Assembly: GCF_026262505.1 (NCBI RefSeq) | Contig: NC_067204.1 | Span: 3,877,797 to 3,941,796, forward strand | Length of the DNA: 64,000 bases | Source of the DNA: Trichomonas vaginalis G3 | Taxonomy: Eukaryota > Parabasalia > Trichomonadida > Trichomonadidae | Direction of reading: 5' to 3' | Shown: in pieces, positions 1 through 64,000 of the stretch | Numbering within the stretch: the stretch's first letter is position 1 | How the letters are laid out: the number at the start of each line of letters is the position of its first letter | Notes under the pieces: generated by a model | Database searches by the model: none | What the model was told of the DNA's origin: nothing | Seen by the model: only the letters and a program-made list of their open reading frames with translations | Program-made: the position numbers and the translations under genes

Positions 1-17
1 AGGTTGAAGATAATGAC

Positions 18-1865
18 ATGAAAGAACTAGGAATGAATGAGAGAAGTTGTGAAGGATGTTTGAGTCAAAACACATGGTTCTTCAGAGCTGTTAAGAAACT
101 TAGTAAAGAACGACAGAAATATTTTATAGAGAAGTATTGCAAAGGATGTGTAAATGAATTGCTTGAAATAGAACTTAGAGACACTTTCACACTAAAGGAC
201 TTGAGGAGAAATAAGTACATGAGTGAGGACGGTATTGACATAGCTAGTGTTATAAATGACTTAAGAAGATGTGTTGTTGTTATTGACGGAGCACGTATGA
301 CATATCTAGTGAAAGATTATGATGGAATACGAGACACAACAACACTTGTGTCAGTAGATAGCAAGGAATTCAATAAGCTCATGAAGAGTATTTATGTAGG
401 ACGTATTGAGGAGAAGGATGTGAACGCACTGATGATTTATGAAGCGGGTCAGAACAAGAACTATCTTATGAAGTCAGGCATGAGATTCTTTGACGAAAGA
501 GATGACATTTACAGCTATTTCAGAGGATATGAGTATGAGGTACTGAATGAAGTAGATGAAAGCGTTATTGAAGGATATTTGAAACATGTTCACGATGTCA
601 TATGTAATGAGGATGAAGAGCTTTATGAGTATGTTTTGAACTGGTTCGCCTACATCGTTCAAAATCCTTGTGGAAAGACTGGAACAGTACTTTTGTTAAT
701 AGGAAAGCAAGGAACTGGTAAGAATGTACTTAGTAATGTTCTATGCGAGCTCATTAGCAAGTACGCCAACAATAATATAACGGCAATAGAGAATGTGGTT
801 GGTAGATTCAATGCTGCTATTGAGAACATGAAGCTCATCGTATGCAATGAACTAAGCTCATGCGATACGTCTAAGGTCATGAACCACGACGCACTAAAGT
901 CAATAGTAACAGAGACTCAGTTGGACTTAAATCAGAAGTGTCAGCCAGTAAGAAAGATAGAGAATGTTTGTAATATCATCATGATATCTAACAACTTCAA
1001 CTCAGTAAAGATTGACAAAGACGACAGAAGATTTGTTGTCATTGACGTAAGCAGCAGATACAAAGGAAATTACGAATATTTCTCAAATCTCATTGAAAGC
1101 TTTAATGAAGAGTTTTATTCAAACTTACTGACGTACTTCATGAAGAAAGATTTAAGTGAATTTGATGTAAGGAAGATACCATTCACCAGGGCTAAACAAG
1201 AACTCATCGAAATGAACAAAACACCTTACCAAATGTTTTACGAGGAGTTCTATGAAAAGTTTGTATCCGGATGGAATTGTACAGAGTGCTACAGAAGATA
1301 TAAAGAATTTGCGAAGGAGAATGAATTCTTTGCATGTAGTTCAAATGTATTTGGTGGCAAGATGAGAGAATTTGTGAAGAGAAGTAGAAAGCGAGACGGT
1401 TCTGCAAGAAGTTATATTTACGAAGCAAGTATGATATTAGAAGGTCGTGGAAAGAAAGAAACAGTGAATTATGAGGAAGTGCTTGAAAAATTCATGGAGT
1501 ACATGGGAAGCAATATAACATACAACAAAGACATATACAGTGAGTTTAAGTACTACTGTGAACAGCATGAGATTGAAGTAATGAGTAAAGGAGACTTTGA
1601 AACGCTTATGAAAGACAGTAAGGAGGTCGTTCATGAGAACAGTGTTGAAATAGTTCATGAGAACAGTGAGGAGGTCATACATGAATGCAATGATGAAATA
1701 GTTCATGAGAACAGTAAGGAGGTCATACATGAGAACAGTGATGAAATAGTTCATGAGAACAGTGAGGAGGTCATACATGAGAACAGTGAGAAATACATGA
1801 GAACAGTGAGGAGGTCATACATGAGAACAGTGAGGAGGTCATACATGAATGCAATGATGAAATAG
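18..1865 (+). CDS. SF3 (D5-like) primase-helicase, 5' possibly incomplete, C-terminus frameshifted
   Basis: This is a replicative helicase of the virus-type superfamily 3, expected to unwind element DNA during replication. Walker A is GKQGTGKN (about residues 229-236). A hydrophobic strand followed by an acidic/Asn pair (IVCNE, about 275) fits Walker B, and IIMISNN (about 320) fits the sensor-1/motif C segment. The upstream region has the conserved YVLNWFAYIVQNP stretch typical of D5-like helicases of giant viruses and Polintons. The reading frame stays open from the ATG back to the window edge, so the real start may lie outside. From about residue 530 the protein becomes an 8-residue acidic repeat (VHENSEEV/IHENSDEI). 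About 4 nt is lost in one repeat near 1788, which shifts the frame and ends the protein at 1865. The original C-terminus continues at 1917-2243. A decayed homologue is at 52614-53848. Confidence 0.85.
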   Translation: MKELGMNERSCEGCLSQNTWFFRAVKKLSKERQKYFIEKYCKGCVNELLEIELRDTFTLKDLRRNKYMSEDGIDIASVINDLRRCVVVIDGARMTYLVKDYDGIRDTTTLVSVDSKEFNKLMKSIYVGRIEEKDVNALMIYEAGQNKNYLMKSGMRFFDERDDIYSYFRGYEYEVLNEVDESVIEGYLKHVHDVICNEDEELYEYVLNWFAYIVQNPCGKTGTVLLLIGKQGTGKNVLSNVLCELISKYANNNITAIENVVGRFNAAIENMKLIVCNELSSCDTSKVMNHDALKSIVTETQLDLNQKCQPVRKIENVCNIIMISNNFNSVKIDKDDRRFVVIDVSSRYKGNYEYFSNLIESFNEEFYSNLLTYFMKKDLSEFDVRKIPFTRAKQELIEMNKTPYQMFYEEFYEKFVSGWNCTECYRRYKEFAKENEFFACSSNVFGGKMREFVKRSRKRDGSARSYIYEASMILEGRGKKETVNYEEVLEKFMEYMGSNITYNKDIYSEFKYYCEQHEIEVMSKGDFETLMKDSKEVVHENSVEIVHENSEEVIHECNDEIVHENSKEVIHENSDEIVHENSEEVIHENSEKYMRTVRRSYMRTVRRSYMNAMMK

Positions 1866-2022
1866 TTCATGAGAACAGTAAGGAGGTCATACATGAGAAC
1901 AGTGTTGAAATAGTTCATGAAAGACAGTAAGGAGGTCGTTCATGAGAACAGTGTTGAAATAGTTCATGAGAACAGTGAGGAGGTCATACATGAATGCAAT
2001 GATGAAATAGTTCACGATGTCG
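1612..2022 (+). repeat. 24-bp tandem repeat inside the helicase gene
   Basis: Units of about 24 bp (GTTCATGAGAACAGTGAGGA-type) encode the octapeptide VHENSEEV or IHENSDEI. The block starting ATGAAAGACAGTAAGGAGG occurs twice (1609 and 1917), so the array grew by duplicating a larger segment. Units between about 1788 and 1860 are read in a shifted frame. Confidence 0.85.
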
Positions 2023-2243
2023 TTCGTGAAGAAGCCATTGCAACAAAGAATGAGATAAAGGATTTCATAGAACTTAACAAGGAGGAGTTTAAAAGAATGA
2101 AAAGATGTGAAGAAGATTTCTTGGCGTATTTGAAGAAAAAGAGACTAAAGCCAATGGCTCAAAATAAGTTTCAATCGATGTTTGAAAAGAAACGTTTGAG
2201 CTATGGTGGTGTAAGAAGCACATATTACTTTGTTAAGAAGTGA
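1917..2243 (+). pseudogene. Detached C-terminal part of the SF3 helicase
   Basis: This frame resumes the acidic VHENS repeat and then runs into a lysine-rich domain ending LSYGGVRSTYYFVKK. It lies directly downstream of the frameshifted helicase and starts in the duplicated repeat block. The simplest reading is that 18-2243 was one gene, cut by repeat-associated frameshifting. Independent translation from the ATG at 1917 cannot be excluded, but no promoter-like T5A motif precedes it. Confidence 0.7.
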
Positions 2244-2307
2244 GGACATTTATTTTTGTCGTTAGTGTTGGAGTTTGTGTTTGTTGTTAGTGAGAGAATA
2301 AATTAAA

Positions 2308-2575
2308 TCATGAACTTTGCCATGGTCTCTGTCCCTAGTAGTTTTTCATTAAGTTCTGGAAATAATGAAAGTCATGAACTTTGCCATGGTCTCTGTCCCT
2401 AGTAGTTTTCATTAAGTTCTGGAAATAATGAAAGTCATGAACTTTGCCATGGTCTCTGTCCCTAGTAGTTTTCATTAAGTTCTGGAAATAATGAAAGTCA
2501 TAAACTTTGCCATGGTCTCTGTCCCTAGTAGTTTTCATTATCTCACAGAGTTAATGAAAGTCATACTTTCTATCA
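2308..2575 (+). repeat. Minisatellite, about 63 bp, four copies
   Basis: Four nearly identical copies of a unit reading ATGAACTTTGCCATGGTCTC, TGTCCCTAGTAGTTTTCATT and AAGTTCTGGAAATAATGAAA in sequence. A degenerate fifth copy (GGACTTTGCCACACTCTGTC) follows near 2692. The rest of 2576-2950 shows no convincing gene. The 67-residue minus-strand frame here is only the repeat read through. Confidence 0.85.
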
Positions 2576-2951
2576 GATGAAGCATGCAGATGAACATAAT
2601 GAAAGTTAATGAGTTTGCCACGAGTTATGAATAAAATATTGGCATATTAGATGAGATAGCTGATGAAACAGATGAAGATAAATTAAATCTTGGACTTTGC
2701 CACACTCTGTCCCTAGTTCCTCAAAATCCTTGACAACGTTGCTTAGAAATTTTGGTTCAAAACCTCATCTGATTTTAATCTGTTATGCTACCTGTTAAGT
2801 TTCGCGAGATTATAAATGTCATGGAGTTATATAAAAAGGAGGGACAGCTAGGGACACTGGAAGTACTTGTAAGGCTATCTGTTAAGATTGCATGAAATAC
2901 TAAAAAGTCATGAAATCCATTATCGCTGTGCTAGCTTCACCTTAGAGTAAA

Positions 2952-3186
2952 ATGACAAATAAAGTCACTGAAGCAATGAAACAAAAGTTTTTGGTAGAAT
3001 ACATTAAATCAGGAACTATTCCAGAAGGTTTTTACATTCATACTATGAAGGATGGTAGAGTTCAGTTTAGAAAGATAAAGCAACCATTAGATAGAGAAGG
3101 TATATTAAGGAAGATTACTTCATGAGGACAACATTGCTGAACTTAGGAAGAAGTTAGAAGAGTTGGATAAAGGAAGAGAGTTATAA
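2952..3186 (+). pseudogene. Frameshifted copy of the 78-codon Mav1 gene at 5989-6225
   Basis: The first 55 or so codons match the small Mav1 protein almost residue for residue (MTNKVTEAMKQKFLVEYIK and so on). A small indel near 3115 then gives a stop at 3123-3125. The original C-terminus (ELRKKLEELDKGREL-type coiled coil) is still visible in another frame up to the TAA at 3184-3186. In both elements the gene sits just inside the TIR, so its position is conserved although this copy is broken. Confidence 0.8.
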
Positions 3187-3203
3187 AGCAATGAATTCAA
3201 CAG

Positions 3204-3237
3204 GGTGAAAAAACAGGTGAGATCTCACCACTTCACC
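3204..3237 (-). promoter_or_regulatory. Shortened GGTGA-type five-half-site palindromic element
   Basis: It has the same core as the Mav1 TIR element (GGTGAGATCTCACC) with two flanking half-sites. One of the three half-sites on the long arm is missing, so it is 34 bp instead of 46. It is followed by TAAATTTATTTTTGTG, the same flank as in the Mav1 TIR. It marks the inner part of the Mav0 right TIR. Confidence 0.75.
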
Positions 3238-3326
3238 TAAATTTATTTTTGTGCTATGTTTTCATACGTGTGAGGGTGGTGATATCATTAATTTTTAAGT
3301 TTATTTTTTATTTTATTTTTATGTAA

Positions 3327-3653
3327 ATGACGAAAACTATTGAGATAACAAACTACAACGGTCATGAGTTCAAGAATTTGTTCTTCGTTCCTCGTGAAAA
3401 TACATTCTATCAGATACGAGGGAGAAAGGGTAAAGTTAGTTTGAGCGTTTATGAAGGAATGAAGAATGGAAAGTTTATACAAGCATACGATACAAACGGT
3501 AAACGTGTTTCATTAGCTTTGTCAAAACTTACTAACATTTATTTTGACAGTGACTTTGACTCTGACGATTGGAGCGACAGCAGCGATACTGAAGAATATG
3601 AACTATTGTGTGAAGCACAGCAATGGGAAGAGTTGCAATACTTTTGTAAGTGA
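3327..3653 (+). CDS. Small acidic-tailed protein carried in the Mav0 TIR
   Basis: Function is not recognised. The 108-residue product has an N-terminal strand-rich domain, including FYQIRGRKGKVSLSVYEG, then a segment NGKRVSLALSKL, and a strongly acidic patch (FDSDFDSDDWSDSSDTEEYE). The NGKRVSLALSKL part resembles the C-terminal domain of the HNH protein at 63355-63939 (DGKHVHIFLNKFKK), which suggests a DNA-associated accessory domain; this is inference. It sits at the place where Mav1 TIRs carry a different gene in the opposite orientation. The start is preceded by TTTTATTTTTATGTAA, the T-run motif seen before most genes in these elements. Confidence 0.6.
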   Translation: MTKTIEITNYNGHEFKNLFFVPRENTFYQIRGRKGKVSLSVYEGMKNGKFIQAYDTNGKRVSLALSKLTNIYFDSDFDSDDWSDSSDTEEYELLCEAQQWEELQYFCK

Positions 3654-3689
3654 GAACGTTTATTTTTTACAGTAGTGAGGTGAAGTGGT

Positions 3690-3835
3690 TGGCGACTTTA
3701 TAAATATTTAAGGTTAAGTTGGTGTTTGTGTTTGTGTTGTAAAACATACGTTAACGGTTTTGTAAAGTGTCAAATTCACAAGTATTGTGTATGGAGGAAC
3801 GCAGTGCCTCCGTACACGAGACTTGTATACTAACT
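3690..3835 (+). repeat. Right terminus of Mav0 (outer TIR segment)
   Basis: The segment aligns in patches with the Mav1 right terminus 27134-27271: AAATATTTAAGGTTAAGTTG, GTTGTAAAA.ATACGTTA, TAAAGTGTCAA and the final ATACTAACT. The part between is diverged, so Mav0 and Mav1 belong to related but distinct subfamilies. Confidence 0.85.
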
Positions 3836-4867
3836 AGAATACATGCTCTTCAAACTAGATATTCTCCTGACGATGTTGTGTCATTGCAAATCTTTGTTCA
3901 GACAGTACAAGAAGAATCTCCAGATGATCTCATTGCATTTGAAGTCTCAGACAATAATATGTGTTTCTATTACGCGCCTTTTGAAGGCAAAGCTTATGCG
4001 CATAGTATCAAGACATTTCATATAGACAGCACCTATAAATTGTTGCGATCAAACATTCCATTGTATGCATTTACTGGCAAAATCAAAGATTTTCACATTT
4101 TCCCTTTTTTATATTTCTGTTGTCAACCAGACACTTATCAAAACATTCAAGTTTGCGTGTGCGCCTATCTCAGATGGGTAACAATTGAGCCAGAATACAT
4201 TAGCATGGACTGTGCTCCACAGATAGCTCAAGCAATAGAAGAAAGCATTCCACAAGCTCAAATACTTTGGTGCGGAGTAAATGTTCTTCGTGCAATTCTT
4301 CGCAAATCAAATAAGTTTTCTTCTCAAGAAAAATTTGAACAATTCTATAATTTGATGAAGGATTTAGTCTTCAAATTAGATGCAGAACATGAGGAAGAAG
4401 CAAATGCTGCCTATGATCAAGTTCTGGAGTTGCTCGACACAGATCCAACAGCATCTCAATACTTTAACAGACAATGGCGTTACAACATATCAAGATGGAT
4501 TGCTCGTGACAGGCGTGAAGGCGACGCAACTAACAATATTGCCGAAGCTCATTTTAGAACACTCAAACATGACTATTTTCCTGATCGAAAAAATCTCAGA
4601 ATTGATGATGTTATTATAGAAATTTATACAAAAGTGATACCATCTTTCGTTATCAAACTCAAAATTGATCAAAATCCAGCAGATGACCGTGTCATTAGGA
4701 TCATGGAAAAAGCAACTAACACAGAAATTGATGTAAAAAGACAAAGAAAAATCGAGAGTATTTCAATGCTCAATAGATTGCTCAATGCTGTTAGTGATGA
4801 CTCAATAGATCCCACTAAAATATATCCTACCTTGAAAGTATTATTACAAAGAACTCATTTTATTTAA
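3836..4867 (+). pseudogene. MULE (Mutator-like) transposase, 5' part removed by Mav0 insertion
   Basis: About 343 codons remain open. Features fit a MULE DDE transposase: FHIDSTYKLL (first Asp), a Gly/hydrophobic segment before FPFLYF, SMDCAPQIAQAIEESIP (second Asp), and TNNIAEAHFRTLKHDYF (Glu) with the typical TNN-E spacing. All three candidate catalytic residues are present, so the damage is the missing N-terminus. The first 23 codons of the longer open frame, from 3767, are Mav0 terminal repeat and not part of the gene. The 5' half should lie left of Mav0, outside the window. Confidence 0.8.
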
Positions 4868-5038
4868 TTTTGATTTTAATTTTAGATTAAATTATTAAAT
4901 TTTAATTTTTTATTTTTTAGGATTGTTAGCTTTGTAAGATTGCTTTCTCACAAGAGAAAACAAGTATAAGGTTTAAGCTGTATGTATTAAAGTTATAAAT
5001 ATTTGATTTTAAAAAAAATCAAGATTTTAAACTTTAAA
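4868..5038. other. MULE 3' noncoding end
   Basis: A/T-rich segment between the transposase stop and the 121-bp target repeat, including GGATTGTTAGCTTTGTAAGA and an internal palindromic AAAAAAAATCAAGATTTT-like part. The junction with the target repeat is at about 5037-5040 (CTTTAA then AGGTATTAATT), by comparison with the uninterrupted repeat near 29530. The matching MULE terminal repeat would be outside the window. Confidence 0.5.
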
Positions 5039-5145
5039 GGTATTAATTATGATTATCTTTCTTTAGCTTTACATGCTGTATGCTACTTTTGGAAACTGCT
5101 CTATTGTATTAGAATGTTTTTAAATTTTGCACCTAAAAATGCGTA
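5039..5145 (+). repeat. 121-bp tandem target repeat, unit A
   Basis: The unit starts GGTATTAATTATGATTATC and runs through AAATTTTGCACC to AAAAATGCGTA, where Mav1 begins. The same unit follows Mav1 (27272 onward) and recurs at 29496-29586. Removing the insertions rebuilds a head-to-tail array. TGCGTA (5140-5145) is the left Mav1 target duplication. Confidence 0.9.
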
Positions 5146-5401
5146 AGTTAGTATCTCTAAGTTGGGTACTGTGGCACTGCGCGCCTCCGTACACCACTTA
5201 GCGGTTTTGACACTTTACGAAACCAGTAACGTATATTTTACAACACAACCATAACACCAACTTAACCTTAAATATTTACAAAACCATCTGACACATAAAC
5301 GACTTCACTAACGACTTCACTAACGAATTCACTACCGTCCTCACTAAATAAAAAATAACCTTATTTTTATTTTTTTTAAATTTTTATTTCATTACAAAGA
5401 C

Positions 5402-5836
5402 ATGTCTGACTACATTTACTATGACTCTTTCCCAGAACGTTTCCGTGAACTATTCAAAACTCAAGTAAAACTGAGAAACATGCATTTTAACAAAGACAGA
5501 CCCATTGACGATGAAAGAAACCCTGAATATATTATAATACCTTATGATGCTAAATTTATTGCATACATTCCTTATGGACGTAGAGGAACGAAAACTATTT
5601 CAACAATGACGAAAAATTATTTCTGGAGCGATGAAGAAAATTGCCTTATCTACATAAATGCATACTTAAATAAAGCTACATATTGTACAAAAGAAGGTTG
5701 GACTGGATTTGAGCTCTACATATACGATGACGATGGAAACAGACGTTGTGTATACCCATACGATAATATGTACCATTGTTTTCATCAAGCATTAAACGAA
5801 TACATAGTCAGTAAGGGTCTCATTCCTGTTGAGTAG
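5402..5836 (+). CDS. TIR-encoded protein, left copy (144 aa), function unknown
   Basis: I do not recognise a family. The product is rich in aromatic residues (several YIYYD, YIIIPYD, YIPYGRRG-type segments), acidic to neutral, with no membrane segment. The identical protein is encoded at 26581-27015, so the element carries two doses, both reading inwards. A Maverick TIR usually has no gene. In Mav0 the same position holds another gene in the opposite orientation. It is preceded by ATTTTTATTTCATTACAAAGAC and starts at the only plausible ATG. Confidence 0.8.
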   Translation: MSDYIYYDSFPERFRELFKTQVKLRNMHFNKDRPIDDERNPEYIIIPYDAKFIAYIPYGRRGTKTISTMTKNYFWSDEENCLIYINAYLNKATYCTKEGWTGFELYIYDDDGNRRCVYPYDNMYHCFHQALNEYIVSKGLIPVE

Positions 5837-5926
5837 ATATGCTTTATTTTTGTTCCCACATTTATTTAAAAATTAATGATATCACCACCCTCACACGTAT
5901 GAAAACATAGCGCAAAAATAAATTTA

Positions 5927-5972
5927 GGTGAAGTGGTGAGATCTCACCTGTTTTTTCACCTCTTTTTTCACC
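5927..5972 (+). promoter_or_regulatory. GGTGA-type five-half-site palindromic element (left TIR)
   Basis: Two forward half-sites (GGTGA, 8 bp apart), a central GATC, then three reverse half-sites (TCACC, 12 bp apart, separated by T-runs). The outer flank is AAAAATAAATTTA. It lies between the convergent 3' ends of the genes at 5402-5836 and 5989-6225, so it could act as a bidirectional terminator. Its precise geometry, shared with eleven other copies, also fits a protein-binding operator. Confidence 0.7.
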
Positions 5973-5988
5973 CGTTGAATTCATTACT

Positions 5989-6225
5989 TTATAACTCTCT
6001 TCCTTTCTCCAACTCTTCTAACTTCTTCTTAAGTTCAGCAATGTTGGCCTCATGAAGTTTAATCTTTCTCAAAATTCCTTCTTTATCTAATGGTTGCTTT
6101 ATCTTTCTAAACTGAACTCTACCATCCTTCATAGTATGAATGTAAAAACCTTCTGGAATAGTTCCTGATTTAATGTATTCTACCAAAAACTTTTGTTTCA
6201 TTGCTTCAGTGACTTTAGTCGTCAT
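5989..6225 (-). CDS. Small Maverick protein with C-terminal coiled coil (78 aa)
   Basis: Function unknown. The N-terminal half carries FYIHTMKDGRVQFRKIKQPL. A similar segment (FYYVSQSKDGKIYVRKRKVPL) starts the neighbouring 144-residue protein at 8365-8799, so the two share a small beta-rich domain. The C-terminus (LHEANIAELKKKLEELEKG) is a short coiled coil. The ATG at 6223-6225 is chosen because the longer frame would start at TTG and because the Mav0 copy starts at the equivalent ATG. The last codons lie in the TIR. Confidence 0.7.
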   Translation of the reverse strand: MTTKVTEAMKQKFLVEYIKSGTIPEGFYIHTMKDGRVQFRKIKQPLDKEGILRKIKLHEANIAELKKKLEELEKGREL

Positions 6226-6273
6226 TTCAATCAAATAAAAATTTTAATATTAAATAAAAATAACGTTATTTTT

Positions 6274-6732
6274 TCAGTAAGGAAACGCAGGAGTTTTACG
6301 ATTTATTTGAGGCGTGGGTTCTGGTTTAAATGTTGGAGTCGGTTTAGGAGTTGACTTTTGAACAGGAGTTTGTACTTCCATAGGTTCAGGAGTTATTGAA
6401 GGTTTTGCTTGTGAAGGCGTTGGTTTTGGCGAATGTGTTGGAGTTTGTTTAACTTCAGCTACTTCAGTATTATTTATAACATTTGCTTTATTTCTTTTCA
6501 ACATCATAACTGCTCCTGCTGTAGCTAGCAAACCTAGTGGGAGACCATATCTTATATAAGGACTTGACCAAATGCTATTTTTGACAGGAGCTGGTGGAAC
6601 ACCTAACCTTGGTGAAACTGCTCTTTGCCATTGTGCAGCTCGTAAGAAATATTCAATAGGTGCTCCATAATCGTTTGGTAAAGTTTGTTTCATAGATGGT
6701 GAAGGTTCGCGAGAGCTTGATGAAGAACTCAT
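6274..6732 (-). CDS. Pro-rich single-pass membrane protein (152 aa)
   Basis: Function unknown. A serine-rich start (MSSSSSSREPSPS) is followed by about 60 residues, one membrane-spanning stretch (YGLPLGLLATAGAVMML, about residues 62-78) with a basic KRNK end, and a Pro/Thr/Lys-rich tail (KPTPTFKPEPTPQ). It lies directly downstream of the major capsid gene in the same direction, which would suit a minor virion or membrane-associated protein; this is inference from position. Confidence 0.65.
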   Translation of the reverse strand: MSSSSSSREPSPSMKQTLPNDYGAPIEYFLRAAQWQRAVSPRLGVPPAPVKNSIWSSPYIRYGLPLGLLATAGAVMMLKRNKANVINNTEVAEVKQTPTHSPKPTPSQAKPSITPEPMEVQTPVQKSTPKPTPTFKPEPTPQINRKTPAFPY

Positions 6733-6762
6733 TTATAAGCTTTAAAAATAAACGTTCATCCT

Positions 6763-8337
6763 TTATTCCTCACTGTCGTCCGTGGCTAAGTTATAGTCAT
6801 CTAATCTTATTATGGGGATGCCATTAGCACGCACCTGAATGGCAAAGCAACAATCCCTCATAAATCCAATAAGTGGCTTTGGTACGTTTTCAGTTGCTAG
6901 TTCAATAGGTCCTTTAACAGACAATTTGTATGTTATTGGAGCAGTAGATGTTTGACCTTGTTGGAAGCAAAAGTCCACTTCTGTTGGAAAACCACATAAG
7001 AAATGTGTGTTGTCATAGCTATCCCATTTATGTTCCACACTACCATCATCCACCAATGACCTCATAACATCTTCATTAAATCCTATCATATCATTGTTTG
7101 TATTGCAAGCGTTCGCAACCATTTCATAAAATACAGGTCCATATGATTTTTCAGGTTCTGCAGGCATATTTCCATAAGCTCCCATGGAAAGCTGAAGATA
7201 TTTAAACTTAGGGTTCTCAAAATTAACATAATAGTTGTCTTTCTTTCTAAATAGTGCCCAAATACTTTTAACATTAATAGGCGTATAAGCTGCTGTAAAT
7301 GTTGCACTTGAACTATCTGTATTCTTTGAGAATGAACCGTCCATAGGAATCCAATCCATAACTTTAACAGGAAAACATAAAGCCTCGTTTGTATAATGTT
7401 CTACAAGTTCTGTATAAATGTTAGGGTCTAAAGAGAATGACTTTGGATGAATGAAACATTCATTAAAATCCATCTTTGTTCGAAATAGTTGCTGGGTTAC
7501 AGTTGTAATAGTAACTGTTCCACTAGCTTCTACTGCCTTCGTTATCATAGTGAATGGTTCATTCCATGGAACAAATTTATTTGTCGGTGGATTTGAATCT
7601 GAAGCAAATGCAACTTTAAGAGTTGGATTGAAAGCAATGATATCATTTACAGATATAGATGTGCATTGTAAGGCGTCGCTACTGAACTTTACTTTAAGCT
7701 GAATGTTTCCTGCAAAAGCTGGAATAAATCTTATAGCTTCTAATGGTAAAAACTTTCTAACAGGAATTCTTAAACGAAGCTTAAAATCAAATGATTTTCC
7801 TGCTGTAATTGGACCACTAACAATTTGTCCTGTTCTGCATGTTCCCGAATGACTCCATACATCTTCATGTCGAGTCTTTGAGAAAACATCTACTTTCTTT
7901 ATTTGTTCGGTAGTTTGTGAGTTTGAAGTTATATATGCTTCTTCTCTTGCGTTGTCTTGAGAATATACGATACGACCATTTGCAAGGATTTGATATCCAG
8001 CAACTGCATAGAAAGCGTCATCGAAACCAATCCAAAATCCTGGTGGGTTTGTTTTATTGGAACCTGAACCAATTTCTTTATCTACAATAAATTGACCTTC
8101 CATTTTATACGTAATGAATGTATTGTAAAGGTCCAACATATTTTCACCAGGAGGTGAGAGATTGAATGTTACCCATGTGTTATCTTTAGCAGTTCCAGGT
8201 TGTGATGGAATCTTTGCGTCAGAATATTTTCTATTAGTGTCACCAATTTGAACTGCATTGTCTATGATATCGAAATATGAGCGAATCTGATGAATATGCT
8301 CTGCTGGAGTAAATTCGTTTAGCTGTTCGTTCTGCAT
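6763..8337 (-). CDS. Major capsid protein, double jelly-roll type (524 aa)
   Basis: Length, gene context and a homologue in the same position in Mav2 (49256-50860) identify the Polinton major capsid protein, which builds an icosahedral shell from pseudo-hexameric trimers. Shared landmarks are the N-terminal SYFDIIDNAVQIG-type segment, FKLRLRIPVRKFLPLEAIRFIPAFAGNIQLKV (in Mav2 VKLKLRVPLSSFLIFRFLRYLPNWAGKISIEL-like, with different residues), long beta-rich segments and a C-terminal region near KPLIGFMRD. The double jelly-roll assignment rests on family knowledge; the fold itself was not computed. It is transcribed with the genes at 5989-6732 and 8365-8799. Confidence 0.85.
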   Translation of the reverse strand: MQNEQLNEFTPAEHIHQIRSYFDIIDNAVQIGDTNRKYSDAKIPSQPGTAKDNTWVTFNLSPPGENMLDLYNTFITYKMEGQFIVDKEIGSGSNKTNPPGFWIGFDDAFYAVAGYQILANGRIVYSQDNAREEAYITSNSQTTEQIKKVDVFSKTRHEDVWSHSGTCRTGQIVSGPITAGKSFDFKLRLRIPVRKFLPLEAIRFIPAFAGNIQLKVKFSSDALQCTSISVNDIIAFNPTLKVAFASDSNPPTNKFVPWNEPFTMITKAVEASGTVTITTVTQQLFRTKMDFNECFIHPKSFSLDPNIYTELVEHYTNEALCFPVKVMDWIPMDGSFSKNTDSSSATFTAAYTPINVKSIWALFRKKDNYYVNFENPKFKYLQLSMGAYGNMPAEPEKSYGPVFYEMVANACNTNNDMIGFNEDVMRSLVDDGSVEHKWDSYDNTHFLCGFPTEVDFCFQQGQTSTAPITYKLSVKGPIELATENVPKPLIGFMRDCCFAIQVRANGIPIIRLDDYNLATDDSEE

Positions 8338-8364
8338 GTATTTACTTCAGATAAAAATATCTAT

Positions 8365-8799
8365 TTACTTCATTATTCTCACTCTTCTTCTTGGCATTCG
8401 TGGTGGAAGTTGTTTCTTGACATTTTCAATGAACTGTACATTCTCTTTTGTCTCAACTTCTTTCACTGGCGGGTCAGGGTTCTTTGACTCGGTTTGTTTT
8501 TCAATGAAATTCACGAACTTTGCAATAAGCTCTTGGTTCGTTATTGAAAGTACATCTGGCTTCTTTTCTTCTTGTTCTTTTGGTGGCTCAGTTTGAACAG
8601 AAGGTTTTATATGGACTTCATGGACTTCACCCTTGCCATGCACCTTAATGTTGTCGCTCTCTGCATTCGCTAATGGTACCTTTCTTTTTCTTACGTATAT
8701 TTTACCATCTTTACTCTGACTTACGTAATAGAAAGGATGTTGTATTCCTCTTGCGTCATTTAATATAATAGACTCTCGCTCTGATTTTGACAAGCTCAT
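8365..8799 (-). CDS. Small Maverick protein sharing a domain with the 78-aa protein (144 aa)
   Basis: The N-terminus contains FYYVSQSKDGKIYVRKRKVPL, matching the segment in the protein at 5989-6225. The middle is charged and Pro/Lys-rich, and the C-terminus is very basic (KKQLPPRMPRRRVRIMK), so nucleic-acid contact is possible. It is divergent from the basic protein starting at 8845. Its position beside the capsid gene suggests a virion accessory protein, without direct proof. Confidence 0.65.
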   Translation of the reverse strand: MSLSKSERESIILNDARGIQHPFYYVSQSKDGKIYVRKRKVPLANAESDNIKVHGKGEVHEVHIKPSVQTEPPKEQEEKKPDVLSITNQELIAKFVNFIEKQTESKNPDPPVKEVETKENVQFIENVKKQLPPRMPRRRVRIMK

Positions 8800-8844
8800 T
8801 TTACATCGGTTAAAGTTTTAATTTTGTTTTTTATCTGCAATCAA

Positions 8845-9084
8845 ATGACTCAGACAAGCCCTACGGACAAGACCCAAGGTGTCATAGATGTTGAAGCATT
8901 GAAGAAAGAAATTCGTGAGCAAATTTTATCCGAACTGAAGGAACAAAAACAAGAACAAAAGCCAGAGAGACCAAAGAGAAAACTTAGTGAAAAACAACTT
9001 GCTGCATTAGCTGCTGGAAGACAAAAGAACCCACGTTTGCTGGCAAAGAAAGCTAGAGAAGAAGCTGAAGCAAAGAAAGAGTAA
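8845..9084 (+). CDS. Small basic charged protein (79 aa)
   Basis: Lysine/glutamate-rich, mostly helical; contains KRKLSEKQLAALAAGRQKNP, a short motif that looks like a nucleic-acid-binding or condensing segment. The start at 8845 is the first ATG; the frame is open upstream only from a TTG. It is preceded by GTTTTTTATCTGCAATCAA, which fits the T5AYYC motif. The gene at 9109 follows after 24 bp, in the same direction. Confidence 0.65.
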   Translation: MTQTSPTDKTQGVIDVEALKKEIREQILSELKEQKQEQKPERPKRKLSEKQLAALAAGRQKNPRLLAKKAREEAEAKKE

Positions 9085-9108
9085 ATGGTTTATTTTTATC
9101 CGAACTAA

Positions 9109-9966
9109 ATGTATAGACAAATACCTTTATCTGTTGCGTTCAGTAGTGAAAACCCTGACGTCAAAATAAAGGGGAACAGAGTAACGTTTAAGTTTCCAAC
9201 AGACTGGATTGTGAACATAAATGAAGAGAAGTACATTGGCATAACATCTATGTATATAACACGTGCTTTCAGAAAGGTTGACTTTATACTTCAAGTCGAG
9301 ATAGAAAATGACGAACAGTCTTTAAGCGCCCAAAACATTCACATATACAAATACTTTAAAGACGATACAACATTGTTGCAATGTATGATTTCATTTAATG
9401 AGATGTTCGAGAAAAAGTTCAACATTGAAGTACAAACTTTACAGCCTTTACGTGAGTTTCTTGCACAACTGAAAGAAGAAGGTAGTCAGCCACAACTTAT
9501 AGACTTTCATTATGAATTTAATGAAAATGAAGATGGAACTCATGACTGTCAATTCATTGTATTCTCACCATTCAATGAAGTCGCTAAAGAGAAAAAAAAT
9601 CCATTACGTATAAGATTTCAAATCTCCGAACCAAGTGATGATTTTAAGAATGTTTTCAATTATGATGCAATGCTTCCGAGGAAAAATGAATTTTCAAAGA
9701 TTGTAACACCTGGCATTTGGGATAGAAAGCAAGCTATATTATATTCAAACTTAAGTAAAGGAGTTGAAAATGAGTTCATTGGTCATACAAGAACTTCACC
9801 ACTTCCTAACCCTAAATACTATAAATTAACTGGCTTCAATCGTGAGTTTTGGATAGACATGTTCTCCACTCATGACCATAAATGTCCAGTGTTCTTGCCT
9901 CCAGACCATAAGGACTGTCTCTACATTGAAGCACAACTCTTAAACTCTACCATCGCAGTATTGTAA
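9109..9966 (+). CDS. Virion-associated protein related to the 24841-25722 product (285 aa)
   Basis: The C-terminal part (GIWDRKQAILYSNLSKG, then PKYYKLTGFNREFWIDMF) parallels the 24841-25722 product (GIWSRENIVIKSSISEF, then PKHYSITNFVSKFNIRLV), so the two are probably paralogues. Beta-rich sequence and location next to capsid genes suggest a minor structural protein; the exact role is not known. A clear TTTATTTTTATCCGAACTAA sits just before the ATG. It converges with the polymerase gene. Confidence 0.65.
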   Translation: MYRQIPLSVAFSSENPDVKIKGNRVTFKFPTDWIVNINEEKYIGITSMYITRAFRKVDFILQVEIENDEQSLSAQNIHIYKYFKDDTTLLQCMISFNEMFEKKFNIEVQTLQPLREFLAQLKEEGSQPQLIDFHYEFNENEDGTHDCQFIVFSPFNEVAKEKKNPLRIRFQISEPSDDFKNVFNYDAMLPRKNEFSKIVTPGIWDRKQAILYSNLSKGVENEFIGHTRTSPLPNPKYYKLTGFNREFWIDMFSTHDHKCPVFLPPDHKDCLYIEAQLLNSTIAVL

Positions 9967-9982
9967 AATCTACGCTAGCTTT

Positions 9983-10048
9983 ATTTTTATCACGAATGAC
10001 CTCATTCATGACCTCATTCATGACCTCATTGCTGACAAAAATAAATGA
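9983..10048. repeat. Short direct repeats between convergent genes
   Basis: Three copies of ATGACCTCATTC and a partial fourth lie between the stop codons of the 285-residue gene and the polymerase gene. They may mark a termination region or simple slippage. Confidence 0.6.
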
Positions 10049-10050
10049 CC

Positions 10051-13000
10051 TCAGAACTTCAACTTACGAATAAAGCTTGTTTTAGTCGTTATTGAAAAGT
10101 TGAACTTTTCAGCAAAGCAAGGTTGACATGACTTACATAAGTCGAATGCAATCTCTTGACCATCATGAAGTGCTTTGTAAAGTTTCATTAAACTGAACTC
10201 AGAGTCTTTGTCATATGTTCCAACAGGTATGTGAATGTTCTTATCTTCATTGTAATAGCATTGTATAGCTTCAGGAAACATTTCATTAGCGGTTAAAGCA
10301 ATAACATCTTGCTTCACGCCTTTCATTCTGCAGTGAAATGCAACTTCATTTAAATCGTTAGTGAGTAAGTCTATGTAGGTCTTCTTTCCACAGAAAATAC
10401 TTTTATAAGCTAAACTTTGTTTTCCAGGTGTTATTTCTGCAAAGTCGCTATGAAATTGACCAAGGTTCTTTCCTATAAGTTCGCGACCATATCTCTTCTT
10501 AAACTCTGCTGCAAGCTTTGGGATGTCTTCATTATATAAGTGCATACTGTCGGTATCCTGGTAAAAGATTTGAAGTCCCATGTCCTCTGCAGTACAGAAT
10601 ACTTCATTCATAATACGTTTTGACATAGACAGAATATTAACACCAAGTGGACAGAAGTTAAAGTGTCTGCAAATGCTTTTCGTTAGCTTGAAAATAGTTT
10701 TATCTGAACCATCCAAACCTTCGAACTTCACTATATGGTTGTAATTTCTTATAGCATATCTTATAGCATCTTTGTCATTTACTATGGTTATTTTTGACTC
10801 AATAGGAGATAGAATAGTTTTGCCATAAATGCTGTTCAGAATGAGTTTTATAATTTCTTGTAAGGGGTTTTCTTCTTTCTTATACTTTAACCTTAACTCA
10901 AACAACTTCTTTACTTCATCTCTTATTCTCATATCTCTGTTTCCATCGTAATAGTATCCTTGCAACACTTCACATTTGACACCTTGATATTTTATGAGGT
11001 CTTGTAATGTTATATGGTCAACATACATGAGACAGCAAGTGTTTGAACTTCTTGGAACGTTAAGTTCTGGATTTAGTTCAGGGTCGCAAACTATTAAATG
11101 AAAGTGTCTGGGTATACCAATCTCTGTTATCTTAATGAGAACAAAGAAGCCAGACATAAACTTTTCACCAATGGGTTCCTTTTGGTCATCATCGAATAAA
11201 TGTCTCATGAGATACTCTGTGCTTAACATCTCATCCTTCAATACTTTTGGAATACCTTCTAAAGTATAAAGTCTTGCTATAGCTGAAGGATATAATGAAA
11301 CAGTGTCGAAGTCAGCAATGAGTTTCTTTTTGCTCTTTTGTTTCATGTTATCTGACAACATACATCTTCCACCTTGAATGCATCTCGAAATAAATTCTCT
11401 TGGTTTATTTGAGAGGTCATAAAGATTTCCATTCGGGAAGTATACTCTGTTCTCAAACAATTTGTTAGCAATAGAACAAATACTAACGTAGTCATAAACG
11501 TTTAAATCAAACTCTTTCAATAAGTCATTGCGGAACTTTACAAAACCTTCTCTTAAAATTCTTACATCTTGTTTGCAGTAAAACGTGCTATATTTTTCTA
11601 AGTCGAAGTGGTTTTCATCTATTCTGCAACCTTTGATGGAATCTATGTTCTTCATAAATGTATCTGCATCATGGATAAACTTACATGCTTCAGAAATGAC
11701 ACCAGTTCTGTTGTCATTTGCTAACAAAACACTGCTGTAGTAGTTATATGGAAATACTTCTTTCGGTCCTGTTTGTAAGTTAAACATAGCAGGAAATAGT
11801 TTAAGCTTCTTATTTATAACACTGTAAGAGTCTTTTATAATAATTGCCCGTCCTTTATATAAGCCAGTTATTTGCATTGTTCGTGAACCTTTAATGATGG
11901 GAGTTCCTTTCACTTCTGTCATGTGTCTTAAGATGAAGTTTATGTCATAACTGAGGTTATGGAAATATATTAAACTCTTGTCAGGAAGTCTTTCCAAAAA
12001 TTCTGTTGCACAGTTTTGACCCCAAATGCTTTCACTAACTGAACCATCTTCACTGTCATAACAGATGTTAAAAGCTTTATGAAAGCCATCCGTACTACAC
12101 TCAAAGTCAGCAAAGAAAACGTGCTCAGGTATGAATTTACATTTAGCTTTATTTACTTCTTTTGACTCTGCTTTCTTCTTCAGTTGTACACAATACTTTG
12201 GAGCATATGTCAAATCTTTAAATGGTGCAAGGTTCTGTTTATATAAGTCAGTAGTATATGTGAAAAGTTCTCCATAAGAAATAGGTTCGAAATATTTGCA
12301 CTCCCACAATGTTTTCATAACATCCCATAACGGTGTTGTTCTATCATAACGAACTACATATTTATCTTCTCTCTTTGTATAAATCTTCATCTGTTTCTCA
12401 ATGTTCATTCCACCACAAGCTTTGAGAATTTCTTTATAGTTTCGAATGAAGTATGTTGTCATTGGTAATCTTTCATTTAGCATGTAGTGGTCTTCAACAA
12501 GAAGTAAGTCAATAGTTCTAACAGTTTCGCATTCTTTTGGTATATATCTCTTTATTTCATTATGTCTTGACTCATTGAAATAACCAATGGTAACATTAAA
12601 TGATATACCTGTTGCGTCAGAAATTTCTTGTACTTTACTTTGAGGAAAGTCTCTAACACGAATGACTTCTCTCATGTGGTCAATAGTTTCTTCATTTACT
12701 CCAGCCTGAATGCAAGCATAAACGAAACAATTGTCCTCTGTCATAAGTGTTGCAGTTCTTTTGTTCAGTTCATTGAAGATTTGGTAGCGTTCAAGATTTA
12801 TAGGTAATGTGCAAAGATACTTCCAGAACTGACCGCTTCTCTTCTTATAAAACTTCTTTTCACCATTATCTTTCCAAAAGCTTTCTATAAGTGCTGGGTT
12901 TCCTGTTTGCTTAAGAGCTTCCAAAATGGCTTTCTGGTCATTTGTCAGTGTGCTTTCATCTCTATATGGTCTCTTTTTTGGTTTGCCTTTCTTTACATCT

Positions 13001-13968
13001 GACATCGTTAAGCCTTCATATTCTGTTAAATCATACATCTTTATTTCGGTAAGATTCTTTATGTTTGTCAAGAAGAAGTCATAGTGCATTTCAACAATAC
13101 CTGCGGCATTTGCTTCTATCTCTGATATAAAGTTCTCCTTCAAGAGCTGATGTAGTAATGTTCCAATATTATTGAGGTTTAACGTAGAACATTCATACTT
13201 TCCACCAAGTTTATAACATACCATCCATCTCTGTTGTGAGTTTATTTTAATTTTCTCTAAGAGTCTCATGAAAACCTTACCGAAATGTTTGTGTAAGTAG
13301 TCTCTGTTTGGTTCATCTAAAGCTTCGATGTTAAAGTCAATGAGTCTATTGCCTGACTTCACATTTCTCTTCCTATTCTCTTCATCTTTCTTTAACCATC
13401 TCTCACCTTCTTTTGGTTTGTCGTCAATGGAACGAATGACATCGTTAGCTTTGCGAACTTGTTCTATAGCGCTCTTAAACATCTCTCTTCTCTGTTGTTT
13501 CAGTGTGTCGTCTCTTCTTCTTGTTTCACCAACGTTCGCATTTGTTATGTCAAACATCTCTTGACGAACATCATGCGAAAGAGCTTTACGAGTATGACCA
13601 ACGTTCGCATTTGTTATGTCAAACATTTCTCTTCTTACTTCATGCGAAAGAGCTTTACGAGTATGACCAACGTTCGCATTTGTTATGTCAAACATCTCTC
13701 TTCTTACTTCATGAGGTACTGAACGTCTATGATATAAGTCAATAGCAACGTCATTTAAAGGAAATGCTATTGCATGGACTTCGTCCTCGCCGCGTTGCGG
13801 CTTTATGAACTCATGAATTCTATCATAACTTATTGCACCATTATAGTCTTTAATGAAGTCAGCGAGTGCTTTTTTGTTTGTTGCGTAATGCTTTGCAACA
13901 TCTATATTAGCTTCTGTAAGAAGTTGTTTTATTTCCGAGTGTTCTAACTTAGACAACTTCCGATACAT
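10051..13968 (-). CDS. Protein-primed family B DNA polymerase (1305 aa)
   Basis: This is the replicative polymerase of the element. Visible motifs: Exo I FFADFECS (about residue 615); Exo II-like YFHNLSYDINFIL (about 675); palm motif A DFDTVSLYPSAIARLY (about 886); motif B KLILNSIYGK (about 1040); motif C YQDTDSMHL (about 1136); and a KKTYID-type segment after it. All key acidic residues are intact. The long N-terminal half has no recognisable enzyme; in this family it would hold the terminal-protein priming function. It contains three copies of a 23-residue repeat (HEVRREMFDITNANVGHTRK) near residues 86-155. Upstream, TATTTTTTTTATTTCCTAC precedes the start. Confidence 0.95.
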   Translation of the reverse strand: MYRKLSKLEHSEIKQLLTEANIDVAKHYATNKKALADFIKDYNGAISYDRIHEFIKPQRGEDEVHAIAFPLNDVAIDLYHRRSVPHEVRREMFDITNANVGHTRKALSHEVRREMFDITNANVGHTRKALSHDVRQEMFDITNANVGETRRRDDTLKQQRREMFKSAIEQVRKANDVIRSIDDKPKEGERWLKKDEENRKRNVKSGNRLIDFNIEALDEPNRDYLHKHFGKVFMRLLEKIKINSQQRWMVCYKLGGKYECSTLNLNNIGTLLHQLLKENFISEIEANAAGIVEMHYDFFLTNIKNLTEIKMYDLTEYEGLTMSDVKKGKPKKRPYRDESTLTNDQKAILEALKQTGNPALIESFWKDNGEKKFYKKRSGQFWKYLCTLPINLERYQIFNELNKRTATLMTEDNCFVYACIQAGVNEETIDHMREVIRVRDFPQSKVQEISDATGISFNVTIGYFNESRHNEIKRYIPKECETVRTIDLLLVEDHYMLNERLPMTTYFIRNYKEILKACGGMNIEKQMKIYTKREDKYVVRYDRTTPLWDVMKTLWECKYFEPISYGELFTYTTDLYKQNLAPFKDLTYAPKYCVQLKKKAESKEVNKAKCKFIPEHVFFADFECSTDGFHKAFNICYDSEDGSVSESIWGQNCATEFLERLPDKSLIYFHNLSYDINFILRHMTEVKGTPIIKGSRTMQITGLYKGRAIIIKDSYSVINKKLKLFPAMFNLQTGPKEVFPYNYYSSVLLANDNRTGVISEACKFIHDADTFMKNIDSIKGCRIDENHFDLEKYSTFYCKQDVRILREGFVKFRNDLLKEFDLNVYDYVSICSIANKLFENRVYFPNGNLYDLSNKPREFISRCIQGGRCMLSDNMKQKSKKKLIADFDTVSLYPSAIARLYTLEGIPKVLKDEMLSTEYLMRHLFDDDQKEPIGEKFMSGFFVLIKITEIGIPRHFHLIVCDPELNPELNVPRSSNTCCLMYVDHITLQDLIKYQGVKCEVLQGYYYDGNRDMRIRDEVKKLFELRLKYKKEENPLQEIIKLILNSIYGKTILSPIESKITIVNDKDAIRYAIRNYNHIVKFEGLDGSDKTIFKLTKSICRHFNFCPLGVNILSMSKRIMNEVFCTAEDMGLQIFYQDTDSMHLYNEDIPKLAAEFKKRYGRELIGKNLGQFHSDFAEITPGKQSLAYKSIFCGKKTYIDLLTNDLNEVAFHCRMKGVKQDVIALTANEMFPEAIQCYYNEDKNIHIPVGTYDKDSEFSLMKLYKALHDGQEIAFDLCKSCQPCFAEKFNFSITTKTSFIRKLKF
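13531..13725 (-). repeat. In-frame 69-bp tandem repeat in the polymerase gene
   Basis: Three nearly identical 69-bp units encode 23-residue repeats. 69 is a multiple of three, so the frame is kept. Frames on the other strand here are shadows of the repeat. Confidence 0.85.
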
Positions 13969-14059
13969 CTTTAGTAGGAAATAAAAAAAATATTTTTGAA
14001 AAAATTAGATTAGATTTTTTTTAAGTTATTTTTCAAAATAATTTAATATTTTTATTTTA

Positions 14060-14533
14060 ATGAAACACATGCAAGATTGCAAGTTCTTTTCATACAATGC
14101 TCTCGCTACTGCCATCAAGAATGAGTTCAATAATGCTTCAAATGTTAATATTATCTTTAACAAGAAGTTTGTGAAAGAATCTAAGTTTGGTCAGTATGTC
14201 AGACCATTAGCTATCGTCATTGACCGCAAACGTTATACTTCACAAGAGTTAGCAGTAGTTTTGAAACAAAAGAGTTTCTTCGTGAATGTCAAAGATACTC
14301 ATTATACTGTCATAAAGAACTCTAACATTGACTTCTTCAGTATTGCTATGAATCTTTCCGAACAGAAAGAATATAAGAAGGGTGAAACAAATGTGAAATA
14401 TTATCCTTCATCTCTGAAGACAATAACGAACAAAGATGTTATACAGAAATTCTTACCAAAGGTTGAAGAAGCTTCAATTGACATTGACGAAGGAAGTGAA
14501 ATGGTTGAAGAAATTGACCCTGAAGCTATTTAA
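14060..14533 (+). CDS. Acidic-tailed small protein, candidate ssDNA-binding protein (157 aa)
   Basis: The family is not recognised. The C-terminus is acidic (SIDIDEGSEMVEEIDPEAI) after a beta-rich body, and the Mav2 protein at 53884-54303 has a similar length and end (ENIDIDPEMF). Acidic tails with a terminal hydrophobic residue are typical of single-strand DNA-binding proteins. That role, next to the polymerase in Mav1 and the helicase in Mav2, is a reasonable inference but unproven. It is divergent from the polymerase gene. Confidence 0.6.
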   Translation: MKHMQDCKFFSYNALATAIKNEFNNASNVNIIFNKKFVKESKFGQYVRPLAIVIDRKRYTSQELAVVLKQKSFFVNVKDTHYTVIKNSNIDFFSIAMNLSEQKEYKKGETNVKYYPSSLKTITNKDVIQKFLPKVEEASIDIDEGSEMVEEIDPEAI

Positions 14534-14551
14534 GCAAAAATATATTTTTGG

Positions 14552-14767
14552 TTAGTCTTCATATGGATATTTTACAACAATTCCCCAATGTATAAACTTT
14601 TCATACGCTTTTTCATAAGCTTTATATACCTTCAGAAATTTTGCATAATCTTTAGAAGCATTTAGATATTGTTTAAATGCTTTGTATGTCTTCATAAATT
14701 TTGCATAATCTTTTACATGCTGTTCGTTCTCCTCTTCTGTCATGAGTTCCGAATATTCTAAATTCAT
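14552..14767 (-). CDS. Small helical repeat protein (71 aa)
   Basis: No known family. It is built from repeated segments: DYAKFMKTYKAFKQYL, DYAKFLKVYKAYEKAYEKF. These form amphipathic helices rich in Tyr, Lys and Ala. It lies between two better-supported genes. The short length and low complexity leave some doubt. Confidence 0.5.
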   Translation of the reverse strand: MNLEYSELMTEEENEQHVKDYAKFMKTYKAFKQYLNASKDYAKFLKVYKAYEKAYEKFIHWGIVVKYPYED

Positions 14768-14821
14768 GTTCTTTCATATGAGATAAAATTTTATAAAAAA
14801 AAATAAAATTAGCTTAGATTT

Positions 14822-15681
14822 TCATTCTTCCTCTTTGAAGTTATCGAAATACTCTGTTATTTTTTCCTTTAACAATGGTAAGTCTTCTTTGAATGTAAGT
14901 ATTGTGCAACCTTTGATGTCATAGTGTGTTTGAGGAAGAGTATTTTTGACAATTTCCTTTATTTGCTCATTCGGTGTCATTGAAATCGGTAAGTTTTCAC
15001 GATAGAACCAGTTTCTGTCAGATTTGTAAATCTTAGCAAGGTCATAAAAGCTTTTGTTGTTTCTTCTGACTAAATGCAACATAACCATATCTCTGTCTTC
15101 TTCATTTTCCATCTCTTCAGCGTAAATCATATACTTATAACTCTTTTCCTTTCCTTTTGGTACTGAACGTGGTATTCTTTTCTGTATGCTTTTGTCTTTG
15201 GATTCAATGACTTCATCTTTTGCTTGAAGTTTCTTTTCCATCTGTTCGCGTTCTTGTCTGTGAATTTCGTCAAGAAGTTTACAAACATACCAAGCATAAC
15301 GAGGTGAAGCCCACATTGCTACAACATTTACGAGAAGTCTATGAACATAATATCCTCTCAAACCGTTTGGCAATTTTTCACGATTTTCATAGAGTTTTGG
15401 CGACTGGGTTTTTTACCTACTCGCTGTTCTTCACTGTTTTCAGAAAAAAGTATGTCTCGCTGTGCTTCATTTAATAGTTCAATAGTGCTTTGGTTCCTAA
15501 ACCAGTCTTTAGGAAGTTTAGTATCTGGAGCATAACATGCTGTCAAAATACTTTGCATTTGGTACATGTCATCTTTGACTGAACGAATGAGACGTAACTG
15601 TTTGTTATATTGTATGTACTCGTATTCTTCATTTATTGCTTCATGGACTATAACTGTTGTTGTGTTCTCTGATGTTGTCAT
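14822..15681 (-). pseudogene. KilA-N domain DNA-binding protein, frameshifted
   Basis: It is two reading frames of one gene. The N-terminal part (15358-15681) carries the KilA-N segment with ILTACYAPDTKLPKDWFRN. The C-terminal part (14822-15373) continues with GYYVHRLLVNVVAMWASPRYAWYV, and a second domain with YDLAKIYKSDRNWFYRENLP. The intact Mav2 homologue (56175-56954) shows the continuous order. The break lies in or near a run of six A (about 15405-15412), so a single-base indel is enough; a sequencing or assembly slip is possible. KilA-N proteins are viral DNA-binding regulators. The start is the ATG after the TTGTATGTAAAGACAG leader. Confidence 0.8.
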
Positions 15682-15788
15682 TACTGTCTTTACATACAAA
15701 ATAAAAAAATAAATAAAAATAAAATTAGCGTTATTTTTTCTGAGATAAACACTATTTCTTCACAACATTAAATTTTATCCTGTATGAA

Positions 15789-16163
15789 ATGACTTTAAAA
15801 AGATTATTGACTGACTTCGAATACTATCTCATTGACGCACTGACAGACCCTCAAAACTGTGTTGAAAGTTCTTTAAGCTTTAAGATTGAAGGTACGACGC
15901 ATTTTGTCTTCACTTACGTATTGAAAGAATATGACCGTTATCATAACGAAGTGAATCAAACACTAATAAAATTTGTAGATAAAAAATTGGTTAACAATGA
16001 ATATTTTAAACGTGAAGACCCAAACACTGCTGGAGATGATGAAGAATACAGACAAGCTATTGAAAAAAATAACGCAAGATTAGATGCAATAGAAAAGAAG
16101 TTTAATGAATGTCTTACAAACACGTATGAATATCTTATGCGGTGGGAAGCTAGATGGAAATAA
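15789..16163 (+). CDS. Conserved Maverick protein, unknown function (124 aa)
   Basis: It resembles the Mav2 protein at 54320-54778: both have an N-terminal domain with VLKEYDRYHNEVNQTL / FWEYDKNHKTLSREVF, a FVxxxLV segment and a helical C-terminus. No catalytic motif is evident. It is preserved beside KilA-N genes in two divergent Mavericks, so it probably has a real function. Confidence 0.65.
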   Translation: MTLKRLLTDFEYYLIDALTDPQNCVESSLSFKIEGTTHFVFTYVLKEYDRYHNEVNQTLIKFVDKKLVNNEYFKREDPNTAGDDEEYRQAIEKNNARLDAIEKKFNECLTNTYEYLMRWEARWK

Positions 16164-16203
16164 ATTTACGTCAAATATGCAATTTATAAAATCTTATGTC
16201 GAC

Positions 16204-16277
16204 AGGCTACGTAGCACAGTGGTCTAAGGTGGTGTTATGGAGGGGTCAGAGTCTGTGGTTCGAACCGCGACAGCGCC
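16204..16277 (+). ncRNA. tRNA-like Pol III-type element in Mav1
   Basis: An A-box-like GTAGCACAGTGG (16211-16222) and a perfect B-box core GGTTCGAACC (16257-16266) are spaced as in a tRNA gene. A T-run follows downstream (TATTTTCTTATTTTC). However, the acceptor arms pair only at GGC/GCC and the T-loop looks one base short, so I do not call a functional tRNA. It may be a decayed tRNA gene, a Pol III promoter or a small RNA. A counterpart in Mav2 is at 57073-57142. Confidence 0.4.
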
Positions 16278-16343
16278 GTATTTTCTTATTTTCTTTGTTT
16301 GTCTTGTTTGTCGTGAATAAAAAGTGTCATAAAAGTGCTCTAT

Positions 16344-16406
16344 CTTCCACGGGAATAAATAAAAAATTTACTTTATTTCTTCTTTATTTCTTTGTTCCCG
16401 TGGAAG
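16344..16406. repeat. Inverted repeat with 12-bp arms
   Basis: Arms CTTCCACGGGAA (16344-16355) and TTCCCGTGGAAG (16395-16406) are perfectly complementary around a T/A-rich loop. A third partial copy, TCGTGGAAG, is at about 16486. The stretch 16278-16518 otherwise contains no gene. The role is unknown: it could be a hairpin transcript or protein site. Confidence 0.7.
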
Positions 16407-16518
16407 AAGGGTTTTGCTGTTTTTTCTCAGCCGAAATCAATGATTTTTTCATTTTTGGAATCCTTAGCGAATGAGGAATCTTTTCTCTCGTGGAAGCTTT
16501 GAACAAAAATATAATTTA

Positions 16519-16564
16519 GGTGAAGAGGTGAGATCTCACCTGTTTTTTCACCTCTTTTTTCACC
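16519..16564 (+). promoter_or_regulatory. GGTGA-type five-half-site palindromic element (cassette, stop side)
   Basis: The same 46-bp geometry as at 5927-5972, flanked outside by AAAAATATAATTTA. It lies just past the stop codon of the gene at 16574-17542. An inverted copy lies beyond that gene's start (17621-17666), so the gene is bracketed. Confidence 0.75.
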
Positions 16565-16573
16565 CCAGTTTTT

Positions 16574-17542
16574 TCACAAGCGTTTTACATGAATTGTACG
16601 ATGTATATTTGAAATCCTAAACAATTTCGTAGCTTCTATTTCTTCTGTCAGTATGTCAAAAGTTTTAACAATACCGAAGGTTTCTTTATACTTCTTCTTG
16701 ACGTCAGATAGAAGGAAATCTTCTGCTGTTGGATAGTTTTTGTTCAGAAATTCTAACATGTTCATTTTATCTTCTGCTGGCTTTTCTGCTTCTTTCTTTA
16801 AGTCTGCATAGTCGTTTCTCATTCTTTCTATCTCTTTGACTGAGTAGTTATATTTCCTAATTGCTGCCTTACATTTTGAACATTGCGGGTTCATTTTTGC
16901 GTTATACATTGAAATAAAACCAGCTAAAACAACTAAGGCGTCAATTGCTCTCTTCATCTCAAACATAGCGGGTCTTATTTGTTCGTTCCATACTTTGCCT
17001 CTTCTATCTTTATCTCTTATTTCCCAAACACATTTTGCAACTAATGAAACAAAGTTATCGTAAGTCTTAAACTCCTCAGATTTATATATGTCAGAAATGT
17101 TTTTATATACCATGTCGCAATCTTTGTCCATAACCTTATGGTTGCAATGAAAACCAAGGAATTCATAATTTACTTTACGTATGAACTTCTTTATTTCTAC
17201 TGAGTCAGTTGGTTTCACTTCAATTTCGTCGAATTCAGGAATAGTGAGTTTTTGTTGTTGGATTTCAGGCAATTTGGGTAAATGGTCAATAATGTCCTGC
17301 ATTTCATAAAGATATTCTTCATTTTCTTCATCTTTCGCACTACAGTCTAAATTACTTGTTAAAAGTTCTTGCTTTATCTTCTGGATTTTTGTTTCGAAAG
17401 TATATGAAGAAGGAATGAAGTTTTTCATCTCTACTAACATTGACGTAGGATTCATGACTAACGAGTTTGGTGCTGTTGTTGTGGACAGAGTCCCGCCGTT
17501 CGCGGCTTGAATTGTTGTTGTGCCGATTGTTGAAATCATATC
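16574..17542 (-). CDS. Palindrome-bracketed cassette gene, unknown function (322 aa)
   Basis: Family not recognised. The N-terminus is low-complexity (Ser/Thr/Ala). A middle segment is IRKVNYEFLGFHCNHKVMD. A Cys pair (CSKCKAAIRKY) could be half a zinc site; the C-terminal part is helical and ends in IHVKRL. The ATG at 17540-17542 is chosen because the 22 codons further upstream overlap the A/T-rich leader. The gene sits alone between inverted copies of a 46-bp element. A decayed homologue in Mav2 (58748-59652) is bracketed the same way by a different element sequence, and a third 3' remnant is at about 58570-58600. Confidence 0.7.
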   Translation of the reverse strand, partial: DMISTIGTTTIQAANGGTLSTTTAPNSLVMNPTSMLVEMKNFIPSSYTFETKIQKIKQELLTSNLDCSAKDEENEEYLYEMQDIIDHLPKLPEIQQQKLTIPEFDEIEVKPTDSVEIKKFIRKVNYEFLGFHCNHKVMDKDCDMVYKNISDIYKSEEFKTYDNFVSLVAKCVWEIRDKDRRGKVWNEQIRPAMFEMKRAIDALVVLAGFISMYNAKMNPQCSKCKAAIRKYNYSVKEIERMRNDYADLKKEAEKPAEDKMNMLEFLNKNYPTAEDFLLSDVKKKYKETFGIVKTFDILTEEIEATKLFRISNIHRTIHVKRL

Positions 17543-17620
17543 TTTTATACAAAATAAAAAAATAAAAAAAATAAAACTAACTTTATTTTTTATTTCGGGA
17601 AAATTCATGAAAATTCACGG

Positions 17621-17666
17621 GGTGAAAAAAGAGGTGAAAAAACAGGTGAGATCTAACCTCTTCACC
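17621..17666 (-). promoter_or_regulatory. GGTGA-type five-half-site palindromic element (cassette, start side)
   Basis: An inverted copy of 16519-16564 with one substitution in a half-site (TCACC to TAACC). The outer flank is TAAATTATATTTTTG, and the site lies upstream of the cassette gene. It also lies beyond the 3' end of the integrase gene. Confidence 0.75.
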
Positions 17667-17706
17667 TAAATTATATTTTTGTCTGATTTACATCTAATGA
17701 AAAAGT

Positions 17707-18790
17707 TTAGAAGAATTTTCTTATTCTTTCTGGCATATTTTTGTCTTTCCAGTACTCCCGCTCTAATGGTCCCAGATGTGTTGGCTTCGACTCTCTCAAG
17801 TTCTTAGATGGTATAACATCTTCAACGCCTCCTTCATATCTTACTTTATAAGTGTCATCGTTTGTGTTATAGCCAAGTATTTCAATAACCACTCCTCGCT
17901 TTGCTTCGTCAATGGTTTCAGCAAGTTTGCCATTACTACTTTCGACTAATTTATGTCGAGGATAAAACGCAATAGAGTCGTCGCAGCTTTTATAAGATAT
18001 CCATTACCTTGCGTAGAGTCTACAATATAATAATTTCGACTTAACCTTAAACGTTTCTTTGTCAACGGTTTGTCGTCAAGAACTACACGAACTTTTGTAC
18101 CAGGAATGAGGGTAAATTGTGTTGAATTTCTGATATTTTGTGTTTGGCTTCGTTTCTTTTGTATATACTTTTCTTCTTGTTGTTGTGTCATTGAATTTGG
18201 TGTATGTCCTGTTGTAGAATGTGTTGAGGAATTATATACTTCGAGAAAATGTTTCATTGTTTCTTCGGTAAAGTCTCGCTCTTGGTTTAAATCTCTGAGA
18301 GTCCTTATGAAGCGGTTTATGATGCCGAGTATGTTATGGTTATGGTCTTCAGTAGTGTAGTGAGTTATGTTATGCTTAATGAGAAATTCTGTGATTTCAT
18401 TGCTGAGGTATGCACTGTCTTGGTCTGATGTTAAAGTACTTGGGTTATGTTCTGCTACAAACTTTTGTAAAACTCTTAACACTTCACGAGTTCCTTTATT
18501 TTTCATTGGATATGCATATGCTTTACGAGTGTTAACATTTATGAAGATGAGGAATGGTTTATGTCCTCCTTTTCTGCTTTGAATGAGAGTGTCAAATTGG
18601 TATGCGTCAGGAGTGTTGGAGTAAATTGGTAAAAAGTAGTCGTAAGGGTTTATTTTTGTTTGATGTACAACATTTTTGTCAAAGAACTTTTCACTTCAGC
18701 TCTGTTAGTAAATCCCCAACTCTTTGCAGCTTCATTGAACTTCTTAAATGACCTCCATGGATGTTGTTCGAATACTTCTTTCAAGCTCAT
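17707..18790 (-). pseudogene. Retroviral-type (rve) Maverick integrase, two frameshifts
   Basis: The N-terminal piece (18660-18790) begins MSLKEVFEQHPWRSFKKF. After a one-base shift near 18650, the core continues with QFDTLIQ (first Asp), TSDQDSAYLSN (second Asp) and LGIINRFIRTL. A second shift near 17985 leads to the chromodomain-like C-terminus (17707-17892: YKVRYEGGVEDVIPSKNL). The residue 36 positions after the second Asp, where the third catalytic acid (Glu) is expected, reads Asn (codon AAC). So this copy seems inactive on two counts, unless the breaks are assembly errors. Integration would then need enzyme from another element. Confidence 0.85.
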
Positions 18791-18809
18791 TTATGTAAAG
18801 TTAAAGATT

Positions 18810-21800
18810 TTAACCAACTCGTATCCAAGCGTGCATTGTTATATAAGGAGGCATATAATCTTTTCCATTACCTGCTGGGTCTGTAATACCAGCTACAACA
18901 TGTGTATGATTTCCTGCAGTTCCACAGAAAATACCTGTGCTAACATCTTTGGGGTCATCTGAGATATCATATCTGTTCATTCCCTGTCTATTCGAACCCG
19001 CTGCAAGATTTATATAACCTCTTTTTGTTATTGAATGTGAATGGTTTCCTTCCACAGATGTTCTTCCACTGAACCTATGCATATGTGAAGGAAGGTTTTC
19101 AATACCTATTTTCTTTGAACCTCCCATCTTCATTGACTGCGTATTAGTGTAGAATGGAAAACTGTCAACTATTTCATACCATCTACCACCAAATAAAGTG
19201 TTTGGATTTATTGGATTCATAGACGTATAAACAGCTCCTATAGGATATATTAAATCATATATGCTCATAACTCTATAAACATATTCTAAAGAACTTATGT
19301 CATTAAATACCATTTGGAATGTATCTCCCGGATGAAATGTTGCATTTGTTCCACTTTTATAATGTAATGTTAGTTCAATAGAATTATCCAAGAAAAATTC
19401 AAAAGTATCTGGTTGAAGACCTCTAACAAATTCAAATGGAGTTGCTGGTTCACCATTTATAATTTCTGTTGTAAATGTCATTGTATCTGGTTTCGAAAAT
19501 TTCTTTGTTAGTTCTGCATCCACATAAGTTTTATCTGCTTTCTTATCTAACATTGTTGGTAGTTCATATGCTTCAAAGTTTCTGGCATGACTTTCAATGT
19601 TCCTGCAACTCTTATCTAAACTGTTAAGAGTATCTTTTACGCTTGTACTTGGATTTTCTAATGGTGCACTTGAACCAAGGTCAAAGTTCAATATTATGTC
19701 GTCTGCTCTAACAGTAGTGAAGGATTTATGTGTATGGTTCTTGTCAGCTTTACTGTCTAATGTAGCTTGAAGTTCATTTATATCGGAGATGTTGTGTTTA
19801 TGAGATTTCAAAACTTTGTTCATTGCTTCGAGTTCAACTTTGTCAGCTTTACTTTTAATAGCATCTTCAAACGTTATTTTTGCCTTAACTCTCAAAGTAA
19901 ATCTTGGTTCAACTAATACACCGTTAACATTGAAAGTAGAGGCATAAATTTCACCGGTATAACCAAATGCTTCTGGTGCTTTAGCTACATCATACTGTAC
20001 AGTACAGCTTATGTCATAACCTTTAGCACGAATGTATTTATATCTTCTTTCATTAACATTTTTTGTCTTCGCTTCATCACTTCGTGTTAAATATCCATGG
20101 TAGTCCGTTATAATCTGTTCGTCTGAAGTTATATAATGAACATGGTTCTTGTCCGCTTTACTATTTAATGTAGCTTGAAGTTCATTTATATCGGAGATAT
20201 TGTGTTTATGAGATTTCAAAACTTTGTTCATTGCGTCAAGTTCATTTTTGTCCGCTTTACTATTTAATGTAGCTTGAAGTTCATTTATATCGGAGATATT
20301 GTGTTTATGTTCTTTATCTGCTTTTTCGGCTAATTTCTCTTCTATCTCATTTATTTCAAGTTCATGCCTACCACCACCTCCCGAAGAAGTATTTTTCTTC
20401 AGCTCTTGAAGAACGTCCACTTCGCCATCTTTGGTGTCAATAATGAGACTTTGTGTTAAAACCTTTCCTGTCTTAATGGATGTTTGTAAAACTTCTTCTT
20501 CACCGTGTTCGGGGTCATGGTCGTCATCATATCTTGTGAAATCAGAGATGTTGTCATACATTAAGCATATCTGTCTCAAAAGTTCTGCTATTTGAAACTG
20601 GAACGAAAGATATACAGAACTTTCATCATCTCCTAAAGTCAAGTCTGCTTTCTTAAGTATTTCTTGAATGTATGCAATGAGAACAGAGTACCTTGGAAAA
20701 TATTCGAACAATATTTCATTAGCTGTTGGTTTTGGTGGTTCTTCTGGAGTTTCTGTTGTTTCAGTTCCTTCTGTTGGAGTTTCTGCATCTCTTGACTTCA
20801 ATGCTCTTGCTCTCAAAGACCTAAATGTTAGAGCACCGGGTTTTACAAAGGACTTTATAAATGCTTTAATAGTTCCTGGTAAGTTATTGTTAGCATTAAG
20901 TAAGTTCCTTATGCTTCCATCATGTACGTCCATAGCACTATGTAAAAAATCTATACTTTTCTTGTAGTCAGCAATAGACTGACTGTGATTTTTTAAAGAT
21001 TTGTCAATACCTTTAAGCCAATCTTCATGCATGTCTGATACTGAGCCAAGAATATCATTTGCTTCCTTTAGTGTATTTTGTGCTTGTCGTAAAGTATCCA
21101 ATCCCGTACGTGCATTGTTTGCTATACGTCTTACAGTATCTATTTGACTCCTTGTTTCTTGCATCCAACCAGATAAAGTTTTAATAGTATCCGAACCATT
21201 TGAAATGAAGTTCAAAGCATTTTTAACGTCATTTAAAACTTCTTCACCAAGTACTGCCCATATCTTTCCGATTTGGTATTGAAGAACTCCATATGAAGCA
21301 GCTGTTAAACCAGTATTTATAAGGTCCCATATCCATGATTTAGCAGTTTTTCCATCCTTTCCATCCTTTCCATCCAAACCGTTTTCGCCTTGAGGTCCTT
21401 GTATTCCTTGTATTCCTTGTATTCCTTGTGGTCCTTGAGGTCCGGTGTCACCCTTCTCTCCTTTCAGTTCATCTTTATGTTCGTTATAATATTCTAATGT
21501 CATAAGGTGTACATCATTACTGCTACCAGCAACGCCAAGAATTTGTTTCTCATTCATGACTAAATTCTTTAAGCATTTAATGTTGTCGTCAAATCGAAAG
21601 CTCTTTAACAATTCAATGAGAACATTCAGTACTTTCACTAATGAGGCATCTACTGTAGAATTTATATATTGCACCGTTCCATCATTTATGATAGGAACCT
21701 TGCTTGTTGTAATGAATGGGTCATAAGTGTTAAAAGTATCGAAATCAATGACTTTTTTAGTTTTTCCATCGTCAATGACTAAATCATTGCCTTCAATGGT

Positions 21801-21878
21801 TAAAGTTGAGTTTTCGTTTACTAGTTCATGTGCTCTTCTTGCTTCATTTGTTTCATACGCATATGCAGCAATAGTCAT
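18810..21878 (-). CDS. Fibre-like protein with collagen repeat and phage tail-collar-type C-terminus (1022 aa)
   Basis: About 140 N-terminal residues are followed by a collagen-like Gly-X-Y run (about residues 140-178, including GDTGPQGPQGIQGIQG), a long helical region, and at least three copies of HKHNISDINELQATLNSKAD with SKADKN spacers. The C-terminal 150 residues hold YPIGAVYTSMNP, LFGGRWYEI, paired His motifs (GNHSHSI, GNHTHVV) and a final PPYITMHAWIRVG. That end is the signature of bacteriophage tail-collar/short-fibre domains. By family analogy this would be a trimeric surface fibre binding a host receptor. It is divergent (17 bp) from a penton-like gene. Confidence 0.85.
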   Translation of the reverse strand: MTIAAYAYETNEARRAHELVNENSTLTIEGNDLVIDDGKTKKVIDFDTFNTYDPFITTSKVPIINDGTVQYINSTVDASLVKVLNVLIELLKSFRFDDNIKCLKNLVMNEKQILGVAGSSNDVHLMTLEYYNEHKDELKGEKGDTGPQGPQGIQGIQGIQGPQGENGLDGKDGKDGKTAKSWIWDLINTGLTAASYGVLQYQIGKIWAVLGEEVLNDVKNALNFISNGSDTIKTLSGWMQETRSQIDTVRRIANNARTGLDTLRQAQNTLKEANDILGSVSDMHEDWLKGIDKSLKNHSQSIADYKKSIDFLHSAMDVHDGSIRNLLNANNNLPGTIKAFIKSFVKPGALTFRSLRARALKSRDAETPTEGTETTETPEEPPKPTANEILFEYFPRYSVLIAYIQEILKKADLTLGDDESSVYLSFQFQIAELLRQICLMYDNISDFTRYDDDHDPEHGEEEVLQTSIKTGKVLTQSLIIDTKDGEVDVLQELKKNTSSGGGGRHELEINEIEEKLAEKADKEHKHNISDINELQATLNSKADKNELDAMNKVLKSHKHNISDINELQATLNSKADKNHVHYITSDEQIITDYHGYLTRSDEAKTKNVNERRYKYIRAKGYDISCTVQYDVAKAPEAFGYTGEIYASTFNVNGVLVEPRFTLRVKAKITFEDAIKSKADKVELEAMNKVLKSHKHNISDINELQATLDSKADKNHTHKSFTTVRADDIILNFDLGSSAPLENPSTSVKDTLNSLDKSCRNIESHARNFEAYELPTMLDKKADKTYVDAELTKKFSKPDTMTFTTEIINGEPATPFEFVRGLQPDTFEFFLDNSIELTLHYKSGTNATFHPGDTFQMVFNDISSLEYVYRVMSIYDLIYPIGAVYTSMNPINPNTLFGGRWYEIVDSFPFYTNTQSMKMGGSKKIGIENLPSHMHRFSGRTSVEGNHSHSITKRGYINLAAGSNRQGMNRYDISDDPKDVSTGIFCGTAGNHTHVVAGITDPAGNGKDYMPPYITMHAWIRVG

Positions 21879-21895
21879 ATTTTAATGAGAATAAA

Positions 21896-22672
21896 ATGTT
21901 GTTCTATTTGCAAAGTACAGACCCAAACGAATACGGAATAGTAAAGCTACAAACAAACTTAGGTCTTCAGAATGAAGCACTTGCTTTCAGAGTTGTTGAC
22001 TTCAATACTATCGCAACTTTTGTCATAACAGATGAAACAGATTTCATGGAGTTTGAAATAGATGGAAAGAAGCACGAAATAAGATTTCACAATAATGTAG
22101 AATATAAGATGGAAACATTAGCTGGAGTGTTAAATGCTCTCATAAATACTACAATAAACAAGGATAACGAAGAAAACTTAATGAATGTTAAACTTATTGC
22201 AGGAGTTTTGAAGTTCAGTTATGCAAAGGAGTTTAAGATAACACGAATGAGTCATAGAGTTCAATTGCTTCTGGGTGCATACCATATGACATTTCCTTTG
22301 AAAAGTGTTGACAAAACGATTGAGATGAAATCTGTTCCATACGTATGTTATGGTAATTGTTTGTACATTGAGTCTAAAATAGCTAATGTCACAGGCATTT
22401 CAGGAGTTAATAGTAAAGGTTCAGTAGAATATAAGTCTTTCTGTTATGCAGTCAATTCAATGTTCATTCCAAACGTTCCTGTCATAGCAACTCATTTAGG
22501 TAAATGGATTCGCATTAGTCCTCATAATTTGAAAGACATGCAATTCAGACTTGTTGACTTTCAAGGCGAGCCTGTAGAACTGAAGGCACCAGTGCGAATG
22601 ACTGTTGAAGTTGACTTTTTAGAAAATATTAAATGCAACAGCTTACAAGAGAACTCAGAGCTAAAAATATAA
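21896..22672 (+). CDS. Penton-like minor capsid protein (258 aa)
   Basis: The size, beta-rich profile and the C-terminal pattern MQFRLVDFQGEPVELKAPVRMTV fit the single jelly-roll minor capsid (penton) protein of Polintons. The Mav2 protein at 51778-52584 has the same length and end pattern (INLTLVDANFVPVKLLCPMYLSM). Assignment is by pattern and context rather than search. It starts 17 bp from the divergent fibre gene. The last 40 bp overlap the next gene. Confidence 0.7.
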   Translation: MLFYLQSTDPNEYGIVKLQTNLGLQNEALAFRVVDFNTIATFVITDETDFMEFEIDGKKHEIRFHNNVEYKMETLAGVLNALINTTINKDNEENLMNVKLIAGVLKFSYAKEFKITRMSHRVQLLLGAYHMTFPLKSVDKTIEMKSVPYVCYGNCLYIESKIANVTGISGVNSKGSVEYKSFCYAVNSMFIPNVPVIATHLGKWIRISPHNLKDMQFRLVDFQGEPVELKAPVRMTVEVDFLENIKCNSLQENSELKI

Positions 22673-22902
22673 AGTATGAATGTTATGTATTAGGTCATGA
22701 ACTTTGGTTGTTGCTGTTTGATGAAACAAATGAATTAGTTATGTCAGTCAAGAGAACAGAAAAAGGCGTCAAAGGCGCCGAGCGCAAAGCGCTATATTGT
22801 GTTAGTGAAAACTGCACCAAGTCAATAAGATTAGGTTTGCATTATGAAGATGAGTTCGATACTGTTGAAGAAGTTTTGGATAGATATTACAAATTGCTTT
22901 AA
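22633..22902 (+). CDS. Small protein, unknown function (89 aa)
   Basis: It overlaps the end of the penton-like gene by 40 bp in another frame. The product has an N-terminal beta segment with YVLGHELWLLLFDETNELVM and an acidic C-terminus. Overlap at the ends of genes is common in these compact elements. No family recognised. Confidence 0.55.
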   Translation: MQQLTRELRAKNIKYECYVLGHELWLLLFDETNELVMSVKRTEKGVKGAERKALYCVSENCTKSIRLGLHYEDEFDTVEEVLDRYYKLL

Positions 22903-23513
22903 TTTACTAAAACATATTTCAAACAAAGTTTATATTCTGTTGAAAGTTTTGTATATTCATTCGAATATTTATACTTAAACTCAACTCCTGTAGTTCCTGG
23001 TGTTTCAATGATGCGGATGTTACCTATTTTCATGAATGGTGGCGTTTGACCACAGCATTCGATTTCAGGGTCGAGATAGTCAATGACACATTGTTTCCCT
23101 GTTATTCGTGATATAACATTTTCAAGGTCCTCCTTTGTTAGAATTATTTGGTTCTTGCTTATAAGATTTGTCAAAAGCTTCTTATCGTCTTTGAGTAAAA
23201 TTGTTTGGTATAACTGAAGAAGGTAATGGTCTACGTTATCTGAAGGATTTGTTTGAACATTTGTGTAAGGGTTGTCGTTGGCTTCTCTTGAAAGAACTTG
23301 GTCCAGTGGTGGATACTCTAACTTAACATCTGATGTAGCGTTAGCGTTTGAAGCTGAGTTTAAATTCACGGATTTCAGTTCTGGTTCTTTTTCTTTCAAA
23401 CACTCTGAACTATAGTTCTTTATGACAATATTGTTTGTCGTTCGTGAGTCAACATTTGATGTTGGTTCAATTGGAACATTAACGGCACCAGCTAAGATGG
23501 ATTTGCTTCTCAT
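22899..23513 (-). CDS. Conserved Maverick protein with ECCG/SCCG motif (204 aa)
   Basis: It is homologous to 51192-51773 in Mav2. Both have a disordered N-terminal third, a helical stretch with VDHYLLQLYQTILL / EKICQALGIMLNLV, then a beta domain with DPEIECCGQTPPFMKIGNIRII / EPDVSCCGVSYNVIDKIYVM and a strand-rich end. Function unknown. It overlaps the preceding gene by 4 bp, convergently, and sits beside a capsid gene in both elements, so a virion or assembly role is likely. Confidence 0.65.
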   Translation of the reverse strand: MRSKSILAGAVNVPIEPTSNVDSRTTNNIVIKNYSSECLKEKEPELKSVNLNSASNANATSDVKLEYPPLDQVLSREANDNPYTNVQTNPSDNVDHYLLQLYQTILLKDDKKLLTNLISKNQIILTKEDLENVISRITGKQCVIDYLDPEIECCGQTPPFMKIGNIRIIETPGTTGVEFKYKYSNEYTKLSTEYKLCLKYVLVN

Positions 23514-23538
23514 TTCATATAGAATAAAAACCTTTTAT

Positions 23539-23940
23539 ATGTATGAAATGAACAATATACTCGACAAGGGTTTGAATGTAAAGCTAACGAATGAAAATAT
23601 TGTTGAATTCACTGAGACAGGAGCTGTGTATAAAGATGTAGAACTACTGAACAAAAGAGCTAAGGGAAGAAGCAGGAACATGAACAAAGGGTGGAAGCCT
23701 ATAAAAATTTATGTCAATGATGGCTCAGGAGGTTCAAACATAAAGTATGCAGAAAGTTATAGAGTTTATGCTCTCAAAGGTGAAAAGCCTTCATTTAAGA
23801 ACAGCTATTCTAACGCATATCCTCAAAAGCTAACGGATGGAGAAGTGGATGATATGAATGACAGCAAAAATATTAACAGAAATGGCGACAGAGATGCATG
23901 GAATTTGTTTACCATCAGTCAATTGAAGGTTAAACTTTAA
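23539..23940 (+). CDS. Small protein, unknown function (133 aa)
   Basis: The start at 23539 (MYEMNNIL) fits the gene spacing; the frame is open further upstream but there overlaps the divergent gene at 22899-23513. The product has a basic centre (RAKGRSRNMNKGWKP) and a beta-rich end. No family recognised. The last codons overlap the packaging ATPase gene by 4 bp. Confidence 0.6.
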   Translation: MYEMNNILDKGLNVKLTNENIVEFTETGAVYKDVELLNKRAKGRSRNMNKGWKPIKIYVNDGSGGSNIKYAESYRVYALKGEKPSFKNSYSNAYPQKLTDGEVDDMNDSKNINRNGDRDAWNLFTISQLKVKL

Positions 23941-24824
23941 AACAATGTTGGTCGTTCCCATGGAATATTTTTGACTTTAATGGTATTAGTCATGATATGA
24001 ATCTCAAGGTATGAACGAGGAGAGATGAGAGACTTATATGCTTCCCAAATTTCTTCAAAAGGTAATGTTATACCTGACTGTTTCCAAATGAGTTCAATAT
24101 CATAACGTGAGAAACCTTGAAAGATAACGAAGTCAGTTATGAGACGTTTTATGTTTAAAGCTAAAAACCTCCATGTTTGCATAAGTATTGCTACAGTTAA
24201 GTGGTAATGTCTGACTTTAGTAATGATATTAGCTAATGGTGAGTCTGGTTTTGACACTAAACCTTTACCAGCGAAGTCGTCGCAAACGAGCAGAGTGTTT
24301 GAAGGATATTTTTTGAAGGGGTATTTTGAAAGTTTTGATAGAATGTAGTTTGTCAGTCGTTTCATATCGTAAACTCCTGAGTACTGACGTAAGTGGTGTT
24401 TGTCAATAATTCTTTCCATCTCCTCAGAAGTCTTTTGCATTCCTGACTGTATAAATTCAACGATGGCATAATATTTCCTCTTACGTCGAATGTAACGTTG
24501 AAGAAATTCAATGAGTTCACTGTCTGGAACTTTAACGACAGAGGCTTGAACTTTTGACATAAATGTTTTCGCTGTTGAGTCCATAGAGTCTGAAGTTGCT
24601 GATATAATGATTTGGTCATAATATGAGTCATTTCCTAAACGTTCTGTTATGAGTATATGACGAATTAAATTAAATGTCTTACCTGAACCCATCTTTCCAC
24701 AATAGAAATAAACGCCATTTGAACAGAACTCATAGTCCTTACTGAAAGGAAGAATGAGAGAAGAGTTAAGTTTGTCTGTAGTTTCATTCATGTCTTCATC
24801 TACGTCATGTATTAAATGCTTCAT
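23937..24824 (-). CDS. Genome-packaging ATPase, FtsK-HerA/A32-like (295 aa)
   Basis: Walker A is GKMGSGKT at residues 43-50; Walker B is NTLLVCDDFAG near residues 177-187, with the Asp pair. These, with the length and context, match the DNA-packaging motor of Polintons and large DNA viruses. A downstream QTWRF and a FPFEEIW-containing segment resemble the end of the family. The gene is intact. Mav2 has a broken homologue at 54815-55687. It is divergent from the gene at 24841, with only 16 bp between the starts, so the promoters must overlap. Confidence 0.9.
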   Translation of the reverse strand: MKHLIHDVDEDMNETTDKLNSSLILPFSKDYEFCSNGVYFYCGKMGSGKTFNLIRHILITERLGNDSYYDQIIISATSDSMDSTAKTFMSKVQASVVKVPDSELIEFLQRYIRRKRKYYAIVEFIQSGMQKTSEEMERIIDKHHLRQYSGVYDMKRLTNYILSKLSKYPFKKYPSNTLLVCDDFAGKGLVSKPDSPLANIITKVRHYHLTVAILMQTWRFLALNIKRLITDFVIFQGFSRYDIELIWKQSGITLPFEEIWEAYKSLISPRSYLEIHIMTNTIKVKNIPWERPTLF

Positions 24825-24840
24825 TTTATCTCCATTAAAA

Positions 24841-25722
24841 ATGCAAGTCAGAAATATTCAGAACATAGCACCGAGTCTAACTGACAAGAGTATAAAGATA
24901 TACTATGAACACGTTATGATGAAACCTACCAAAATTCAAGAAAGTCAGTATACTTATGAATATCCAAGGCACTGGGTAGAGTATGTAGGAGGTGAGAAAG
25001 CTATTGAAATCAGACAGGTTCGAAGTATTCCAGCAGGAAGAACAATATTATTGAAGAACTTTAATGTTTTGAGGTATAATGATGAAACAAAGAAGCAAGA
25101 TAGTTTTCCTGTTGCTGTGTATGTGAACCTAGACACAGGAGATGACATGAAAGTTTTTAACACAAAGCTTCAAACGGTAGTGAGAGAACAACTGACTGCG
25201 GAAGGACATCCATTACCTTCAGAAGTTAGCATAGCATATAATTTTGAAACAAACTCAATAGATTTTAAAGTCATCTCTGCAAAGAAGTCAGGTTTTACAT
25301 TTAATGAAGCAGATGTATATTCGAATGAAAACTTCAAAGCTATTGCATGGTTAGATAATGACGATTGCTTTAAGAAAATATTTAAATTCAGTGACTCAAA
25401 GATGTCAATAGATGACCTTCGTGGAATGTTACCATCGACGTTTACAGTTGAAGGTTCAGCAGGATTGCTTACAAGATTGTCAATTGGTGGTATTTGGTCT
25501 CGTGAGAACATTGTTATAAAATCCAGTATAAGTGAATTTGCTGAAGAATCTATATTATGTCTTTCAAACTACATGTATTCGCCACCGAAGCATTATAGTA
25601 TAACAAACTTTGTCAGTAAGTTTAACATAAGACTTGTCGAACCTTCTTCAATGAAAGATGTTGTGCTACCTAAAGATGGAAAGGATGGACTCATTATTGA
25701 GATGATTTTAATAGCATATTAA
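24841..25722 (+). CDS. Virion-associated protein, paralogue of the 9109-9966 product (293 aa)
   Basis: The ATG at 24841 is chosen; upstream codons belong to the divergent ATPase region. Shared segments (GIWSRENIVIKSS, and PKHYSITNFVSKFNIRLV) link it to 9109-9966. It is followed immediately (stop TAA, then ATG) by the 65-residue gene, so the three genes up to 26433 look co-transcribed. A structural role is inferred from context. Confidence 0.65.
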   Translation: MQVRNIQNIAPSLTDKSIKIYYEHVMMKPTKIQESQYTYEYPRHWVEYVGGEKAIEIRQVRSIPAGRTILLKNFNVLRYNDETKKQDSFPVAVYVNLDTGDDMKVFNTKLQTVVREQLTAEGHPLPSEVSIAYNFETNSIDFKVISAKKSGFTFNEADVYSNENFKAIAWLDNDDCFKKIFKFSDSKMSIDDLRGMLPSTFTVEGSAGLLTRLSIGGIWSRENIVIKSSISEFAEESILCLSNYMYSPPKHYSITNFVSKFNIRLVEPSSMKDVVLPKDGKDGLIIEMILIAY

Positions 25723-25920
25723 ATGAGCTTGTTCTTGAAGGTCATTCATGATGAAATAACTGTTGTAGAAGATGTTAGCAATTGTTCAGACATTTTGAAG
25801 CGAATAGATGATATAAGAAAGAAGTTTATGAATGAGAATGTTTATGTTTCATTGACTTTCTCCAGTAACGAGAACTTTTATGAGATAATATTGAAGAGAG
25901 ATGATTTTAATATGGTGTAA
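25723..25920 (+). CDS. Small protein, unknown function (65 aa)
   Basis: A short acidic protein with alternating strand and helix segments (FLKVIHDEITVVED, ILKRIDDIRKKF). It fits exactly between the neighbouring genes, and its stop (TAA) directly precedes the next ATG. The exact packing supports it as a real gene. Confidence 0.6.
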   Translation: MSLFLKVIHDEITVVEDVSNCSDILKRIDDIRKKFMNENVYVSLTFSSNENFYEIILKRDDFNMV

Positions 25921-26433
25921 ATGGTAGCTTGGGCAGCTTTAGGCGCAATGGGAACAAAAGCATTAGCATTTGGAGCAAAAGCACTTGGAGCTTATGACGC
26001 AGTAAATAAAATGAGTGGAGGAAGAGTTTCGAAGACATTAGATGCAAATAAAGGAAAGATTGGAGGCTGGGTTGCAAAGAAGTTAAGATTAAATAAAATA
26101 GGACTCATAAATAAAGCATCCAATTTGGTTGCGACTGAGTCAGAAAATGCTTTAGGAAAGGACGATGAGTTTGCAAAACACGCAAAAGACTTTAATGACC
26201 AGATGAAAGGTGAAACAATGCATTTAAATAGAGTCGATGGAACTCTTCCTCCACCAGTAGTTCTTCCGTATGGTCCCTATGGAATGTATGGAAACCCTTA
26301 CGAAAGACCATTTGACCCATTGACTGGTGGAAGTAATTGGTATCATTACGGACGAAGAAGAAAGACAGTCAAGTTGGAGACAGACGTGAAGAAAGCAACT
26401 AAAAAGAAACCAAGGAAGAGAGTTATAAAGTAA
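25921..26433 (+). CDS. Ala-rich basic protein, possible minor virion or core protein (170 aa)
   Basis: The N-terminus is a hydrophobic/Ala-rich amphipathic stretch (AWAALGAMGTKALAFGAKALGAYDAV), the middle is charged, followed by a Pro/Gly/Tyr-rich segment (LPYGPYGMYGNPYERPF) and a very basic tail (KKATKKKPRKRVIK). The profile suits a capsid-interior or membrane-active protein like those of adenovirus-type viruses; this is analogy only. The last codons lie in the right TIR. Confidence 0.6.
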   Translation: MVAWAALGAMGTKALAFGAKALGAYDAVNKMSGGRVSKTLDANKGKIGGWVAKKLRLNKIGLINKASNLVATESENALGKDDEFAKHAKDFNDQMKGETMHLNRVDGTLPPPVVLPYGPYGMYGNPYERPFDPLTGGSNWYHYGRRRKTVKLETDVKKATKKKPRKRVIK

Positions 26434-26444
26434 TGAATTCAACG

Positions 26445-26490
26445 GGTGAAAAAAGAGGTGAAAAAACAGGTGAGATCTCACCACTTCACC
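26445..26490 (-). promoter_or_regulatory. GGTGA-type five-half-site palindromic element (right TIR)
   Basis: The inverted twin of 5927-5972, just after the stop of the 170-residue gene and before the 3' end of the TIR gene. The outer flank is TAAATTTATTTTTG. Confidence 0.7.
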
Positions 26491-26580
26491 TAAATTTATT
26501 TTTGCGCTATGTTTTCATACGTGTGAGGGTGGTGATATCATTAATTTTTAAATAAATGTGGGAACAAAAATAAAGCATAT

Positions 26581-27015
26581 CTACTCAACAGGAATGAGAC
26601 CCTTACTGACTATGTATTCGTTTAATGCTTGATGAAAACAATGGTACATATTATCGTATGGGTATACACAACGTCTGTTTCCATCGTCATCGTATATGTA
26701 GAGCTCAAATCCAGTCCAACCTTCTTTTGTACAATATGTAGCTTTATTTAAGTATGCATTTATGTAGATAAGGCAATTTTCTTCATCGCTCCAGAAATAA
26801 TTTTTCGTCATTGTTGAAATAGTTTTCGTTCCTCTACGTCCATAAGGAATGTATGCAATAAATTTAGCATCATAAGGTATTATAATATATTCAGGGTTTC
26901 TTTCATCGTCAATGGGTCTGTCTTTGTTAAAATGCATGTTTCTCAGTTTTACTTGAGTTTTGAATAGTTCACGGAAACGTTCTGGGAAAGAGTCATAGTA
27001 AATGTAGTCAGACAT
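26581..27015 (-). CDS. TIR-encoded protein, right copy (144 aa), function unknown
   Basis: The protein is identical to that of 5402-5836. It reads inwards from the right end, converging on the gene at 25921-26433. Identity of the two copies at protein level indicates very recent common origin or homogenisation of the TIRs. Confidence 0.8.
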   Translation of the reverse strand: MSDYIYYDSFPERFRELFKTQVKLRNMHFNKDRPIDDERNPEYIIIPYDAKFIAYIPYGRRGTKTISTMTKNYFWSDEENCLIYINAYLNKATYCTKEGWTGFELYIYDDDGNRRCVYPYDNMYHCFHQALNEYIVSKGLIPVE

Positions 27016-27271
27016 GTCTTTGTAATGAAATAAAAATTTAAAAAAAATAAAAATAAGGTTATTTTTTATTTAGTGAGGACGGTAGTGAATTCGTTAGTGA
27101 AGTCGTTAGTGAAGTCGTTTATGTGTCAGATGGTTTTGTAAATATTTAAGGTTAAGTTGGTGTTATGGTTGTGTTGTAAAATATACGTTACTGGTTTCGT
27201 AAAGTGTCAAAACCGCTAAGTGGTGTACGGAGGCGCGCAGTGCCACAGTACCCAACTTAGAGATACTAACT

Positions 27272-27382
27272 TGCGTAATATTAAAAATTAAGGTATTAAT
27301 TATGATTATCTTTCTTTAGCTTTACATGCTGTATGCTACTTTTGGAAACTGCTCTATTGTATTAGAATGTTTTTAAATTTTG
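27272..27382 (+). repeat. 121-bp tandem target repeat, end of unit A and unit B
   Basis: It opens with the right Mav1 target duplication TGCGTA and continues with ATATTAAAAATTAA, then a fresh GGTATTAATT unit up to AAATTTTG (27375-27382), which is the duplication of the next insertion. Confidence 0.9.
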
Positions 27383-27557
27383 TGTAATGCATGAAAAATA
27401 GTGTGACTTCACTTTTGACAGTTTACAAATATAAAGTGTTGCATCCTTAAAAACTTGGAAATATATACATTCATGAATTATCTTGTATATTAATTGAAAA
27501 TCCATAAAACCCTAACAATATTTTTTCTTAAAAAAAACTATAAAAATATAAATAAAA

Positions 27558-28609
27558 TAAGGGTTTCGTTTTGCTAAAATTGTCACTTTTATAGCATATT
27601 TGTTTTTGGATGTTTTGCGAAACCAAAAAAAAACTATGATATACAATGTGTGTGTAAAGAAAATACTTTATTTACTAGTTAAAAAATCATTTGGTATTGA
27701 TCAAGTTATTTTTTCTGGATAAGATATTATATGGATAATTGGATAGAAAATACAATTATATAATCTTGTACCTGGTTTAATTAAGCTAATTGTCATCAGA
27801 AACTTGTAATTTTTATGAATTTCAGATTTTCTTTTCATTACTGCTTTTCTTAATGGGTCAAGTTCTTATTTACGTTATAAAGTATGATATCTACAAATAT
27901 CAAGTTATCATGTTTTTTGAGAAATTATGAGAAACAAACAAAAATGAAAAAGATAGGAATAGCAATGAATAGTGATGTGGGTATAAAAATGTAAGAGATA
28001 TGAATGCAAAGCAATCAGTATTTAGGACATTGACCATAGATTTCGAAAAAAAAATGCTGCATATTAAGCGAAAACTATGATTATATTATAAGGCTGTCAT
28101 TTAAAGCATAATGAAACTATTCCCTTTTCATTTTAATCGAATAAAATAGTAAAGATTTTTGAATTAGCTAGAAACTGATGAGATGTTTTCACAAATCAGA
28201 TTTTTAATCTCTATAATGCATAATTCACTCAATATCTCAATTTTAATATTGCGAGATATTTTTGCTATCGGTTTCGCAATTTTGACACAATAGCAAGAGG
28301 GTTCTATAAGCATTATTATCAACGTAGAATCTGAATATCATATCAGAAAATGTCGCAAATCTGACATTTACCCGACAAAATAGCAAAAATAATTGAATAC
28401 TTTTCGCAAAAACTTTTAAAATCGATAAAAATATGAAATATAGATATTAAAGAGACTTTTTATATAATATTCATAAAGATTTTCCAAAAATATGATACCG
28501 CAAAATTAAAAAAGTGACGTCTTGAGTGGAGTCAAAGGTCGAAATTGCTAGCTAAATGTTTTTTTAGCGAAATTGCGTATTGTACGTTTTTTTCGCAAAA
28601 CGAAACCCT
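27558..28609. mobile_element. Nested 1.05-kb element with 15-bp TIR
   Basis: AGGGTTTCGTTTTGC at 27560-27574 and its inverse at 28595-28609. The motif TAAATAAAA occurs at both outer sides (27549-27557 and 28610-28618), a plausible 9-bp target duplication, although two extra bases lie at the left junction. There is no coding capacity. It looks like a MULE-type non-autonomous element inside the larger one. Confidence 0.7.
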
Positions 28610-28760
28610 TAAATAAAATTAATCGTTAAATAAAAATATTTGATATTAGAATTTTATTGGAAAAATAAAAAACTTAATATTTTAAAGAAATACTTAAATA
28701 CTTGAATGTTTTAACTTTTACATTATCATATAGACTCTCAAATTATTAGCCATTTTGGCT

Positions 28761-28937
28761 GAGAACTATGGTCTGCGAGGTACATAGATAGAATCAGTAC
28801 CTCGCAGACTATAGTTCTCTATATGGCGCCGAAAATTTTTGGTGAAATGTCGTCGCATTTCACCAAAAATTTTTCGGCGCCATAGGAAGAATTGGAGGTG
28901 TGAGATACTATTACATGCTATAGTACTCACACCCTCC
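28761..28937. repeat. Three consecutive strong hairpins
   Basis: Hairpin 1: arms 28761-28783 and 28797-28819 (23 bp, one mismatch). Hairpin 2: 28822-28849 and 28856-28884 (28 bp, one bulge, loop about 6 nt). Hairpin 3: 28894-28910 and 28921-28937 (about 17 bp, imperfect). They follow one another directly and are much more G+C-rich than the surroundings. They may be tiny palindromic elements or a structured RNA; no function can be assigned. Confidence 0.8.
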
Positions 28938-29495
28938 AACTCCCAATCAAAATCGCATAAAATTTGCTACTTATCTTCAGATTACCTCCCATTATAAAAT
29001 ATATCATTGCTATCTCATCGTACTATATTTCCACCCTATTGTATTTAAAAATATAAAATTTTTTGATAATATATTTTTATATCTTGAATTTTCAAACAAT
29101 ATATTCACAGATAATATAATGGGAAATCTATCTCAACCTAGCCTTAAAGTACCAAACTCCTGCTTGCATTCTCACTCACAAATATTAAACATCCATCTCC
29201 AAAAAAAAAATTCTTCACAATTTTTTTAAAATTGAGAACATAAAAAACGTATGCATTCAATAATTTAAGATACTAACAAATATTAAAAACTTCAAAATAT
29301 CAGATATTAACGTTTTTCAATTAAAAAAAATATCATTTTGCTTTTCAATTCGAACATAAATCTTAAATATTTTTAATTAATATCTGATTTACAGCATTAT
29401 TATCCATTTATAAATCTGACAAATAAATGACAAAACCATTAGAAATAGTGTCACTTTTTGTCAAAAGTGAAGTCACGCTATTTTTCATGCACAAC

Positions 29496-29586
29496 AAATT
29501 TTGCACCTAAAAATGCGTAATATTAAAAATTAAGGTATTAATTATGATTATCTTTCTTTAGCTTTACATGCTGTATGCTACTTTTG
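29496..29586 (+). repeat. 121-bp tandem target repeat, uninterrupted junction and unit C
   Basis: It reads AAATTTTGCACCTAAAAATG, CGTAATATTAAAAATTAAGG, then the start of another unit, ending at CTACTTTTG. This is the intact pre-insertion form of the Mav1 site and defines both duplications. Confidence 0.9.
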
Positions 29587-30477
29587 TCTTTGAGACATTC
29601 CATGATTTAAGTTAAGAAGCTTTAAAAAAAATGCAAAAAAAAAATGTAATAAAATAAAAAAATTTTTAGTATCGATAATCTGAAATATGTTGTTTACTTA
29701 AGCCGCGAACGAAGCGAGCGGCTTAGTTTCGTAATTTCATACAATCTTTTTTCGAATTTGTTCTTTTCTTAAGCCACTCGCTTCGCTCGCGGCTTAGTTT
29801 CGTAATTTCATACAATTATTTTTCGAATTTGTTCTTTTTGTCAACCGCGAGCGAAGCGAGTGGCTTTTTATTTTTTTAAATTTTTTTTCTTTCTTACTTT
29901 TTCTTCCCTTACTTACAAATTTGATAGTAACTTACCAAATCTCTCTATCATATAATAATAAATTAATCCATTCTTTGTTTCAAATCTGACACTTTACATT
30001 TCTGACATGTAAACATGTCGCTTTTCACTTCACCTCACTGGGCAAGTTTGTGCCCCCCTCTTTTTTTTAATTCAATAGATGAGTGATAAAAATTAGTTGT
30101 AACTTCTTATGTTTAAAGCATATTAATGTTTGAATAGGATCTATTGATAATATGCATAAAGATCTATTAGATGCTATGAAGAGACATTAAAAAACCAACT
30201 CCTATTGAAGAAAAATGGCATTCAAATCATCAATGTTTTCTCATTCAGGGCTTTACTTTTTTGCCACTTCTGATGGATATAATTGATAGCATGATTATAT
30301 GGTTTGCATACAACATATTTTACGTAAGACTTTTGTCTGGATACTATAGAAATAAAAACTCAAGAATGAATTATGAATTAAATTAAAATTAAAACATAAG
30401 AAAATATTATAATGCAATATTGATCCATATGTCAGTATAGAACACAGTAACTAAAGGAAAGTAATAAGCACCATTAA
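29587..30477. other. Intergenic region with alternating-orientation GC-rich repeat
   Basis: Three copies of a 21-bp core (GCCGCGAACGAAGCGAGCGGC and variants) at about 29702-29722, 29772-29792 and 29844-29865. The first two are in 70-bp direct repeats (TTTCGTAATTTCATACAAT.. ATTTTTTCGAATTTGTTC-type spacers), and core 2 is inverted relative to core 3. No gene is visible; the rest is A/T-rich. Confidence 0.6.
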
Positions 30478-30703
30478 TTTGTTGTTTCCGACATAAATCA
30501 AAAATGAGGTATAAAAAAGATAAACAAAATTTAATTTAAGTGATAATTCATATATATAAATCGAAATAAAAATTTTGTACTGTCCGACATCGTTCATCGG
30601 TTAGGATAAGCGGTTCTCATCCGCTGGAGCGGGGTTCGACTCCCCGTGTCGGAAAACTTTTTTTATTTTATTTTTCTCCTGTTTTGAGTTTTCATTTTTT
30701 CAT
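30478..30703 (+). repeat. tRNA-Glu inverted repeat, left arm (226 bp)
   Basis: Reverse complement of 31184-31409 with no visible length change. It includes a full tRNA-Glu and, at its outer edge, the first few codons and leader of the tail-anchored gene at 31393, which is cut off here after about five codons. Confidence 0.9.
30583..30654 (+). tRNA. tRNA-Glu(CTC)
   Basis: A canonical cloverleaf: acceptor TCCGACA/TGTCGGA, D-arm with TCATCGGTTAGGAT, anticodon stem AGCGG/CCGCT with loop TTCTCAT (anticodon CTC), T-arm GCGGGGTTCGACTCCCCGT. A run of seven T follows after AAAAC. An identical gene on the opposite strand is at 31233-31304. Confidence 0.95.
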
Positions 30704-31183
30704 CCTTGAAATGAACATCTTAGCTAACGACAAGAAACTATGATGTTTAATAGCGTGAAGCATAGTGGAAATATAGGTTCAAATATAGGTATAAAAAGAA
30801 TAACAATTCTTAATATACAAATTCAACAAAAATAATATGGATTGTAGAGAAAATAGTACATAGGCTAAACTTAACCTAACGAAGTTACAGTTTAAATGAT
30901 ACATTTTACATTTAATACTCAATATTAAATAAAAATATAATAAAATTTGGAAAAACTGCAAATCTATAAACGAAATCATTGCAAGTGCATTGCTTGTCAA
31001 TAAAAGGATAGAAATCAAGCCATTTTATATATAATCCATGAAAATTTTCACCGGCAATAGTAGATAAGGCGACAAGGCGAAAATATCTGAAGATTGTTTC
31101 AAGCCTAGGACCATAAACCTGTAGCAGTTGTTTACAAATTGCATACTCTCTATAGTCTTTCATAAATTTTTAGTATCATTCAA
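30704..31183. other. Spacer between the two tRNA arms
   Basis: A 480-bp A/T-rich spacer. Two short minus-strand frames overlap here but have no recognisable features, and neither has a supported start. I see no gene. Confidence 0.5.
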
Positions 31184-31409
31184 ATGAAAAAATGAAAACT
31201 CAAAACAGGAGAAAAATAAAATAAAAAAAGTTTTCCGACACGGGGAGTCGAACCCCGCTCCAGCGGATGAGAACCGCTTATCCTAACCGATGAACGATGT
31301 CGGACAGTACAAAATTTTTATTTCGATTTATATATATGAATTATCACTTAAATTAAATTTTGTTTATCTTTTTTATACCTCATTTTTGATTTATGTCGGA
31401 AACAACAAA
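31184..31409 (-). repeat. tRNA-Glu inverted repeat, right arm (226 bp)
   Basis: Inverted twin of 30478-30703. It ends inside the fifth or sixth codon of the tail-anchored protein gene, which continues outside the repeat. Confidence 0.9.
31233..31304 (-). tRNA. tRNA-Glu(CTC), second copy
   Basis: The sequence is identical to 30583-30654 but on the minus strand. The two genes face each other across 578 bp. Its T-run terminator (TTTTTTTATTTTATTTTT read on the minus strand) is preserved. Confidence 0.95.
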
Positions 31410-31605
31410 ATATCCAGAATCACTTACTAAATATGTTAACGAAAGGAACAAATATATGAAACAAGCAGCTGAAGATTCCATCAAAGCTGCTAAGAGTCAA
31501 AATCAGAAAGATATTCTTAAATTCCAAAGAAGTCAAAATTTAACGACAATACTAGCTATTGTTGTTTTAATTCTTGCTGCAGCTATTGCCTACCTATACA
31601 TATAA
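31393..31605 (+). CDS. Small tail-anchored membrane protein (70 aa)
   Basis: A 45-residue charged, helical cytosolic part is followed by a single C-terminal membrane segment (LTTILAIVVLILAAAIAYLYI) with no residues beyond, the architecture of a tail-anchored protein. No family recognised; an ER-translocon small subunit or SNARE-like protein cannot be excluded. Its promoter region and first codons lie in the tRNA inverted repeat, so it is close to, and opposite to, tRNA-Glu copy 2. Confidence 0.75.
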   Translation: MSETTKYPESLTKYVNERNKYMKQAAEDSIKAAKSQNQKDILKFQRSQNLTTILAIVVLILAAAIAYLYI

Positions 31606-31915
31606 TTTCTTTTTTGAAGAAATTATTTGTTTATTTTATTAATTCTTTAGTATTTTGTTATTCATTATTAAACTTCGTCTGATACTCTTTTGACTCTTGT
31701 TTTTCATCACGCTATAATCTTATTGCAGAGATAAAAAATTTGCCGTTTCTATTCGCTCGTAAAAGGGTTGAAATTAACCCGATTAGCTCCCTAGAAAACT
31801 TAAGTCTTCTTGGGGTATTCGAAAACTCTTTGAATATTCAAATATTTTAAAACTTTTCTAATTTATAAAATTTCTCGAAAATGTATAAAAAAAAAATAAA
31901 ATATGTATTAATAAT
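31606..31915. other. Intergenic
   Basis: A/T-rich stretch between the convergent genes at 31393-31605 and 31916-32230. I see no gene or repeat. Confidence 0.5.
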
Positions 31916-32230
31916 TTACATGAAATCTACGTAGAGGTCAGCCTGGTTATCATCGGAAGAATCATCGTCGTCGGATGATCCGAGTTTCTTGGCTTTGCGG
32001 TGGATCAAGAATTCTACATCGCCAGCCTTTTCTTCTTTGATACGAGTAGCAGTAGCCTTGTCAATAATCTGCTGGATTTCATGGAGCTGTGGTGCAGTTA
32101 AATCTTGAGCGATATCGTGGATTAATTCGTCAACAAACTTCTTGTAATATTCGTGGGTATTGAATTTAAAACAGTGCTCGCCGAATTCATATGCGAAATT
32201 CTCGAAATCCTTCTGAATGGGTGCAGCCAT
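31916..32230 (-). CDS. eIF3j-like translation initiation factor subunit (104 aa)
   Basis: The segment DFENFAYEFGEHCFKFN, the helical stretch FVDELIHDIAQDLTAPQ, and the Lys/Glu-rich helix after it match the conserved domain of eIF3 subunit J. The C-terminal end in DFM is also typical of eIF3j. The protein is short; eIF3j of other eukaryotes is about 250 residues, and here the acidic N-terminal half is missing. An acidic patch (SSDDDDSSDD) lies instead near the C-terminus. It would act at the ribosomal decoding site during initiation. Confidence 0.65.
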   Translation of the reverse strand: MAAPIQKDFENFAYEFGEHCFKFNTHEYYKKFVDELIHDIAQDLTAPQLHEIQQIIDKATATRIKEEKAGDVEFLIHRKAKKLGSSDDDDSSDDNQADLYVDFM

Positions 32231-32342
32231 TAGGACTAAAAAAAATTTCCAGCCAAACTTCTTCTATCGTCATAAAATTTTTCCTTTCATGTCACGTTTT
32301 TGTAAAGTGCCGAAAAATACGTTGTAAATTTATTCCTATCTC

Positions 32343-33335
32343 ATGTCAGATATGGATCATACATTCCTTACAAGACAAACTAAACAGAAGAGTTCGTTCG
32401 AACAGAAGTATCTCGAACGCTTTGGCGGAACGAGCGAAAATTCTCTTGCACTTCCATCGTTATCTCCACAATTAATTAAGAAAAAGCAAGAAATGGAAAA
32501 GACGAATGCCGAACTGGAAGAAGCAAGAACAAAGTTCGAAGCTTGGAAGACAAATTTCCAAAGAAAGAAGAAAGAATTAGATGAAAAACAACATACTCTT
32601 GATATTCAAAAGGCAAATCTCCGTACTTTTACTGAACACCATAGTGGTGAATTAGAAAAGGCAAGACGTCGTGAAGAAGAAGAAAAACAGAGAGCAAAAG
32701 AGATTGAAGCTGAGTTAGAGCAATTAGCTGTTGAAGAAGAAGAACTCAAGAAGCAAAATGATGAATTAAAGGCTAAATTAGAGCAATTGCAGCCTTGTGC
32801 AGATTATTTACAGGCTGTTGCCAATAAATCACGTAATTTCGAGAATGTAGAAGCTATACTTAACAGACATCAATCTTTGGCAGCTACTCGCCAAGAATAT
32901 GTTGAAAAATTCCAAGAATTAATGTCTAGATTTGGTACAGAAGAGCAGGAGCTCAATAAAGAGCTGGAAACCAAACGAGCTTTGTTAATTGACCGTACTA
33001 TGCAGCTTAATGATGGTCTTGCAAGAGTTAATCAAGCAAAGAAATTAAATCAATATAATAAGACATCATTATACAAAGATATACAGAGAGTCGAAGCCAA
33101 GAATACAGAACTTGCAGAAATTAAGTCTGCAATTCAAACAATTTACAACAGAGCTTTAGAAAAATCAAATCAAGCATCTCAGCATTCTAAAACAGAAAAA
33201 GCTCCTTCAATTGAATCTATGCTTCAATTTATTGAGAACAGATTTAAAGATCTCAGCGGAATCCTTAATGATCCTAATATTGAATACATCACTGCTGCTC
33301 CTCGAAGAGGCATTGTAATCCAACAAGCTGTTTAA
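32343..33335 (+). CDS. DUF4200 coiled-coil protein of the flagellar/ciliary CFAP73/CCDC42 type (330 aa)
   Basis: A long coiled coil (about residues 45-270) with the DUF4200 arrangement: KKKQEMEKTNAELEEARTKF, then a Lys/Glu-rich region, LQPCADYLQAVANKSRNFEN and VEAILNRHQSLAATRQEY. The family includes axonemal proteins such as the CFAP73/CFAP100 tether and CCDC42. Trichomonads have several flagella, so a role in the axoneme or basal body is plausible. Which member it is cannot be decided from this sequence. It is divergent (about 110 bp) from the eIF3j-like gene. Confidence 0.75.
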   Translation: MSDMDHTFLTRQTKQKSSFEQKYLERFGGTSENSLALPSLSPQLIKKKQEMEKTNAELEEARTKFEAWKTNFQRKKKELDEKQHTLDIQKANLRTFTEHHSGELEKARRREEEEKQRAKEIEAELEQLAVEEEELKKQNDELKAKLEQLQPCADYLQAVANKSRNFENVEAILNRHQSLAATRQEYVEKFQELMSRFGTEEQELNKELETKRALLIDRTMQLNDGLARVNQAKKLNQYNKTSLYKDIQRVEAKNTELAEIKSAIQTIYNRALEKSNQASQHSKTEKAPSIESMLQFIENRFKDLSGILNDPNIEYITAAPRRGIVIQQAV

Positions 33336-33635
33336 ATATATGATATTTTTATTTTATTTGTAATTTGAAATATAAAAACATTTTTTTCTGTTTTGTTAAT
33401 GGTGCACTTACGCCTTTATGAAATGGCCTTCAATTCAGAAGTTTAAGGTTAATTTTCAATGACATTTTACGCCATTTGTCAAAAATTTGAATATAAATCA
33501 GATGGGTGTAAGTATAGCCTTAAACAATTTGACAATCTTTTCTGAATTTCTTATAAATCAAATACATAGAAAAGAAAAAGTTCTCTATCATCATATCTAA
33601 TCAACCATATAAATTGGTAGAGACGCGGTTCAAGA
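33336..33635. other. Intergenic with a repeat shared with 34883-34985
   Basis: A stretch of about 100 bp near 33400-33500 (GTTTAAGGTTAATTTTCAAT, then ATTTGTCAAAAAT) recurs with changes after the next gene at 34883-34985. No gene is visible. Confidence 0.55.
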
Positions 33636-34601
33636 ATGAAAAACGCAAAAAGATTCAGCTGGTCTGAATATTTTGGTAATATAGATAAAACTGATCGAAC
33701 TCAGAATGGAACTGCATTATATGACAAACTAAGTTCTAACAATTATTACATTTTTGTTTGCATTTTTGAAAATTGTACAGAAAACGGTGCAATTTATATC
33801 CTTAGATTGAACGAAATATACACATTAATTGAAGATTCCGTATTTACTAGATGCCAGTCCGATACAGATGGTGGTTCTGTTAACTATCGCTGCAGAGGAT
33901 ATGGGCATTTTGTTCAACAACGAAATTTTCATTCCGAATCAATTACACAGAGAGAATGTAATGTATTTGTTCAAGAAGTTAAAGACTCTCTTACTAATAA
34001 AAACTATGCTTTTGATATTTCAGTTTCAAAATGCGGAGAAAATGAATCAGAAAGATATGCAACATTTCTAATTGAATCTGGTGATGTCCAAATTAAGAAT
34101 ATCAATAGCACTTACAACAAATGCGGTTCTTGTTCATCAATAGTTAATCGCCTTAATGGAAAATCAGGTTCCTGTAATTTCTCAACATTCAGAGAAAACA
34201 ACCAAATTGAAAGTTATTCTCTGATGTTTGAGAGTAATACTCCTTCAGAAATACAAACAGTTTCTTATTGCAATGTTATTGGAAATAAATGCGGAACAGA
34301 CAGTGATCAAATTCTATTTATTTGTTGGCACAATACTACTGTTGATCATTGCGTAATTTTAAATAACATTGCAGTATATATGTTTCAGATTGCAAGGGAT
34401 AATTGTGCATTGGCTATTACTGATTCATGTATTCAATCGAATTCAAAATCAGGAGAAGGAACTGTTACATTTGAAAGAGTTAAATATTCCATATTTGACT
34501 CAAAAAATTGTTTCATTAAATCAAAAGTATTGACTGCTAAAGTTTCTTGTTTTTGGGCATTTGCAGAATTTTCAATTGCACTGTATGCAAAAAGGCATTA
34601 G
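33636..34601 (+). CDS. Beta-helix-like protein, paralogue 1 (321 aa)
   Basis: Family of unknown function. Repeating short strands with Asn, Ser and Cys (SVFTRCQSDTDGGSVNY, VSYCNVIGNKCGTDSDQ) suggest a right-handed parallel beta-helix, like trichomonad surface-type proteins. It is clearly paralogous to 43110-44090 from start to end. No obvious signal peptide is seen. The upstream leaders also match (GAGACGCGGTTCAAGA / GAAACGCAGTACAAGT). Confidence 0.6.
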   Translation: MKNAKRFSWSEYFGNIDKTDRTQNGTALYDKLSSNNYYIFVCIFENCTENGAIYILRLNEIYTLIEDSVFTRCQSDTDGGSVNYRCRGYGHFVQQRNFHSESITQRECNVFVQEVKDSLTNKNYAFDISVSKCGENESERYATFLIESGDVQIKNINSTYNKCGSCSSIVNRLNGKSGSCNFSTFRENNQIESYSLMFESNTPSEIQTVSYCNVIGNKCGTDSDQILFICWHNTTVDHCVILNNIAVYMFQIARDNCALAITDSCIQSNSKSGEGTVTFERVKYSIFDSKNCFIKSKVLTAKVSCFWAFAEFSIALYAKRH

Positions 34602-35338
34602 GTTACATAATTTCCATAGAATCGATTACATTTAATTCATACGTAACTTAGGTATTCATCATTGTTGTTTTGGCTAGCCATATGGACTAATAAGAATTGG
34701 AAAATCAGAGATAATTCCTTGAGTGTGATTACATATAACATGCTTCATATTTCAATCAGTGATTTTACAGCAAAAACATTCCCATTCTGATTTACTAAAT
34801 AGCTGGAAATCCGAATAAATTTATGAACAAAATCTAGCTCAAATTTGTATTTGTTTTTTCACTAATAATTTTGAATATTTTAAGGGTGAACTTAAGCCCG
34901 TAAGGTGACATTCAATTCTTATGTTTAAGGTTAGTTTTCAATTATACTTCGCATCGTTTGTCAAAAATATTTTAAGTGCACCTATAATCATCATTATTAA
35001 AATATTTAATAAAGATGTGATTTTCTTCCTCTTTTTGTTATCAGTCTAAATTATTGAAAAATCTGATTTATTGAAAACATAAGTTTTGCAATATTCATTT
35101 CATGAATTGCTATCTGTTATAAATTTGTATTCAATAAATGAACTATATATTCTGAAGAATACAACAAAAACTCATCTTCCTAAAACATTAATCTTCCATA
35201 TGGACTTTTATTTCTTATATTATATCATTTTGGTATTTGTAACATATCATCTATTGAAGAATTCATCTACAAAGCAAACAATTCCGTTTTAAATTTGATT
35301 AGAAAAAATTTAATAAAAACAACCCTAACAAACAAAAG
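34602..35338. other. Intergenic with a repeat at 34883-34985
   Basis: It contains the second copy of the direct repeat flanking the beta-helix gene. A 68-codon plus-strand frame at 35086 has no features and lacks support. I see no gene. Confidence 0.5.
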
Positions 35339-36481
35339 CTACTCTGGAACTTGTTCAAAGCAATATTCATGTGTTGAATCAATAAACATTGTAAATCCAT
35401 GTTTAATTTGAACAAAGTTCGTTTCGAAGCCAAATGGCCAAAATGATTGCAAATTTCCAGTACAAATCAAAAGATCGTAATTATATTTCTTCAAAAATGC
35501 TTCCGCTGCAAGTTTTCCAAAACAAATTCCAGAATTTTCTTGATACCACTCAATATCTGGATCTGGATGTGAATCCAATGATTTATTTATTGTGTCTAGC
35601 CTGTTAAAGTCATTCTTCTCGATTTCATCAATGAAATTTGGTGATGGAACTAATCCTCCTGCGATAACAAACACAGAATCATCTATTATAGCGGCAAAGG
35701 GTATTTGATTTAGTAAAGCATCGATTTGTTGTTGTGAATACCCTGATTGTTCTGGATTTGTTATTTTTTGTCTAATTAAAACGAAATTTTCTGGAAACAT
35801 GCATTTAAGCAGTAGGCAAAAGTGAAGTAGCTTCGTGTTTGAAAAGTTTGTAATTACTAAGTATTTGGCAACTTGAGGATTTCCGTATTTTTTAAATATA
35901 TTTTCTAAACTAGCTATGTCTTTAACGTTACTAATAATGATTAAAGATGTTTTAACATGAATAATACTTGGTTCAGAGTTAAAAATAGAAAATGATGCTG
36001 AATAAATCCAATCTTTTTCTTCTTGTGATAATAAATATGATTCATCAAGGATATTTGTATATAACTTCTGTTTGTCTAAAATTGAAACTAATGGAATGAC
36101 TGATTTATCGTAGATTGGAGGATAACTTATTTCGATTTCAAAAGTAACGCAATTTTTTGAAAAGAATTTGCAGTCTGTTAGTAAGTTTAGATACATATTT
36201 GTTTGAATAACTACTTTATTTATAATTTTTGAAAATTGTGCTGGTATTGCGATAACTGATGAATAAGCAGGTCCTTTTGGATGAACAACTGATATATTTG
36301 CTATGATTCTGAACGGAACATCAATTTTTGAATGGCATTTTAAAGCGAAATCAAATGGCGAGTTATTTGAATTTGAGTGAGACATTGTAATACTAAACTC
36401 ATATGATTCGAATGGTATTTTAGGTGATGTTATGACCAATTGATTTAATTCAGATTGACTTACTAACCATGGAAATTTCAT
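35339..36481 (-). CDS. PPP-family pseudophosphatase (380 aa)
   Basis: The C-terminal 230 residues align in order with PP1/PP2A-type phosphatases: ENIFKKYGNPQVAKYLVITNF, LLKCMFPENFVLIRQ, PFAAIIDDSVFVIAGGL, a SHPDPDIEWYQENSGICFG block and FLKKYNYDLLICTG. But the metal-binding and catalytic motifs are gone: GDxVDRG reads TNFSNTK, GNHE reads RQKI, the CHGG His is replaced, and RxH becomes CTG. So it cannot be a normal phosphatase and may be a binding or scaffold protein. The N-terminal 140 residues have a beta-rich, MATH-like look, which is uncertain. The internal ATG at 36479-36481 is preferred because the extra upstream codons are hydrophobic read-through of a T-rich leader. Confidence 0.75.
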   Translation of the reverse strand: MKFPWLVSQSELNQLVITSPKIPFESYEFSITMSHSNSNNSPFDFALKCHSKIDVPFRIIANISVVHPKGPAYSSVIAIPAQFSKIINKVVIQTNMYLNLLTDCKFFSKNCVTFEIEISYPPIYDKSVIPLVSILDKQKLYTNILDESYLLSQEEKDWIYSASFSIFNSEPSIIHVKTSLIIISNVKDIASLENIFKKYGNPQVAKYLVITNFSNTKLLHFCLLLKCMFPENFVLIRQKITNPEQSGYSQQQIDALLNQIPFAAIIDDSVFVIAGGLVPSPNFIDEIEKNDFNRLDTINKSLDSHPDPDIEWYQENSGICFGKLAAEAFLKKYNYDLLICTGNLQSFWPFGFETNFVQIKHGFTMFIDSTHEYCFEQVPE

Positions 36482-36654
36482 AAAAAGAAAAAAAAACTGA
36501 ATAAAAATAAAAAAAATAACGTAATCAAGAATAACTCTATAATAGAATTGCGGGTGGTTAGTACACATCTAAAAATAGCATTACACGAAATAATGGCAAT
36601 ACAGAAGTAATTTAATATTAAAAAAACAAAATATAATTATATAAACAGATAAAA

Positions 36655-37233
36655 TTAGTTCTTATTCTTTCTCTCTGTGAGCTTTCCAGAGTTCTCGTTC
36701 TTCATTTTCCGTTCCATGAAGTATAATTCCTTAGATTGAGCAGATAGCAACGCTCTTAGTTGTATTAATAGTTCTTGAGCTTCAGGCATTCTAAGTGTAA
36801 TAAGTTTTTCAAGTGCATTGATTTTCTGTGTTAAATCTGCAATAGTATCATTTGCTGTTTGAATTCTTTGTTCTAAAACTGTTTCTGCTTTATCAAATGT
36901 CTTGTTATCTGATTTTATTTCTGATTCTATTGATGCTTTGAATTCAGCTTTCTTTTGTTTGTATTGATCTAATTGATTTTCGAGTTTTTTAACTTCATCT
37001 GCATATAGCGCAGCTTTTTCTTCAAGTTTTACTACGTAATCTTCTGCTTGCTTAGTTATAGCACCTGTTTTTGATTCTGCTTCTTTATATTCATTTTCAA
37101 GCTGAAATATTCTCAAACTTTCTGAATTAACTGTTTTAATAGACTTCTTGTAAGGGCTAGTTTCGAAGTAGTCATCATCCCATAAATGTTTAGCATCAGC
37201 ATAATGTTTTTCTCGTATTTCGCTGATACTCAT
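36655..37233 (-). CDS. Coiled-coil protein, unknown function (192 aa)
   Basis: A charged N-terminal 50 residues is followed by a continuous coiled coil (about residues 45-175). No family recognised. The start at 37233 follows a T-rich stretch; an upstream ATG at 37264-37266 would add eleven hydrophobic residues, which could be mistaken for a signal peptide. Possibly cytoskeletal. Confidence 0.6.
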   Translation of the reverse strand: MSISEIREKHYADAKHLWDDDYFETSPYKKSIKTVNSESLRIFQLENEYKEAESKTGAITKQAEDYVVKLEEKAALYADEVKKLENQLDQYKQKKAEFKASIESEIKSDNKTFDKAETVLEQRIQTANDTIADLTQKINALEKLITLRMPEAQELLIQLRALLSAQSKELYFMERKMKNENSGKLTERKNKN

Positions 37234-37266
37234 AAAAAAAATAATAAACAGAACAAAAATCCTCAT

Positions 37267-37986
37267 GAGGGATTCTCACATCCTAAGCTTCTAAATCATA
37301 ACCCAAATATGATAGGTCGAGCATAATGTAGTATGACATATAGTTGTTAGCATCTAAAATTTAGAATATGTTTACTATCAAATGCATAATAAGTTGATTT
37401 TAGATGCATATATCTTCTTTGTGAAAGTATATTGTATCTTTTGTACTATAGAACTATATACTGTTTTGAAATATCTTATAACTGATATATTTTCGGACTA
37501 TCATTATCAAATATTATATTCAAGTGAACAACTCTTTGGTACATTTAGAAACGGTTAGAACAACACATTTATTATAAAATAGAACAATGTATAAGATTGT
37601 TGAATCCATACTTTATTCAATCTTATATTTATTTCAATATCTTCAAGAAGAAATCACGAAAGAATGGCATTAAATGAAAACCCTTGACTCATTCAAATTA
37701 CTTTTTGAAAAATGTATAAAGGTTATTACATGAAAAATACAAATTGAAATTCAAATTTCGTTTTCTATATCAAATTTTTAGCTTAGCAATCTGAATTTAA
37801 CCTTGTATTCTGCCAGAATTCTTTTACATGTGCTTTTCTTTAACTTAATAGTACAATTTATTTCATGAAAAATATAAAATTAATAATTTTCTAAAAAAAA
37901 TAAGAAGTAATTTATAAATATGTGTGTTGTGTGTTTATATTTATTTGAGAAAATAAATCATATAAAAAAAAGAAAAATAATTTGTC
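37267..37986. other. Intergenic
   Basis: A/T-rich; some T-run tracts, no gene, no clear repeat seen. It contains the 3' side of the Sec61 alpha gene. Confidence 0.5.
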
Positions 37987-39441
37987 TTAGCGAGCACCAG
38001 CGGCGTTCTTGAGGATACCGATGAGTCCATCACCAGCCATTTCCTTAGAGAGTTCAGCAGTGAACTGGTTGATGATAGAAACAGCGAGGATGATACCTGT
38101 TCCAGATCCGAATGCAGACAAGAAGTCAGCGACGAATGAGAGGAGAGCGACAAGGATACCACCGAGAGCTGCAGCTGTTGGGATGTAGCGAGAAAGTGTC
38201 TTCTCGAGTCTCTTCTGGTCTTCTCTGTGTCCCTTGAGTGTAAGGTGCTGCTTCTTGAGGGCTTCAGCGACATCAGCTGGTGCCTGGTTGGAGAATCTAA
38301 GGTAGTAGTATGAGATGAAGCCGGCGGATGAAAGAGAGAAAATGAGGTAAATAATTGTATGAAGTGGGTCGTGGATTGTTTGTTGGATGGACTGTGGTGC
38401 TGTCAAGTAGTAGATAAGGCCGGAAACTGGTGTGGAGTAGTCATAGGACATTCCGTTGTGTGAACGCCAGACACCGAAGATTTGTGTGGCAAGAGACTCT
38501 GGCCAGTGGAAGTAGATGGTGCGGGAGAAGCCAGCAAGCTGGGAAAGGATTGTAGACTGGATGATAAGTGGTGTGTTGGAGCAATAGAACAACTTGATCT
38601 CGAATGGCTCTGGACGGGCACGGTTGACTGTTGTTTCGAGGCCAATGTTGATCTTGATCTGGTCGAAGTAGACGCAAGCACCGAAAACAATGACTGTTGA
38701 GAATAATTGGCAAAGATTTGGTAATTGTGGGCGGAAAACAATATCACGGAGTGCGCGTAGCTTGTTCTTGCGTGTGAAGAGGTAATGGAAGAAAGCAATG
38801 ACAAGGCCTTCGTACTCTGTTCCGCGGCCCATGGAGTAATGGTTGAATGAGAAGAGTCTCCACATGATCATTTCGCAGATGTTTGTGCAAATGAAGAGGG
38901 AAATGCCAGAGCCGATACCATAGCCGTTCTGGCAAAGTTCATCGAGAAGAATGACAACAATGGCGGATGAAACAAGTTGTGTCATGATAAGAGCGGCGTT
39001 GACGAAGCCAATTTCGCCACGGATGCCGTATTCGCCGGACCAGATAGCATTACCAGCCTGGAAAGCTGTCATGATGATACCGGCCAATTTCTGAGCAGCA
39101 TCGAAAAGAGCGGATGCCTCTGGGTCAGATGGGTTTCTGTTGATGAGGCCGAAAGAGCAGAGGAACTGAAGGATCATACCTGAAGTAACGATTGGGGAAA
39201 TACCGAATTCCATAAGAGAATACTTAGAAGAAGCTGTAAGGATACGGAGGTGCTGCATTGGATCATCACCTGCTGTCTTTTGTACACCATAAAGTGGAAC
39301 AAGTGTGCAGATCAAATACAAAGCTAAAGAAGCAAATGTATAGAAGAGCCGCTTGCGGATTGGAACCATCTTGTTTGGACGTGGAACATTTGGCATTAAT
39401 TCAAGAACAGGCCTGATTGACTTAAGTATATCGAAGCCCAT
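37987..39441 (-). CDS. SEC61A: Sec61 alpha, ER protein-translocation channel (484 aa)
   Basis: Length and sequence match the eukaryotic SecY/Sec61 alpha family: the start (FDILKSIRPVLELMPNVPRP), PLYGVQKTAGDDP, the plug region ISPIVTSGMILQFLCSFGLI, and about ten membrane spans with a conserved C-terminal loop. It forms the channel for co-translational import into the endoplasmic reticulum. The gene is noticeably richer in G+C than its neighbours, consistent with a highly expressed host gene. Confidence 0.97.
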   Translation of the reverse strand: MGFDILKSIRPVLELMPNVPRPNKMVPIRKRLFYTFASLALYLICTLVPLYGVQKTAGDDPMQHLRILTASSKYSLMEFGISPIVTSGMILQFLCSFGLINRNPSDPEASALFDAAQKLAGIIMTAFQAGNAIWSGEYGIRGEIGFVNAALIMTQLVSSAIVVILLDELCQNGYGIGSGISLFICTNICEMIMWRLFSFNHYSMGRGTEYEGLVIAFFHYLFTRKNKLRALRDIVFRPQLPNLCQLFSTVIVFGACVYFDQIKINIGLETTVNRARPEPFEIKLFYCSNTPLIIQSTILSQLAGFSRTIYFHWPESLATQIFGVWRSHNGMSYDYSTPVSGLIYYLTAPQSIQQTIHDPLHTIIYLIFSLSSAGFISYYYLRFSNQAPADVAEALKKQHLTLKGHREDQKRLEKTLSRYIPTAAALGGILVALLSFVADFLSAFGSGTGIILAVSIINQFTAELSKEMAGDGLIGILKNAAGAR

Positions 39442-40045
39442 TTTTTTTTATAGTTTTCGAAAAAAAAATGTTTGGCTGACAAAAAACTGCCACCTCACGC
39501 GTAAAATTTGACAAATCTTATCATGTTAATTTTAATGATCATTTATTCATGAGCAATTTTATTATGAGATTTCGTTTTTTCATTGAGTTGTCAAATTGTC
39601 ATTCCCAAAATCATAAGGTTGCTATCATCGGAGATTGATTAAATTGGAATCGATCAAAACATAGTTCATTGAGACATTTCTAGGTTGCACAAAGCAGATT
39701 TTAATTTTTCTGCTTTTCGGAAATGATTTCATATCCTTATCTTGAGTTTAACCTTGTAAGTATAACTACCAAACTATTCTGTGTGTGTGAAGTCGACACC
39801 CTTGAGGTTGACCTTTATATATGCGTTAATCAAATTAACGAATATTCAAATTCTGTTTATTTAGGTATTTGCATTTCAGATAGTATGAGTATGTTATTGA
39901 TATTTGTTTTATTATCTAATCGGGTAAAGAATCTGAACTTGAGCACTATGAGTGTAAAAATGAAACAAAAATAAAAAGCATAACTAACATATCAAATAAT
40001 TTTATTATACATACAAACAAGATGCAAAAGAAATATCTCGAAAAA
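39442..40045. other. Intergenic
   Basis: It includes the divergent upstream regions of Sec61 alpha. A plus-strand 83-codon frame at 39723 has no features. No gene is supported. Confidence 0.5.
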
Positions 40046-41320
40046 TTATGCATCGACAAGAAATTGATCTGAAATTGAATCATCTTCGTGAGTGGATAAT
40101 GATGAGTTAGAAATCGATTTCTTTGATTGTGATTCTTTTGCTTTCATATTAGAATACGAAGCAAGAGTAGAATTGGACAAAGAACTTAATGAAGCTTGTT
40201 GTTTGATCGGTCTTGATTGGTCAAGTGGTTTCTCTTGATCTTTTTCTGTTTCTGTTGTTAATGAGCTCTTCAATGATTTGCTTTTTTCTTGACTCTTCGA
40301 TTTTTCTTTCGTTTGAAGTGGAAAATCATTATGAAGTTGTTTCCTTGCTGCTCTCTTGATTCTCTGATACTTTTCATTTTGATAATCGAGTATCTGTGCT
40401 GTCTGCCTTGGAGTGATATAATTAACTGGATGACCAAGTCTGATTTCATTAACTTTCTTTGAAACTGATTTATTAATCTTTCTGATTTCTTCGTCAATAT
40501 CAAGTACGCCCTCATCAGAGCTTGTAAGAAGGCTGCTATCAAATTCGACTGTAAGAACGTTCTGAGTTAATGGAATGCGAGATTTAACAGTTTCAAATGG
40601 CTGAGGTTGTGTTTGCATCTTCGGGTTGTATTCGTAGAAGTCGAGTTTAGGAACTTGAGTCTTTGCCTTCTCTTCATCGTGTTTATGTATTGCTTGAGCG
40701 TGGAGTCTGAATTTCTCCATTGTTGCAGTAAATGCACGGGTTTGTTCGAACAATGTTGTTTTGAGCATATCAATTTCCTTCTTTAACTTCTCTGCTTCAG
40801 CCTTTTGAGGAAGAGGATGATCAACCCTTAAAGATGTCCATGCGTCGATATGAGAGGGATGTACTTTTTGGATATGCTGATCGACATACTTTAGTGCCTG
40901 GAACTTTTTGCCGCATACAGGGCATTTTTCGTATTCATGATAAGCATCTCTCAAAAGTGCTTGGTCTCTTTCCTTTGAATCATATAATAATTTAATTTTC
41001 TTCTTCATTGCTCTATTTGTTTGCTTTAATCTGTGTATTTCGTCTAATAAATAATCCTGACAATCAAACATGTATTTAACTGTTGTCTGTAAGTTCTCAA
41101 TAAGTTGTGAACAAAGTGGATTTCCAAACATTCGACGATCGTTGTCATTTAAATTTGCAAAAGTAAAGCTGTTAATGAATTCTTGCATCGAATCGTAATC
41201 CTGGGTCTCTCGAAGCATTGCTGGATCAGTTTTTTGGACTAACCCCCAGTCAATCCCTTCGTGAAGAGTATGTACATTGTATTGATTTTTAGAATCGGCC
41301 CGAAGATAAAGATTTTGCAT
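40046..41320 (-). CDS. DZIP1/Iguana-like C2H2 zinc-finger protein (424 aa)
   Basis: The N-terminal 120 residues follow the DZIP1 domain pattern (GIDWGLV near the start, then conserved blocks ending in a coiled coil), followed by one C2H2 finger (CPVCGKKF, with HIQKVH, about residues 132-153). The C-terminal half is disordered and Ser/Lys-rich. DZIP1 proteins act at the ciliary base and transition zone. This fits the DUF4200 gene nearby as flagellar genes, although they are not in an operon. Confidence 0.75.
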   Translation of the reverse strand: MQNLYLRADSKNQYNVHTLHEGIDWGLVQKTDPAMLRETQDYDSMQEFINSFTFANLNDNDRRMFGNPLCSQLIENLQTTVKYMFDCQDYLLDEIHRLKQTNRAMKKKIKLLYDSKERDQALLRDAYHEYEKCPVCGKKFQALKYVDQHIQKVHPSHIDAWTSLRVDHPLPQKAEAEKLKKEIDMLKTTLFEQTRAFTATMEKFRLHAQAIHKHDEEKAKTQVPKLDFYEYNPKMQTQPQPFETVKSRIPLTQNVLTVEFDSSLLTSSDEGVLDIDEEIRKINKSVSKKVNEIRLGHPVNYITPRQTAQILDYQNEKYQRIKRAARKQLHNDFPLQTKEKSKSQEKSKSLKSSLTTETEKDQEKPLDQSRPIKQQASLSSLSNSTLASYSNMKAKESQSKKSISNSSLSTHEDDSISDQFLVDA

Positions 41321-41896
41321 ATAAAATTTAAAAATTAACGTACACTTAAAAGCAAAATCTAAAATTGCTCAATACGAGAATTTTATGAGAGCACATTGAA
41401 ACTTTATGCAAAATACGATATAATTAGTTATTTAAAATTTCCAAAATATTCTCAAGAATCTGAAAAATGACAAAATCAATATTAATTTAAATATGAAAAT
41501 TGATATTCAAATAAATTTTTTGAATTTCAATTCCAGTTCAATGTGTATGATATGGGATTTAAAATAGATTTATCATGTTAAAACTAAATTTGAATTTTAA
41601 ATTTTAATAATCAGAGAAAATATGGCATTGATGTCTATTTGGAGGATGTCGTTATATTCAAAATCAGCATTATTTCGGCTGTTAAGAATTTCAAATGTTA
41701 AAACTAAATAAATTTTTAATCAAATGATATCTTTGGTAAAATGATTAATATTTTCAAATAAATACCATATATATCTAATCAAATGAAGCATGTTCTACTG
41801 TGGCCATTTCCTTTTATAAAATAAAGCAGTATTTCATGAGAAAATCGAAGAAATCGGATTCAAGTTCAGATTGAATTGAAAATAATCGTCATTAAG
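41321..41896. other. Intergenic
   Basis: A/T-rich region between divergent genes. I see no gene or strong repeat. Confidence 0.5.
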
Positions 41897-42832
41897 ATGG
41901 CGAATAAAGCGTTTCTTGTGAGATTTTTTTCGACAGTCAATGTTATTTCAACTGTCGTATCTATGCTACTATTAAGAACAATCGCTAATTATAACATATG
42001 TAAATTACTTTTAACAATTTTAGCATTTCAATACTTGACTGGTTGGTTGTTATTAGAATTATTAGCATACAATGGAAACTTTTCTAGATTCACAAAGATT
42101 CCACTTAGTTGCAGACTATTCTTTTCGGGTCTTTTATTCCTTCAAGATTATATTCAATCATATGTTATCGTTGAAACATCGGTAGGCATGGTTCAGTTTA
42201 GCAAATCATTAGGCGCTGTAACATTATTCATTTACGATTATCTTTTCAAATCTAAAAAACGAAATACATCTAAATTACCGTTCCTTTTATTATTTGTTTT
42301 CGGAACATTCATTGCATCATTCAAAGAAATAGAATTTAGCTTATTTAATTTAGGAACAATAATTTTTGCGTGCTTTTTATCTGCATACACAAATAATTAC
42401 GCTTCTGACCTTGCTATTGAATGCTCTGTTTCAGGAACTCAGATTACACTTTCAATATTACCATTTCAATTCATATTTTCGATTATTTCATCAATTTTAT
42501 TTGAATCTAATCCAAACAATGGCTTCTATTCATATCAATTTGGATTAGTAAGCATTGTTTTAATAGTCTGCAGCAGTTTCACAGCAGTTTGGTGCGTTCT
42601 TTCTCATTATTCAGTTATAATTGAAACTTCACCACTTCATTTCGAATTTCTCGGAGCATTTAAGACAATATTTACACTATTATTACTTTATTTCATTCCA
42701 GGTTTCCAAAAATTAACAACAGTTCAATATGTGATGCAAATTGTTGGTAGTACTATCGCAATGATTGCATATGGACTCTATATGAGATCAGAGAACCAAG
42801 TTTTGTTAGATTCAAACGGAATGCAATTTTAA
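41897..42832 (+). CDS. DMT-superfamily (SLC35/nucleotide-sugar-transporter-like) membrane protein (311 aa)
   Basis: About ten hydrophobic segments across the full length. Gly/Ser spacing such as VGMVQFSKSLGAVTLF and the last segment (QYVMQIVGSTIAMIAYGLYM) is typical of the SLC35 transporter group, whose members move nucleotide sugars or phosphorylated compounds in Golgi, ER or plastid membranes. The substrate cannot be told. The ATG at 41897 is chosen; the longer frame begins with TTG. Confidence 0.65.
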   Translation: MANKAFLVRFFSTVNVISTVVSMLLLRTIANYNICKLLLTILAFQYLTGWLLLELLAYNGNFSRFTKIPLSCRLFFSGLLFLQDYIQSYVIVETSVGMVQFSKSLGAVTLFIYDYLFKSKKRNTSKLPFLLLFVFGTFIASFKEIEFSLFNLGTIIFACFLSAYTNNYASDLAIECSVSGTQITLSILPFQFIFSIISSILFESNPNNGFYSYQFGLVSIVLIVCSSFTAVWCVLSHYSVIIETSPLHFEFLGAFKTIFTLLLLYFIPGFQKLTTVQYVMQIVGSTIAMIAYGLYMRSENQVLLDSNGMQF

Positions 42833-43109
42833 ATTTATTATATTTTCTTTTTATATGTAAAAAACTGGAATAAACTTATTGTATTTATATAAATTTTGCT
42901 ATGGCTTTGAAATTGAAGATGTCTATCGATTAATTTTTCAGTAATTAAAATTTGATTTTTTTTTAAAAAGTGACAATTCAGATTTTTAAAACGAATTTTT
43001 GTTCTCGTCCCAAATTCGGAAAATCAGATACAAAACAAAGTAGAAATTCTTTATCTTCAAATGTTTAAATCCAATCGGCCATCAGAAATAGTCGAAACGC
43101 AGTACAAGT

Positions 43110-44090
43110 ATGAAAAATGCAAAAAGATTCAGTTGGTCTGAATATTTTGGCAATAAAGGTAAAGTAGATCGAACTCTTAATGGAACAGCATTCTCTGATA
43201 CTACAAGTACTAACAATTATTATGTTTTTGTTTGCAACTTTGAAGATTATACGGAAAAAGGTGCAATTTATATCAAAAGAGGTAACAAAATATACACATT
43301 GCTTGAAGATTCTGCTTTTAATAGATGCAAATCCACTTCAGAAGGTGGATTTGTTTACTATGACTGCCCTCAATTAGGACATTTTATTCAACAGCGAAAT
43401 TGTTATTTTGAATCAATAGCAAATGATCACATGGCATTTTATCAATTAGTTAAATCTTCTCCTACAAATAAAAATTATGCTTTTGATATTTCAGTTTCAA
43501 AATGCGGGGAAAGTGAATCAAAAGGAGCTTATACATTTACAATTGCATTTGGTGATGTCCAAATTAAGAATAACAATATCACTTACAACAAATGTTTAGA
43601 TCGTTCATCAACATATTGTTACCTTTCTGGAAAATCAGGTTACAGTAATTTCTCAACATTCAGAGAAAACAACCAAACTTGGGGTGAATCTCTTTCATTT
43701 TACAGTTCTGTTAATTCATATACACATACAGTTTCTTATTGCAATGTTATTGGAAATAAATTCAGAACAGGCAGTGATCAAGTTCTATTTGATTGTACTT
43801 ACAACACTACTGTTGATCACTGCGTATTTTTAAATAACACTGCAGCATATATGTTTAAAGTTTATACAGAAGGTTGTACATTGACTATTACTGATTCATA
43901 TGTTCAATCAAATTCAACAACAGGACCAGGAACTGTTAAATTTGAAAAAGACAAATCAAATTATGATCCAATTAATATTTCCCAGTTTTCTACAGAAAAT
44001 TGTTACATTGAACCAAAAGTATTCGGTGTTAAAATTTCATATTTTTCTGTTTTTGCACAAATTTCTCCTGCATTATTTTCTTCTAAATAA
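43110..44090 (+). CDS. Beta-helix-like protein, paralogue 2 (326 aa)
   Basis: It is paralogous to 33636-34601 throughout (identical MKNAKRFSWSEYFGN start). Asn- and Cys-rich short strands point to a parallel beta-helix. Function unknown. The two copies are about 9 kb apart in the same orientation, so they arose by duplication or belong to a dispersed family. The upstream leader (CAGAAATAGTCGAAACGCAG) is also similar. Confidence 0.6.
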   Translation: MKNAKRFSWSEYFGNKGKVDRTLNGTAFSDTTSTNNYYVFVCNFEDYTEKGAIYIKRGNKIYTLLEDSAFNRCKSTSEGGFVYYDCPQLGHFIQQRNCYFESIANDHMAFYQLVKSSPTNKNYAFDISVSKCGESESKGAYTFTIAFGDVQIKNNNITYNKCLDRSSTYCYLSGKSGYSNFSTFRENNQTWGESLSFYSSVNSYTHTVSYCNVIGNKFRTGSDQVLFDCTYNTTVDHCVFLNNTAAYMFKVYTEGCTLTITDSYVQSNSTTGPGTVKFEKDKSNYDPINISQFSTENCYIEPKVFGVKISYFSVFAQISPALFSSK

Positions 44091-44116
44091 TGTTAAACTA
44101 CATATTTTTTAGATAT

Positions 44117-44570
44117 GATTTATGAAATCTCTCATCGAATGCAGCCGTGATAAAGATGCAAAATGAGAAACCCAACTAATTTTTGCATCAAAAGAAGGCC
44201 ATAATGAAGTCGTTAAATATCTTATCTCATTGGAGCTAATACAAATGCAAAGGATATAGATGGAATTACTCCACTTATTTGAGCATCATAAAAAGGTGAT
44301 CTTGAAATAGATAGATTTCATATATTTGCTGGAGCTAATAAATGCATCAGAATATGGACATCTTCAAATAGTTAAAAATCTTGTTTATGCTGAATCTGAT
44401 AAAAATGAAAATTAGTTATGAAGATGCTGTTAAATTTCTTATCTCTGCTGAGGTTAAAATAGGAAAAGGATAAAAATAGAAACACGCCACTAACATTTTC
44501 ATGGGGAAATGTTGAGGATTATCGAATTTCTGTTGGCGCTAAATAATAAAACACATTAATTATTTACAAA
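44117..44570 (+). pseudogene. Ankyrin-repeat protein remnant
   Basis: Ankyrin motifs are visible in several frames: LIFASKEGHNEVVKYLIS, then after a shift GANTNAKDIDGITPLI, followed by a stop, and later pieces with YGHLQIVK-like and SAEVK-like ends. The frames are broken by stops and indels, so it is a remnant of the large trichomonad ankyrin family. Confidence 0.75.
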
Positions 44571-44811
44571 ACAATTTTTATGTAAGAAGATAAAGTGTTA
44601 ATATACAACTTGAGAAAGAAATTGCACAACCATAGAGTAAATGTAGTTGTATTTTGACATTGAAAGGGTTCCAGAAGTCAACTGAATATTTCTTCGTGTG
44701 ACCTATGCTTTGATGTGGAATGAATGCCTGTCGCTAAATTCAATTTCAAATTCAGCATTGGAAATCAACAAAATTGAAACCACGAATTTCTTCCTTTAAC
44801 ACGAGTGAATA

Positions 44812-44812
<1 letters not shown>

Positions 44813-44893
<81 letters not shown>
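44813..44893 (+). repeat. Homopolymer of 81 A
   Basis: An uninterrupted poly-A run. On its left is host sequence, on its right a G+C-rich segment (GGTAGTGGGGCTTCCAGGCA) that starts Maverick-type sequence. The length may be approximate because homopolymers are error-prone. The lysine or phenylalanine frames across it are artefacts. Confidence 0.95.
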
Positions 44894-44895
<2 letters not shown>

Positions 44896-44992
44896 TAGTG
44901 GGGCTTCCAGGCACTTCGTGCCTTCTAGCCCTAAGAATTTTTCCCAAGACCCAAGAGGAGGACCGAACCCCAGCCGACCAGCCGTTGACTTT
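44894..44992. other. G+C-rich terminal segment with B-box-like motif
   Basis: A small hairpin GGCACTTCGTGCC lies at about 44912-44924. On the minus strand GGGGTTCGGTCC resembles a Pol III B box. It is flanked by the poly-A (poly-T on the minus strand, a Pol III terminator). It could be a terminal structure of Mav2 or a fragment of a tRNA-derived repeat. Confidence 0.35.
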
Positions 44993-44995
44993 TTT

Positions 44996-45365
44996 GTCAT
45001 GATTTCATCGTAAATGTTTTGTCATGATTTCATCGTAAATGTTTTGTCAAGACTTCTTCGTAAATGTTTTGTCAAGACTTCTTCGTAAATGTTTTGTCAA
45101 GACTTCTTCGTAATGAGCGTAAAGGACCCAAAAATATAATTTATGTTAGAATGTTAGATCTAACATGTTTTCTAACATGTTTTCTAACATCGTAGAAAAC
45201 TCATGATTTCATCGTAAATGTTTTGTCAAGACTTCTTCGTAAATGTTTTGTCGAAACTTCTTCGTAAATGTTTTGTCATGATTTCATCGTAAATGTTTTG
45301 TCGAAACTTCTTCGTAAATGTTTTGTCAAACTTCTTCGTAAATGTTTTGTCAAACTTCTTCGTAA
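44996..45365 (+). repeat. 25-bp tandem repeat array
   Basis: Repeats of TCAAGACTTCTTCGTAAATG plus TTTTG, with variants TCATGATTTCATCG. They surround the palindromic element at 45143-45190. A second set of related repeats in the other orientation is at 45480-45780 and 45870-45960. No gene lies in 44990-45999. Confidence 0.85.
45143..45190 (+). promoter_or_regulatory. TGTTAGA-type five-half-site palindromic element 1
   Basis: ATGTTAGA, ATGTTAGATCTAACAT, then two further TCTAACAT half-sites at 12-bp spacing: the same layout as the GGTGA type but with another half-site. The outer flank is CAAAAATATAATTT and, before it, GAGCGTAAAGGACC. Confidence 0.75.
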
Positions 45366-45394
45366 TGAGCGTAAAGGACCCAAAAATATAATTT

Positions 45395-45442
45395 ATGTTA
45401 GAATGTTAGATCTAACATGTTTTCTAACATGTTTTCTAACAT
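45395..45442 (+). promoter_or_regulatory. TGTTAGA-type five-half-site palindromic element 2
   Basis: A direct repeat of 45143-45190 with the same GAGCGTAAAGGACC flank, about 252 bp downstream. Confidence 0.75.
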
Positions 45443-45788
45443 GGTCTAAAACTCTTGAATTTTCATGAATTTTCATGATTTCATCGTAAATGTTTCGACA
45501 AAACATAGACAAGAAAGTTCATGAGAAATTAGACAAGAAAGTCTTGACAAAACATAGACAAGAAAGTTCATGAGAAATTAGACAAGAAAGTCTTGACAAA
45601 ACATAGACAAGAAAGTCTTGACAAAACATAGACAAGAAAGTTTTGACAAAACATTGACGATGAAGAAGTTTCGACAAAACATAGACAAGAAAGTTTTGAC
45701 AAAACATTTACGATGAAGTTTGACAAAGTCTCAACAAAGTCTTTACGATGAAGTTTGACAAAACATGAAAATTCAAGAGTTTTAGACC

Positions 45789-45836
45789 ATGTTAGAAAAC
45801 ATGTTAGAAAACATGTTAGATCTAACATTCTAACAT
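45789..45836 (-). promoter_or_regulatory. TGTTAGA-type five-half-site palindromic element 3 (inverted)
   Basis: Inverted relative to the previous copy, with the outer GGTCCTTTACGCTC flank. Copies 2 and 3 bracket about 345 bp that hold only the CATAGACAAGAAAGT-type repeats, so it looks like an empty cassette. Confidence 0.75.
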
Positions 45837-45999
45837 AAATTATATTTTTGGGTCCTTTACGCTCATTACGATGAAGTCTTGACAAAGTCTTTACGAAGAA
45901 GTCTCAACAAAAAATTGACAAGAAAGTTCATGAAAATTCAAGAGGGTAGAAAGTGTCATATAAACATCTGTCAAAAACCGCTTTTTTACTTCACTTAAA

Positions 46000-48219
46000 A
46001 TGCCACGTAAGCTACGTAAGAATATACGTAAGAGGAAGAGAGCATTGAAACATCCAATAGTAAAACTGACACCACAACAACAGTTGCAACAACAAATGCT
46101 GAATGACCCCACTATGTTGCAACAAATGTCAAGCAATCCTATGCTTTTAAACCGAGTTGTTGGTGCACAGAGTGGAGGTTTAAGAGCGGCACTTTTAGCG
46201 AAAATGGCAGGCTATGGTGGAGCTGCAGACGGAACAGCATATAACCCTCAAAGTCAAATGAATTTGAGTTCACTCAAAAATCAAATAACAGATGTCAAAA
46301 AGTCAAACATAGACATACAGAAGCAAATAAGTGAAAACGAAAAGAAACTAGAATATGACAGACACACAAAGAAACTCAATGAGTTAAACGTAGAGAAAAA
46401 GAAGAAAGAAGAACAACTGAAAGAACTAAGTACAGAGGAATATGCGAAAAAAGTGTCAGAAAAAGCAGCAGAAGTAGCAAAAATGGAACAAGATGTCATA
46501 AATTTGAAAAACCATACTACTCAATATAAAGTACTGAAAGATGAAGAGATAAAACAAAAAGCCCTGAAGACATATATGGATAGCGATGAGTATAAAAAAG
46601 AAGTTGAAGCAAATGTAAAGGCAGAAAAACTTTTACAGTTGCAAAACCAAACCGTACAGTATGAAAACTTAGCACAAGAAAGTAAAAATAACGACGCGGC
46701 TATGCAAAAGGCAATGAAAAGCGCAGAATATATAAAAGCTAACAATGACTGGTTAGATGCCCAAGCCAACGCTAAAGCAGCCCAGCTTATAGGGTCAATA
46801 AGGACAAAAATACAAGCGGATGAAGACAGTTCAAATGAAGCTTTAACAAATGCTGACTTTAAGAACGCCTTCGAAGCTCTTCATAGTAAGGTGAAACAAG
46901 TGAACGACTTCTCATCTGGAAAGAAACTGAAGTCTGAAGGTTTCGACAACGAGTTAAGAGAAGTAGCACAAAATATGACGAAAATAACAGATGCAGCAAC
47001 GAGACAGGCAGTTCAAAGTGCCTATGACGCCGTTAGAGCAACTGTTGTGGAAAGTCAAGAAAAAGAGTTACAACAGACCAAAACAGACCTAGTAAATGCT
47101 TTCTTAAAAACGAAAAGTCAGGTAGGACATTACGCTGCAGATGGAACATATGTGCCAGCTGGTGGAACTTATATACCACCAAACCCTCCAAGAGAAGCAC
47201 CTGCACCAGGACTACCTAGAACATTTACATCGTCACATGGACACAGACACAGGCATGCACAACAACCAGCACAACAACCACCTCCACAACCAGCACAACA
47301 ACCAACACAACAACCAGCACCAAACCCAACACAACAACCAGCACAGCAACCAACAGTTCAAAACCCTGCACAACAACAACCACAAACAGAGCAAGGACAT
47401 AAAAGAAGTAGAGAACAAGGAAACCAAGAATTCTTAAAAATGCTTAAAGAAGAGTGTGGTTTCCCAGATACTGTTGACTTTAGTGACAGATATAAAGAAG
47501 CTATTAGAAAGTTCAAGGATGGAAATACTGACCCGAACCTATTTAGCTTTATGGCTCAGCACCAAATGGGATATAATTTCAAACCTGGAAAATACAAGCT
47601 CGCTAAGGGATATGATTTAATAGCATATCATCCAAATGACATGGATGAATTTACTCCGAGATATTTGATGTCAGAGCTAAATGACAATTCAACTTTCGTC
47701 ATGAAACGCGTAAAAAATAGAGACGGAACGAAAGAACAAAAGCTTATGAATGCGGATGACGTAGATAGGGAAATTGTTGAAAACGGTCTCGGAATATATG
47801 AAATGCCAGCAGATGAGGTACAAGAAACTCCACAGGAAGAAGTTCAGATACAACCAGACATGGAAGAAATAGTTCAGCAACAACAGCTAGAAGAGCCTGA
47901 AGGAAACGAACAAGTCCTTCCTTTGGAAACTAACTTCACAAAACTAGATGAAGATTTGGAACAGCCGAAAAATCTTGACCCTCAACAAGAGTATGCGGAG
48001 AATATGGAATATTTCCAAGAGTCTAAAAAAAATTCGGCTGACATAGTAGAAGAATATCGAAAAATGTTTGCCGACATACAAAAGACTCCAACATCAGATG
48101 AAAATATTCAGCATAGAATGAAAGTACTGAAAGAAAATGTACACAAATACAACAACCCTTTTTACTTACGAGCATTTAACGTTCAATCTTCGGATGAACT
48201 CGGTGAAGATAAAGGTTAA
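46000..48219 (+). CDS. Large coiled-coil virion-type protein (739 aa)
   Basis: No family recognised. The N-terminus is very basic (MPRKLRKNIRKRKRALKH), followed by a Gln/Leu/Met-rich segment, a long coiled coil (about residues 85-370), a Pro/Gln/Ala-rich linker with QQPA repeats (about 425-465), and a charged C-terminus. A T-run (GCTTTTTTACTTCACTTAAA) lies upstream. It heads the structural gene cluster, so an internal or scaffolding virion protein is possible. It may continue into the next frame by a frameshift near 48210. Confidence 0.7.
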   Translation: MPRKLRKNIRKRKRALKHPIVKLTPQQQLQQQMLNDPTMLQQMSSNPMLLNRVVGAQSGGLRAALLAKMAGYGGAADGTAYNPQSQMNLSSLKNQITDVKKSNIDIQKQISENEKKLEYDRHTKKLNELNVEKKKKEEQLKELSTEEYAKKVSEKAAEVAKMEQDVINLKNHTTQYKVLKDEEIKQKALKTYMDSDEYKKEVEANVKAEKLLQLQNQTVQYENLAQESKNNDAAMQKAMKSAEYIKANNDWLDAQANAKAAQLIGSIRTKIQADEDSSNEALTNADFKNAFEALHSKVKQVNDFSSGKKLKSEGFDNELREVAQNMTKITDAATRQAVQSAYDAVRATVVESQEKELQQTKTDLVNAFLKTKSQVGHYAADGTYVPAGGTYIPPNPPREAPAPGLPRTFTSSHGHRHRHAQQPAQQPPPQPAQQPTQQPAPNPTQQPAQQPTVQNPAQQQPQTEQGHKRSREQGNQEFLKMLKEECGFPDTVDFSDRYKEAIRKFKDGNTDPNLFSFMAQHQMGYNFKPGKYKLAKGYDLIAYHPNDMDEFTPRYLMSELNDNSTFVMKRVKNRDGTKEQKLMNADDVDREIVENGLGIYEMPADEVQETPQEEVQIQPDMEEIVQQQQLEEPEGNEQVLPLETNFTKLDEDLEQPKNLDPQQEYAENMEYFQESKKNSADIVEEYRKMFADIQKTPTSDENIQHRMKVLKENVHKYNNPFYLRAFNVQSSDELGEDKG

Positions 48220-48248
48220 ATTTCAAGAAAACATATAGAAATGAAACA

Positions 48249-49223
48249 TTGTTTAAAGTTCATTCAGAACCTAACCAAGATGGAAACAAACCTACTTTTG
48301 TTTCTGCAGACGATGGAACTACAATGAGATGGGGTCATAAAGCTAACCCGGATAGGTGGTTCATAAACTTACAACCACAATTCCAAGAAGTTGTAGACGC
48401 AATGGAAGTCAATGGTGAACCAGATATAGCTGGTATTTTAAGCGCGGCTTTAATGCCATTGAAAGATATGAAACATGCAGATATTTTGGACCAGTATGAA
48501 ATGAACATGGCTGATGGAAATATAACACCTGACGTTCTAGAACATTTATCTCAAAGAACTACACAGAACCATAGAGATGGTATATTTGGTGAAGAGTTTA
48601 GAAAGAAAGTTAGGGAGGGAGAAGGAAGAGAACCTATTGTACATGACCTTGCAAACGAAAGTTTACAAAATGTCATAAAAACTTACTTTGCAGGCGATGA
48701 ATCGAGAAGGGATGAATATTTAAGAAAACTCAAATGGACAGTACCAAATGAAATGTTAGTATTGAAAAACATGTTCCTTGACAAAATAAAACCAACTACA
48801 GAAATAAACGACGCAAGACTGAAAGATTGGGTAAAAGCTTTCCCATTCACAAAAGATATAGTTGGTAACATGGAAAGAAAACCAGAATGGCTACAAAAAC
48901 ATATATTTGGAAACGAGCTTATTCCATATGGACAGGCACTGTTTGAAGAGCTTGAACCAGAAACTCAGGAAAGAGTCATGCAAACAATACGCGAAGACTC
49001 AAATACAGACTATGACAAACTCTTTCTAGGATATAGGTTACCTGAGATGGGCGACCAGAGCCAAAAGGCAAAAAGAACATGGGAAATTTGCAACATACTA
49101 GATGAACATAATGCAAAGATGCAACAACTTCAAGCAGAGGGCAATGAAGGAAAAAGAAGAGTTAAAAACTCAGTCAGGAAGAAAGTAAAGCTTGGTCCAC
49201 GTGGGTTCTATTATGACATATAA
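48249..49223 (+). CDS. Structural-cluster protein with no in-frame ATG at its start (about 324 aa)
   Basis: Function unknown. It has FKVHSEPNQDG at the start and a mainly helical C-terminus. The frame begins with TTG; the nearby ATG at 48241 is out of frame, and the frame is open upstream over the end of the preceding gene. Either a one-base frameshift separates it from 46000-48219, making one protein of about 1070 residues, or translation starts at an internal Met. The cluster order suggests a virion protein. Confidence 0.55.
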   Translation: MFKVHSEPNQDGNKPTFVSADDGTTMRWGHKANPDRWFINLQPQFQEVVDAMEVNGEPDIAGILSAALMPLKDMKHADILDQYEMNMADGNITPDVLEHLSQRTTQNHRDGIFGEEFRKKVREGEGREPIVHDLANESLQNVIKTYFAGDESRRDEYLRKLKWTVPNEMLVLKNMFLDKIKPTTEINDARLKDWVKAFPFTKDIVGNMERKPEWLQKHIFGNELIPYGQALFEELEPETQERVMQTIREDSNTDYDKLFLGYRLPEMGDQSQKAKRTWEICNILDEHNAKMQQLQAEGNEGKRRVKNSVRKKVKLGPRGFYYDI

Positions 49224-49255
49224 ATCCAACTATTCTATATTTTTACTCATATGAA

Positions 49256-50860
49256 ATGTACGCCGCTCAGAATATAACGCCAACAGTTTTGGATGCTATG
49301 AATGGAAATGTTTCCGAATGGTATAACGAATGCGACAATGCCATTAGAAGGTCAGAAATAGTTCCTGGAACTTACGAATATACAACTGCTGTTTCTTATG
49401 GAAATGTAGGTGAGTTTGGAGAAGGTTCTTCAACAACAGTAGATATTGCTTGCGACAGGTTTCATATTATTTCTATTGACAACTCATTCTTATACGTGGA
49501 ACAAGACATTGAAATAAAACCTTCTGCCAAGTTGTCTGACAAGAAAGGTTGCAATGGAATTTTCTATGTCGGATACCAATATGCTCCAGAAGTTTTCATG
49601 GGATATAAGATATATTCTAACTCTGACTTAGTTCAAACAGTAACATGGGCAAACTATGAATGGTTCGCTTTGAGAAACTCAGTACAACCACAAGCTAGAG
49701 AACAAACAGACCAGTATGCCACCATTGAGAAAATAAGAAGACTTGACCCTAACGTTCCAGGAGTTTATGTTAACCTTTCTGGACAAACTGCAGCAGCAGT
49801 AACCAAAGTAAAATTGAAACTTAGAGTTCCTTTGTCATCTTTCCTCATCTTCAGGTTTTTAAGATACTTGCCAAACTGGGCAGGAAAAATTTCTATTGAA
49901 CTTACTCCAAGCAAAAATAACTTAGTCATTGCACCAACACAAGACCCATTCACTCTTACTGTAGCTGGAACTGGTGGAGCCAAGTTCTGTGACTTTTGCA
50001 AAGACAAAGTTGACTTAGACTTTGGTTTCTCAAACCTCAACACTGAAGTAAACTATTATTTCAATGCTGCTGGAGATGCTTGGGACCCAGTTAAGTTCAC
50101 ATGCGAAAAATTTGAATGCAAGAGAATAGAAAGCAGACTTGCAGTCTATATGTTGGACCCAGATATTTCAAATGCTTTAGCTGCCAAATATATTGCAGTT
50201 CCACTTATGTTCCCTATACACCAAATATCTGTCAAAGACTTTGCAGGTGAAGTTGGAAACCAAAGTGCTGACCCAGGTGCAAGAACAGATATTGCTTTAA
50301 CAACTGCAATGAAACATGCAGATACTATGTTTGTACTGTTCAGACGAACTATAAATGACTATTCTTGTTTCTACAACCCTGGTATTAAATACCATATAAA
50401 CATAGATGGCAAATACTATCCAAGAGAAGAATATTCTACAGTTGAGGATATGAGGTCATACAACTTGACATTAGATGCTATGAACTTTAACAACAACTTC
50501 ACAACAACCATTAACCCTGAAATGCAAAGTTCTATTATGCCATATGTGAAAGTATGGACCCATACAGGAGGTCAAAAAACTCAATATACAAATGGAGACC
50601 GTTCAAACTTTTGGCTTGGCATTCCATTTGCTGACTCAGAAGATTTTATGGGTGGTATTTCAACTGTTGGTACAGTTCAAATACAATATACTGGTGACAG
50701 AGACGGTCCAGATGAATTGAAAGCAAAGAAGTTTACAAAACCAATAGCACTTTTCACGGAAGATGCTCTTTTGAAGATTCGTTCGATGAAACCTGCTGGG
50801 GCTCCTCAGATTGGTATAACGACAGCTTCCATCGAGCAGATTTTGGCAGCAGGTCAGTAA
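49256..50860 (+). CDS. Major capsid protein of Mav2, double jelly-roll type (534 aa)
   Basis: Homologue of 6763-8337, with length, order of strand-rich segments and the basic loop pattern (LRVPLSSFLIFRFLRYLP near 185-205) conserved. The C-terminal part is diverged. The start follows ATATTTTTACTCATATGAA, the T5AYYC pattern. Its 3' end overlaps the minus-strand gene at 50754-51173 by 107 bp. Confidence 0.8.
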   Translation: MYAAQNITPTVLDAMNGNVSEWYNECDNAIRRSEIVPGTYEYTTAVSYGNVGEFGEGSSTTVDIACDRFHIISIDNSFLYVEQDIEIKPSAKLSDKKGCNGIFYVGYQYAPEVFMGYKIYSNSDLVQTVTWANYEWFALRNSVQPQAREQTDQYATIEKIRRLDPNVPGVYVNLSGQTAAAVTKVKLKLRVPLSSFLIFRFLRYLPNWAGKISIELTPSKNNLVIAPTQDPFTLTVAGTGGAKFCDFCKDKVDLDFGFSNLNTEVNYYFNAAGDAWDPVKFTCEKFECKRIESRLAVYMLDPDISNALAAKYIAVPLMFPIHQISVKDFAGEVGNQSADPGARTDIALTTAMKHADTMFVLFRRTINDYSCFYNPGIKYHINIDGKYYPREEYSTVEDMRSYNLTLDAMNFNNNFTTTINPEMQSSIMPYVKVWTHTGGQKTQYTNGDRSNFWLGIPFADSEDFMGGISTVGTVQIQYTGDRDGPDELKAKKFTKPIALFTEDALLKIRSMKPAGAPQIGITTASIEQILAAGQ

Positions 50861-51173
50861 GTTGTTCTTGAACTGACTTCTCTCCGTCAAATATTGACAG
50901 TACGCCAGTTTTGACATAAAATTGTATTATAAACTTACCTTTAGAAATATCTGTAAGTTTTGTTGTTATATTTTTGTCTGCTTCAAGAACTTTCACCATT
51001 TCAGTTATACCAACTTTCTTTGCTTTATGAAAATATTTTGGTTCAGCAAAGACTGCTATTCTATAACATTTTCCATTGTTTGTGTAAAGAACTACTCTGT
51101 CAATGAACTTGTATTGTTTGTGTGTGTAAACTTTGTTTTGCTTCAATTCGAAGAGATACTCAAATACGTCCAT
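50754..51173 (-). CDS. Unknown small protein (139 aa)
   Basis: Compact beta/alpha protein with VVLYTNNGKCYRIAVFAEP and a hydrophilic C-terminus rich in Ser/Glu/Gln. The last part overlaps the capsid gene's end. No family recognised. A T-run precedes the ATG, and it is divergent, only 18 bp from the gene at 51192. Confidence 0.6.
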   Translation of the reverse strand: MDVFEYLFELKQNKVYTHKQYKFIDRVVLYTNNGKCYRIAVFAEPKYFHKAKKVGITEMVKVLEADKNITTKLTDISKGKFIIQFYVKTGVLSIFDGEKSVQEQLTDLLPKSARWKLSLYQSEEPQQVSSNESSKEHLP

Positions 51174-51191
51174 CTTTTTATTCTAAGTAAA

Positions 51192-51773
51192 ATGTCATTT
51201 CCGAAAAATAGAAGCGTAAGTGTTTCAAAAGGTTTAATGGCGGTGGCAGATGTGAAGTTAAATTCACCAACTCAAACAAACAGTCAAAGTGTTGTTGTCA
51301 ATGTCAAAGAAAGAGATGTTGAAGTGGGGAAACCATACGAAGACGAAGATGGTATAACAATAGTTCCTGTAAAAGAACAACCAACATACCCTGAAGTTAG
51401 CAGAGACTTAAGTTCTGTTGCAGATATTCGAAATGACTACCAACAACTTAAAGACAAACTTAAAACTCAGGAGAAGATTTGTCAAGCTTTGGGTATAATG
51501 TTAAACTTGGTCGAACACAACCCTGTAAAAGTGAACTCATATGTCATTGCACCTCATGAAGTTTTGAAAGAACTATTGAAACTTTTGACAGAGGCAGACG
51601 ATATAAACATCAAAGAAATAGAACCCGACGTTAGTTGCTGTGGTGTTTCATATAATGTCATTGACAAGATATACGTTATGAAAGGAGGTGAAACGTTGAA
51701 CTTAAAATATAGTTTCCCAGACGTCATAAAAATATTTGACGACCACAACATTTCATTAAAATTTACTTGCTAA
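51192..51773 (+). CDS. Conserved Maverick protein with SCCG motif (193 aa)
   Basis: Homologue of the Mav1 protein 22899-23513: disordered N-terminus, helix (EKICQALGIMLNLVEH), and the beta domain with EPDVSCCGVSYNVIDKI and a strand-rich end. The start at 51192 follows CATCTTTTTATTCTAAGTAA. It lies directly before the penton-like gene. Confidence 0.65.
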   Translation: MSFPKNRSVSVSKGLMAVADVKLNSPTQTNSQSVVVNVKERDVEVGKPYEDEDGITIVPVKEQPTYPEVSRDLSSVADIRNDYQQLKDKLKTQEKICQALGIMLNLVEHNPVKVNSYVIAPHEVLKELLKLLTEADDINIKEIEPDVSCCGVSYNVIDKIYVMKGGETLNLKYSFPDVIKIFDDHNISLKFTC

Positions 51774-51777
51774 GTAA

Positions 51778-52584
51778 ATGGCAGAAGACATAGTGGTTTA
51801 TACTATTACGACTAAAAACCCTGAGTCATATAATTCTATAACAACAAACTTACAAAGTCCTCAAGGACGATATTGTAAACTGACCTTAAACACGATGACG
51901 ACTAAAGCCTGTTTTGCTCTTTTGACACCAGAAGACTTTGTTGTTGTGAATGGTAAAAAATACTTCTTTGAAGATACTTACTCAGATATACCACCAACAG
52001 GTTTTGTTGACTTATTTAATACTTTAAGGACGGATGTAACATGTGCTGCAACTAGAGCAGGTTTCATTATGTTTGGATGTCCGACTGAGTTTACTATAAA
52101 CAATATGAGCTATAATACAAAACTTATATCTGGTTTTTACTACCAACAGTTTCCTATAACAGGAAAAGGTGTCATACAAGGTTTGTCTGTTCCATTGACT
52201 TTAAGTACACCTATTTTATATATTGTTTCAAACTTAGGTTCAAAGTGCTATTCGAATGTCGACAGAAACTACTATGACCAAAAGATACTCATGCGTATAA
52301 ACAACACATTCTCTGCTGGTTTGCCTATTGTTCATTCGAATGCAGAGTTTTCAGCTTTAGTAAACTCAAACACTTTAGCAAACATAAACTTAACCTTAGT
52401 CGACGCAAACTTTGTTCCTGTAAAACTTTTATGTCCTATGTATTTGTCAATGACGGCAGAAAGTTTCGAATTGGAAGATGCAACTGGTGAAAGTATTGTA
52501 CTACAAGAACAACTTCAACAACAAATAGCTCAAGAACAACAAATGCAACAAATGGAACAAATGCAACAACAAAGTCAAGAATAA
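51778..52584 (+). CDS. Penton-like minor capsid protein of Mav2 (268 aa)
   Basis: Homologous in length and C-terminal pattern to 21896-22672 (NINLTLVDANFVPVKLLCP). It ends with a Gln-rich tail (QQQIAQEQQMQQMEQMQQQ). Only 4 bp separate it from the preceding stop. The assignment to the penton type is by pattern and position. Confidence 0.65.
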   Translation: MAEDIVVYTITTKNPESYNSITTNLQSPQGRYCKLTLNTMTTKACFALLTPEDFVVVNGKKYFFEDTYSDIPPTGFVDLFNTLRTDVTCAATRAGFIMFGCPTEFTINNMSYNTKLISGFYYQQFPITGKGVIQGLSVPLTLSTPILYIVSNLGSKCYSNVDRNYYDQKILMRINNTFSAGLPIVHSNAEFSALVNSNTLANINLTLVDANFVPVKLLCPMYLSMTAESFELEDATGESIVLQEQLQQQIAQEQQMQQMEQMQQQSQE

Positions 52585-52613
52585 AAAAAATATTTTTTTT
52601 TATTTTTATAAAA

Positions 52614-53848
52614 ATGTACAGAATAGATGTTTCAGATTTTTATGACTTCCAAGCATTCAGAAATATGTGTCCATTTAGAGACTATAACAAAGCAGTCGAG
52701 AATTTGAAACGTTTAGTCATTTATGTTGACTCTGCCCCAGAATGTTATGTCATGAAAGAATGGGATGTTGTCTTTAACAAACCAAGAGCAACAATAGTTC
52801 TGAACAAGAATGTAGACAGAAACTTAAGAAAATAAAAGTCGTACAAGTTGGTATGAAGATGTTAGATGCTTGGGATATCTTATTGTCAAAGTTAGAAGAT
52901 TTTTCAGTTCGTGGTATAAAGTTCTATACACCATCTCCAAACTTCTATTCTATCTTCACTGGATATAAATACGAACAAGTAGAATGGAAAGAAAATGTTA
53001 TAGAAGCTTGGTTAGACCATGTCAAAGAAATTATATGCAATGGAAACGAAAGAGTCTATGAGTATATCTTATGTTGGTTTGCAAACATCTTACAACATCC
53101 AAGTGCTAAAAATGAAACTGCTCTCATTATAATTGGAAAACAAGGAACTGGTAAGAACACTTTCTTTACAGATATTTTGTGCAAACTGTTAGAGGGCTAT
53201 TCGAACCCAATATGACAAACTTAGAAAACATCTGCGGTAAATTTAACTCTTCAATTAGAGAATATGAAACTTATAGTTTGCAATGAACTTCAAAGTATAG
53301 ATACAACAAAAGTTTTGAACTCAGATGCTTTGAAGAGTCTTATAACAGACAAAGTTGGAGTTGTTGAAAGAAAATATAAAGACCAAAGAGTTTGTGAAAA
53401 TGTTGCAAATTTCATCATGGTTTCAAACAATGTTGTTCCGATGAAGTTAGAAAGTTCTGACAGAAGATATGTAGTTGTCAGAACGTCAGATTCTCATATG
53501 CAAGATACAGAATATTTTGACGACTTAGCAGAAACTTTGACATCTGACTTTTACAACCACTTGTTCTCATACTTTATGACATTAGATATTTCTAAGTTCA
53601 ATCCAAGACAAATTCCACATACCGAAGAGAGACAAACGTTGTTAGAAGCAAACAAGAGTGTATATGAACTGTTTATAGATGAGACTAACTTTGAGTGTTT
53701 AGATGAAAGGTCATTGTACGATTCATATAAACAATATTGTCAAGAGTATGGTTATATGGCAGCGTCTAAACGTACATTCTTGGCAAATGTCAAAAGTCTT
53801 TTAGATGTTCAGAACGGCGTATATACAAAGAAAAATTTTTATGAGTAA
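52614..53848 (+). pseudogene. SF3 helicase of Mav2, several frameshifts
   Basis: Pieces of the Mav0 helicase appear in order: N-terminal part (52614-52835), then VYEYILCWFANILQHP with Walker A GKQGTGKN (52853-53215), then IVCNELQSIDTTKVLNSDAL and the NFIMVSNN segment (53264-53848). The breaks are near 52825, 53210 and 53250; the last is a single-base shift in the loop after ATT. It is probably inactive, unless the shifts are errors. Confidence 0.8.
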
Positions 53849-53883
53849 ATTTAAAAAAAATATTTTTTTATCCGATAGAAAAG

Positions 53884-54303
53884 ATGACGAAATATATTTC
53901 AGTCAACAAGTACATGACAGAAGTCAAAGAAGAACTAGACCCATTCGCTTATTTGAATGTTTACTTCTACCATTTTGAAAAGTCTACATTTGACAAAGTT
54001 TGGAACATCGAACCAGTTAAGTTTGCTATTGTGACTAAAAATGGTGCGAAATTTGAAGACTTAGACATAGAAGGTATGTTAGCAGTCAAAGAAAATTTTG
54101 ACAGAAAGTTCTCAAAACTCGAAGAAGGTAAAGCATACAAACTTGTTATACCTTATGAACCAAAGAAAGCAGACGACTATGAATATTATGAGTCTAAGAT
54201 AGTTGAAGTTCAAGGTAAATTGGGTAAAAAGATTTTAGAGTCTAAGCCAGTGTTTGCTCCTAAAGAGGAAGAGAACATTGACATTGACCCAGAAATGTTC
54301 TAA
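53884..54303 (+). CDS. Acidic-tailed small protein, candidate ssDNA-binding protein (139 aa)
   Basis: A beta-rich core and the tail NIDIDPEMF. It is likened to the Mav1 protein at 14060-14533. In Mav2 it follows the helicase. The acidic/aromatic tail is like those of single-strand-binding proteins, but no motif settles it. Confidence 0.6.
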   Translation: MTKYISVNKYMTEVKEELDPFAYLNVYFYHFEKSTFDKVWNIEPVKFAIVTKNGAKFEDLDIEGMLAVKENFDRKFSKLEEGKAYKLVIPYEPKKADDYEYYESKIVEVQGKLGKKILESKPVFAPKEEENIDIDPEMF

Positions 54304-54319
54304 AAATAAAATTTTATTT

Positions 54320-54778
54320 TTACATGTCAAATTTCTTTTTCTCTGGCTCTGGCTCTGGCTCTTTCTTCTCTTCTTCTACTTTCTTTTCTTTCTTTTCTCT
54401 CTTCTTCTTCTTCTTCTCTGGTGGAGTTATGTCAAACTTCTCAGAACCATATTTTTGTAAAAGTTCTTTGTCCTTTAATAGCTCTTCTATTCTGTTTCCT
54501 ATTTCATCTTCAAGAACAGCGCATGTGTCTTCTTTGCATTCTAAGAACTTTTGTTGGACTTCATCTTTCCAATCGGCGTCATCTCTGTCAACAAGTCTGT
54601 CATTGACAAACTTAAAGACTTCTCTGCTTAAGGTTTTATGGTTCTTGTCATATTCCCAGAAACAGAACTTTAGAACAAATTCCCCTTTCTTGTTTACACT
54701 ATGTAAGATTTTATGGTCGACAGATGTTTTGCTGTCGAAAAGCTTGTCTCGAATATAGATAGCGAAATCGCTAGACAT
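54320..54778 (-). CDS. Conserved Maverick protein (152 aa)
   Basis: Homologous to the Mav1 gene at 15789-16163 in its N-terminal half (FCFWEYDKNHKTLSREVFK). The C-terminal third is a Lys/Glu-rich tail (EKKKKKREKKEKKVEEEKK) not seen in Mav1. The start at 54776-54778 follows TTTTTATCTTTTTGAAA. It is divergent from the packaging ATPase. Confidence 0.65.
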   Translation of the reverse strand: MSSDFAIYIRDKLFDSKTSVDHKILHSVNKKGEFVLKFCFWEYDKNHKTLSREVFKFVNDRLVDRDDADWKDEVQQKFLECKEDTCAVLEDEIGNRIEELLKDKELLQKYGSEKFDITPPEKKKKKREKKEKKVEEEKKEPEPEPEKKKFDM

Positions 54779-54814
54779 TTTCAAAAAGATAAAAATTTTA
54801 ATTTTTCTAAAAAT

Positions 54815-55687
54815 ATGTTAGAAAAAAAGTTTGCTGACATTGACAAGAAATTTGAGAATGTTTTAAATAAGAACAAGAGGAAGTTGGAAAATGCTCAGAT
54901 AAAACCCATACATGACAAGTTCCTATTTGCTCAGAATGGTATAACAGGTCTAATCGCACCACCTGGGTCGGGTAAGACTTTCACTTATCTTAAAATGGCT
55001 GCACAACAACAAAGAACTAGATGAGAAAACCCATTCTATGAGTTAGTATTCATTGTAGTACTTCTGGTCAATTTGACCAAACCGTAATTCGTTCAAAGAA
55101 TTATAAAGAAGTCTAAGTTAGTATGTATAAAAGACTCTGAGTTGTTAGATTGGATAAAGAAGTACCAAAGAAGAGTTTTGAAGTACAATGCTATAAATGA
55201 GTATATAAATTCGAAGTTTAAAGACCCAAATGAGGAAATGCAGAGAATATTAGAGAAGAAACACTTCAGAAACAAACAGAAAGAGATAGAATACATTTCG
55301 AAGAAATTGCAATCTTACGATTGGAAGACATACCCTCATAGATGTCTTCTTATCTTAGATGACTTTGCTTCTCATCCTTTGTTAAAGAACAGAGAACAAG
55401 ACATGTGTCGAATTCTTAAGAAGCTCAGACACTTTAACATCTCAGTTGTCATTTGTGTACAGACAGCAAAGAGTTTAAGTAAGGATGTTAAAAGAATACT
55501 TACTGATATCATACTTTTCCCTGGATTGTCCGAAGACGATTTCATGGAACTTATGAAAGAGTCCATGGCAGGTAAGTTTGACAGACATGAACTATGGGAG
55601 AAGTACAAAGTCATACAAGACCCTCATACTTCTTTCAGAATTCACATCTACGCGAACAAAGTTCAAATTGTAAAAAGTCAAGCTTGA
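54815..55687 (+). pseudogene. Packaging ATPase of Mav2, frameshifted
   Basis: The N-terminal part carries Walker A (APPGSGKTFTYLKMA); it ends in a stop at 55022-55024. The rest is in another frame: Walker B LLILDDFAS, then QTAKSL and a FPGLSEDDF segment, to 55687. Homologous to 23937-24824. At least two shifts lie in 55020-55142. Confidence 0.8.
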
Positions 55688-55770
55688 AAAATCTAAGTGT
55701 TTAGTCTTAGTAAGTCTGTTGTGGTGCTGGGGCTGTCGGTTCTTCTGGCTTTGGAATGGACTCGGTTGGT

Positions 55771-56165
55771 GGTACGTCGGACATTCGTTTGTGTCCTGTC
55801 GGATGGAAGAACTTTTTCTGTCGGAAGGAAGAACTTTTTCTGTCTGAAGGAAAAATTTTTTCTGTTGGAAGGAAAAACTTTTTCTGTCGTTCGACCAAAA
55901 AGTTCTCAATTTTCGAAAATTTGAATGGTTTACGGACGAACAACAGGAAATTTTTTTCCTGTCTGAAGGAAATTTTTTTCCAGTTGTCGGGAAATTTTTT
56001 TCCTGTTGGAAGGAAGGACTTTTCCTGTCGGAAGGAAGAACTTGGAATGCCAGAAGGAAGAACTTGGAATGCCAGATGGAAGGACTTGGAATGCCAGAAG
56101 GATTTGACAAGGCAATTTACTTTATAGAGCTACCTGAGCCATCTGAAGTCAAGCTTGAAAAATAA
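55771..56165 (+). repeat. Head / iteron / core / iteron / tail module A
   Basis: Head GGTACGTCGGACATTCG, then repeats of GTCGGAAGGAAGAACTTTTT, a core with TTCTCAATTTTCGAAAATTT, then GGAATGCCAGAAGGAAGAAC repeats, then a tail with ACCTGAGCCATCTGAAGTCA. The same order as modules B-D, with a different iteron. Frames found here are read-through of repeats. Confidence 0.7.
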
Positions 56166-56174
56166 ATGGTTCAT

Positions 56175-56954
56175 CTACCCTGCTTGTTTGAAGTTGTCAA
56201 AATACTCTGTTATCTTTTCCTTCAGTAGCGGCAAATCTTCTTTGAATGTAAGTATTGTACAACCTTTAATATCATAGTGTGTTTGAGGTAACGTATCTTG
56301 AACTATTTGTTTCACATCTTCATTCGGTGTCATTGAAATCGGTAAGTTTTCGCGATAGAACCAATTTCTGTCAGATTTGTAAATCTTAGCAAGGTCGTAA
56401 AAGCTTTTGTTGTTTCTTCTGACTAAATGCAACATAACCATATCTCTGTCTTCTTCATTTTCCATCTCTTCAGTGTAAATCATATACTTATAGTTCTTTT
56501 CCTTTCCTTTTGGTACCGAACGTGGTATTCTTTTCTGTATGTTTTTGTCTTCTTTCATCATATCTTCTCTCTGCTTTGTACAAAGTTCGTCAAGTAGCAT
56601 AAGTATGTAGATTGCATAACGAGGTGAAGCCCACATTGCTATTGAACTAACTAGGAACGTATGAACATATATACCTTTTAGATGTGATGGTAAGTTTTGT
56701 CTGTCTTGGTACATCTTTTTAAGTTCTTCATGTTCAAACTCACTGAGGAGTTCATGAGTGCTATTTAATTCAAACCAGTCTTGTGGTTTCTTAGTATCTG
56801 GAGCAAAACATGCTGTCAAAATACTTTGCATTTGGTACATATCGTCTTTGACCGAACGAATGAGACGGAGTTGTTTGTTAAACTGAACCCACTCATATTC
56901 TTCATTTATAGCTTCATGGACTATAACTGTTGTTGTGTTCTCTGTTGTTGACAT
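56175..56954 (-). CDS. KilA-N domain protein of Mav2 (259 aa)
   Basis: The N-terminal half is a KilA-N DNA-binding domain (ILTACFAPDTKKPQDWFELNS, then GIYVHTFLVSSIAMWASPRYAIYI). The C-terminal part has YDLAKIYKSDRNWFYRENLP and LTFKEDLPLLKEKITEYF, shared with the broken Mav1 copy. Viral KilA-N proteins bind DNA and usually act in regulation. The start is the ATG after the TTGTATGTAAAGACAGAT leader; the frame before it would begin with TTG. Confidence 0.85.
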   Translation of the reverse strand: MSTTENTTTVIVHEAINEEYEWVQFNKQLRLIRSVKDDMYQMQSILTACFAPDTKKPQDWFELNSTHELLSEFEHEELKKMYQDRQNLPSHLKGIYVHTFLVSSIAMWASPRYAIYILMLLDELCTKQREDMMKEDKNIQKRIPRSVPKGKEKNYKYMIYTEEMENEEDRDMVMLHLVRRNNKSFYDLAKIYKSDRNWFYRENLPISMTPNEDVKQIVQDTLPQTHYDIKGCTILTFKEDLPLLKEKITEYFDNFKQAG

Positions 56955-57072
56955 ATCTGTCTTTACATACAAAATAAAAAAATATTTTATAAAAAACTAA
57001 CTTTATTTTTTTTAAGTTTGGTCATCCTTCACTATATGACAAATATACTATATTTTACTTAAAAATATGCAA

Positions 57073-57142
57073 GCGGCTCATAGCTCAGTGGTATGGGCTA
57101 CCTCGCTACAGGCGTCGAAGACCTCGGTTCAAATCCCGATTC
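57073..57142 (+). ncRNA. tRNA-like Pol III-type element in Mav2
   Basis: The A-box-like TAGCTCAGTGG (57081-57091) and the B-box-like GGTTCAAATC (57126-57135) have tRNA-like spacing, and a T6 terminator follows at about 57150. The D-stem (GCTC/GGGC) pairs, the T-stem can pair with an 8-nt loop, but the acceptor arms match only GCG/CGC. I call it tRNA-like, not a tRNA. Confidence 0.45.
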
Positions 57143-57186
57143 GCGCAGGTTTTTTCCTTTTATGCAGTGAAATTTCATGTACATAG

Positions 57187-57308
57187 GTTACTTTGGTGTT
57201 AGACCCTAGTGAAGAAAATAGAACGATATAAGTTTACATTTGTAAGGCTACTTTGGTGTTAGACCCTAGTGAAGAAAATAGAACTATATAAGTTTACATT
57301 TGTAAGGT
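57187..57308 (+). repeat. Direct repeat of 61 bp, two copies
   Basis: ACTTTGGTGTTAGACCCTAG and GAAGAAAATAGAAC.ATATAA recur with one difference (57187-57247, 57248-57308). It lies between the tRNA-like element and module B. No gene. Confidence 0.85.
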
Positions 57309-57330
57309 TGGACGATAAAATTTACTGACT

Positions 57331-57790
57331 GACGTCGGACATTGTCTTGAAAAAGTAAAAGACTTGTCTTGAAAAAGTAAAAGACTTGTCTTGAAAAAGT
57401 AAAAGACTTGTCTTGAAAAAGTAAAAGACTTGTCTTGAAAAAGTACGGGTATCGTCTGAAATCAAGACCACTGTTCTCAAATTTGAGAACTTTACACCAA
57501 AAAATTTCTTGAAAAAATACGGGTCTTGTCTTGAAAAAGTAAAAGACTTGTCTTGAAAAAGTAAAAGACTTGTCTTGAAAAAGTAAAAGACTTGTCTTGA
57601 AAAAGTAAAAGACTTGTCTTGAAAAAGTAAAAGACTTGTCTTGAAAAAGTAAAAGACTTGTCTTGAAAAAGTAAAAGACTCGTCTTGAAACAATGACCGA
57701 CATAGACCCAGCAGATGAGGCAATCTACCTTATAGAGATAAATGAGCTAGTTAGGAACTACCTGAGCCATCTGAAGTCAAGCGTAAAAAT
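57331..57790 (+). repeat. Head / iteron / core / iteron / tail module B
   Basis: Head GACGTCGGACATTG, five units of TGTCTTGAAAAAGTAAAAGA (22-bp period), a core with the palindrome GTTCTCAAATTTGAGAAC (57472-57489), about seven more units, then the short frame at 57693 beginning MTDIDPADEAIYLIEINEL and the tail CTACCTGAGCCATCTGAAGT. The repeats carry no spacer, so it is not CRISPR. Confidence 0.85.
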
Positions 57791-57830
57791 AAACGCTTTA
57801 CATGTATTTTTCAGCAACTTCGTCAAATAA
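57693..57830 (+). CDS. Possible small acidic peptide (45 aa)
   Basis: MTDIDPADEAIYLIEINELV is present in two modules (57693 and 61071), at the end of the iteron array. It is conserved despite the changing downstream sequence, so it may be translated. Part overlaps the gene on the other strand. Confidence 0.3.
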   Translation: MTDIDPADEAIYLIEINELVRNYLSHLKSSVKINALHVFFSNFVK

Positions 57831-58358
57831 TTTTATAGCTTTATCTATCTCATCTACTTCAAACGTTTCTTTACCTTTCGTGGGAGCACCATACATTTTC
57901 TCAAACTTTTCAAGTAGTTCTGTTTCAGCAGCTCTCATATCGTTAACAAACACAACCTTGACTCTATTGACTGTACTGTCATATCTACTACTTATATTAT
58001 ATGTTCTTCCTATCTTATATCTCTTTGTATTGAAGTCCTTCGGTTTCTGAACGATGTAAAGTAAGCCTTCACTGCAACGTTCCGTATCGAATGAACCATA
58101 TGTTATGAAATTATATCCAACAACTGGGTCTAACCAGAACAAAACTACTGGTATAAGACTTTTGTCTATAAGATATGCTGTAGTTCCATGAAATCTTACC
58201 GATATCATAAGCTCAGGATTTCTTGTCAAATATTTTCTGAGATGAAGCATTTTAACCCAGTCGTTTGTTTTCTTTCCAGATGGAGATATAATGTCTGACA
58301 AAGAATATTTGTTGTATTTCTTTGAGTATCTTACGTTTAAATCACCAATTCTAACCAT
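57798..58358 (-). CDS. KilA-N-like protein with T5orf172/GIY-YIG-type C-terminal domain (about 187 aa)
   Basis: The C-terminal part (EGLLYIVQKPKDFNTKRYKIGRT, AETELLEKF, KGKETFEV) matches the T5orf172/MUG113 group of GIY-YIG-related domains. The N-terminal half (RYSKKYNKYSLSDIISPSGKK and YLIDKSLIPVVLFWL) looks like a KilA-N relative. Many viral proteins combine the two. The first in-frame ATG is at 58356-58358; an ATG at 58406, right after the usual leader (TTGTATGTAAGAACAGGAA), is in another frame, so a shift at the start is possible. Confidence 0.65.
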   Translation of the reverse strand: MVRIGDLNVRYSKKYNKYSLSDIISPSGKKTNDWVKMLHLRKYLTRNPELMISVRFHGTTAYLIDKSLIPVVLFWLDPVVGYNFITYGSFDTERCSEGLLYIVQKPKDFNTKRYKIGRTYNISSRYDSTVNRVKVVFVNDMRAAETELLEKFEKMYGAPTKGKETFEVDEIDKAIKLFDEVAEKYM

Positions 58359-58518
58359 TTTGGTGTCATTGTCTATCTTTCTAACTGTTTCAAACTCAGT
58401 GTTGACATTTCCTGTTCTTACATACAAATAAAAAAAAATATTTTAAAAAAACTAGCTTTTATTTTCTATCTTAAGGAAATTCATGAAATTTGGTCATTTT
58501 TCAGCAAAATATATTTTA

Positions 58519-58564
58519 GGGTAGAAGGGTATATCTACCCGTTTTCTACCCTCATTTCTACCCC
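58519..58564 (+). promoter_or_regulatory. GGGTAGA-type five-half-site palindromic element
   Basis: The third half-site version: GGGTAGAA, GGGTATATCTACCC, then two TCTACCC half-sites with T-rich spacers, 46 bp. It is directly followed by a cassette-gene 3' remnant (about 58570-58600, reading NVYHVKRL and a stop on the minus strand). So it marks the end of a third cassette that has been lost. Confidence 0.75.
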
Positions 58565-58693
58565 AGTTATTTTATAAACGTTTCACATGGTAAACGTTAT
58601 TTTTTAAATTTTGTGAAAACTCAACGGTTTGACACAAGCCCTAAAATATATTTTACTCAGAATTTTACTCAGAATTCGGCAAAAATATAATTT

Positions 58694-58741
58694 ATGTTAG
58701 AATGTTAGATCTAACATGTTTTCTAACATGTTTTCTAACAT
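58694..58741 (+). promoter_or_regulatory. TGTTAGA-type five-half-site palindromic element 4 (cassette, stop side)
   Basis: As 45143-45190, flanked by CAAAAATATAATTT. It lies 6 bp beyond the stop of the Mav2 cassette gene; the inverted partner is at 59759-59806. Confidence 0.8.
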
Positions 58742-58747
58742 AACTAT

Positions 58748-59652
58748 TTACAAGCGTTTTACATGGTATATGTTGCGATGGTTCATGACTTTAAACAATT
58801 TTGTGGCTTCGATTTCTTCACGAAGGATATCGAATGTTTTAACAATGCCGAAAGTTTCTTTATACTTCTTCTTGACGTCAGATAGAAGGAAATCTTCTGC
58901 TGTTGGATAGTTTTTGTTCAGAAATGTCAACATGTCCATTTTATCTTCTGCTGGTTTCTCTGCTTCTTTCTTTAAATCTGCATAGTCGTTTCGCATACGT
59001 TCTATCTCTTTGACGGAGTAGTTATATTTCCTCATTGCTGCTTTACATTTTGAACATTGCGGGTTCATTTTTGCGTTATATTCTGAAACCTTACCTGCTA
59101 AAACAACTAAGGCGTCAATGGTTTTCTTCATCTCGAACATAGCGGGTCTTATTTGTTTCGTTCCATACCTTACCCCTACTATCTTATCTCTTATTTCCCA
59201 AACACATTTTGCAACTAATGAAACAAAGTTGTCGTAGGTCTTAATTCTTCGGATTTGTAAAGGTCAGAGATGTTCTTATATACCATGTCGCAATCTTTGT
59301 CCATAACCTTATGGTTGCAATGAAAACCAAGGAATTCATAATTTACCTTTCGTATGAACTTCTTTATTTCTACTGAGTCAGTTGCTTTGACTTCTATTTC
59401 ATCGAATTCTGGAATAGGAAGCTTTTGTTGTTGGATTTCAGGAAGTTTAGGTAGATGGTCAATAATATCCTGCATTTCATAAAGATACTGTTCATTTGTT
59501 TCATCTTTTGCAGTGCAATCTAAATCTCCTTGGAGAAGTTCTTGCTTTATCTTCTGGATTTCTGTTTGAAAGTATATGAAGAAGGAATGAAGCTTTTCAT
59601 TCTCTACATAGATGTTGGATTCATAACTAGCGAGTTTGGTAAAGTTGTTGCT
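58748..59652 (-). pseudogene. Cassette gene of Mav2, frameshifted
   Basis: Homologous to 16574-17542 throughout: MNPTSM near the start, then MQDIIDHLPKLPEIQQQK (59215-59475 frame), NPQCSKCKAAMRKYNYS (58748-59140 frame), and the end YHVKRL. Frameshifts are near 59160-59240 and at 59590. The start (59650-59652) follows TTATTGTAAGAAC, the same leader as KilA-N genes. The gene is bracketed by inverted TGTTAGA-type elements instead of GGTGA-type ones. Confidence 0.8.
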
Positions 59653-59758
59653 AACATGTTCTTACAATAAAAATAAAAAATATTTTTTTAAAATCTAACT
59701 TTATTTTTATGTTTTTTGTGAAAGTGTCAAAATTCATGAATTTCGAGAGTTTTCTACG

Positions 59759-59806
59759 ATGTTAGAAAACGTGTTAGAAAACATGTTAGATCTAACATTC
59801 TAACAT
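59759..59806 (-). promoter_or_regulatory. TGTTAGA-type five-half-site palindromic element 5 (cassette, start side)
   Basis: The inverted partner of 58694-58741, with one base changed in a half-site (GTGTTAGA for ATGTTAGA). The outer flank is TAAAATATATTTTTGG, followed by module C. Confidence 0.8.
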
Positions 59807-59822
59807 AAAATATATTTTTGGT

Positions 59823-59950
59823 GTACGTCGGACATTGTCTTGAAACAGTACAAATATTGTCTTGAAAAAGTACAAGTCTTGTTCTGAAAAAGTACAAGAC
59901 TAGTTCTGAAACAGAACAATGGACAACATCGAGCCATTAGATGAGTTTTG
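59823..59950 (+). repeat. Head / iteron module C (short form)
   Basis: Head GTACGTCGGACATTG, a few repeats (TCTTGAAACAGTACAAATAT, TTCTGAAAAAGTACAAGTC), then a short frame starting MDNIEPLDEF. No palindromic core. It lies between two TGTTAGA-type elements. Confidence 0.7.
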
Positions 59951-59963
59951 TGTGTTTTCTACG

Positions 59964-60011
59964 ATGTTAGAAAAAATGTTAGAAAACATGTTAGATCTAA
60001 CATTCTAACAT
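59964..60011 (-). promoter_or_regulatory. TGTTAGA-type five-half-site palindromic element 6
   Basis: The same orientation as element 5, 205 bp further on, with one half-site changed. The outer flank is TAAACATTATTTTTGTC, beside the next gene's 3' end. Confidence 0.75.
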
Positions 60012-60039
60012 AAACATTATTTTTGTCGAAAAAAATGGT

Positions 60040-60702
60040 TCATTTACCACAATATTTTGGTACAAAACGACCCCAAACTTTTAACTTCTTTTCTGCAGCT
60101 TCTAATGCTATCTTAGCGAGTTCATATTCTCTAAATTCTCTCTTTAAATCTTCTTGTTTCCATTGGTCTAGTTCGTATGGCGAGTCTCTATAACCAGAAC
60201 ATATCTCACGTTCATGTTCTATTTGTTTTTCATGCATTTTCTAACTTCTTCTTCGAACAAGGTTTTGCATTCTCTACTGTATCTTCAAGTTCTTCTTCAT
60301 CTAATTTCTCATGAACTTTCTTGTCTATGGAGTCCAGAATTTTTCCAACTGCTATGCAATATTTTGGAGAAGCCCACATTGCTATATAGTTTGTAAGTCT
60401 TGGGTCTACAATACATTCCTCTAACCTGTTTGATTTCATCGGGAATTCCTGCATGAACTGTGTATAAAAAGCAACCCGCCGTTTTCCGCGGGTTGGTATA
60501 TTCTTCACAAAATGCCTTAAAATACTCTTCCCAGGACTTATTTTCCAACAACCTTCTAAGTCCTTCCTAAAACTGCTGACACATATTTGTTGCATTTATA
60601 TAACCATCCATGTCTCTACGTAAGACTTCAATACCGTTGTAAGTGCCTTTTGTGAATGTTTCGCCATTAGATTTGTTCGTGAACGTTTTTGCTTCGACTG
60701 TC
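60040..60702 (-). pseudogene. Second KilA-N gene of Mav2, frameshifted
   Basis: Begins MTVEAKTFTNKSNGETF and continues with IEVLRRDMDGYINATNMC, a clear KilA-N start (60595-60702). It then shifts frame several times; SWEEYFKAFCEEYTNP, and VDPRLTNYIAMWASPKY lie in different frames, and the end is LKVWGRFVPKYCGK (60040-60237). It is distinct from the other KilA-N gene. At least three breaks. Confidence 0.75.
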
Positions 60703-60742
60703 ATTTCAGTTCTTACAATAAAAATAAAAAATATTTTTGGGT

Positions 60743-61140
60743 GGTACGTCGGACATTCGTTTGTGGCTTAACCGTCGGACATTCGTTTGTGGCTTAACCG
60801 TCGGACATTGTCTTGAAACAGTACAAATATTGTCTTGAAACAGTACAAATATTGTCTTGAAACAGTACAAATATTGTCTTGAAACAGTACAAATATTGTT
60901 CTGAAACAGAAAATTTTTCTCACAAATTGAGAGCTTTTACGGGAAATTTGTTCTGAAAAAGTACAAGTCTTGTTCTGAAAAAGTACAAGTCTTGTTCTGA
61001 AAAAGTACAAGTCTTGTCTTGAAACAATAAAAGACTTGTCTTGAAAAAGTAAAAGACTTGTCTTGAAACAATGACCGACATAGACCCAGCAGATGAGGCA
61101 ATCTACCTTATAGAGATAAATGAGCTAGTTAGGAACTACA
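60743..61140 (+). repeat. Head / iteron / core / iteron / tail module D
   Basis: Three head copies (CGTCGGACATT), four TCTTGAAACAGTACAAATAT units, a core with CTCACAAATTGAGAG, then TTCTGAAAAAGTACAAGTC and TCTTGAAAAAGTAAAAGAC units, then the small frame MTDIDPADEAIYLIEINELV (61071-61163). The tail differs from module B. Confidence 0.8.
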
Positions 61141-61170
61141 CATTTAAATTCAAATTCGAATAAAAATTTT

Positions 61171-62022
61171 TTATTTCATGCAATGTTTAACTATTTCACC
61201 ATCTTCTTTAACACCCCAGTACTTACGCTTGGAGAGAACATGAACTTCGGAAAATACCTTATCTAGCTTAAAACAGCCCATCTTTTCACCGACTAAACCC
61301 ATTTCAATGAGTTTGTTATAGCCTTCCTCGTTCGTCATGAGTGCATCGATGTTCTCATAGTATACCTTCACTTTGGATTTGACTTCGGAGAAAAATTTGT
61401 TGTAGTTGTCAAGGACTGCCTTTGCGAACTGAGGATAAGACCAATGTTCGACAATAGGTTTTACTGTGGTTACTAAGCCACCTTGACCTTCGGTGAACTC
61501 GTATTTCAAAACAAAGGGGGAGAACCTTTCAACAAAGTTGTCGACCTTCTCATAATGTTTACTCTTCATCTCTTGAGGTTTTCTTTAATGGAACCCCCAT
61601 GTCGAATTCATAAGCAATTTGAGTGTCATTGCAAGTTTGGGGTTTGAAGCTTTCCTAATATCATACAGTTGTTGTATGACTTTTCCAACTGTATAGTTCC
61701 TTCCTGGGAACTCACCATCTTCGTTTGGAATTCCAGTCGGGATATATTGGACGAACCTCATGTATGCGGCGTTAAGGTCGACATAGTATATCTTTTCATC
61801 TGAGTCGAACTTGTCGCAACCAATTGGTCCAGTTTGTGGAAATTCAAGCGAGTCTCTTATCTTCTGAGAAACTTCTCCTGTTATCTCATAAACATCGTCG
61901 AAGCAACCTGTTTCATATAAAACCTTCTGACCTAACTCAGATGCTCTCCAATACAATTTGACGTCGATTGGATGTCTCAATGGAAGTTTGTTTATAGCAT
62001 CTTGAAGTTCTTGCAACCTCAT
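61171..62022 (-). pseudogene. Polymerase B palm of Mav2, exonuclease-less and interrupted by a stop
   Basis: The first part (61585-62022) has motif A IYYVDLNAAYMRF and motif B LAMTLKLLMNSTWGFH; an in-frame TAA follows, and the same frame continues as 61171-61569 with a motif C-like YYENIDALMTN. Compared with Mav1 (SLYPS, NSIYG, YQDTDS), motif A keeps its Asp, but motif C has Asn-Ile-Asp-Ala where Asp-Thr-Asp-Ser is expected. No exonuclease motifs are seen. The start overlaps the stop of the N-terminal gene (ATGA). It is either a dead polymerase or an unusual lineage. Confidence 0.7.
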
Positions 62023-63323
62023 TGGAATTCTTCTGGTTCAGGTTGGTATCCGAACAATCCAACTCCTTTTGGAGCTGTGTACTTCTTTTGTACTAGAACT
62101 TTGTCTGGAACAACTTTTGGTCTTGCTAACAGTGAAAAGTTTGTTTCGTCTTTTGGTACAAAACTTTCTGTCAGCTTGTCATCTGGAATCGGTTCCAACA
62201 AACCTTTCTCGAAAAGAATGTTTACAGCTCTGACAATGTTGCACTTGCCTTTTCCGAACAATGGGTTTGTAAGACTTTCGTTCAACATGAAGTGGTTGTG
62301 GACAATTACAATCTTCAACCATGGTAAGTCTTTGTCAACAACAAAGTCGTCATGTGAAGAACCTTTAGCTGTAGGTATGTTGACTCGGATATTCACATTT
62401 GCCAACGGTGCAATTTTAGCCAATTGACCTCTGAGCATGTACCTTGTCTTCACACATGACTCAAGATACTTCATTTTCTCTTCTGAAACAAGACCAGAGT
62501 TCCTGAGACATGTAAGAATGCAAGGTTCGTTGACAATTTTTTCAATTGAATTGTAAATTCCATACCTTGTCAAGTCAATGTCAGACTTATTTATGAACGG
62601 GAAGTATCCAGCATGTTGTCTGACTGCTTGAGGGTTAGGTTGGTACCATTCGAACTTGACACTTGCAATTCCTTCAATTGCATTCAAAATGTCTGAGTCG
62701 GAGTCAACCATTTGTTCTCTCTTTGTAGTCTTGAAAGCGTCAAGAAGCATTGCAGCTGTTGTGACATTGCCATGTGCATAGTAAATATGACCATCTAAAT
62801 CTGTTACGGTTAGTCTGAGATTGTATCCTTTCTTATTTCCGTCTTGTATGGCAGCAAGTACACCCATGAAGCCTTCTTTGTTCTTTCCTTCGTCAAAGTT
62901 TACTGTAAAGGTTCGACCAGATGTAATTTGACTTCTAACTTCACGGTACTTTTCATATGCATATCTTGTTCTTTCCATGGGAGCATGTTTGTCTTCACCT
63001 TTTCCTTTTTTCCTTCTCAAAGGATGCAATTGTTCGTCATGTTTCCAGTAGAATCTGGCAAAGCCGTCGTGTCCTTCAACTTGAGGTTCACTAACATTGA
63101 AAGGCAAGTTCATAAGACGTTCTTCTTCTAACCTCTCTAGTCTGTTTGGATAATTGGCGCGCGCTGTTTCCAAGTCCATTTCGTAGCGAAGACCAGACAA
63201 TTTGTCATAGACTTTTATGGGTCTTCCCTTCCTATATTTAAACTTCTTTGAAACTCTCCAGCCATATCTTTCTAACTCTGCTTTTATTCTAGCAGACCTT
63301 CTATCTATTCTATATAGGGGCAT
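62019..63323 (-). CDS. N-terminal half of a Polymerase B-type protein (434 aa)
   Basis: It matches part of the Mav1 polymerase N-terminal half, notably ILTCLRNSGLVSEEKMKYL and IVIVHNHFMLNES, which correspond to FVYACIQAGVNEETIDHM and LLVEDHYMLNER. So the polymerase gene of Mav2 is divided into an N-terminal part and the palm. The N-terminus is basic (YRIDRRSARIKAELERY). It ends in EPEEFQ, at an ATGA overlap with the next frame, so the two could be co-translated. The exonuclease domain between is missing. Confidence 0.7.
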   Translation of the reverse strand: MPLYRIDRRSARIKAELERYGWRVSKKFKYRKGRPIKVYDKLSGLRYEMDLETARANYPNRLERLEEERLMNLPFNVSEPQVEGHDGFARFYWKHDEQLHPLRRKKGKGEDKHAPMERTRYAYEKYREVRSQITSGRTFTVNFDEGKNKEGFMGVLAAIQDGNKKGYNLRLTVTDLDGHIYYAHGNVTTAAMLLDAFKTTKREQMVDSDSDILNAIEGIASVKFEWYQPNPQAVRQHAGYFPFINKSDIDLTRYGIYNSIEKIVNEPCILTCLRNSGLVSEEKMKYLESCVKTRYMLRGQLAKIAPLANVNIRVNIPTAKGSSHDDFVVDKDLPWLKIVIVHNHFMLNESLTNPLFGKGKCNIVRAVNILFEKGLLEPIPDDKLTESFVPKDETNFSLLARPKVVPDKVLVQKKYTAPKGVGLFGYQPEPEEFQ

Positions 63324-63354
63324 TTTTTATAAAAATAAAAAAATATATACTGTT

Positions 63355-63939
63355 TTAAAATGGTATGCCATATAGCTTCTTGAATTTGTTGAGAAATATA
63401 TGAACGTGTTTTCCATCTGTATCTCTAGTGTTTACATAAGCATAGCCCGCCTTAGTAAAACATACTTGTAATTTTCTATAGTTTACGCCGGTATAAAGGT
63501 AGAAAGAGTCCTGTTCTTCGCTATAGTAGTAAAACTCAAACGTATGCTTACCATAGTCTGTAATTTCAATTGCTTCATCTTCTAGTTCGTCGACAAATTC
63601 GAATACAATATCTCTAAATTTGCCTATGTTCTTACTGTTTTCAGAACAAGTGACCCAGCGTAAGTTTTCAAGTCTATTGTCGTTTCTTATATGGTTTATG
63701 TGGTCTACAAAAGGTAGATTGTTAGGATTCGGTATAAAATGAGTTGCAATGACAACATGTTTAAAATAGTGTTTTCCACCAATCCTCATCCTAGCATATC
63801 CGTCATTTTGCTCCCATTCGCTTAAAACTCTTTTTGTCTTTTTGTTTCTGACTTCAAATGACTCACAACAGTGAATTTCATATTTCTCATCTAACAAACA
63901 AGTTTCCCAACGGTCTTTTCCGACAGACTCAGCGTACAT
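63355..63939 (-). CDS. HNH endonuclease with NUMOD4-like N-terminus (194 aa)
   Basis: ATHFIPNPNNLPFVDHINHI and RNDNRLENLRWVTCSENSKN form a typical HNH_3 nuclease motif (first His near DHIN, then Asn and His/Asn). The N-terminal EVRNKKTKRVLSEWEQNDGYARMRI is like NUMOD4 domains of homing endonucleases. The C-terminal 70 residues have NTRDTDGKHVHIFLNKFKK, a domain also seen in 3327-3653. It could drive spread of the element or of cassettes. Confidence 0.8.
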   Translation of the reverse strand: MYAESVGKDRWETCLLDEKYEIHCCESFEVRNKKTKRVLSEWEQNDGYARMRIGGKHYFKHVVIATHFIPNPNNLPFVDHINHIRNDNRLENLRWVTCSENSKNIGKFRDIVFEFVDELEDEAIEITDYGKHTFEFYYYSEEQDSFYLYTGVNYRKLQVCFTKAGYAYVNTRDTDGKHVHIFLNKFKKLYGIPF

Positions 63940-64000
63940 TTCAAATAAAATAAAAAAAATATTTTTTTGAAAAATATACTGTTTTCCTTTTACTTTACAT

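Follow-up and report, generated by a model that had tools for sequence, protein, structure and literature searches.

The DUF3839 protein (Pfam PF12943) of Trichomonas vaginalis probably binds DNA in a sequence-specific manner; its predicted binding sites are the five-half-site elements around its gene, which it would read with its C-terminus. To this reading, drawn from sequence comparison, we assign a probability of about 0.6. Just before a conserved C-terminal HVKRL, DUF3839 carries one of three alternative 8-residue segments, and each segment is paired with one class of half-site: SNIH(R/H)TI with TCACC (G class), MNHRNIY with TAACA (T class) and SRIHNVY with TACCC or TAACC (C class). Much of the T. 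vaginalis genome consists of mobile, virus-like elements, and to our knowledge the coexistence and control of their many copies are poorly understood. The window, in which DUF3839 occurs in two elements (element 1 and element 2, Table 1), is the whole stretch of 64,000 nucleotides that was analysed.

Anatomy and abundance of the sites

All twelve sites of a preliminary description were found again at their positions, and the geometry it had proposed, two forward and three reverse half-sites, is captured by a single 48-bp model, F1 F2|R1 nTTT R2 nTTT R3, centred on AGATCT. Nine of the twelve reach the maximum score of 64.7 and the site at 59964 scores 62.2. Two copies deviate, namely 3204-3237 without R3 (44.2) and 58519-58564, in which the spacer is one base short and the centre imperfect (42.2). 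The number of R repeats is variable, from two at 3204 to longer R arrays, judged by eye, in loci L211 and L212. The AGATCT centre is among the most conserved parts of the site.

Table 1. Sites and DUF3839 genes in the window (positions counted from its first nucleotide).
Position	Strand	Feature
3204..3237	-	G-class site without R3, within an inverted and incomplete copy of the end of element 1
5926..5973	+	G-class site of element 1, left terminal inverted repeat, inner end
16518..16565	+	G-class site, 9 bp past the DUF3839 stop codon, R arms facing the gene
16574..17608	-	DUF3839 (PF12943) ORF, 344 aa, C-terminal segment SNIHRTI (G class)
16574..16620	-	Last DUF3839 codons: class-determining segment (RISNIHRTI), then shared HVKRL and stop
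17620..17667	-	G-class site with one altered F2 base, on the upstream side of DUF3839, R arms facing the gene
26444..26491	-	G-class site of element 1, right terminal inverted repeat, inner end
45143..45190	+	T-class site, inverted cluster without a DUF3839 gene
45395..45442	+	Another T-class site of that cluster
45789..45836	-	Third T-class member of that cluster, orientation opposite to the other two
58518..58565	+	C-class site, spacer 1 bp shorter, outside the element-2 DUF3839 copy
58694..58741	+	T-class site just past the element-2 DUF3839 stop codon
58748..59140	-	Element-2 DUF3839 copy, 3' part, lacking a single long ORF; ends in the T-class segment MNHRNIY
59759..59806	-	T-class site upstream of element-2 DUF3839, R arms facing the gene
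59964..60011	-	Second T-class site upstream of element-2 DUF3839

In the window and 65 fetched loci, which overlap in part and were searched together with it, the model gave 282 matches compared with 18 in the reversed control; 212 were retained after removal of duplicates and short flanks. A genome search with a loose form of the site (AGATCTN6TTTTYTN6TTTTYT, at most one mismatch) was likewise far above its reversed control, with 12,627 versus 1,454 matches. The word GGTGAGATCTCACC occurs 4,103 times, TGTTAGATCTAACA 2,989 times and the mixed centre TGTTAGATCTCACC 269 times genome-wide, with no occurrence in the reversed controls.

The five half-sites had been described as changing together between types. 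This holds in so far as all pairs lie below the chance class mismatch of 0.52-0.65 (196 of the 212 distinct sites used), but the coupling is not uniform. Mismatch is lowest for F2-R1 (0.071), R2-R3 (0.095) and F1-R3 (0.108), and higher for F1-F2 (0.240) and F1-R1 (0.271). The GGGTAGA type does exist, but it is often mixed with GGTTAGA (half-site patterns CTTCC 14, CTTTC 10 and CCCCC 6).

The DUF3839 cassette and its C-terminal segment

The sites bracket DUF3839 genes, one 23-base word of which has 1,911 matches in the genome. All 208 counted sites aim their three-repeat arm at DUF3839 (53 distinct genes), on whichever strand it lies; the count covers genes whose C-terminus falls in the fetched stretch. 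Two loci stand outside it: L058, where a single site some 1.1 kb ahead of a partly fetched DUF3839 points the opposite way, and L049, where a site of a terminal repeat lies past a truncated copy. Between some site pairs there is KilA-N, or no gene at all (L061, L045, L001). In the window, the real start of the element-1 gene is probably near 17539, since most aligned relatives start near residue 24-25, and the DUF3839 similarity in element 2 extends to at least 59542. Searches of Pfam, PHROGs and the PDB found no domain for the C-terminus. No catalytic domain was recognised in the protein, for which only PF12943, a family of unknown function, passes the cut-off, although a remote domain is possible.

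In 48 of 51 genes the segment has the class of the nearest site upstream, which lies about 1 kb away, and in all 51 it has the class of the nearest site downstream. The best upstream match in 20,000 shuffles was 31 of 51. The three mismatched genes are in L028, L038 and L074, and class matching weakens with distance. Classes were defined on L006-L057 and the window; the remaining loci are later draws. Twenty of these were taken at about every fifth of 100 listed places, one being swapped as a duplicate, and the 13 with both a C-terminus and an upstream site, which form part of the 51, gave 12 upstream matches. Thirteen further Maverick regions, of which L210 was picked for T-type sites and five later ones for C-type ends, yielded nine readable C-termini. 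All nine match, with the three classes represented. The C-terminus was unreadable in L208, L212, L213 and L215; the last, at first sight a divergent DUF3839 (45% by tblastn), is a copy with many frame breaks and adds no fourth class.

Association with the upstream site class (51 of 53 genes used) is concentrated at the end of the protein. Per 40-column bin it averages 0.00-0.06 of the maximum over the first 800 columns, and 0.40, with a maximum of 0.75, in the last 40. Some columns of the body carry signal, up to 0.14, and p 0.005 is reached by five columns at 520-560 and by one at 240-280. Divergence within and between classes is 0.081 and 0.083 in the gene body, 0.034 and 0.627 in the 24-bp segment, and 0.044 and 0.076 in the last 18 bp.

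A protein with element-specific recognition had been suggested to act at the sites, with the cassette protein or KilA-N proteins as candidate partners. The general suggestion is well supported by the comparison, and of the two candidates it is the cassette protein, DUF3839, that fits, as its C-terminal segment tracks site class. KilA-N is not supported as the site-recognising partner: none of 27 informative columns of the KilA-N relative beside the cassette tracks class (15 genes). T5orf172, also beside the cassette, does not track class either (21 genes; p 0.005 is reached by one informative column out of 57). Only five labelled loci yielded the longer KilA-N (56175-56954), too few for a class test.

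Element 1 is a Maverick/Polinton by its PolB, integrase and long terminal inverted repeats. Its viral-type PolB (PF03175) lies at 10051-13968 and an rve integrase of retroviral type at 17946-18506 (E 1.6e-6; 28.7 bits, under the Pfam cut-off of 32.6). The inverted arms, 5134-6005 and 26412-27283, are 872 nt long and differ in their outermost dozen bases. In class-neutral loci and the window, all 13 end sites are of G class. Flank words of Maverick ends gave 206 C-type and 6 T-type places compared with 1,200 from the G-type pattern; hence, Maverick ends are mostly, not all, G. The class of the terminal repeat tends to go with that of the resident gene (8 of 10 elements with G ends carry a G gene, and 3 of 4 with C ends a C gene), and differs from it in 3 of 14 Mavericks (L209, L210, L218).

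The best 120 of 288 protein homologues of DUF3839 all bear T. vaginalis names. No match to the cassette DNA was found in phage records, two peptide patterns detected no DUF3839 relative in IMG/VR, and the site pattern gave no full site there among the matches listed (at least 120). In the literature, the passages searched contained no paper pairing T. vaginalis with DUF3839, and the matches retrieved for T. vaginalis with KilA-N carried titles on fungal subjects. A link to GATC methylation was considered and set aside; the term GATC is absent from the passages of PMC12695648 consulted, according to which 6mA is not enriched in T. vaginalis transposable elements.

Alternative explanations

DUF3839 could act as a transposase, or as the DNA-binding subunit of one, in which case the sites would be the co-varying terminal inverted repeats of a small transposon. 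The inverted polarity, the conserved outer boundary near AAAAATA at most sites, the occurrence of the cassette in several gene neighbourhoods and the match of both ends to the gene in specificity are all consistent with this. However, direct repeats of at least 6 bp flank 23.1% of inner site pairs compared with 22.8% of shuffled ones, and 31.4% of outer pairs compared with 29.0% (52 inner and 51 outer pairs), so that a transposon with target duplication was rejected. Considering also the lack of a recognised catalytic domain, the frequent arrays of sites in place of single ends, and the fact that no clean empty site was noticed in an unsystematic search of 13 Maverick regions, we regard a transposon as unlikely.

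The coupling might also be neutral: three old cassette lineages would move as units, with conversion keeping the ends alike and mixing the body while the C-terminal codons hitchhike with the adjacent site. With internal gene conversion shuffling the body, the ends could indeed stay coupled in the absence of selection. About 25 bp separate the segment from the downstream site, which itself is 5-10 bp from most stop codons; thus, the downstream class match could be hitchhiking. Upstream and downstream sites of the same gene differ by 1.76 (G), 2.38 (T) and 3.29 (C) positions, versus 3.88, 3.24 and 4.38 for sites of different genes within a class (37 of 40 gene pairs used). This likeness is clear for G (shuffle P <0.0002) and weak for T (0.049) and C (0.095), and means that co-inheritance or conversion between inverted sites contributes. 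Just two of the 37 same-gene pairs are identical, however, and between classes the segment diverges by 63%, against 7.6% for the 18 bp that separate it from the downstream site. Within classes, changes in the segment are synonymous or conservative (R/H, R/K, V/I), save one stop in L019. A purely neutral origin is therefore improbable.

It is very doubtful that the site is a bidirectional hairpin terminator or 3'-end signal resembling the Mimivirus hairpin rule. DUF3839 and DUF4107 stop codons do have sites 5-12 bp past them, paired covariation occurs at some F/R positions, and the RNA fold predicted for 30 sampled sites beats that of base-shuffled controls (mean z -3.6 and -3.7). The site-less end of the PolB gene also folds strongly (z -4.7), but of the 14 site-less ORF ends in element 1, 11 score above z -1.2 and two more are near -2.2, which disfavours a general terminator rule. 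A palindrome scan, weak in that it recovers one of four element-1 sites, found 2 compared with 2.2 in shuffles. Furthermore, the hairpin leaves the matching with protein residues unexplained, its loop would be expected to drift whereas AGATCT is highly conserved, and the polarity follows DUF3839 on either strand. The element may also be a site-specific recombination site: hybrid sites exist, and flanks and cassettes are shuffled at the sites, although ordinary homologous exchange would explain this too and no recombinase was identified.

Proposed role and comparison with known systems

If DUF3839 is a DNA-binding protein as we propose, it would bind its flanking sites directly, with the 8-residue segment before HVKRL making base contacts with the half-site. 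Together, the gene and the matching sites on both sides would form a module that is inherited as a unit and swapped among Mavericks and elements of a second family. Since the module would move whole, with its matching sites, each module would recognise its own kind. Binding may, as a guess, join the upstream and downstream arrays and so control the gene together with its neighbours, in the manner of phage immunity regions; the role may be one in repression, replication or mobility.

More tentatively, and with a probability below even, the module may be a self/non-self system of eukaryotic virus-like elements. The 8-residue segment would set one of three specificities, the gene's own operators would flank it with terminal sites tending to match, and the module would be diversified and swapped, mainly silencing (or activating, or mobilising) elements of the same class. 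If true, this would be a eukaryotic counterpart of phage immunity groups, and with about 1,900 copies of the gene and 12,000 sites, a single genome would hold a natural, readable protein-DNA recognition code. DUF3839 would gain a concrete, testable role, its probable DNA targets being named base by base, with a prediction of which version binds which site. Even without an immunity role, three natural specificities in an otherwise shared protein would offer a system for studying changes of DNA target.

Among known systems, the hairpin polyadenylation signal of Mimivirus (PMC4402537) shares with our sites a palindrome near some gene ends. In contrast to it, the sites are absent from most element-1 gene ends and their orientation follows one gene. 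Iteron-type replication initiators similarly have tandem repeats, here of 12 bp and varying in number, beside the gene of a putative binding protein; however, no initiator domain was found, and element 1 has its own PolB. Insertion sequences and DNA transposons carry terminal inverted repeats specific for their transposase. DUF3839 likewise lies between inverted matching sites, in many copies and contexts, but its cassette has site arrays and neither a duplication signal nor a recognised catalytic domain.

The comparison that goes with our reading is with phage immunity regions, where the repressor varies in step with the operators beside it and both are exchanged as a unit. In the lambdoid phages, cI is flanked by OL and OR. 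In the same manner, the DUF3839 gene is flanked by multi-repeat sites matching its class, related sites occur elsewhere in its element, and the classes appear to be swapped as modules. Cluster A mycobacteriophage repressors and their stoperators (PMC9283540, PMC6550527) are a further system of this kind. For the DUF3839 module the co-variation is seen at the level of sequence, and repression and immunity are putative. Unlike phage repressors, DUF3839 belongs to a family without known fold and resides in eukaryotic virus-like elements, and its sites combine five half-sites of fixed geometry with a specificity that apparently comes from eight C-terminal residues.

Geometry and surroundings of the sites

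Protein matches assign the window to Trichomonas vaginalis. All twelve five-half-site elements claimed in it are present. Genome-wide counts of sites and centres, to all of which element copying adds, gave 12,627 matches to the geometry as a loose pattern against 1,454 for the reversed pattern, and 4,103 perfect centres of the G class (half-site TCACC) and 2,989 of the T class (TAACA) against 269 mixed centres, with 0 in the controls. Because perfect centres outnumber mixed ones to this extent, the halves of the centre agree far beyond free assortment. On the fetched loci the site model found 282 matches (reversed control 18), and one 23-base word of the DUF3839 gene has 1,911 matches genome-wide.

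The layout over 48 bp is F1(8) F2(8), then across the centre R1(8) nTTT R2(8) nTTT R3(8), where F and R are forward and reverse half-sites. When 106 distinct units are compared, the centre AGATCT and the T runs change least, together with one G per half-site on the F side or one C on the R side; the class-defining bases are the variable bases of the unit. F2 and R1 vary together, as do F1 and R3, which gives a nested symmetry, and R1-R3 form tandem 12-bp repeats with about one helical turn between them. Outside the F arm most sites carry a conserved CAAAAATATATTTT-like stretch, and the R side borders on a stop codon, on a promoter region or on intergenic sequence of another kind.

In 65 loci annotated using the window's own proteins, the sites ring DUF3839 (PF12943), often as arrays; they also sit at the inner end of the terminal repeats in Mavericks. 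The neighbours of DUF3839 vary (integrase, KilA-N relatives, T5orf172, other genes). In the fetched flanks of 53 distinct genes, the R arms point to DUF3839 at 208/208 sites, on either gene strand. Two loci fall outside this count: in L058, where DUF3839 was fetched in part, one site about 1.1 kb ahead of the gene points the opposite way, and in L049 a terminal-repeat site lies beyond a truncated DUF3839. One site pair encloses KilA-N alone (L061), and pairs in L045 and L001 enclose no recognised gene. L061 and L210, a Maverick region, have the same outer flank, and the unit is G-class in the former and T-class in the latter; one position has therefore seen an exchange of units.

A G+C-rich inverted repeat (AACCCGC..GCGGGTT) was seen within a KilA-N reading frame, and pieces of it recur beside sites, suggesting that cassettes, i.e. 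DUF3839 genes with their flanking sites, contain broken KilA-N copies. Several element genes have a motif in common upstream, perhaps a shared element promoter: it reads AAAAATAAAGTTAGTTTTATTTTT... or is an AACGTT variant, and TGTAAGAACA often precedes ATG.

Features of the window (C2:3877797-3941796, in an assembly of 180.85 Mb) and of further loci (L) from the same genome
Feature	Position	Remarks
Element 1	about 5134-27283	Maverick; DNA polymerase B, integrase-like ORF, 872-nt inverted arms
Element 2	roughly 45-64 kb, approximate limits	second virus-like element; DUF4106, D5-like, KilA-N, T5orf172, HNH genes
MULE-type transposase ORF	3791-4867	adjoins inverted fragment of element-1 end
Inverted arms	30475-30703 / 31184-31412	229 nt, 480 nt apart, complementarity 100%
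Tandem-repeat arrays	44947-45367, 55766-56109, 57289-57783, 60777-61161	22- and 25-bp; between and beside sites
Strong predicted RNA fold	9976-10050	MFE -23.3, z -4.7; between convergent ends of PolB ORF and ORF 9109-9966; without five-half-site element
Upstream motif	near 17540-17600; L011 480-560 and 1430-1490	first example before DUF3839
AACCCGC..GCGGGTT repeat	L011 near 750-790	within KilA-N frame
Pieces of this repeat	R flanks in L007, L019, L021, L023; L215 near 545-575	beside sites
14-site array	L001 (C1:5663708-5666740)	nearly mirror-symmetric, seven per direction; no gene recognised by window's proteins

Agreement between the DUF3839 C-terminus and site class

In the 121 DUF3839 proteins read, the segment before the C-terminal HVKRL is SNIH[R/H]TI, MNHRNIY or SRIHNVY, with a few single-residue variants; some ends are truncated or shifted, and the three classes are not bridged by any intermediate. 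SNIH[R/H]TI is paired with TCACC (G), MNHRNIY with TAACA (T) and SRIHNVY with TACCC/TAACC (C). The segment agrees with the class of the nearest downstream site in 51/51 genes and with that of the nearest upstream site in 48/51. The upstream mismatches are L028, L038 and L074, and the next site out matches in L028 and L074. The rule was noticed in the first loci; 20 more were then drawn from a class-neutral list, and 12 of their 13 usable upstream pairs, which are included in the 51, agree. Agreement is strong up to about 400 bp and weaker farther out (upstream 10/12 at 400-800 bp and 8/12 past 800; downstream 2/6 and 0/2).

Although the gene start is the part of the gene closest to the upstream site, the class of that site has almost no relation to columns 1-800: the mean excess information in bins of 40 columns is 0.00-0.06 of the maximum, and individual columns reach 0.14 at most (six have p 0.005). 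The last 40 columns are strongly related to this class (0.40, maximum 0.75). Divergence between and within classes is 0.083 and 0.081 in the gene body, 0.627 and 0.034 in the 24-bp segment, and back to 0.076 and 0.044 in the final 18 bp ahead of the downstream site. T5orf172 next to the cassette carries hardly any class signal (1/57 columns at p 0.005, 21 genes). The preliminary description had named KilA-N proteins or the cassette protein as candidate partners; the neighbouring KilA-N relative shows practically no class signal (0/27 columns at p 0.005, 15 genes), and the segment-site match favours DUF3839. Sequence searches with the DUF3839 C-terminus found no domain. In public records several DUF3839-only proteins bear the name 'organellar and viral DNA polymerase type B', which looks mis-transferred.

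Site class at Maverick ends

In the terminal-repeat flank, C-type site words occur at 206 places, T-type at 6 and G-type at 1,200, the G-type word matching G only and being uninformative alone on class proportions. Of the regions lying between such ends, 13 Mavericks were fetched; the C-terminus was readable in 9, and its own nearest upstream site matched in 9/9. With G ends the resident gene is G in 8/10 (element 1, L029, L037, L043, L048, L206, L207, L211; exceptions L209 with C and L210 with T), and with C ends it is C in 3/4 (L214, L216, L217; exception L218 with T). The chance of a G gene being absent from 4/4 C-ended elements is 15/1001 (hypergeometric, hand count), subject to the caveat that the T-type sites of L210 were the reason for choosing it. 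The class of the ends is associated with that of the resident gene, though not strictly. What holds together tightly is therefore the cassette, and element ends follow it loosely.

Proposed role of the cassette

The simplest account of these sequence patterns is that DUF3839 reads the half-sites through its C-terminal segment. Binding as dimers would suit the nested symmetry, and the gene together with its sites would form a self-recognising module. The main weakness of this account is that co-inheritance and gene conversion can hold cassette ends together, and one gene's sites are indeed more alike than same-class sites of different genes, the difference being clear in G but weak in T and C. 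The sharp segment island and the synonymous or conservative nature of within-class segment changes argue for function, albeit without proving it. If DUF3839 binds its sites, the use that we prefer, by analogy, is looping that would control the region, with groups differing in specificity; alternatively, the module may serve replication control or mobilisation. Promoters and stop codons are found next to the sites. In lambda, OL and OR lie on either side of cI; likewise, the DUF3839 sites flank their gene on both sides, facing each other.
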